Shown: positions 1-64,000 of the stretch, piece after piece
Layout of the letters: every line of letters starts with the position of its first letter
How positions within the stretch are numbered: the first letter of the stretch is position 1
Origin: Actinokineospora bangkokensis
Lineage (GTDB): Bacteria; Actinomycetota; Actinomycetes; Mycobacteriales; Pseudonocardiaceae
NCBI RefSeq assembly: GCF_001940455.1
Contig: NZ_MKQR01000009.1
Location: forward strand, 595,074-659,073
Reading direction: 5' to 3'
Length of the DNA stretch: 64,000 bases
The notes under the pieces: model-generated
The model's input: the letters and a program-made list of their open reading frames with translations, nothing else
Databases searched by the model: none
What the model was told of the DNA's origin: nothing
Program-made: the position numbers and the translations under genes

Positions 1-1
1 G

Positions 2-2985
2 GGGGTCGGTGGCTCGGCGGTGGACGTCGGCTGGTCGCTGGCCACCGGCCGCGCTGTGCTGGACGAGCGCGCCATCGTCGTCGGCGCCCACCACGCCGAG
101 CTGAAGGCCGGGCTGGGCGACCTCGTCGTGCGGGGGCGTGCCGAGGGCGCGGGCCGGGTCGGCGTCGTGTTCTCCGGGCAAGGCGCCCAGCGGCCGGGCA
201 TGGGGTTGGCGCTGGCCGCCCGGTTCCCCGTGTTCGCCGAGGCGCTGGCGCAGGTCTGCGGGCACTTCGGCATCCCCGTGGCCGACGCCATGGCCACCGG
301 CGAGGGCCTGGACCACACCGAGATGACCCAGGCGGCGCTGTTCGCCTACGAGGTCGCGCTGTTCCGGCTCATCGAGTCCTGGGGAGTGCGCCCGGCCGTG
401 GTGATGGGGCACTCCATCGGGGAGGTCGCCGCCGCGCACGTGGCGGGCGTGCTGTCCCTGGCGGACGCCTGCGCCCTGGTCGCGGCGCGCGGCAGGCTCA
501 TGGGGGCGCTGCCCGCGGGCGGGGTGATGGTGTCGATCACCGCGACCGAGGACGAGGTGGCGCCGCTGCTGACCCGGGGCGTGGCCATCGCGGCGGTGAA
601 CGGGCCGCGCTCGGTCGTGGTGTCCGGCGAGCAGTCCGCCGTGGACGCCGTGGTCGGGCACTTCCCCGGGCGCAGGGTCAAGCGGCTCACCGTCAGCCAC
701 GCCTTCCACTCGCCGCTGATGGACCCCGTGCTCGACGACTTCCGCCGCGTGGCGGAGACCCTGGACTACCGGCTCCCGGCGATCCCCGTGGTGTCCAACC
801 TGACCGGGGCCCACGCAACCCACGAGCTGACCGACCCGGGCTACTGGGTGCGGCACGTGCGCGGCACGGTTCGGTTCGCCGACGGTGTCGCCGCCGTGGC
901 GGGCGAGGTCGACGCCGTCCTGGAGATCGGGCCGCGCGGGGTCCTGTCCGCCGCGGTGCGCGAGGTCGTGGACGCCACCCGGGCCCCCGAGGACGCGGCC
1001 GTCGTCGTCGCACCGCTGTCGCGCGACGCGCTCAGCGAGGACCGGGCGCTGCTGCTCGGCCTCGGGCGCGCCTGGGTGTCCGGGGTGGCGGTGGACTGGG
1101 GCGCGGTGTTCGCCGGGTTGGGGGCTCGCCGCACCGACCTGCCCACCTACGCCTTCCAGCACGAGCGGTTCTGGCTCAACCCGGGCCCGGCCGCCGCCCC
1201 CGCCGAGGCCGACGGCGAGTTCTGGGACGCGGTGCACCGCCTGGACTCCCGCTCGCTCGCGCAGGAGTTGGGCGTCGACGCCGCTGCCCTGGCGGCGGTG
1301 CTCCCGGCCCTGTCGACGTGGCGGCGCCGCGGGGAGGACCACGCGTCGCTGGACCGGCTGCGCTATCGGGCGGAGTGGGTGCCGATCGCACCCCCGCCCG
1401 CCGCGGCGGCAGGCAGCCGGTGGCTGGTCGTGGTGGACGACGACAGCCAGTGGCTCGGCTCCCGCGTCACCGCGACCATGGCCGCGCGCGGCATGCGGCA
1501 CCAGGTGCTCGCGCACAACGGCGGCGACCGGGCCGCGCTGGCGAGCGCGCTGCGGGCGACCGGCGGTGGGTTCGACGGCGTCCTGTCCCTGCTCGGCACC
1601 GGCGACGCGCACGACCGCGGACCCGACACCGGGCTGCTCACCGCCGGGCTGACCCTGTTCCAGGCGCTCGGCGACGCCGGTGTGCGCGCGCCCCTGTGGT
1701 GCGCCACCCGCGACGCGGTGGGTCCCGAGGACGGCCCCGGCGACCCCGGGCGTTCGGCGCTGTGGGGCCTGGGCCGCTGCGCCGCGCTGGAGGAACCGCG
1801 ACGGTGGGGCGGGATGGTCGACCTGCCCACGACCCCCGCCGGGTACCACTTGGACCGCCTCTGCGACGTCATCTCCGCGCCCGCCGCCGACGACCAGGTC
1901 GTCCTGCGCGCCCACACCACCTATGGCAGGCGGCTCACGGCGGCACCGGCCCGCCCCGCCCCCGCGTGGCGCCCGCGGGGCACCGTCCTGGTGTCCGGCG
2001 GCACCGGCGCGGTGGGCGAGCACGTCGCCCGCTGGCTCGCCGGGCGGGGGGCCGAGCACCTGCTGCTGCTCAACCGCACCGGCACCGCGCCCGCCTGGGT
2101 CGACGAGCTGGGCGCGGAGGTCACCGTCGCGGCGTGCGATGTGGCCGACGAGACGCGGCTGCGGGAGGTGCTCGCCGCGATCCCCGAGGACCGGCCGCTG
2201 CGGGCGGTGTTCCACGCCGCGGGCGTCCTCGACGACGGCGTGCTGGCCGCGATGACGCCGCGCCAGCTCACCACCGCCATGGCGCCCAAGGCGCTGGGGG
2301 CGTGGAACCTGCACCGGCTCACCAGCGGGCTCGACCGGTTCGTGGTGTTCTCCTCGGTCGCGGCGACGTGGGGCAACGCCGGGCAGGCCAACTACGCCGC
2401 CGCGAACGCCTACCTCGACGGGCTCGTCCGCCACCGCCACGCCCTCGGGCTGCCGGGCAGCAGCGTCGCCTGGGGCCCGTGGGGAGAGGGCGGCATGGCC
2501 AACGACGCCGCTGTCGCGCAGCGCATGGCCCGCGCGGGCATGGCCGCGCTGCACCCCCGGCAGGCGCTCGGCGTGCTGGAGCAGGTCGTGGCCTCGGGGG
2601 AGCCCGCGCTCACCGCCATCGACGTGGAGTGGGAGCGCTTCGCCGCGCAGCAGACCGCGACCCGGCCCACCCGGTTGTTCGAGCGCTTGGTCGAGGCGGC
2701 CCCCCAGGGGGAGAGCGCCTCGCAGCGGGAACTGGGCGCGCTCAAGCCCGCCGAGCTGCGCCGGGTGCTGCTGCACCGGGTGCGGGAAACCGCCGCCGCG
2801 GTGCTCGGGCACGGGTCGTCCGGGGTCGTGGCGCCCCGGCAGCGGTTCGCCGACCTCGGCTTCGACTCGCTGACGGCCGTGGAGCTGCGCAACGGGCTCA
2901 CCGCCGAGACCGGGCTGGAGCTGCCCGCGACGCTGGTGTTCGACTTCCCGACCCCGGTCGACCTCGCCGCCGAGCTGGAGCGGCT
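2..2985 (+). other. Module A (partial): AT(malonyl)-KR(B1)-ACP
   Basis: The AT begins near 155 and has GHSIG near 405 and HAFH at 698-709, the malonyl-CoA signature. The KR nucleotide motif GGTGAVG starts near 1993. LDD follows the AAGV motif, which is the B-type sign. The Ser, Tyr and Asn of FSS...NYAAAN and the Lys of APK are all present, and there is no Pro at the B2 position. The ACP has GFDSL with the phosphopantetheine Ser at 2867-2869. Predicted step: add C2 from malonyl-CoA and reduce to a D-configured beta-hydroxyl. No DH is present between the AT and the KR, only a linker of normal size. The KS is not in the window. Confidence 0.85.
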
Positions 2986-3157
2986 GCTGGCCGAGGCGCG
3001 CGCGGCCGAGGACGGCCACGGCGGGGACGAGGCAGCTGGCGGGGGCGAGGGGGCGGACGAGGACGGGCTGCGGCTGGACGGCCCGTCGCTGGAGGACGAG
3101 TTCGAGTCGATGAGCGCCGACGAGCTGATCCACCTGGCGCTCGGGGACGACCGATGA
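2..3157 (+). CDS. Gene A, type I PKS, 5'-truncated (AT-KR-ACP)
   Basis: This is the C-terminal part of a modular PKS subunit. The frame is open from base 2, and the first visible residues are already the linker before an AT domain, so the KS and any earlier modules lie upstream of the window. The visible order is AT, KR, ACP and a short acidic C-terminal docking tail that ends in [14 protein letters not shown]. The GTG at 20 is internal and is not a start. The stop (TGA 3155-3157) overlaps a possible ATG of gene B at 3154, and the more likely start of gene B is 14 bases further on, which indicates translational coupling. The protein should pass its chain to gene B: its tail is of a different type from the tails of the other subunits and matches the different head of B. 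Confidence 0.95.
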
Positions 3158-3171
3158 GGGGGACAGGCGCG

Positions 3172-6100
3172 ATGGACGACTCCGGCAAGCTCGTCGAGGC
3201 ACTGCGTTCGGCGCTGCGGGAGAACGAGCGGCTGCGCAAGCGAGCGGCCGGGGCGCGGGCGGCGACCCCGCCCGCCGACGAGGCCGTGGCCATCGTCGGC
3301 ACCGGCTGCCGCTTCGGCGGGGGCATCGCCTCCGCCGAGCAGCTGTGGGACCTCGTGGCCGCCGAGCGCGACGCGGTGGCCGCCCCGCCCGACGACCGGG
3401 GCTGGCCCGCGGGCGTGGCCCGGCCGGGGGCGTACCTGGACCGGGCGGGCGGCTTCGACGCCGGGTTCTTCGGCATCTCCCCGCGCGAGGCCACCGCGAT
3501 GGACCCGCAGCAGCGCCTGGCCCTGGAGTGCTCGTGGGAGGCGCTGGAGCAGGCGGGCATCGACCCGCTGTCGCTGCGCGGGTCGGACACCGCCGTCTAC
3601 TTCGGGTCCAGCCTGCACGACTACGCCCAGCGGGTGCGCGGCAACCCCGACCTGGCGGGCCTGCTGGCCACCGGCAACGCCGCCGCCGTGCTGTCCGGCC
3701 GCATCTCCTACACCCTCGGGCTGGAGGGCCCGGCCGCGACGGTCGACACCGCTTGCTCGTCGTCGCTGGTCGCCCTGCACCTGGCGGTGCGCGCCCTGCG
3801 CCGCGGTGAGTGCGCGCTGGCGCTGGTCGGCGGCGCGACGATCATGGCGACCACGGACATGTTCGACGAGTTCGGCAAGCAGGGCGGGCTGGCGGGCGAC
3901 GGGCGCTGCAAGGCGTTCGGCGCGGGCGCGGACGGCACCGGGTGGGGCGAGGGCGTGGGGGTGCTGCTCGTCGAGCGGCTGTCCGACGCCCAGCGCCTCG
4001 GGCACGAGGTGCTGGCCGTCGTGCGCGGCACCGCGGTCAACCAGGACGGGGCGTCCAACGGCCTGACCGCCCCCAACGGCCCGGCGCAGCAGCGGGTGGT
4101 GCAGCGCGCCCTCGCCGACGCGGGGCTCACCCCCGGCGAGGTCGACCTGGTGGAGGCGCACGGCACGGGGACGGTGCTCGGTGACCCGATCGAGGCCCAG
4201 GCGCTGCTGGCGACCTACGGCCGCGACCGGGCGGGCGAGCCGCTGTGGCTGGGGTCGGTGAAGTCCAACCTCGGGCACACCCAGGCCGCGGCGGGCATCG
4301 CCGGGGTGCTGAAGGTGGTGGGGGCGATGCGCCACGGCGTGCTGCCCCGCACCCTGCACGCCGACGAGCCCTCCCCCCACGTCGACTGGTCGCGCGGTGG
4401 TGTCCGGGTGCTCACCCGCGCCCAGCCGTGGCCCGCTGACCGGCCGCGCCGCGCGGGCGTGTCCTCCTTCGGCGTCAGTGGCACCAACGCCCACGTGGTC
4501 CTGGAGCAGGCGCCCGCCACCGAGCCGGTGGCGCCGTCGGCGGACACCGGCGCCGTGGTGCCGTGGGTGATCTCGGCGCGCGGGCAGGGCGGTGTGCCGC
4601 GGCAGGCGCGCAGGCTCGCCACCGTCTCCGGCAGCCCCGCCGACATCGGCTTCTCCCTCGCCACCACCCGGGCGGCGCTGCCCGAGCGGGCCGTGCTGAT
4701 CGGGAGCGACCCGGCGTCGCTGCTGGACGACCTCGACGACGCCGTCACCGGCACGGCGGGCGACCGCGCCGGCGTGGTGTTCGTCTTCCCCGGGCAGGGC
4801 TCGCAGTGGCTCGGGATGGGGCGCGAGCTGTGGGCGGCCAACCCCGTGTTCGCCGCCGCGATGGACGAGTGCGCCGACGTGCTCGACCGGCTGGTGGACT
4901 GGTCGCTGCGGGAGGTGGTGCTGGCCGAGCCGGGCACCCCGGAGGCCGCCCTGCTGGACCGGGTCGACGTGGTGCAGCCCGCGCTGTGCGCGGTGATGGT
5001 GTGCCTGGCCCGGCTGTGGGCGTCGTTCGGCGTCCGGCCGGACGTGGTGGTGGGGCACTCGCAGGGGGAGGTCGCCGCCGCGTGCGTCGCGGGCATCCTC
5101 TCGCTGGAGGAGGCGCTGCGGGTGGTCGTCACCCGCTCGCGGCTGCTCACCCGCCTGGCCGGGTCCGGCGGGATGCTGTCCGTGCAGGCCCCGGTGGCGG
5201 CGCTGGCCCCCGTGCTGGGGGAGGTGTCGGTCGCCGCGGTGAACGGGCCCGGCGCGACCATCCTGTCCGGCGCCACCGGCCCGCTGACCGCCGCCGCGGC
5301 GTGGTGCGAGGGCGAGGGGCTGCGCGCCCGGTGGGTCCCGGTGGACTACGCCTCGCACTCCCCGCAGGTCGAGCAGGTCCGCGACGACCTGGTGGCCGCG
5401 CTGGCCGGGCTCACGCCCAAGTCCGGCGACGTCACCTTCCGCTCCACCGTCACCGGGGGCGTCCTCGACGGCGAACGCCTCGACGCCGACTACTGGTACC
5501 GCAACCTGCGCGAGCCCGTGGGCTTCGGCGGCGCCGTCGCGGACCTGGTGGCCGAGGGGCACGACTGCTTCGTCGAGGTCAGCCCGCACCCGGTGCTGAC
5601 CATGGCGATCACCGGCACCGCCGAGCAGGCCGTGGTCGGGGACACCCTGCGCCGCGACGACGGCGGCGTCGACCGGTTCCTGCGCTCGGCGGCAGCGCTG
5701 TGGGTGCGCGGCGTCGAGGTCGACTGGTCGGCCGCGTTCCCCACCGGGCGCCGCGTCCCGCTGCCCACCTACGCCTTCGACCACCGCGACTACTGGGCCG
5801 TCCCCGTGCGCGCGCACCACGCCACGCCCGGGGCCGACTGGCGCTACCGGGTGGGGTGGAAGCCCGTCGAGGTCGAACCCGCCCCCAGCACGCCCGCCCA
5901 CCGCTGCGTCGTCGTCCCCGAGGACGCAGACTCGTGGGCGCTGGACGTCGTCGCCGCGCTGCGCGCCGACGGCGAGATCACCGAGGTCCGCGTGGGCCCG
6001 GCGACCGACCGGGTTTCCCTCGCGGCCGCGCTCCCGGGCGACGTGGACGCGGTGGTGTCGCTGCTCGCCGCCGCACCGGGCTGGGCGGGCCCCGGCGTGC

Positions 6101-7743
6101 CGCGGTCCTGGGCGGCCACGACGACCCTGGCGCAGGCGCTGCACGACAGGGGCATGGATAGTCCACTGTGGTGCGTCACCCGCGGCGCGGTGAAGGTCGC
6201 CCCCGAGGACGTGCCGGACCCCGGGCAGGCCGGGTTGTGGGGGTTGTGCCGGGTCATCGGGTTGGAGCACCCGCGTTCCTGGGGCGGGCTGGTCGACCTG
6301 GCGGACGACCCGGCGCCGCTGCTGTGGGCGCTGCGCTCGGCGACCGAGGACGAACTGGCCGCCCGGGGCACCCGCGTGCACTCGCGCAGGCTCGTGCGCG
6401 CCCCGGAGGCCGCCCCCGCCGCCGAGCGGCCCACCGGCACGGGAGCCGTCCTCGTCACCGGCGGCACCGGGGGCATCGGGCTCCGGCTCGCCCGCTGGCT
6501 GGTCGAGCGCGGCGAGCGGGAGGTCGTCCTCGTCGGCCGCACCGCCACCCGATCTGAGCAGGCGGCGGCGCTGGCGGCCGAGGTGGACGCCCGCGTCGAG
6601 GTCGTCGACTGCGACGTCACCGACGCCGACGCCGTGGCCGCGCTCCGCACCACCCTCACCGGGCGCGGGCTGGCCGTGCGGTCGGTCTTCCACGCGGCGG
6701 GCGTCGTCGAGCGGGGCGCGGTCGTCGGGACCGACACCGCGGACTGGGGCCGGGTGTGCGCGGCCAAGGTGGACGGAGCGCGGATCGTCGATGAGGTGTT
6801 CGCCCCCGCCGAGTTCGTCGCCTTCACCTCGAACGCGGGGGTGTGGGGGAGCGCCGGGCAAGCCGCCTACGCCGCCGCGAACGCCTGGGTCGACGGCTTC
6901 GCCCACGCCCGGCGCGCCCGCGGCCTGCACGCCCTCGCCGTCGCCTGGGGCGCGTGGGCGGAGGTCGGCATGGCCACCGGCGCCGCGGCCGACGAGCTGG
7001 CCAGGGTGGGCGTGCGCCCGATGGACCCGGCCGCCGCGCTGGCGGTGCTGGGCGGGGCGCTCGACGCCGACGAGACGACCCTGGCCGTGGCCGACGTGGA
7101 CTGGGCGCTGTTCGCCGCGACCTACACCGCGGCCCGGCCCCGACCGCTGCTCGACGAGCTGCCCGAGGCCGCCGCGCCGGTCCCGGCGGGCGTGGTGGGC
7201 GCGGACGGCTCGGCGGCGGACCTGGTGCGGGAACTGGGCACCCTAACCCGGGCGGAACGGGGAGAACACCTACTCAGACTGGTGACAACCCAAGCCGCGG
7301 CCGTCCTAGGTTACCGGAAGGGCGAGGTCCCGCCCGCGGACAAGGCCTTCCGCGAGCTGGGCTTCGACTCGGTGACCGCCGTGGACCTGCGCAACCGGCT
7401 GGGGCGGGCCACCGGGCTCGCCCTGCCCGCGGCGCTGGTGTTCGACCACCCCACGGCGGCGGAGCTGGCCGGGCACCTGCGGCAGGCGCTGTTCCCCGCC
7501 GCGACCCCGGACACCCTGCACGCCGACCTCGACGCCCTGGAGGCGGCGGTGGCCGGGCTGGGCGCCGAGCCGGGGCACCGGGACGCGCTGCGCCCGCTGG
7601 CCCGGCGGCTGCGCGGGCTGGCCGACCGGCTCGCCGCCGAGCCCGCCCCCGCCGGGGCGGACGGGGCGGACCCGGTCGACCTGGACTCGGCCGACGCCGA
7701 CGAGCTGCTGTCGCTGCTGCACAGCGAGTTCGGCCGAGGCTGA
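3172..7743 (+). CDS. Gene B, type I PKS, one module (KS-AT-KR-ACP), 1,523 aa
   Basis: This is a monomodular PKS extension subunit. I chose ATG 3172 because GAGGGGG lies about 9 bases upstream and because the protein then begins with a standard coiled-coil head ([20 protein letters not shown]). An in-frame ATG at 3154 overlaps the stop of gene A as ATGA and would add six residues. Approximate residues: docking head 1-30, KS 37-446 (Cys 195), AT 535-840, KR 891-1270 (Ser 1220, Tyr 1233), ACP Ser 1400, then a helical C-terminal docking region that ends in [14 protein letters not shown]. The head resembles the ALRxSLKENERLR class and differs from the DYLKR class of genes D, E and G, so B probably docks only with A. 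There are 37 bases to gene C. A short patch of atypical codons lies in the linker just before and at the start of the ACP. Confidence 0.95.
3280..7490 (+). other. Module B: KS-AT(methylmalonyl)-KR(A1)-ACP
   Basis: The KS Cys is in DTACSSS (tgc 3754-3756), and the AHGTGT and GHTQAAAG histidine motifs are intact. The KS starts with CRFGGG in place of the usual CRFPGG. The AT has DVVQP, GHSQG near 5053 and YASH at 5347-5358, the methylmalonyl pattern. The KR has GGTGGIG near 6457, no LDD (the loop reads VVER), and Trp in [11 protein letters not shown] with Gln at the A2-diagnostic position, hence A1. The tetrad Ser is at 6829 and Tyr at 6868. The ACP reads GFDSV with Ser at 7369-7371. Predicted step: add a methyl-branched C2 and leave an L-hydroxyl without epimerising the methyl. 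Confidence 0.85.
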
Positions 7744-7780
7744 GCGCGGCGCGACCCCCTGCCCCGAGGTGAGGACGGCG

Positions 7781-10700
7781 ATGGCGAAGCACGAGGAGCT
7801 GGTGGCGAGCCTGAAGTGGGCCACCGCCGAGCTGCGCGAGGCGCGCAGGCGGCTGCGCGCGGCCGAGGAGCGCGACGGCGAGCCGATCGCCGTGGTCGGC
7901 ATGGCGTGCCGGTTCCCCGGCGGCGTCGACTCCCCGGAGGACCTGTGGGAGCTGGTCGCCGCGGGCACCGACGCGGTGGGCCCGTTCCCCACCGACCGCG
8001 GCTGGGACCTCGACGCCCTCTACCACCCCGACGCGGGCCACGAGGGCACCTTCCACGCCAGGGCGGGCGGGTTCCTGCGCGACCCCGCCGGGTTCGACGC
8101 GGGCTTCTTCGGCATCTCCCCGCGCGAGGCGCTGGCGATGGACCCGCAGCAGCGGGTGCTGCTGGAGATCGCGTGGGAGGCGTTCGAGCGCGCGGGCATC
8201 GCCCCGCACTCGCTGCGCGGCAGCGACACCGGCGTGTTCACCGGCGCCCCGTCCTCGCTGTACGGCCTGGGCTCGCCGGACCTGACCCGGGAGCTGGAGG
8301 GCTACGCGCTCACCGGGACCGGCATGGGCATGATGTCCGGCCGGGTCGCCTACACCCTGGGCCTGGAGGGGCCCGCGGTGTCGGTGGACACCCAGTGCTC
8401 GACCTCGCTGGTCGCCCTGCACCTGGCGTGCCGGGCGCTGGTGGCGGGCGACTGCTCGCTGGCCCTGGCGGGCGGGGTCACGATCATGCCCACGGTCGGG
8501 GCGTTCGTGGAGTTCTCCCGGCAGGGCGGGCTGTCGGCGGACGGGCGCTGCCGCGCCTTCGCCGCCGGGGCCGACGGCACCGGGTGGGCCGAGGGCGCGG
8601 GCGTGGTGGTGCTGGAGCGGCTGTCGGACGCGCGCAGGCGCGGGCACCGGGTGCTGGCGACCCTGCGCGGCACGGCGATCAACCAGGACGGCGCGTCCAA
8701 CGGGCTCACCGCCCCCAGCGGCCCGGCGCAGCGCCGGGTGATCCGGCAGGCGCTCGACGCGGCCGGGCTGTCGGTGGCCCAGGTCGACGCGGTGGAGGCG
8801 CACGGCACCGGGACCCGGCTGGGCGACCCGATCGAGGCCCAGGCCCTGCTGGCCACCTACGGCGGGCGCGGCGCCGACGCCGAACCGCTGCACCTCGGGT
8901 CGGTGAAGTCCAACATCGGCCACGCCCAGGCCGCCTCCGGCATCGCCGGTGTGATCAAGATGGTCATGGCGCTGCGCCGCGGCGTGCTGCCGATGACGCT
9001 GCACGCCGAGGACGCGACCCCGCACGTGGACTGGGCGGCCGGGCGGGTGCGGCTGCTCACCGAAGCGCGCCCGTGGCCGCGCCGGGACGAGCCGCGGCGC
9101 GCGGCCGTGTCGTCCTTCGGCGGCAGCGGCACCAACGCCCACGTCATCCTGGAGGAGGCGGACGAGCCCGAGCGCGTCGACAGCCCCGACCTGCCCGCGG
9201 TCCCCTGGCTGTTCTCCGCCGCCGACCCGGCGGGCCTGCGCGGGCAGGCCGAGCGCTTGGCCGCGTTCGCGCGCGAGGGCGACCACAGCGCCGCCGACAT
9301 CGGGCGCGCCCTGGTCACCACGCGTTCGCCGCTGCCGCACCGGGCCGTGGCGATCGGCGCAGATCGGGACGAGCTGGCGTCGGCGCTGGGGTCGTTCGAC
9401 CCGGAGTCGGTCGTCACCGGGCAGGCCGACCTCGCGGGCAAGGTCGTGTTCGTCTTCCCCGGCCAGGGCGCGCAGTGGGCGGGCATGGCCCGCGAGCTGC
9501 TCGACACCGCGCCGGTGTTCGCCGCGGCGCTGCGGGCGTGCGCGGACGCGCTGGCCCCGCACGTCGACTGGTCGCTGGAGGCGGTGGTCCGGCAGGAGCC
9601 CGGCGCGCCCGGGTTCGACCGGGTGGACGTGGTGCAGCCAGCCCTGTTCGCGGTGATGGTGTCGCTGGCGGAGCTGTGGAAGTCCTACGGCGTCACCCCG
9701 GCCGCGGTCGTGGGGCACAGCCAGGGCGAGCTGGCCGCCGCTTACATCGCGGGCGCCCTCAGCCTGGCCGACGCGGCACGGGCGGTCGCGCTGCGCAGCA
9801 GGGAGATCACCGCGCTGGCCGGCGCAGGCGGCATGGTGTCCGTCGCGCTGCCCGCCGCCGACGTCGAGCGCGAGCTGGCGGGCTACGCCGGGCGGGTGTC
9901 GGTCGCCGCGCACAACGGCCCCGCCACGACCGTGGTCGCGGGCGAGCCCGACGCGCTCGACGAGCTGGTGGCGGCGTGGACCGCGCGGGAGGTGCGTGCG
10001 CGGAAGATCCCCGTGGACTACGCCTCGCACTCCCCGCAGGTGGAGAAGCTCCAGGACAGCCTGCCCGCCGCGCTGGCGGGCCTCACCCCGCGCGCGGCGG
10101 AGGTCCCGTTCCACTCCACGGTGACCCGGACCGTGCTCGGCGGCACCGAGCTGGACGCGGACTACTGGTACCGCAACCTGCGCCAGACCGTGCACTTCGA
10201 GCCGGTCATCGCGTCGCTGGTGGAGTCCGGGCACGACGTGTTCATCGAGGTGAGCCCGCAGCCGGTGCTCACGCTGGCCGTGCAGCAGACCCTGGACGCG
10301 ACCGAGTCGCGGGCCGTCGTGGTCGGCTCGCTGCGCCGCGACGACGGCGGGTTGCGCCGCTTCCACACCTCCCTCGCGGAGGTCGCCGTGCGCGGGGCGT
10401 CCGTCGACTTCACGCCTGCTTTCGGCGCGGGGCCGCACAACCACGTCGACCTGCCCACCTACGCCTTCCAGCGCACCCGGTACTGGCTGTCCACCCCCGG
10501 CTTGCCCGGTGCGGGTCGCGCGGTCCCGGGCATCGGTTCGACCGGGCACCCGGTGCTCAACGCCGTGGTCGCCACGGGGGAGGGGCACCTGTTCACCGGC
10601 AGGCTCTCCCCGCGCGGCACGCCCTGGCTGGCCGAGCACGTCGTCGGGGGCACGGTCCTGCTGCCGGGGACCGCGTTCGTCGACCTCGCCCTGAGCGCGG

Positions 10701-13700
10701 GCGCCCACCTGGGCTGCACCACCCTGGCCGAGCTGACCTCCACGAGCCCGCTGGTGCTCGACCTCGACCGCGACACCGCCCTGCGGGTGCTGCTCGGCGC
10801 CCCGGACGACGCGGGCGACCGGGCCGTCAGCGTGCACGCCCGCCCGGAAGGCGCCGACGACGACACCCCGTGGACCTGCCACGCCACCGGCGTCCTGACC
10901 GACCCGACCGCCGTCACGGGGACTGAGCTGCGTGACTGGCCGCCCGCCAACGCCACACCCGTCGACCTCACAGGCTTCTACGACCGCCTGGCCGACGCGG
11001 GCATCGACTACGGCGAGCCTTACCGCGGCCTGCGCGCAGCCTGGCAGCACGACGGCTCGGTGTACGCGGAGATCGACACCGAGGCCGTGGCCGACAGCGG
11101 GTCGTTCGCGTTGCACCCCGCGCTGCTGGACGCCGCCTTGCAGTGCCTGGCCTTCGCGGGCAACGCCGCCGAGCAGCGGCGCATGCCGTTCGCGTGGAGC
11201 GGCGTGCGGCTGTTCGCGACCGGTGCCACCGCCCTGCGCTGCCGCCTGGACGTCGTTGACGCCGACACGGTCGCCCTGCTGGTGACCGACCCCGAGGGCG
11301 GGCCGGTGCTCGACGTGGCGTCGCTGCGCCTGCGGGCCGCCCCGCACCGGATCGCGCCCGCGGCGGACACGGCCCTGCACCGCCTCGACCTCGTGCCGGT
11401 GACCCTGCCCGACGCCGACGCGGCGGACGTGGACGTGCTCGACCTGCGCGCCCTCGTCGACGCGGGGGTGCCGGTCGCCGAGCGGGCGCTGCGTTTGACG
11501 TCGACGACGGCGGACGGCCTTCGGGAGTGGTTGGCCGCCAACGCGGCTGAGCGCAGGCTCGCGGTCGTCACCGGGATCGCCGCCGAGGACCCGGCCGTCG
11601 CCGCCGCGCACGGCCTGGTCCGCTCCGCCCAAGCCGAGCACCCCGAGCGGTTCGTGCTCATCGAGACGGATGAGGCGTCCGAACCCTCGGTGCTGCGCGC
11701 GGCGGCGTGCGGCGAACCGCAGCTCAGCCTGCGTGACGGTGCCGCCTGCGCCCCCAGGCTCGTCCGCTGGCGCCCGGAGCCCGCCGAGGACGTGTTCGGC
11801 GCGGAGGACACCGTGCTGGTGACCGGAGCGGCCGATGGCCTGGCCGGGCTCGTCGCCCGCCACCTGATCACCGCCCGGGGCGTGGCGGAGGTGCTGCTGC
11901 TGAGCCGCCGCGGGCCCGAGGCACCCGGCGCGGCGGAACTGGCCGCGGAGCTGGGCGACCGGCTCACCGTCCTGGCCTGTGACGCCTCGGACCTCGACGC
12001 GCTGCGCGCCGCCGTGGGGGAGCGCGGGCTCACCGGCGTCGTGCACACCGCGGCGTCGCTGGCGGACGGCTTGCTGGACTCGCTCGACGACGAGCGGCTG
12101 ACCCGGGTGTTCCGGTCCAAGGTGGACACCGCCGTCGCGCTCGACGCGCTGGCCGACGACCACGGCGTCCGCGCCTTCGTGCTGTTCTCGTCGGTCGCCG
12201 GGCTCCTGGGCGGCGCGGGGCAGGCCGCCTACACGGCCGCCAACTCCTTCCTGGACGCCCTGGCCCGGCAGCGGCGCGCGGCGGGACGGCCCGCGGTGTC
12301 GCTGGCCTGGGGCCTGTGGGGGGTGTCCGGCGGCATGGCCGGGCGCCTCGGGGACCGGCTGCTCGACCGTGCGCGCCGCGGTGGGCTCGTGCCGCTGTCG
12401 GCCGCGGAGGCGCTGGGGCTGTTCGACAGCGCCTGCGCAGCCGGGGACGCCGTCGTCGCCCCCGTCCGGTTCGACACCTCGGCTTGGCGGTCCGGCGCCA
12501 CCGCGCCCGGCGTGCTGCGCGGTCTCGTCCGCACCCCGGTCCGCAAGGCCGCCGCCAGGGCCGAGCGCTCGTCCTTCGCCGAGCGCCTGGCCGCGATGTC
12601 CCCCGCCGACCAGCGGCACGCGGTGCTGGAGCTGGTCAGCGCCCAAGCCGCCGCCGTGCTCGGCCACGCCGACGGCGACGCGCTCGACCCGGGCCGCGCC
12701 TTCCGCGACGTCGGTTTCGACTCGCTGACCGCCGTGGACCTGCGCAACCGGCTCAGCGCCGCCAGCGGTGCCCGCCTGCCTGCCACCGCCGTGTTCGACC
12801 ACCCCACCCCCAAAGCCCTGGCCGAGCAGCTGCACCGCGCCATCCTCGGCACCACGGCCCCGACCGCCGCGCCCACCACCACCCGGGCCCGGGAGGAGAC
12901 CGACGCCATCGCCGTCGTCGGCATGGCGTGCCGGTTCGGCGGCGGTGTGGACTCGCCGGAGGCGCTGTGGGAGGTGGTCGCCGGGGGAGTCGATGTCCTC
13001 GGACCCGTCCCGTCCAGCCGCGGGTGGCAGCGCGCGGGCGTGGGCGGCTACCTCGACGACCTCGCCGGGTTCGACGCAGGCTTCTTCGGCATCTCGCCGC
13101 GCGAGGCGCTGGCGATGGACCCGCAGCAGCGGTTGGTGCTGGAGTGCGCGTGGGAGGCGCTGGAGCGCGCGGGCGTCGACCCGCACACCCTGCGCGACAG
13201 CGACACCGGGGTCTACCTCGGCTCCAGCCTGCACGACTACGGCGAGCGGCTGAAGGGCATCCCCGAGCTGGAAGGGCTCCTGGCCACGGGCAACGCCGCG
13301 AGCGTGCTGTCCGGCCGGGTGTCCTACGTCCTCGGGCTGCACGGCCCGGCGGTGTCGGTGGACACAGCGTGCTCGTCCTCGTTGGTGGCACTGCACCTGG
13401 CCGCCCGAGCGCTGCGCGGCGGCGAGACCGGCATGGTGCTGGCGGGCGGGGTCACGGTGATGGCCACGCCGAGCCTCTTCGGGGAGTTCGAGCGCCAGGG
13501 CGGGCTCGCCGCCGACGGGCGCTGCAAGGCCTTCGGCGCGGGCGCGGACGGCACCGGGTGGGGCGAGGGTGTGGGCGTCCTGGTGCTGGAGCGGCTGTCG
13601 GACGCCCAGGCCGCGGGCCGCGAGGTGCTGGCGGTGCTGCGCGGCACGGCGGTGAACCAGGACGGCGCGTCCAACGGGCTCACCGCGCCCAGCGGCCCGG

Positions 13701-16700
13701 CCCAGCAGCGCGTCATCCGCACCGCCCTGGCCGACGCGGGCCTGTCCACCGCCGACGTGGACCTGGTGGAGGCGCACGGCACCGGCACCAGGCTCGGCGA
13801 CCCCATCGAGGCGGGCGCCCTGCTGGCCACCTACGGCCAGGACCGCGCCGAACCGCTCTACCTGGGCTCGGTGAAGTCCAACCTGGGCCACACCCAGGCC
13901 GCGGCGGGCGTGGCCGGGGTCATCAAGTCCGTCGAGGCGCTGCGGCGCGGTGTCGTGCCGCCGACGCTGCACGCCGACGAGCCGTCCCCCGAGGTCGACT
14001 GGGACTCCGGTCGCGTCGAGCTGGCGACGGCGGCCCGGCCGTGGCCGGAGGTGGGGCGGCCGCGGCGGGCGGGCGTGTCCGCGTTCGGCGTGAGCGGCAC
14101 CAACGCGCACGTCATCCTCGAACAGGCCCCCGCCGTGGACGCCCCTGGGCCGGTGGCGGTCACCGGGCCCGTGCCGTGGGTCGTGTCCGGCCGTGGCGCG
14201 GGCGGGCTGGCCAACCAGCTGTCCCGGCTTGCCGCCGCACCGGCTGACCTGCCCGTCGCCGACGTCGCGCACACCCTGGCGCTGCGGTCCCGGTTCGAGG
14301 ACCGGGCCGTGGCGGTGGGGGAGACGCGCGCGGAGTTCGCGGCCGCGCTGGCGGCGGGCGAGCTGATCAGCGGACGCGTCGCCCCCGCGGGCCCGGGTCG
14401 GGTCGTGTTCGTCTTCCCCGGTCAGGGCTCGCAGTGGGCTGGCATGGGCCGGGAGCTGTGGGAGACCTCGCCGGTGTTCGCCCGCTCCATGGAACGCTGC
14501 GCCGAGGTGCTGTCCGGCCTGGTCGACTGGTCGCTGCGGGACGTGCTGGCCGACGCCGACGCCCTGCTGCGGGTGGACGTGGTGCAGCCCGCCCTCTGCG
14601 CGGTGATGATCTCGCTGGCGGAGGTGTGGCGCGCGCACGGCGTGCGGCCGGACGCGGTGCTGGGCCACTCGCAGGGCGAGGTCGCCGCCGCGCACGTGGC
14701 GGGCATCCTCACCCTGGCGGACGCGCTGCGGGTGGTGTCCGCCCGCTCGCGGCTGCTGGCCGACCTGCACGGCGGCGGCATGCTCTCGGTGCAGGCCCGG
14801 CTGTCCGATGTGGAGGACGTGCTCGACGGCGTGTCCGTGGCCGCGGTGAACGGGCCCGCGTCGCTGGTGCTGTCGGGCCCCGAGGGGGAGCTGGAGCGCA
14901 TCCGGCTCTGGTGCGAGGAGCGCGACCTGCGGGCCAGGCTCGTCCCCGTCGACTACGCCTCGCACTCCCCGCAGGTGGAGGCCGTGCGCGACGCGCTGGC
15001 GGCGGAGTTGGCCGACCTGGCGCCTGCCGCCGGGGACGTCCCGCTGTACTCGACTGTGACGGGCGGGTTCCTCACGGGCGCCGAAGCCGACGCCGCCTAC
15101 TGGTACCGCAACCTGCGCGAGCAGGTCGGGTTCGCCCCTGCCGTGCGCGCGCTGGCCGAGCAGGGCTACCGCAGCTTCGTCGAGGTCAGCCCGCACCCCG
15201 TGCTGACGGCCGCCACCGAGGACACCCTGTCCGCGGAGGGCGTCGCCGGTGTCGTGGCGGGCACGCTGCGCCGGGGAGACGGCGGGGTGCGCCGGGTGCT
15301 GACGTCGCTGGCCGAGGTGTGGGTGCGCGGGGTCGAGGTGGACTGGTCGCCGGAGTTGGCGGGGGCGCGCAGGGTCGCGCTGCCGACCTACGGGTTCGAC
15401 CGGCGGCGGTACTGGCCCGAGCCGGTGGCGCAGACCGCGCCGGGTGTCGACGGGGAGTTCTGGTCGGCCGTCGACCGCGCCGACCTGCCGGGTCTGGCGC
15501 GGATGCTCGACGCCGATGACCTGCCCGCGTTGCAGGTGGTGGTGCCGCGCCTGTCGACCTGGTGGCGCGCGCGCCAAACCGAGCAGAGCACCCGCGACTG
15601 GCGCTACCGCGTGTCGTGGACGCCGGTGGAGGCACCGGACGCGGAGGTCGACCCGCGCTGGTTGGTCGTCGTCCCGCACGGCGCCCCGGGGTGGTCGAAC
15701 GCGGTGCTCGACGCGCTGCGCAGCCGAGGCACCATTGTCCCCGTCGACTTCACCCCCAATCGGGAGGACCTCGCTCGCGCGCTCGCGGAACCCGCCACGG
15801 CAGTGGTGTCCCTGCTGGCAGCGGACACCTCCATCACCGATGCCGGGGTCGCGAACGCCTGGACGTCCACGGCGCGGCTCGCGCAGGCGCTCAGCGACAC
15901 GGGCGCGTCCACACCGCTGTGGTGCGTGACCGCCGGGGCCGATGACGCGTGGCAGGACGGTCTCTGGGGACTCGGGCGCGTGCTCGGCCTGGAGAGCACG
16001 GGCGGCGGCTGCGGCCTCGTCGACATCGGCTCCACTGTGGAGGACGCCGTCGAGGATGATGCCGCCGACCTGCTCGCCCGCGTGGTGAGCGGCAGGGGTG
16101 ACGAGGACCAGCTTTCGATCCAGGGGTCCCGCTTGCTCGGCCGCCGCCTGGTCCGCGACGACACCCCCGCGCCCGCCCCGCGAGAGCGCGCGACGGGTTC
16201 GGGGGCCGTGCTCGTCACCGGCGGCTCCGGCGGCATCGGGTCCCGGCTGGTGCGCTGGCTCGTCCAACGCGGGGAACAGGTCGTGGTGGTCAGCCGGTCC
16301 GGCGGCGACCCCGACCTGCCCGGTGTGGAGGCCGTGGCCTGCGACATCACCGACCGGGAGGCCGTGACCCGGCTGCGCACCGAGCTGACCGGGCGCGGGG
16401 TCCGCGTGCGCTCGGTCTTCCACGCCGCGGGCGTCGTGGAGAGCGCGCTGGTCGGCACGAGCGACCTGACGGAGTGGGCCAGGGTGTGCGCGCCCAAGGT
16501 CGCGGGTGCCCGCCACGTCGACGAGGTGTTCGAGCCGGAGGAGTTCGTGGCGTTCTCGTCCAACGCCGGGGTGTGGGGCAGCGCCGGGCAGAGCGCCTAC
16601 GCCGCCGCGAACGCCTGGCTGGACGGGTTCGCCCGGCAGCGGCGGGCCCGCGGCATGCACGCGCTGTCGATCGCCTGGGGCGCGTGGGCGGAGGTCGGCA

Positions 16701-17443
16701 TGGCCGCCGAGCCGGGCGCCGCGGCGGAGCTGGCCCGCCGGGGTGTGCTGGCCATGGACCCGGAGCGGGCGCTGGCCGTGCTCGGGGCCGCCTTGGACGC
16801 CGATGAGGTGTTCCTGGCGGTGGCCGACGTCGACTGGGCCCGCTTCGCGGAGACCTTCGCCGCGGCCAGGCGCAGGCCGCTGATCGAGGACATCCCCGAG
16901 GTCCGGGCGTTCCTCGCGGCGCGGCCGGAGGTGGCGGGCGGCTTCGCCGACGAGGTGGCGGGGCTGGCGCCGGGCGAGCGCCGGGAGCGGCTGCTGGAGC
17001 TGGTGCGCGACCGCGCCTGCCGCGCGCTGGGCTTCGCGGCGGGTGACGAGCTCGACCCGGACCGCGCCTTCCGCGACCTCGGGTTCGACTCGCTCACCGC
17101 GGTCGACCTGCGCAACGCGCTGGCCCGCGCCACCGGGCTCACCCTGCCCACCACGCTCGTGTTCGACCACCCGACCGCCGCCGAGCTGGCCGCGCACCTC
17201 GACGGCCTGCTGGTGCCCACCCGCGGCGCCGAGTCCCTGCACGCCGACCTCGACCGGGTGCGGGTCGCGGCCCAGGACCTCGACGAGGACGAGCGGGAAC
17301 TGCTGGTCGACCGGCTGCGCGGGCTCGTCGCCGCGCTCGGCGGTGAGCCCCGGCCCAGCGGCGGCTCGCTGGCCGACGCCCTCGGTGAGGCCTCCGACGA
17401 CGACCTGTTCGCCTTCATCGACGACCAGGTGGGCCGCCGCTGA
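7781..17443 (+). CDS. Gene C, type I PKS, two modules (KS-AT-DH-KR-ACP / KS-AT-KR-ACP), 3,220 aa
   Basis: This is a bimodular extension subunit. ATG 7781 is preceded by GAGG at 7771-7774 with a 6-base spacer. The in-frame GTG at 7769 overlaps that ribosome site and is less likely. Approximate residues: head 1-30 (MAKHEELVASLKW..), KS1 34-460 (Cys 206), AT1 from 554, DH (His 953), KR1 (nucleotide loop 1348, Tyr 1484), ACP1 Ser 1648, KS2 from 1709 (Cys 1864), AT2 from 2207, KR2 (Tyr 2940), ACP2 Ser 3104, then a helical tail ending in DDDLFAFIDDQVGRR. Both ATs predict methylmalonyl-CoA. The stop is followed after 13 bases by a strong hairpin, so this is probably the last gene of its transcript. 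Confidence 0.95.
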   Translation: MAKHEELVASLKWATAELREARRRLRAAEERDGEPIAVVGMACRFPGGVDSPEDLWELVAAGTDAVGPFPTDRGWDLDALYHPDAGHEGTFHARAGGFLRDPAGFDAGFFGISPREALAMDPQQRVLLEIAWEAFERAGIAPHSLRGSDTGVFTGAPSSLYGLGSPDLTRELEGYALTGTGMGMMSGRVAYTLGLEGPAVSVDTQCSTSLVALHLACRALVAGDCSLALAGGVTIMPTVGAFVEFSRQGGLSADGRCRAFAAGADGTGWAEGAGVVVLERLSDARRRGHRVLATLRGTAINQDGASNGLTAPSGPAQRRVIRQALDAAGLSVAQVDAVEAHGTGTRLGDPIEAQALLATYGGRGADAEPLHLGSVKSNIGHAQAASGIAGVIKMVMALRRGVLPMTLHAEDATPHVDWAAGRVRLLTEARPWPRRDEPRRAAVSSFGGSGTNAHVILEEADEPERVDSPDLPAVPWLFSAADPAGLRGQAERLAAFAREGDHSAADIGRALVTTRSPLPHRAVAIGADRDELASALGSFDPESVVTGQADLAGKVVFVFPGQGAQWAGMARELLDTAPVFAAALRACADALAPHVDWSLEAVVRQEPGAPGFDRVDVVQPALFAVMVSLAELWKSYGVTPAAVVGHSQGELAAAYIAGALSLADAARAVALRSREITALAGAGGMVSVALPAADVERELAGYAGRVSVAAHNGPATTVVAGEPDALDELVAAWTAREVRARKIPVDYASHSPQVEKLQDSLPAALAGLTPRAAEVPFHSTVTRTVLGGTELDADYWYRNLRQTVHFEPVIASLVESGHDVFIEVSPQPVLTLAVQQTLDATESRAVVVGSLRRDDGGLRRFHTSLAEVAVRGASVDFTPAFGAGPHNHVDLPTYAFQRTRYWLSTPGLPGAGRAVPGIGSTGHPVLNAVVATGEGHLFTGRLSPRGTPWLAEHVVGGTVLLPGTAFVDLALSAGAHLGCTTLAELTSTSPLVLDLDRDTALRVLLGAPDDAGDRAVSVHARPEGADDDTPWTCHATGVLTDPTAVTGTELRDWPPANATPVDLTGFYDRLADAGIDYGEPYRGLRAAWQHDGSVYAEIDTEAVADSGSFALHPALLDAALQCLAFAGNAAEQRRMPFAWSGVRLFATGATALRCRLDVVDADTVALLVTDPEGGPVLDVASLRLRAAPHRIAPAADTALHRLDLVPVTLPDADAADVDVLDLRALVDAGVPVAERALRLTSTTADGLREWLAANAAERRLAVVTGIAAEDPAVAAAHGLVRSAQAEHPERFVLIETDEASEPSVLRAAACGEPQLSLRDGAACAPRLVRWRPEPAEDVFGAEDTVLVTGAADGLAGLVARHLITARGVAEVLLLSRRGPEAPGAAELAAELGDRLTVLACDASDLDALRAAVGERGLTGVVHTAASLADGLLDSLDDERLTRVFRSKVDTAVALDALADDHGVRAFVLFSSVAGLLGGAGQAAYTAANSFLDALARQRRAAGRPAVSLAWGLWGVSGGMAGRLGDRLLDRARRGGLVPLSAAEALGLFDSACAAGDAVVAPVRFDTSAWRSGATAPGVLRGLVRTPVRKAAARAERSSFAERLAAMSPADQRHAVLELVSAQAAAVLGHADGDALDPGRAFRDVGFDSLTAVDLRNRLSAASGARLPATAVFDHPTPKALAEQLHRAILGTTAPTAAPTTTRAREETDAIAVVGMACRFGGGVDSPEALWEVVAGGVDVLGPVPSSRGWQRAGVGGYLDDLAGFDAGFFGISPREALAMDPQQRLVLECAWEALERAGVDPHTLRDSDTGVYLGSSLHDYGERLKGIPELEGLLATGNAASVLSGRVSYVLGLHGPAVSVDTACSSSLVALHLAARALRGGETGMVLAGGVTVMATPSLFGEFERQGGLAADGRCKAFGAGADGTGWGEGVGVLVLERLSDAQAAGREVLAVLRGTAVNQDGASNGLTAPSGPAQQRVIRTALADAGLSTADVDLVEAHGTGTRLGDPIEAGALLATYGQDRAEPLYLGSVKSNLGHTQAAAGVAGVIKSVEALRRGVVPPTLHADEPSPEVDWDSGRVELATAARPWPEVGRPRRAGVSAFGVSGTNAHVILEQAPAVDAPGPVAVTGPVPWVVSGRGAGGLANQLSRLAAAPADLPVADVAHTLALRSRFEDRAVAVGETRAEFAAALAAGELISGRVAPAGPGRVVFVFPGQGSQWAGMGRELWETSPVFARSMERCAEVLSGLVDWSLRDVLADADALLRVDVVQPALCAVMISLAEVWRAHGVRPDAVLGHSQGEVAAAHVAGILTLADALRVVSARSRLLADLHGGGMLSVQARLSDVEDVLDGVSVAAVNGPASLVLSGPEGELERIRLWCEERDLRARLVPVDYASHSPQVEAVRDALAAELADLAPAAGDVPLYSTVTGGFLTGAEADAAYWYRNLREQVGFAPAVRALAEQGYRSFVEVSPHPVLTAATEDTLSAEGVAGVVAGTLRRGDGGVRRVLTSLAEVWVRGVEVDWSPELAGARRVALPTYGFDRRRYWPEPVAQTAPGVDGEFWSAVDRADLPGLARMLDADDLPALQVVVPRLSTWWRARQTEQSTRDWRYRVSWTPVEAPDAEVDPRWLVVVPHGAPGWSNAVLDALRSRGTIVPVDFTPNREDLARALAEPATAVVSLLAADTSITDAGVANAWTSTARLAQALSDTGASTPLWCVTAGADDAWQDGLWGLGRVLGLESTGGGCGLVDIGSTVEDAVEDDAADLLARVVSGRGDEDQLSIQGSRLLGRRLVRDDTPAPAPRERATGSGAVLVTGGSGGIGSRLVRWLVQRGEQVVVVSRSGGDPDLPGVEAVACDITDREAVTRLRTELTGRGVRVRSVFHAAGVVESALVGTSDLTEWARVCAPKVAGARHVDEVFEPEEFVAFSSNAGVWGSAGQSAYAAANAWLDGFARQRRARGMHALSIAWGAWAEVGMAAEPGAAAELARRGVLAMDPERALAVLGAALDADEVFLAVADVDWARFAETFAAARRRPLIEDIPEVRAFLAARPEVAGGFADEVAGLAPGERRERLLELVRDRACRALGFAAGDELDPDRAFRDLGFDSLTAVDLRNALARATGLTLPTTLVFDHPTAAELAAHLDGLLVPTRGAESLHADLDRVRVAAQDLDEDERELLVDRLRGLVAALGGEPRPSGGSLADALGEASDDDLFAFIDDQVGRR
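7880..12840 (+). other. Module C1: KS-AT(methylmalonyl)-DH-KR(degenerate)-ACP
   Basis: The KS motif is DTQCSTS (Cys 8396-8398) in place of DTACSSS, and GHAQAASG replaces GHTQAAAG, so this KS is divergent but keeps its catalytic residues. The AT has GHSQG and YASH at 10019-10030 (methylmalonyl). The DH has HVVGGTVLLP (His 10637) and Asp in LLDAALQ (11129), but the usual YGPxF reads YGEPY. In the KR the loop reads TGAADGLAG (11822-11848), not TGGTGxLG, and LDD reads LAD. The Ser-Tyr-Lys-Asn tetrad remains (Tyr 12230). ACP Ser is at 12722. The domain count would give a trisubstituted alkene. A failed KR would instead leave a methyl-branched ketone. Confidence 0.8.
12905..17210 (+). other. Module C2: KS-AT(methylmalonyl)-KR(A1)-ACP
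   Basis: The KS starts with CRFGGG and carries GSSLHDY after the GVYLG strand, both features it shares with module B. Its Cys is at 13370-13372. The AT has GHSQG and YASH at 14954-14965. The KR has GGSGGIG near 16219, no LDD (VVES), Trp in [11 protein letters not shown] and Tyr at 16598-16600, so it is A1. ACP Ser is at 17090-17092. Predicted step: a methyl-branched C2 with an L-hydroxyl. The likeness to module B across KS, AT and KR suggests the two arose by module duplication. Confidence 0.85.
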
Positions 17444-17456
17444 CCCTGCCCGCACC

Positions 17457-17489
17457 GCACCGCCCCGGGCCACCGGCCCGGGGCGGTGC
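17457..17489 (+). terminator. Perfect 15-bp hairpin after gene C, probable terminator
   Basis: The arm GCACCGCCCCGGGCC (17457-17471) is the exact reverse complement of 17475-17489, with a 3-base loop (ACC). It begins 13 bases after the stop of gene C. No T-run follows, but intrinsic terminators in high-GC actinomycetes often lack one. With the promoter-like elements downstream it marks the boundary between the A-B-C and D-E-F-G transcription units. Confidence 0.75.
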
Positions 17490-17557
17490 GCGCGCGTCTC
17501 GGGCAGGGCGGGAGCGCGCAACATACCCGGGCACGTCGAGGTGATCCCCTAACTCGA

Positions 17558-17573
17558 CTGGGGACCTCCCAAG
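17558..17573. promoter_or_regulatory. PimM-like (PAS-LuxR) operator dyad upstream of gene D
   Basis: CTGGGGACCTCCCAAG matches 13 of 16 positions of the CTVGGGAWWTCCCBAG consensus known for the PAS-LuxR activator PimM and its relatives of polyene macrolide clusters. The 7-base half sites CTGGGGA and CTTGGGA (as complement) differ at one base. The dyad sits about 12 bases upstream of a -10-like TACTTT, covering the place of a -35 box, where an activator of this family would bind. The regulator itself is not in this window, so this is inferred from the site alone. Confidence 0.5.
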
Positions 17574-17584
17574 CCGCGCCGACC

Positions 17585-17590
17585 TACTTT
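17585..17590 (+). promoter_or_regulatory. Possible -10 element (TACTTT) of the gene D promoter
   Basis: TACTTT fits TANNNT and is one of the few AT-rich hexamers in the 235-base gap between C and D. No convincing -35 hexamer is visible 17-18 bases upstream, where the PimM-like dyad lies instead. That fits an activator-dependent promoter. The transcript start is predicted only from this spacing. Confidence 0.3.
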
Positions 17591-17626
17591 GGCGTGCGCG
17601 GTCCGGTGGGACGGGCCGCGCACGCC
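17591..17626 (+). promoter_or_regulatory. Leader hairpin upstream of gene D
   Basis: GGCGTGCGCGG (17591-17601) pairs perfectly with 17616-17626. The stem extends to 14 pairs with one G-U pair (17591-17604 with 17613-17626) around an 8-base loop. It starts directly after the -10-like hexamer and ends 52 bases before the start codon, so the transcript leader would carry all or part of it. It could stabilise the mRNA, attenuate transcription or bind a regulator. The sequence alone does not distinguish these. Confidence 0.45.
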
Positions 17627-17678
17627 GTGCCGCACGCGCCGACGCCGGGATCGCCACTCGCCGCAACGGAAGGCCCAG

Positions 17679-49420
<31,742 letters not shown>

Positions 49421-49460
49421 CGCCCGGCGCGCGCACCGCGGCCGGGCACGGGAGGCGGGC

Positions 49461-52400
49461 ATGACCGACGACGAGAAGCTGCTCGGCTACCTCAAGAAGG
49501 TGACCGCCGACCTGCACCGGACCCGGCAGGAGCTGGCCGAGGCCGGGGCCAGGGAGCACGAGCCGATCGCCGTGGTGGGCATGGCCTGCCGGTTCCCCGG
49601 CGGGGTCAGCGGCCCGGAGGAGTTCTGGGACCTGCTCGCGGGCGGGGTCGACGCGATGACCGGTTTCCCCGCCGACCGCGGCTGGGACGGTGCCGGGGAG
49701 CCGGGCGCGGTGGGCGGCTTCCTCAGCGGCGTCGGGGAGTTCGACGCGGACTTCTTCGGCATCTCCCCGCGCGAGGCGCTGGCGATGGACCCGCAGCAGC
49801 GGTTGCTGCTGGAGGTGTCGTGGGAGGCGCTGGAGCGGGCCAGGATCGACCCCGAGGGCCTGCGCGGCTCGTCGACCGGGGTGTTCGTCGGCACCAACGG
49901 CCAGGACTACCCCGGCCTGCTCACCGGCGCCGTGGAGGGCGCCGAGGTCAGCGGGCACGCGGCGATCGGCAACATCTCCTCGGTGCTCTCCGGCCGCGTC
50001 GCCTACGCGCTGGGGCTGGAGGGCCCGGCGGTGTCGGTGGACACCGCGTGCTCGTCGTCGCTGGTGGCCCTGCACTGGGCGGTGCGGGCGCTGCGCGCCG
50101 GGGACTGCTCGCTCGCGCTGGTGAGCGGGGTGACGGTGATGTCGACCCCGGCGGTGTTCGCGGAGTTCGCCCGCCAGGGCGGGTTGGCCGCCGACGGCCG
50201 CTGCAAGGCGTTCTCCGACGACGCCGACGGCACCGCGTGGGGCGAGGGCATCGGGGTGCTGGTGGTGGAGCGGCTGTCCGAGGCACAGCGGCTCGGGCAC
50301 CGGGTGCTGGCCGTCGTGCGCGGTTCCGCAGTCAACTCCGATGGCGCGTCCAACGGGCTGACCGCCCCCAACGGGCCCGCCCAGCAGCGGGTGATCACCC
50401 ACGCCCTCGCCGACGCGGGCCTGGGCGCGGACGAGGTCGACGCGGTGGAGGCGCACGGGACCGGCACGGTGCTCGGGGACCCCATCGAGGCCCAGGCCCT
50501 GCTGGCCACCTACGGCCGGGGTCGCGCGCGCGGCCCGCTGCTGCTCGGGTCGGTGAAGTCCAACATCGGCCACACCCAGGCCGCCGCGGGCGTGGCCGGG
50601 GTGATCAAGATGATCCAGGCGATGCGGCACCGGGTGCTGCCGCGCACCCTGCACGCCGCCGAGCCCACCACCCGCGTCGACTGGACGGCCGGGTCGGTGG
50701 AGCTGCTGACCTCCGCCCGCCCCTGGGACTCCGAGGGGCCCCGGCGCGCGGGCGTGTCGTCGTTCGGCATCAGCGGCACCAACGCGCACGTGATCCTGGA
50801 AGAGGTCCCGGAGGACGAGCACGCCGAGCCGGGCCCGGCTGCGGTGGTGCCGTGGGTGCTGTCCGCGCGCGACGAGAGCGGGCTGCGCGCCCAGGCCGAA
50901 CGGCTCGCCGGCGTGTCCGGCCCCGTGGTGGACGCCGCGTGGTCGCTGGCCACCACCCGGGCGGCGCTGGACGAGCGGGCCGTGGTCGTGGGCGGGGACC
51001 TCGACGAGGTGCGGGCTGGCCTCGGGGTGCTGCCGGTGCGCGGCCGGGTCGGTGGCGCGGGCCGGGTCGGCGCGTTGTTCTCCGGCCAAGGTGCCCAGCG
51101 CCCGGGTATGGGCGCGCGGCTGCGCGCGCGGTTCCCGGTGTTCGCCAACGCCCTGGCCGAGGTCTGCGCGCACTTCGACCCCGCCGTCGAGCGGGCCATG
51201 ACCACCGGCGACGGCCTCGACGAGACCCGCTTCACCCAGCCCGCGCTGTTCGCCTACGAGGTGGCGCTGTTCCGGCTGCTGGAGTCCTGGGGCGTGCGCC
51301 CGGAGGTGCTGCTGGGGCACTCGGTCGGGGAGATCGCCGCCGCGCACGTGGCGGGGGTGTGGTCGCTGGCCGACGCGTGCGCGCTCGTCGCCGCCCGCGG
51401 CAGGCTCATGCAAGCGCTGCCGCCCGGCGGGGCGATGCTCGCCGTGGAGGCCACCGAGGACGAGGTGCGCCCGCTGCTGACCGCCGGCACCTCGCTGGCC
51501 GCGGTCAACGGCCCGCGCGCGGTCGTGGTGTCCGGTGTGGACAGCGAGGTCGACGCGCTCGCCGCGCGGTTCGCCGACCGCCGCACCACCCGGCTCGCGG
51601 TCAGCCACGCCTTCCACTCCCCGCTCGTCGAACCCGCGCTGGCGGAGTTCGAGCAGGTCGTGCGCGGGCTCACCGCCTCGCCGCCCACGCTGCCGGTGAT
51701 CTCCAACCTGACCGGGCGCGCCGACGCCGACCTGACCGACCCCCGCTACTGGGTGCGCCACGCCCGCGAGGCCGTGCGCTTCGCCGACGGCTACGCCGAG
51801 CTGGTGGCCCGCGGGGTCGACGCCGTCGTCGAGGTCGGACCGCGCGGCGTGCTGACCCCCGCCGCAGGCGCGCTGGCCGAGCTGCCCGTGGTCCCGCTGG
51901 GCGGCGAGTCGCCCACCGAGGAGCACGCGCTGCTCACCGGGGTCGGCAAGCTGTGGGTGCGCGGGGTGCCGGTGGACTGGACCGCGGCGTTCGACGGCCT
52001 GTCCCCGCGCGTGGTGGACCTGCCCACGTACCCGTTCCAGCGCGAGCGGTTCTGGCCCACACCCGCCGAGCGGGTGGCCGAGGCCGACCGCGGCCCCACC
52101 GACCGGCTGTGGGAACTGGTGGCGTGCGAGGACGTCGCCGGGGTGGCCGAGCTGCTGGGGGCCGGGCCGGGCACGCGCGTCGAGGGCGTGGCGGGCGTGG
52201 TGTCGGTGCTCGGGTCGTGGCGGCGGCGGGTCGAGGAGCAGTCGATCGTCGAGTCCTGCCGGTACGCGGTGCGCTGGGTGTCGCTGACCCCGACCCGCGC
52301 GACGACCGCGGGCCTGTGGGTCCTGCTGGCCGCCGCGGGTGCCGAGGGCGCGGTGGAAGCGCTCGCCGCGTCGCTGCGGGCCTGCGGGGCGCGCACGGCG

Positions 52401-55400
52401 GTGGTCGGGCTCGGCGTGGGGGTGACGCGCGAGGACGTGGCCGCGCGCATCCGCGACGTGGTGGGCGAGCCGCCCGCCGGGGTGGTGTGCCTGCCCGCCT
52501 GGGACGAGCCGGGTGAGGCGGCCGTGGGCGGGTTGTGGGAGCTGGCGGTGGTCGCGCAGAGCCTGGCCGACCTCGACGTCACCGCCCCGCTGTGGTGCGT
52601 GACCCGCGGCGGTGTGGCCGTGGGTGTCGGGGAGTCGGTCGGCTCGCCCGTCGCCACGGGGCTGTGGGGCCTGGGCCGGGTGGTGGGGTTGGAGCGCGGC
52701 GGCGCCTGGGGCGGTGTCGTGGACGTGCCCGCCGGGCCGGTGGGCACCGGGACGTGGGCGCGGGTGGCGTCGGCGGTGTGCGGTGGTGTGCCGGGGGAGA
52801 ACGAGATCGCCCTGCGCCCGTCCGGGGTCTTCGGGCGGCGGCTGGTGCCCCACCGCGACTCCGGTGCCGCCGGGCGGGTCCCGTCGCTCAAGGGCGGCAC
52901 GGTGCTCGTCACCGGGGGCACCGGCGCGCTGGGGCTGCTGGCCGCGGACTGGTTGGCCGGGCACGGGGTGGCGCGGATCGCGCTGCTGAGCCGCCGGGGC
53001 GCGGGCGCCGACGGGGTGGCTCGGCTGCGGGAGCGGCTGGCCGAGCGCGGTGTGGCGCTGGAGGTGCACGCCTGCGACGTGGCCGACCGGGTGGGCCTGG
53101 CCGCGGTGGTCGACCGCGTCGGCGCGGCCGGGCCGCCGCTGCGCGGGGTGCTGCACGCGGCGGGCGTGGTCGAGAACGACCTGGTGGTGGACCTGTCCTG
53201 GGAGCGGTTCGCGGACGTGGTGCGCGCCAAGGTGGTCGGCGGGTGGAACCTGCACGAGGTCACCCGGGACCTGGACCTGGCGCTGTTCGTGGCGTTCTCC
53301 TCCGTCGCGGGCGTGTGGGGCTCGGGCGCCCAGGGCGCCTACGCGGCGGGCAACGCCTTCCTCGACGGCCTCGTCGACCACCGGCGCGGGCTCGGCCTGG
53401 CCGGGACGTCGGTGGCGTGGGGCCCGTGGGAGGGCGCGGGCATGGCGGGCGACACCGAGGTGGTGCGCGAGCTGCACCGCCGCGGGCTGGCGCGCATCGC
53501 CCCCGAGGTCGGCTTCGCCGCGCTGGACCGGGTGGTCGCCGGGGGCGAGGCGTTCGCCGTGGTGGCCGACGCGGACTGGGCGCGGCTGGTGCCGCCCTTC
53601 GCCGCCGCGGGCATGGCCGGGCTGTTCACCGAGATCCCCGCCGCGCGCGCCGCCGTCGAGGGGCCGCGCCCGGCCGAGCGGGGCGGCGGGCTGGCCGAGG
53701 TGCTCGCGCCGCTGCCCGAGGTCGAGCGCGACCGGGTGCTGGTCGACCTGGTGCGCGAGCACGGCGCTGTGGTGCTCGGCCACCACGACAGCGGTCGCTT
53801 CGACGTCGACCGCCCGTTCCGCGACCTCGGGTTCGACTCGCTGACCGCGGTGGAGCTGCGCGACCGGCTCGTCACCGCCACCGGCACGGCGCTGCCCGCC
53901 TCCGCCGTCTTCGACTTCCCCACCCCGCGCGCGCTGGCCGCCGACCTGCGCACCCGGCTCACCGGCGCCGCCGCCACCGCCGCGCCGACCACCGGGACCC
54001 CGGTGGCGCCCGCGGTCCCGCTCGACGACGACCCGGTGTGCGTGGTGGGCATGGCCTGCCGCCTGCCGGGGGGCATCGCCTCGCCGCAGGACTGCTGGGA
54101 CCTGGTGGTCGACGGCCGGGAGGGCATCGGCCCGTTCCCCGCCGACCGCGGCTGGGACGTGCGCGCCGAGGGCGGGTTCCTCGACGGCGCCGCCGACTTC
54201 GACGCCGCGTTCTTCGGGATCTCCCCGCGCGAGGCGCTGTCGATGGACCCGCAGCAGCGGGTGGTGCTGGAGAACGCGTGGGAGGCGCTGGAGGACGCCG
54301 GGATCGACCCGGTGTCGCTGCGCCGCTCGGACACGGGCGTGTTCATGGGCGTGACCTACTCCGGCTACCAGGCCGCGGTGGAGGCCGCCGCGGAGGAGGC
54401 AGCGCGCGGCTACGGGCTCACCGGGTCGGCGCCGAGCGTGGTGTCCGGGCGGATCGCCTACGCGCTGGGGCTGGAGGGCCCGGCGGTGTCGGTGGACACC
54501 GCGTGCTCGTCGTCGCTGGTGGCGCTGCACTGGGCGGCGCAGGCGCTGCGGCGCGGGGAGTGCTCGCTGGCGCTGGCCGGTGGGGTGACCGTGATGGCCA
54601 CGCCGGGGGCGTTCGTGGAGTTCGGGCGCCAGGGCGGGCTGGCCTCCGACGGCCGGTGCAAGGCGTTCTCCGACGACGCCGACGGCACCGGGTGGTCCGA
54701 GGGCGTCGGCGTCGTGGTCGTGGAGCGGATGTCGGACGCGCGGCGCAACGGGCACCGGGTGCTGGCCGTGCTGCGCGGTTCGGCGGTGAACTCCGATGGC
54801 GCATCCAACGGGTTGACCGCGCCGAACGGGCCGTCGCAGGAGCGGGTGATCCGCCGGGCGCTGGCCGACGCCGGGCTCACCGCCGCGGAGGTCGACGTGG
54901 TGGAGGCGCACGGCACGGGCACCCGCCTCGGTGACCCGATCGAGGCGCAGGCGGTGCTGGCCACCTACGGCCAGGACCGCGCCGAGCCGCTGTGGCTGGG
55001 CTCGATCAAGTCCAACATCGGCCACACCCAGGCCGCCGCCGGTGTCGCCGGGGTGATCAAGGTGGTGCAGGCGATGCGGCACGGGCTGCTGCCCCGCACC
55101 CTGCACGCCGAGGTCCCCTCCACCCACGTCGACTGGACCGCGGGCAGCGTGCGGCTGCTGACCGAGCAGCGGGCGTGGCCGCAGACCGGGCGCCCGCGCC
55201 GCGCGGGCGTGTCGTCGTTCGGCATCAGCGGCACCAACGCCCACGTCATCCTCGAACAGGCCCCGCCGACCGCCCCGGTGCCTGCGACGGCGGCCGTGGT
55301 GCCGTGGGTGCTCTCGGCCCGCGACCCGCGCGCCCTCGCCGCGCAGGCTGGCCGCGTGGCCGCCGCGGACGCGCCCGCGACCGCGGTCGGCGCCGCGCTC

Positions 55401-58400
55401 GCCCGCTCCCGCACCGGCCTGCCGCTGCGCGCGGTCGTCCTCGGCCCCGGCCCGGACGACCTGCGCGCCGGGCTGCGCGCGCTGTCCGAGGGCGGGCGGG
55501 CGCCCGGGTTGACCACCGGCGCGGCCCCCGCCGACCCCGGCCCGCTCGCGGCGGTGTTCGCGGGGCAGGGCGCGCAGCGGCCGGGCATGGGCCGCGACCT
55601 GCACGAGCGGCACCCGGTGTTCGCCGCGGCGCTCGACGAGATCTGCGCGCAGTTCGACCTGCTGCTGGACCACCCGCTGCGGGAGGCGATGTTCACCGGC
55701 GGCGAGCGGCTCGACCGCACCGCCTGCACCCAGGCCGCGCTGTTCGCCCACGAGGTCGCGCTGTGGCGGCTGGCGGAGTCCTTCGGCGTGCGCGCCGACT
55801 ACCTCATCGGCCACTCCATCGGCGAGCTGACCGCCGCCCACGTCGCCGGTGTGCTGACCCTGCCCGACGCGTGCGCGCTCATCGCCGCCCGGGGCAGGCT
55901 GATGCAGGCCCTGCCCGAGGGCGGGGCGATGGTGGCGGTGGAGGCCACCGAGGACGAGCTGCTGCCGCTGCTGGACGGGCGCACCGGGGAGGTGGGGATC
56001 GCCGCGGTGAACTCCCCGCGCTCGGTGGTGCTCTCCGGCGACACCGACGCCGTGCTGGAGATCGCCGCGGCCGTCGCCGCCGACGGGCGCAAGACGCGGC
56101 GGTTGCCGGTGAGCCACGCGTTCCACTCGCCGCGGGTCGACGCGATGGTGGCCGACTTCGCCCGCGCGGCGGCCGAGGTGCGCTACCACCCGCCGCGGCT
56201 GCCCGTGGTGTCCAACGTGACCGGTGCGCTCGTCGAGCCCGAGCTGCTGTGCTCCCCGCAGTACTGGGTGTCGCACGTGCGCAGGCCGGTGCGCTTCGCC
56301 GACGGCATCACCCACCTGATCGGCCGGGGCGTGCGGCGCTTCGTGGAGGTCGGCCCGGACGCGGTGCTGTCCTCGGCCATCCACGAGTGCGGCGACGAGC
56401 CGGTCCAGGTGACGGCGCTGCAACGGGCGGGCCGCCCGGGGGCGATCACGGCGATGTCCGGGTTCGCCGCCCTCTACACCCAGGGCACCCCGATCGACTG
56501 GACCGCGGCCTTCGACACCGAGCAGCCCCCCGTCACCCTGCCGACCTACCCGTTCCAGCGCGAGCGCTACTGGCTGGCGCCCGCCGCCGCGCGCCACCCC
56601 CTGCACGCCAACGGCTACGAGGTCACCTGGCAGCCGCTGGCGCGGGGCGTGGCCGACGCGCCGGGTGAGTGGGTGGTGCTCGCGGCGGAGGACGACGCGG
56701 CCGCGGCGCTGCTGGCGGGGGCGCTGCCCGACGCCGAGGTGCGCGCGGTGCCCGAGTGGGACCGGGTCGCGCTGCGCGACGCGGTGAAGGTGCCCGCGGG
56801 CGCGGGTGTGCTGGCGCTCCCGGGCTCGGTGGACGACCTGCTCGCCCTGGTGCAGGCCGCGGCCGACGTCGACGTCCAGGGGCCGCTGTGGTGCCTGACC
56901 GTCGATGACGAGCAGGCGGCGGGCATCCGAGGCCTCGGCAGGGTCGCCGCGCTGGAGCAGCCCGCGCGCTGGGGCGGGCTGGTGGACGTGTCCGGCCCGC
57001 TGACCGCCGAGTCGGTCGACGCCGTCTGCGCGGTGCTGTCCGGCGACTACGCCGACGACCAGGTGCGGGTGCGCGGCTCGCAGGTGTCCGGGCGCCGCGT
57101 CGTCCGCCTCAGCGGGTCGCCCGAGGCCGAGTGGACCCCGCGCGGCACGGTGCTGATCACCGGCGGCACCGGCGGTCTCGGCGTGGAGGTCGCCCGCTGG
57201 GCCGCCCGCGCGGGCGCCGACCACCTCGTCCTGGTCAGCCGCGCGGGCGAGGCCAAGACCCCCGAGCTGCGCGCGGAACTGGCGGCGCTCGGCGCGGGTG
57301 TCACCTTCGCCGCGTGCGACGTCGCCGACCGCGACGCCCTCGCCGCGGTGCTGGCCGCCGTGCCCGCCGAGCACCCGCTCACGGCCGTGGTGCACGCGGC
57401 GGGGGTCGGCCAGTCCTGCCCGCTGGGCGAGATGACCACCGCCGAGCTGGACCGGGTCCGCGCGGCGAAGGTCGGCGGCGCCGAGCACCTGCACGAGCTG
57501 ACCCGCGACCTGGACCTGGACGCGTTCGTGCTGTTCTCCTCCATCGCCGGGGTGTGGGGCAGCGGCGCCCAGGGCGCCTACGCCGCGGCGAACGCCCACC
57601 TCGACGGGCTGGCCGAGCGCCGCCGCGCCGCGGGCCTGCCCGCCACCGCGATCGCCTGGGGCCCCTGGGCGGGCGCCGGTCTCGCCGTGGCCGAGGGCGG
57701 CGCCGAGCAGCTGGCCCGCCGCGGGCTGCCGCTGATCGACCCGGCCGCGGCCCTGGCGGGCATGGCCCGGCTGGTCGGGTCCGGGGCGACCGCGGCGGTG
57801 TTCGCCGAGGTCGACTGGAGCCGCTTCGCCCCCGCCTTCACCGCGCTGCGGCCGAGCGCGCTGTTCGACGGCATCGCGGGCGCCGAGACCACCACCGCGC
57901 CGGAGCCCGCGGGCGACGGGCGGTTCCTGCGCGAGCTGTCCGCGCTGGCCGGTGCCGCCCGGCGCACCGCGGTGCTGGACCTGGTGCGCGCCGAGGTCGC
58001 GGCCGTGCTCGGGTTCGCCGGGCCCGCCGACGTGCCCGCCGCGCGCGCCTTCCAGGAGATGGGCTTCGACTCGCTGACCGCCGTGGAGCTGCGCAACGCG
58101 CTCTCCGGCGCCACCGGTGAGGCGCTGCCCGCGACCCTGGTCTTCGACCACCCCACCCCGGCCGCGCTGGCCGACCACCTGCACCGGCTGCTCGACGACG
58201 GCGGGCGCCCGCTGGCGGCGCTGCTCGACGACCTCGACCGGGTGCGCGCCGGGCTGAGCGGGGCGGACCTGTCGGCCACCGAGCGGCTCACCGTGCAGCG
58301 GCGGCTCACCGAGCTGGCCCTGGCGGTCACCGGGCGGGCCGCCGAGCCCGAGCCCGCGGCCGAGGACGCCGCCGACCTGACCGACGCGACCGACGACGAG

Positions 58401-58439
58401 CTCTTCGACGCCCTCGACGGCGAGTTCGGCGCACGCTGA
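49461..58439 (+). CDS. Gene F, type I PKS, two modules (KS-AT-KR-ACP twice), 2,992 aa
   Basis: This is a bimodular extension subunit. ATG 49461 follows a GGGAGG ribosome site near 49450. The head is MTDDEKLLGYLKKVTADL. Residues: KS1 Cys 197, ACP1 Ser 1460, KS2 Cys 1682, ACP2 Ser 2871, then a long helical docking tail ending in DELFDALDGEFGAR. Both ATs predict malonyl and both KRs are A-type. It should add two C2 units with L-hydroxyls, so the hydroxyl configuration switches between subunits E and F. The gap to gene G is 23 bases and contains the ribosome site of G, consistent with one transcript. Confidence 0.95.
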   Translation: MTDDEKLLGYLKKVTADLHRTRQELAEAGAREHEPIAVVGMACRFPGGVSGPEEFWDLLAGGVDAMTGFPADRGWDGAGEPGAVGGFLSGVGEFDADFFGISPREALAMDPQQRLLLEVSWEALERARIDPEGLRGSSTGVFVGTNGQDYPGLLTGAVEGAEVSGHAAIGNISSVLSGRVAYALGLEGPAVSVDTACSSSLVALHWAVRALRAGDCSLALVSGVTVMSTPAVFAEFARQGGLAADGRCKAFSDDADGTAWGEGIGVLVVERLSEAQRLGHRVLAVVRGSAVNSDGASNGLTAPNGPAQQRVITHALADAGLGADEVDAVEAHGTGTVLGDPIEAQALLATYGRGRARGPLLLGSVKSNIGHTQAAAGVAGVIKMIQAMRHRVLPRTLHAAEPTTRVDWTAGSVELLTSARPWDSEGPRRAGVSSFGISGTNAHVILEEVPEDEHAEPGPAAVVPWVLSARDESGLRAQAERLAGVSGPVVDAAWSLATTRAALDERAVVVGGDLDEVRAGLGVLPVRGRVGGAGRVGALFSGQGAQRPGMGARLRARFPVFANALAEVCAHFDPAVERAMTTGDGLDETRFTQPALFAYEVALFRLLESWGVRPEVLLGHSVGEIAAAHVAGVWSLADACALVAARGRLMQALPPGGAMLAVEATEDEVRPLLTAGTSLAAVNGPRAVVVSGVDSEVDALAARFADRRTTRLAVSHAFHSPLVEPALAEFEQVVRGLTASPPTLPVISNLTGRADADLTDPRYWVRHAREAVRFADGYAELVARGVDAVVEVGPRGVLTPAAGALAELPVVPLGGESPTEEHALLTGVGKLWVRGVPVDWTAAFDGLSPRVVDLPTYPFQRERFWPTPAERVAEADRGPTDRLWELVACEDVAGVAELLGAGPGTRVEGVAGVVSVLGSWRRRVEEQSIVESCRYAVRWVSLTPTRATTAGLWVLLAAAGAEGAVEALAASLRACGARTAVVGLGVGVTREDVAARIRDVVGEPPAGVVCLPAWDEPGEAAVGGLWELAVVAQSLADLDVTAPLWCVTRGGVAVGVGESVGSPVATGLWGLGRVVGLERGGAWGGVVDVPAGPVGTGTWARVASAVCGGVPGENEIALRPSGVFGRRLVPHRDSGAAGRVPSLKGGTVLVTGGTGALGLLAADWLAGHGVARIALLSRRGAGADGVARLRERLAERGVALEVHACDVADRVGLAAVVDRVGAAGPPLRGVLHAAGVVENDLVVDLSWERFADVVRAKVVGGWNLHEVTRDLDLALFVAFSSVAGVWGSGAQGAYAAGNAFLDGLVDHRRGLGLAGTSVAWGPWEGAGMAGDTEVVRELHRRGLARIAPEVGFAALDRVVAGGEAFAVVADADWARLVPPFAAAGMAGLFTEIPAARAAVEGPRPAERGGGLAEVLAPLPEVERDRVLVDLVREHGAVVLGHHDSGRFDVDRPFRDLGFDSLTAVELRDRLVTATGTALPASAVFDFPTPRALAADLRTRLTGAAATAAPTTGTPVAPAVPLDDDPVCVVGMACRLPGGIASPQDCWDLVVDGREGIGPFPADRGWDVRAEGGFLDGAADFDAAFFGISPREALSMDPQQRVVLENAWEALEDAGIDPVSLRRSDTGVFMGVTYSGYQAAVEAAAEEAARGYGLTGSAPSVVSGRIAYALGLEGPAVSVDTACSSSLVALHWAAQALRRGECSLALAGGVTVMATPGAFVEFGRQGGLASDGRCKAFSDDADGTGWSEGVGVVVVERMSDARRNGHRVLAVLRGSAVNSDGASNGLTAPNGPSQERVIRRALADAGLTAAEVDVVEAHGTGTRLGDPIEAQAVLATYGQDRAEPLWLGSIKSNIGHTQAAAGVAGVIKVVQAMRHGLLPRTLHAEVPSTHVDWTAGSVRLLTEQRAWPQTGRPRRAGVSSFGISGTNAHVILEQAPPTAPVPATAAVVPWVLSARDPRALAAQAGRVAAADAPATAVGAALARSRTGLPLRAVVLGPGPDDLRAGLRALSEGGRAPGLTTGAAPADPGPLAAVFAGQGAQRPGMGRDLHERHPVFAAALDEICAQFDLLLDHPLREAMFTGGERLDRTACTQAALFAHEVALWRLAESFGVRADYLIGHSIGELTAAHVAGVLTLPDACALIAARGRLMQALPEGGAMVAVEATEDELLPLLDGRTGEVGIAAVNSPRSVVLSGDTDAVLEIAAAVAADGRKTRRLPVSHAFHSPRVDAMVADFARAAAEVRYHPPRLPVVSNVTGALVEPELLCSPQYWVSHVRRPVRFADGITHLIGRGVRRFVEVGPDAVLSSAIHECGDEPVQVTALQRAGRPGAITAMSGFAALYTQGTPIDWTAAFDTEQPPVTLPTYPFQRERYWLAPAAARHPLHANGYEVTWQPLARGVADAPGEWVVLAAEDDAAAALLAGALPDAEVRAVPEWDRVALRDAVKVPAGAGVLALPGSVDDLLALVQAAADVDVQGPLWCLTVDDEQAAGIRGLGRVAALEQPARWGGLVDVSGPLTAESVDAVCAVLSGDYADDQVRVRGSQVSGRRVVRLSGSPEAEWTPRGTVLITGGTGGLGVEVARWAARAGADHLVLVSRAGEAKTPELRAELAALGAGVTFAACDVADRDALAAVLAAVPAEHPLTAVVHAAGVGQSCPLGEMTTAELDRVRAAKVGGAEHLHELTRDLDLDAFVLFSSIAGVWGSGAQGAYAAANAHLDGLAERRRAAGLPATAIAWGPWAGAGLAVAEGGAEQLARRGLPLIDPAAALAGMARLVGSGATAAVFAEVDWSRFAPAFTALRPSALFDGIAGAETTTAPEPAGDGRFLRELSALAGAARRTAVLDLVRAEVAAVLGFAGPADVPAARAFQEMGFDSLTAVELRNALSGATGEALPATLVFDHPTPAALADHLHRLLDDGGRPLAALLDDLDRVRAGLSGADLSATERLTVQRRLTELALAVTGRAAEPEPAAEDAADLTDATDDELFDALDGEFGAR
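49560..53965 (+). other. Module F1: KS-AT(malonyl)-KR(A1)-ACP
   Basis: KS Cys is at 50049-50051, and the loop after GVFVG is GTNGQDY. The AT has GHSVG and HAFH at 51606-51617 (malonyl), and its surroundings closely resemble those of the ATs of A and D5. The KR has GGTGALG near 52914, no LDD (VVEN), Trp at 53316 in GVWGSGAQGAY and Tyr at 53340-53342 followed by AAGN, so A1. ACP Ser is at 53838 in [12 protein letters not shown]. Predicted step: C2 with an L-hydroxyl. Confidence 0.85.
54024..58195 (+). other. Module F2: KS-AT(malonyl)-KR(A1)-ACP
   Basis: The KS starts with CRLPGG, has a GVTYSGY loop and Cys at 54504-54506. The AT starts with FAGQGAQ, has GHSIG and HAFH at 56115-56126 (malonyl). 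The KR has GGTGGLG near 57162, no LDD (VGQS), Trp at 57555 in GVWGSGAQGAY and Tyr at 57579-57581, so A1. ACP Ser is at 58071-58073. Predicted step: C2 with an L-hydroxyl. Confidence 0.85.
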
Positions 58440-58462
58440 CCCACCACCCAAGGAGTGCTCCG

Positions 58463-61400
58463 GTGAGCGTTGAGCAGAAACTGCGCGACTACCTCAAGCG
58501 CGCGACGACCGAGCTGCGCGAGGCGAACCGGCGGGTGCGCGAGCTGGAGGACCAGCGCGTCGAACCGGTGGCGGTGGTGGGCATGGCCTGCCGCTACCCC
58601 GGCGGGGTCGGGACGCCCGAGCAGCTGTGGGAACTGGTGGCCGCGGGCACCGACGCGATCCGCGAGGTGCCCGCCGACCGCGGCTGGGACCTGGCGGAGC
58701 TGGCCGGGGCCGGGGCGCTGCCGGTGGGCGGGTTCCTCGACGACGTCGGCGGGTTCGACGCGGGCCTGTTCGGCATCTCCCCGCGCGAGGCGCTGGCGAT
58801 GGACCCCCAGCAGCGGCTGCTGCTGGAGTGCGCGTGGGAGGCGCTGGAGTCGGCCGGGATCGCCCCGACCGCGCTGGCCGGGACGGACACGGGGGTGTTC
58901 GTCGGCACCAGCGGGCAGGACTACCCGGCGCTGCTGGCCGCGCTCGGCGGGGTGGAGGAGGTGGCCGGGCACGTCGCGACGGGCACGCTGGCGTCGGTGC
59001 TGTCCGGCCGCGTCGCCTACGCCCTGGGCTTGCAAGGGCCCGCCCTGTCGGTGGACACCGCGTGCTCGTCGTCGCTGGTGGCCCTGCACCAGGCGGTGCT
59101 GTCGCTGCGGCGCGGGGAGTGCTCGTCGGCGTTGGTCGGCGGGGTGACGGTGATGACGACGCCTGGGGCGTTCGTCGAGTTCGCCCGGCAGGGCACGTTG
59201 TCGGCGGACGGGCGGTGCAAGGCGTTCGCGGAGGGCGCGGACGGCATCGCGTGGGCCGAGGGCGTGGGCGTGGTCGTGGTGGAGCGGCTGTCCGACGCAC
59301 GCCGCAACAACCACCCGGTGCTCGCGGTGATCCGGGGTTCGGCGGTGAACTCCGACGGCGCCTCCAACGGCCTGACCGCCCCCAACGGTCCGTCGCAGCA
59401 GGCGGTGATCACCCGGGCGCTGGCCGACGCGGGCCTGTCGTCGTCCGATGTGGACGTCGTGGAGGCGCACGGCACGGGGACCGCGCTGGGTGACCCGATC
59501 GAGGCCCAGGCCCTGCTGGCCACCTACGGGCAGGACCGGCCCGCGGACGAGCCGCTGCTGCTGGGGTCGCTCAAGTCCAACATCGGCCACACCCAGGCCG
59601 CCGCGGGCCTGGCGGGTGTGATCAAGGTGGTGCAGGCGATGCGGCACGGGCTGTTGCCGCGCACCCTGCACGTCACCCGCCCCACGACGCGCGTGGACTG
59701 GGCCGCGGGCGCGGTGCGGGTCGTGCAGGAGGACTGCGCGTGGCCGGAGTCGGACCGCCCGCGCCGCGCGGCGGTGTCGTCGTTCGGCGTGAGCGGCACC
59801 AACGCCCACGTCGTCCTCGAACAGGGCGACCCGCTGCCCACCCCGGAGCCGACGACCACCAGTCACGCCCTGCCGTGGCTGCTCTCCGCCGCCGACACCG
59901 ACGCCCTGCGCGCCCAGGCGGCGCTGTTGGGCGAGGTGGACGCCGCCCCCGCCGACGTGGCGCACTCGCTGCTGCGCACACGCGCCACCCTGGGCCGCCG
60001 CGCCGTCGTCGTCGGCACCGAGCCCGCCGACTTCACCACCGCCCTGCGCGCGCTCGCCGCGGGCACCCCGACCGCCACCGCCGTCGAGGGCACCGCCGAC
60101 CTCGACGGGCGGGTGGTGTTCGTCTTCCCCGGGCAGGGCGCCCAGTGGGCGGGGATGGGCCGCGAGCTGCTGGCGACCTCGCCGGTGTTCGCCGAGCGCA
60201 TCCGCGCCTGCGAGGCCGCGCTGGCCCCGCACGTCGACTGGTCGCTGACCGCGGTGCTGCGCGACGAGCCCGGCGCCGCGTCGCTGGACCGGGTGGACGT
60301 GGTGCAACCGGCCCTGTTCGCGGTGATGGTGTCGCTGGCGGCGCTGTGGCGGGCGCACGGCGTCGAGCCCGCCGCGGTCATCGGGCACTCCCAGGGGGAG
60401 ATCGCCGCCGCGCACGTGGCGGGCGCGCTCTCGCTGGCGGAGGCCGCCCGGGTCGTGGCCGTGCGCAGCCGGGCGCTGGCCGCGCTGCGCGGCACCGGCG
60501 GGATGCTGTCGGTGCGGTTGCCGCACGCCGAGGTCGAGGCCGAGCTGGCGGACGTGCCGGGTGCCGCCGTCGCCGCGGTCAACGGGCCCGCCGCGGTGGT
60601 GGTGGCGGGGGAGGTCGGCGCGCTCGACGAGCTGGAACGCCGGTGGGCCGCCCAGCAGGTGCGCACGCGGCGGATTCCGGTGGACTACGCCTCCCACACC
60701 GCCCACGTCGAACGCATCCACGCCGAGCTGACCGCGGCCCTGGGCGTGGTGGAGCCGGGGCGGTGCTCGGTGCCGTTCTTCTCCACCGTCACCGGTTCCC
60801 CGGTCGAGGGCGGCGAGCTGGACGCGGACTACTGGTACCGCAACCTGCGCCAGGTGGTGCGGTTCGAGCCGGTCGTGGGCGCGTTGATCGACTCCGGGCA
60901 CGACGTGTTCGTGGAGCTGAGCCCGCAGCCGGTGCTGACCATGGCGGTGCAGGAGTCCGTGGAAGCGCGCGGTTCCCGGGGCATTGCCGTCGGGTCGCTG
61001 CGCCGCGAGGAGGGCGGGCTGACCCGGTTCCTGACCTCGCTTGCCGAGGCACACGTGCGCGGCGCGCACGTGGACTGGGCCGCCGCCGTGCCGCCCGCCT
61101 CGGTGGTGCCGCTGCCCACCTACCCGTTCCAGCACAAGCGGTTCTGGCCCACGGCGACCCGGCAGCGCCGGGACGTGGGCGCGCTGGGCCTGACCGGGGT
61201 CACCGACCACGCGTTCCTCGGGGCGGCGACCGCCCTGGCCGGGGGTGGGTCGGTGCTGTCCGGCCGGGTCGGCACCGGGGAGCACCCGTGGTTGGGCGAT
61301 CACGCCGTGGGCGGGTCGGTCGTGTTCCCCGGCACCGGTTTCGTGGACCTGGCGCTGCGCGCGGGCGACGTGCTCGGCTGCGACACCCTCGACGACCTGA

Positions 61401-64000
61401 CGCTGGTGGCCCCGCTGGTGCTGCCCGCGACCGGGGCCGTGCGGGTGCAGGTGGTGCTGGACGGCACCACCGTCGGCATCCACTCCCGCCCGGAGGGGGC
61501 GGCCGAGGACGCGCCGTGGACGCTGCACGCCACCGGAACGCTGTCCGCCGATGCCGATGCCGATGCCGATGCCGACGCCGCCGACACCGCCTTCGCCGCG
61601 CAGTGGCCCCCGGAGGGCGCTAAGCCGGTGGACCTGGGCGGGTTCCACGACGACCTGGCCGCGGCGGGCATCGCCTACGGGCCGGTGTTCCGCGGCCTGG
61701 AGCGGGCGTGGCGGCGCGGCACTGAGGTGTTCCTCGACGTGCACCTGCCCGAGCCCGCCTCTGCCGCCGAGCACGTGGTGCACCCGGCGCTGCTCGACGC
61801 CGCCCTGCAGGGGGTCGCGCTGGTGTCGGAGGGCGCAGCCAAGGTCCCGTTCTCCTGGGACGGGGTCACCCTGGGCGCGGTGGGCGCCGAGCGGGTGCGC
61901 GTCCGGCTGGCCCCGGCCGGTGCCGATGCGGTGTCGCTGGTCGCGGTGGACGACGCGGGTGACCTCGTGGTCGCCGCGCAGGCGGTGACCCTGCGTCCGG
62001 TCGACCCGACCGCGTTCGCCGCCACCACCGCCGCCGAGCCGCTGCTGGAGCTGCGGTGGACCCCGGTGGACCTGCCCGCCGCCGAGCCGGGCCCGGACAC
62101 GTGGCAGGTCGTGGGCGAGGACGTCTTCGGCGTCGTCGGGCTGCCCGGTGCCGCGCGGGCGTTGTGCGTGGCAGGGGGTGAGCCGCGCGAGCAGACCCAC
62201 CGGGTGCTCGCTGCGTTGCAGGACGCCTTGGCGGGCGAGGACCGGTTGGTGGTCCTCACCCGGGGTGCCATGGGCGAGGACGACGACGCGGTGGACTTGG
62301 CGGGGGCGGCGGTGTGGGGCCTGGTGCGCTCGGCCACCACCGAGCACCCGGACCGGTTCGCCGTGGTGGACACCGACGAGGCGTCCGTGCCGCTGCTGCC
62401 CGCCGTCCTCGCGGCCGGGCTGGGCGAGGCCGTGCTGCGCGGCGGGGAGTGCCGGGTGCTGGGCCTGGCCAAGCCACGCGGACCGCGGGGGCCGGCGCGG
62501 CCGGTGGCCGAGGGCACGGCGGTGATCACCGGCGGCACCGGCGACATCGGCGCCGAGGTCGCCCGGCACCTGGCGACCCACCACGGGGTGCGCGACCTGC
62601 TGCTGCTCAGCCGCACGGGCTCGGCCCCGGAGCTGGCGGCGGAGCTGACGGCCCTGGGCGCGACGGCCCGCGTCCGCGCCTGCGACGTGGCCGACCGCGC
62701 CGCGCTGGCCGCCGCCCTCGACGAGGTCGAGCGGGTGGGGTCGGTGTTCCACGCCGCCGGGGTCGTCGACGACGCCGTGCTGACCGGCCTGACCCCCGGT
62801 CACCTCGACCGCACGCTCGCGGCCAAGCTGGACGGCGCGCGGTGGCTGCACGAGCTGACCGAGGACCACCAGCTCAGCCACTTCGTGCTGTTCTCCTCGA
62901 TCGCGGGCCTGCTCGGCAGCGCGGGGCAGGGCAACCACGCCGCCGCCAACGCTGCCCTCGACGCCTTCGCCCGCCACCGCCACACCCTCGGCCTGCCCGC
63001 CACGTCGCTGGCGTGGGGGCCGTGGGAGGGCGGCACGGTGGGCAGGCTGTCGGCCGCCGACACCGCCCGCATGGCCCGCGGCGGGCTGCGGATGCTCGAC
63101 GCCGCCAGCGGGATGGCCCTGCTGGACGCGGCCCTGGACTCGCCGGAGGCGGTGCTCGCGCCCGTCCTCGTCGGCGGACCGGCGACCGTGGCCGACCAGG
63201 TGCCGCCGCTGCTGCGCGGGGTCGTCGGCCCCGCCCGCCGCCGCACCGCCCGCACCGGCGCGGCCACGGGTGGGCTGGCCGCCGCCCTGGCCGGGGTCGC
63301 GGCCGGGCAGCGGCACGAGCTTGTGGTGGACGTGGTGCGCCGGGAGGTCGCCGGGGTGCTGGGCCACGCCAGCGCGCGCGACGTCGACCCGCACCGCACG
63401 TTCAAGGACCTCGGGTTCGACTCGCTGACCGCGGTCGACCTGCGCAACCGGCTCTCGGCCGCGACCGGGCTGCGGTTGCAGGCCTCGCTGGTCTTCGACT
63501 ACCCGGACGCCACCGCGCTGGCCGGGTTCCTGCTCGACTCGCTGGCGGGCACCACCCCGGCACCGGCCACGACCGCGCCACGCGCCTCGGCGGACGAGCC
63601 GATCGCGATCGTCGGCATGGCCTGCCGGTTCCCCGGCGGCGCGGACTCGCCCGCCGCGCTGTGGGAGCTGGTGGCCGCGGGCACCGACGCCATCGGCCCG
63701 TTCCCGGTCGACCGCGGCTGGACGGCCACCGGCGGGGTCGGCGGGTTCGTGCACACCGCCACCGAGTTCGACGCGGAGTTCTTCGGCATCTCCCCGCGCG
63801 AGGCGCTGGGCATGGACCCGCAGCAGCGGTTGACCCTGGAGTGCGCCTGGGAGGCGCTGGAGCGCGCCGGGATCGACCCGCACGGCCTGCGCCGCAGCGA
63901 CACCGGGGTGTTCATCGGCCTGTCGCACTCGGTGTACCAGGACGCGGGGGGCGGGCTGGACGAGGCGAAGGGCTTCGCCGTCACCGGTACCTCCCCGAGC
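58463..64000 (+). CDS. Gene G, type I PKS, 3'-truncated (KS-AT-DH-KR-ACP-KS...)
   Basis: The gene starts at GTG 58463 after AAGGAG (58450-58455) and stays open to the window end, 1,846 codons. The GTG start is supported by the following DYLKRATTEL coiled-coil head, which is of the same type as in D and E. Residues: KS1 Cys 201, DH His 947, KR position of the catalytic Tyr 1492 (His here), ACP Ser 1654, second KS from about 1711 to the cut. It should receive the chain from gene F. The remaining modules, and perhaps the thioesterase, lie downstream of this window. Confidence 0.95.
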   Translation, partial: MSVEQKLRDYLKRATTELREANRRVRELEDQRVEPVAVVGMACRYPGGVGTPEQLWELVAAGTDAIREVPADRGWDLAELAGAGALPVGGFLDDVGGFDAGLFGISPREALAMDPQQRLLLECAWEALESAGIAPTALAGTDTGVFVGTSGQDYPALLAALGGVEEVAGHVATGTLASVLSGRVAYALGLQGPALSVDTACSSSLVALHQAVLSLRRGECSSALVGGVTVMTTPGAFVEFARQGTLSADGRCKAFAEGADGIAWAEGVGVVVVERLSDARRNNHPVLAVIRGSAVNSDGASNGLTAPNGPSQQAVITRALADAGLSSSDVDVVEAHGTGTALGDPIEAQALLATYGQDRPADEPLLLGSLKSNIGHTQAAAGLAGVIKVVQAMRHGLLPRTLHVTRPTTRVDWAAGAVRVVQEDCAWPESDRPRRAAVSSFGVSGTNAHVVLEQGDPLPTPEPTTTSHALPWLLSAADTDALRAQAALLGEVDAAPADVAHSLLRTRATLGRRAVVVGTEPADFTTALRALAAGTPTATAVEGTADLDGRVVFVFPGQGAQWAGMGRELLATSPVFAERIRACEAALAPHVDWSLTAVLRDEPGAASLDRVDVVQPALFAVMVSLAALWRAHGVEPAAVIGHSQGEIAAAHVAGALSLAEAARVVAVRSRALAALRGTGGMLSVRLPHAEVEAELADVPGAAVAAVNGPAAVVVAGEVGALDELERRWAAQQVRTRRIPVDYASHTAHVERIHAELTAALGVVEPGRCSVPFFSTVTGSPVEGGELDADYWYRNLRQVVRFEPVVGALIDSGHDVFVELSPQPVLTMAVQESVEARGSRGIAVGSLRREEGGLTRFLTSLAEAHVRGAHVDWAAAVPPASVVPLPTYPFQHKRFWPTATRQRRDVGALGLTGVTDHAFLGAATALAGGGSVLSGRVGTGEHPWLGDHAVGGSVVFPGTGFVDLALRAGDVLGCDTLDDLTLVAPLVLPATGAVRVQVVLDGTTVGIHSRPEGAAEDAPWTLHATGTLSADADADADADAADTAFAAQWPPEGAKPVDLGGFHDDLAAAGIAYGPVFRGLERAWRRGTEVFLDVHLPEPASAAEHVVHPALLDAALQGVALVSEGAAKVPFSWDGVTLGAVGAERVRVRLAPAGADAVSLVAVDDAGDLVVAAQAVTLRPVDPTAFAATTAAEPLLELRWTPVDLPAAEPGPDTWQVVGEDVFGVVGLPGAARALCVAGGEPREQTHRVLAALQDALAGEDRLVVLTRGAMGEDDDAVDLAGAAVWGLVRSATTEHPDRFAVVDTDEASVPLLPAVLAAGLGEAVLRGGECRVLGLAKPRGPRGPARPVAEGTAVITGGTGDIGAEVARHLATHHGVRDLLLLSRTGSAPELAAELTALGATARVRACDVADRAALAAALDEVERVGSVFHAAGVVDDAVLTGLTPGHLDRTLAAKLDGARWLHELTEDHQLSHFVLFSSIAGLLGSAGQGNHAAANAALDAFARHRHTLGLPATSLAWGPWEGGTVGRLSAADTARMARGGLRMLDAASGMALLDAALDSPEAVLAPVLVGGPATVADQVPPLLRGVVGPARRRTARTGAATGGLAAALAGVAAGQRHELVVDVVRREVAGVLGHASARDVDPHRTFKDLGFDSLTAVDLRNRLSAATGLRLQASLVFDYPDATALAGFLLDSLAGTTPAPATTAPRASADEPIAIVGMACRFPGGADSPAALWELVAAGTDAIGPFPVDRGWTATGGVGGFVHTATEFDAEFFGISPREALGMDPQQRLTLECAWEALERAGIDPHGLRRSDTGVFIGLSHSVYQDAGGGLDEAKGFAVTGTSPS
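58562..63540 (+). other. Module G1: KS-AT(methylmalonyl)-DH-KR(Tyr to His)-ACP
   Basis: KS Cys is at 59063-59065. The AT has DVVQP, GHSQG and YASH at 60686-60697 (methylmalonyl). The DH is intact: HAVGGSVVFP (His 61301), YGPVF near 61676 and Asp 61796 in LLDAALQ, with a short Asp-Ala repeat inside. The KR has GGTGDIG near 62531, VDD, Lys and the Ser of FSS (62897), but the catalytic Tyr is His (62936-62938, GNHAAAN). ACP Ser is at 63422-63424. The domain count predicts an alkene. The KR change predicts a methyl-branched ketone unless His can act or another KR serves this ACP. Confidence 0.82.
61550..61579 (+). repeat. Hexanucleotide tandem repeat GATGCC in the G1 DH
   Basis: GATGCC occurs four times in tandem (61550-61573), followed by GACGCC (61574-61579), and encodes an Asp-Ala run in a loop of the G1 dehydratase, away from its His and Asp. 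The unit is in frame, so copy-number changes by slippage would only lengthen or shorten the loop. Confidence 0.9.
63593..64000 (+). other. Module G2: start of a KS, cut by the window end
   Basis: About 136 residues of an N-terminal KS region are visible, with EPIAIVGMACRFPGG, the [17 protein letters not shown] stretch and a GLSHSVY loop. The cut comes before the catalytic Cys. The KS shows that gene G has at least two modules. Its extender specificity and reductive domains are not visible. Confidence 0.9.

What the first reader, a model, noticed from the sequence alone, without database searches (positions are those of the whole stretch)
10540..62938. Every DH-containing module has a damaged or missing ketoreductase
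The window has four DH domains (C1, D3, D5, G1), all with catalytic His and Asp. Each sits in a module whose KR is abnormal: nucleotide loop TGAADGLAG in C1, KR absent in D3, catalytic Ser to Gly in D5, catalytic Tyr to His in G1. The ten KRs in modules without a DH all keep Ser, Tyr, Lys and Asn. Chance scatter of four lesions onto exactly the four DH modules is unlikely. It may reflect selection for ketones at these positions, with the DHs as relics. It may also mean that a reductase acts in trans or that the KRs use noncanonical residues.
Basis: partly seen in the sequence, partly recalled or inferred. Interest (0 to 1): 0.72.

Follow-up and report, generated by a model that had tools for sequence, protein, structure and literature searches.

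The report
Mixed ketoreductase variants in polyketide synthase
A giant bacterial polyketide assembly line carries four odd or missing reducing domains beside its dehydrating domains; they are old and conserved but of different kinds, so some probably leave ketones while at least one probably still works without the textbook serine.

The parts
7871..12838 (+). Module C1: KS-AT(methylmalonyl-type)-DH-KR-ACP
   Evidence: HMM domain map, AT motif YASH (motif meaning from PMC5331325)
10541..11353 (+). DH of C1; His and Asp kept, Pro of the YGP motif replaced (YGE here; YGG in both orthologues)
11807..12325 (+). KR of C1; NADPH loop TGAADGLAG (11822-11848) and HTAA (12044-12067) replace TGGTGxLG and HAAG; Ser, Tyr, Lys, Asn kept
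26382..30161 (+). Module D3: KS-AT(malonyl-type)-DH-ACP, no KR
   Evidence: same order in A. auranticolor
29040..29849 (+). DH of D3; YGP motif altered (YAP here, YDG in A. auranticolor)
34803..40580 (+). Module D5: KS-AT(malonyl-type)-DH-ER-KR-ACP, complete reductive loop
37392..38171 (+). DH of D5, nearly intact (1 of 43 conserved columns changed)
38604..39521 (+).
   Evidence: aligns to solved ER-containing chains 8g7w, 3slk and to 5dp1
39534..40052 (+). KR of D5; catalytic Ser is Gly (39918-39920), Tyr, Lys, Asn and NADPH loop kept
58553..63538 (+). Module G1: KS-AT(methylmalonyl-type)-DH-KR-ACP
61202..62017 (+). DH of G1, catalytic motifs kept
62513..63031 (+). KR of G1; catalytic Tyr is His (62936-62938), Ser, Lys, Asn kept
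1979..2488 (+). KR of A2 (no DH), intact
6442..6963 (+). KR of B1 (no DH), intact
16202..16693 (+). KR of C2 (no DH), intact
21159..21695 (+). KR of D1 (no DH), intact tetrad
25305..25838 (+). KR of D2 (no DH), intact
33681..34211 (+). KR of D4 (no DH), intact
43994..44515 (+). KR of E1 (no DH), intact
48167..48676 (+). KR of E2 (no DH), intact
52896..53435 (+). KR of F1 (no DH), intact
57144..57674 (+). KR of F2 (no DH), intact

Best explanation
The four anomalies are old, fixed features of a polyol-type macrolide assembly line, and they do three different things. (1) C1 and D3 do not reduce: C1's KR has lost NADPH-pocket residues but kept Ser/Tyr/Lys/Asn (a C-type KR, possibly an epimerase for the alpha-methyl group set by its methylmalonyl-type AT), and D3's KR is gone; both pass on ketones and their DHs have nothing to act on. 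(2) D5 is a complete DH-ER-KR module whose KR works without the catalytic Ser, Tyr doing the protonation; it delivers a methylene. Loss of Ser is tolerated mainly where the hydroxyl is destroyed again by the DH, so its role in aligning the substrate no longer matters. (3) G1's KR keeps nearly everything except Tyr, now His; I lean slightly to residual or His/Ser-assisted reduction (alkene) over a ketone. Shown here: residues, domain order, conservation, base rates. Inferred: every statement about activity or product.
Against: No product, assay or structure of this line was found or made here. Conserved sequence can mean structural need, not catalysis: C1 too is well conserved. The animal FAS mutants were impaired. 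A review states that all reductase-active KRs have Tyr, Ser, Lys and Asn (PMC5331325, first of three parts of its KR section). The Ser counts are not independent: 5 of the 18 (all 4 gamma cases of the genus sample and 1 delta) come from one cluster (#19) of the same genome, five others share nearly one motif within one genus, and the 40 further windows were chosen by likeness to D5's KR. G1: both other Tyr-to-His KRs found (2 of 278) are otherwise degraded; its loop has Asp/His where only 9 of 280 other KRs have a charged or amide residue; its lid has Val where its sister KRs have Met or Leu. D5's DH in A. auranticolor has Asp for the Gly of HxxxG. For D3, the DH is altered but within the range of the controls, and the KS after it resembles those that follow DH modules, 5 of 7, which does not favour a ketone there.
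Confidence: 0.6

Rival explanations
1. All four modules make ketones: the KRs of the DH-bearing modules were switched off one by one because the product needs carbonyls there, and the DHs (and the ER of D5) are relics.
For: All four changes hit catalytic or cofactor positions or remove the domain; they are fixed in two or three lines; DH motifs are altered in C1 and D3. A KR without Tyr beside a seemingly active DH is in print: tetromadurin module 12 (PMC7489565, passages), though that product has a hydroxyl there.
Against: D5 keeps a near-perfect DH, an ER and nearly every other conserved KR residue in the orthologues, unlikely for a relic loop. G2 is a DH module with an intact KR in 3 of 3. 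KS domains after D5 and G1 resemble those that follow DH modules (5-7 of 7 neighbours), those after C1 do not (3 and 1 of 7); the test was right for 84 of 92 and 64 of 85 controls but wrong for 3 of 12 KR-only modules of this line in the window species and 4 of 12 in A. auranticolor.
Confidence: 0.2
2. A reductase acts in trans (the aldo/keto reductase beside the last PKS gene, or the KR of a neighbouring module), so that the DHs of C1, D3 and G1 do get a hydroxyl to eliminate.
For: An aldo/keto reductase gene lies directly after the last PKS gene, outside the window, 77% conserved in A. auranticolor at the same place. Use of a neighbour's KR is proposed in print for tetromadurin module 12 (PMC7489565, passages). 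The KS after D3 resembles those that follow DH modules, 5 of 7 in both species.
Against: Many flanking genes beyond it are conserved too, so its place proves nothing. The DHs of C1 and D3 have altered YGP motifs.
Confidence: 0.12
3. Coincidence: unrelated changes at a normal background rate that happened to fall on the four DH modules of this 64-kb view.
Against: Tyr loss (2 of 278) is rare elsewhere, and Ser loss is biased to DH modules, so the association has a partial cause.
Confidence: 0.08

Closest known systems
C-type (C1/C2) non-reducing KRs of cis-AT PKSs, e.g. KR3 of the erythromycin (DEBS) and pikromycin PKSs
   Same: C1's KR keeps the catalytic residues but has changed NADPH-binding motifs, the published marker of such KRs (PMC11228615, PMC5331325; passages)
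   Different: C1's KR sits beside a DH and its nearest KRs are mostly those of DH modules (8 and 9 of 9); the named examples are in modules without a DH (recalled)
Tetromadurin PKS module 12 (MadAVI)
   Same: DH-bearing module whose KR lacks the catalytic Tyr (PMC7489565, passages)
   Different: There the NADPH site also has a deletion and the product carries a hydroxyl; here (G1) the main NADPH motifs remain, Tyr is specifically His in 3 of 3, and no product is known to me
Solved DH/ER/KR pieces of fully reducing modules: 3slk (spinosyn, name recalled) and 8g7w
   Same: Same ER-KR architecture as D5, aligned over about 590 residues
   Different: Both solved KRs have Ser where D5 has Gly (alignments)
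Cluster #19 of the same genome (C11:1-115000)
   Same: 5 of its 8 DH modules have Ser to Ala, none of its listed DH-less modules does
   Different: No Tyr loss there; one DH-less KR (bg138) has a shortened NADPH loop; no product named in the part of the paper read

Membership tests
Modular cis-AT type I PKS | KS-AT-(DH/ER)-KR-ACP modules with integrated AT, loading module and TE | tested here: met
   20 KS/AT/ACP sets, loading KS with Gln for Cys, C-terminal TE
C-type (non-reducing) KR, for C1 | NADPH-binding motif absent or changed while the catalytic Tyr remains | tested here: met
   G to D (A in the third line) and G to A in the loop, HAAG to HTAA, Tyr kept, 3 of 3 lines
C2-type (epimerising) KR, for C1 | Epimerase activity on the alpha-substituted beta-keto thioester | not testable with these tools
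   AT is methylmalonyl-type, which allows it; no assay
C-type KR, for D5 | Loss of NADPH motif or of Tyr | tested here: not met
   Both kept; Ser replaced, other changes conservative
C-type KR, for G1 | Loss of Tyr or of NADPH motif | tested here: inconclusive
   Tyr is His in 3 of 3; main loop glycines and HAAG kept, but Asp/His follows TGGTG
Fully reducing (delta) module, for D5 | DH, ER and KR between AT and ACP | tested here: met
Fully reducing (delta) module, for D5 | Methylene in the product | not testable with these tools
   Product not known to me
Reductase-competent KR by the published tetrad rule | Tyr, Ser, Lys and Asn all present (PMC5331325) | tested here: not met

The most novel reading that the evidence does not exclude
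Probability: 0.2. Interest if true: 0.65.

Novelty: new member of a known kind. Interest (0 to 1): 0.42.

Why it matters
A KR that lacks one tetrad residue is commonly read as dead when a product is predicted from PKS genes (my understanding; the tetrad rule is stated in PMC5331325). If Ser-less KRs, 11 of 62 in the fully reducing modules sampled here, are active, such predicted ketones are wrong. The line also offers a clean test of whether His can stand in for the catalytic Tyr.

Full report
What the window is. The window is bases 595074-659073 of contig C9 of a 7,453,713-base genome in 32 contigs. Size and scaffold number are those published for Actinokineospora bangkokensis 44EHW-T (PMC6273641, parts 1-3 of 6 read), and the published end of its cluster 17, 815,172, equals the length of C9. 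The window lies within the limits given there for cluster #16, oligosaccharide/PKS I, 20 modules; no product is named for it in the parts I read. Two library searches (20 of 40 papers listed, 19 of 19 listed; listings only) showed no title on its product.

Domain map. Joining the flanking stretches and mapping domains with HMMs built from the line itself gives nine PKS proteins, here Z and A to H, with a loading module whose KS has Gln for Cys, 19 extension modules and a TE. DH domains are in C1, D3, D5, G1 and, beyond the window, G2.

Are they dead? I scored each KR on 35 columns that are at least 90% the same in 153 other KRs of the genus (5 of 158 dropped beforehand as odd or cut: they change 12, 10, 6, 12 and 3 columns). 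The 153 change 1.4 (beta), 0.9 (gamma) and 1.0 (delta) on average, at most 10, 4 and 5. C1 changes 4, three of them in the NADPH pocket, the same in A. auranticolor. D5 changes 2, 3 and 1 in the three lines: Ser each time, the rest conservative. G1 changes 3, 1 and 1: Tyr each time, the rest conservative. Of the dropped rows, the two with Tyr to His change 6 and 12. On 43 DH columns from 76 other DHs D5 changes 1 and 2 (one is the Gly of HxxxG, to Asp, in A. auranticolor), G2 3-5, G1 5-6, C1 2-3 (the Pro of YGP lost in 3 of 3), D3 7 and 10 (YGP altered in both); the means are 4.4 (sd 4.3) for gamma and 2.8 (sd 1.9) for delta modules, so only D3 is somewhat high.

How usual is it? In 158 KRs of other PKSs of the genus Ser is Ala/Gly in 0 of 84 beta, 4 of 45 gamma and 2 of 29 delta KRs; all 4 gamma cases and one delta case are in cluster #19 of the same genome, 5 of its 8 DH modules. 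In 40 windows from other genomes of the family (123 KRs, 3 beta rows without the segment left out) it is 1 of 37 beta, 2 of 50 gamma, 9 of 33 delta. Together: 11/62, 6/95, 1/121; delta against beta P = 3e-5, DH modules against beta P = 4e-4, with the cautions that five delta cases share nearly one motif within one genus and that the windows were picked by likeness to D5's KR. Of the 30 loci returned for D5's KR in the family (at most one per genome), 8 lack Ser: the 3 orthologous lines and 5 of 27 others. In all 18 control cases the residue is Ala or Gly, and no KR lacks both Ser and Tyr. Tyr is lost in 2 of 278. The residue after TGGTG, Asp or His in G1, is charged or amide in 9 of 280 others.

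What print says. In animal fatty acid synthase the KR mutants S2014A and Y2027F each kept reductive elongation and only the double mutant was dead; Ser was said mainly to align the substrate (PMC12856111, passages). This makes D5 (Tyr kept) likely active and leaves G1 (Ser kept) open. Against it, a review gives all four residues as present in all active KRs (PMC5331325, part of a section). KRs with Tyr but a changed NADPH site are described as non-reducing C types (PMC11228615, passages); C2-type KRs epimerise (PMC5331325, passages). A DH module whose KR lacks Tyr is known in the tetromadurin PKS, with a hydroxyl in the product, for which a neighbour's KR was proposed (PMC7489565, passages).

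Reading. C1 and D3: ketones, DH idle, about 0.8 and 0.75 by my judgement. D5: methylene through a Ser-less KR, about 0.8. G1: open, about 0.55 for reduction. So the four belong to three kinds, and the finding as one phenomenon is not supported. A reductase in trans is not excluded: an aldo/keto reductase gene (C9:669170-670021, minus strand) stands next to the last PKS gene in both species.

Worth. Ketone-making modules with leftover domains are ordinary. Less ordinary are the bias of Ser loss to dehydrating modules and the His fixed in three lineages; both can be tested with excised domains.

Noticed in passing
G000:C9:669170-670021 (minus strand; window numbering 74097-74948, outside the window): Aldo/keto reductase gene directly after the last PKS gene, 77% conserved at the same place in A. 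auranticolor; possible trans reductase.
   Followed up: partly
G000:C11:1-115000 (cluster #19): 5 of 8 DH modules of another giant PKS of the same genome have KR Ser to Ala, while its listed DH-less KRs keep Ser.
   Followed up: partly
A. auranticolor, G016:C5:301936-314076 (protein G, module G1): The DH of G1 is split by a low-complexity insert of roughly 185 residues, and other linkers of that protein are lengthened too.
   Followed up: no
G000:C9:567011-570693, 575403-578070 and 671496-673445 (outside the window): Several glycosyltransferases of the macrolide type flank the PKS, one in frame with a P450-like stretch; fits the published label oligosaccharide/PKS I.
   Followed up: no
window 7274-17524 and 49392-58451, minus strand: Very long open frames opposite the PKS genes (3416 and 3019 aa); taken as an effect of 77% G+C, not read as genes.
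   Followed up: no
G016:C11:135001-175000, module bg154: In A. auranticolor another DH module has a plainly degraded KR (12 of 35 conserved columns changed, Tyr to His, Lys to Gln) and a degraded DH (16 of 43); a useful picture of a truly dead loop.
   Followed up: partly
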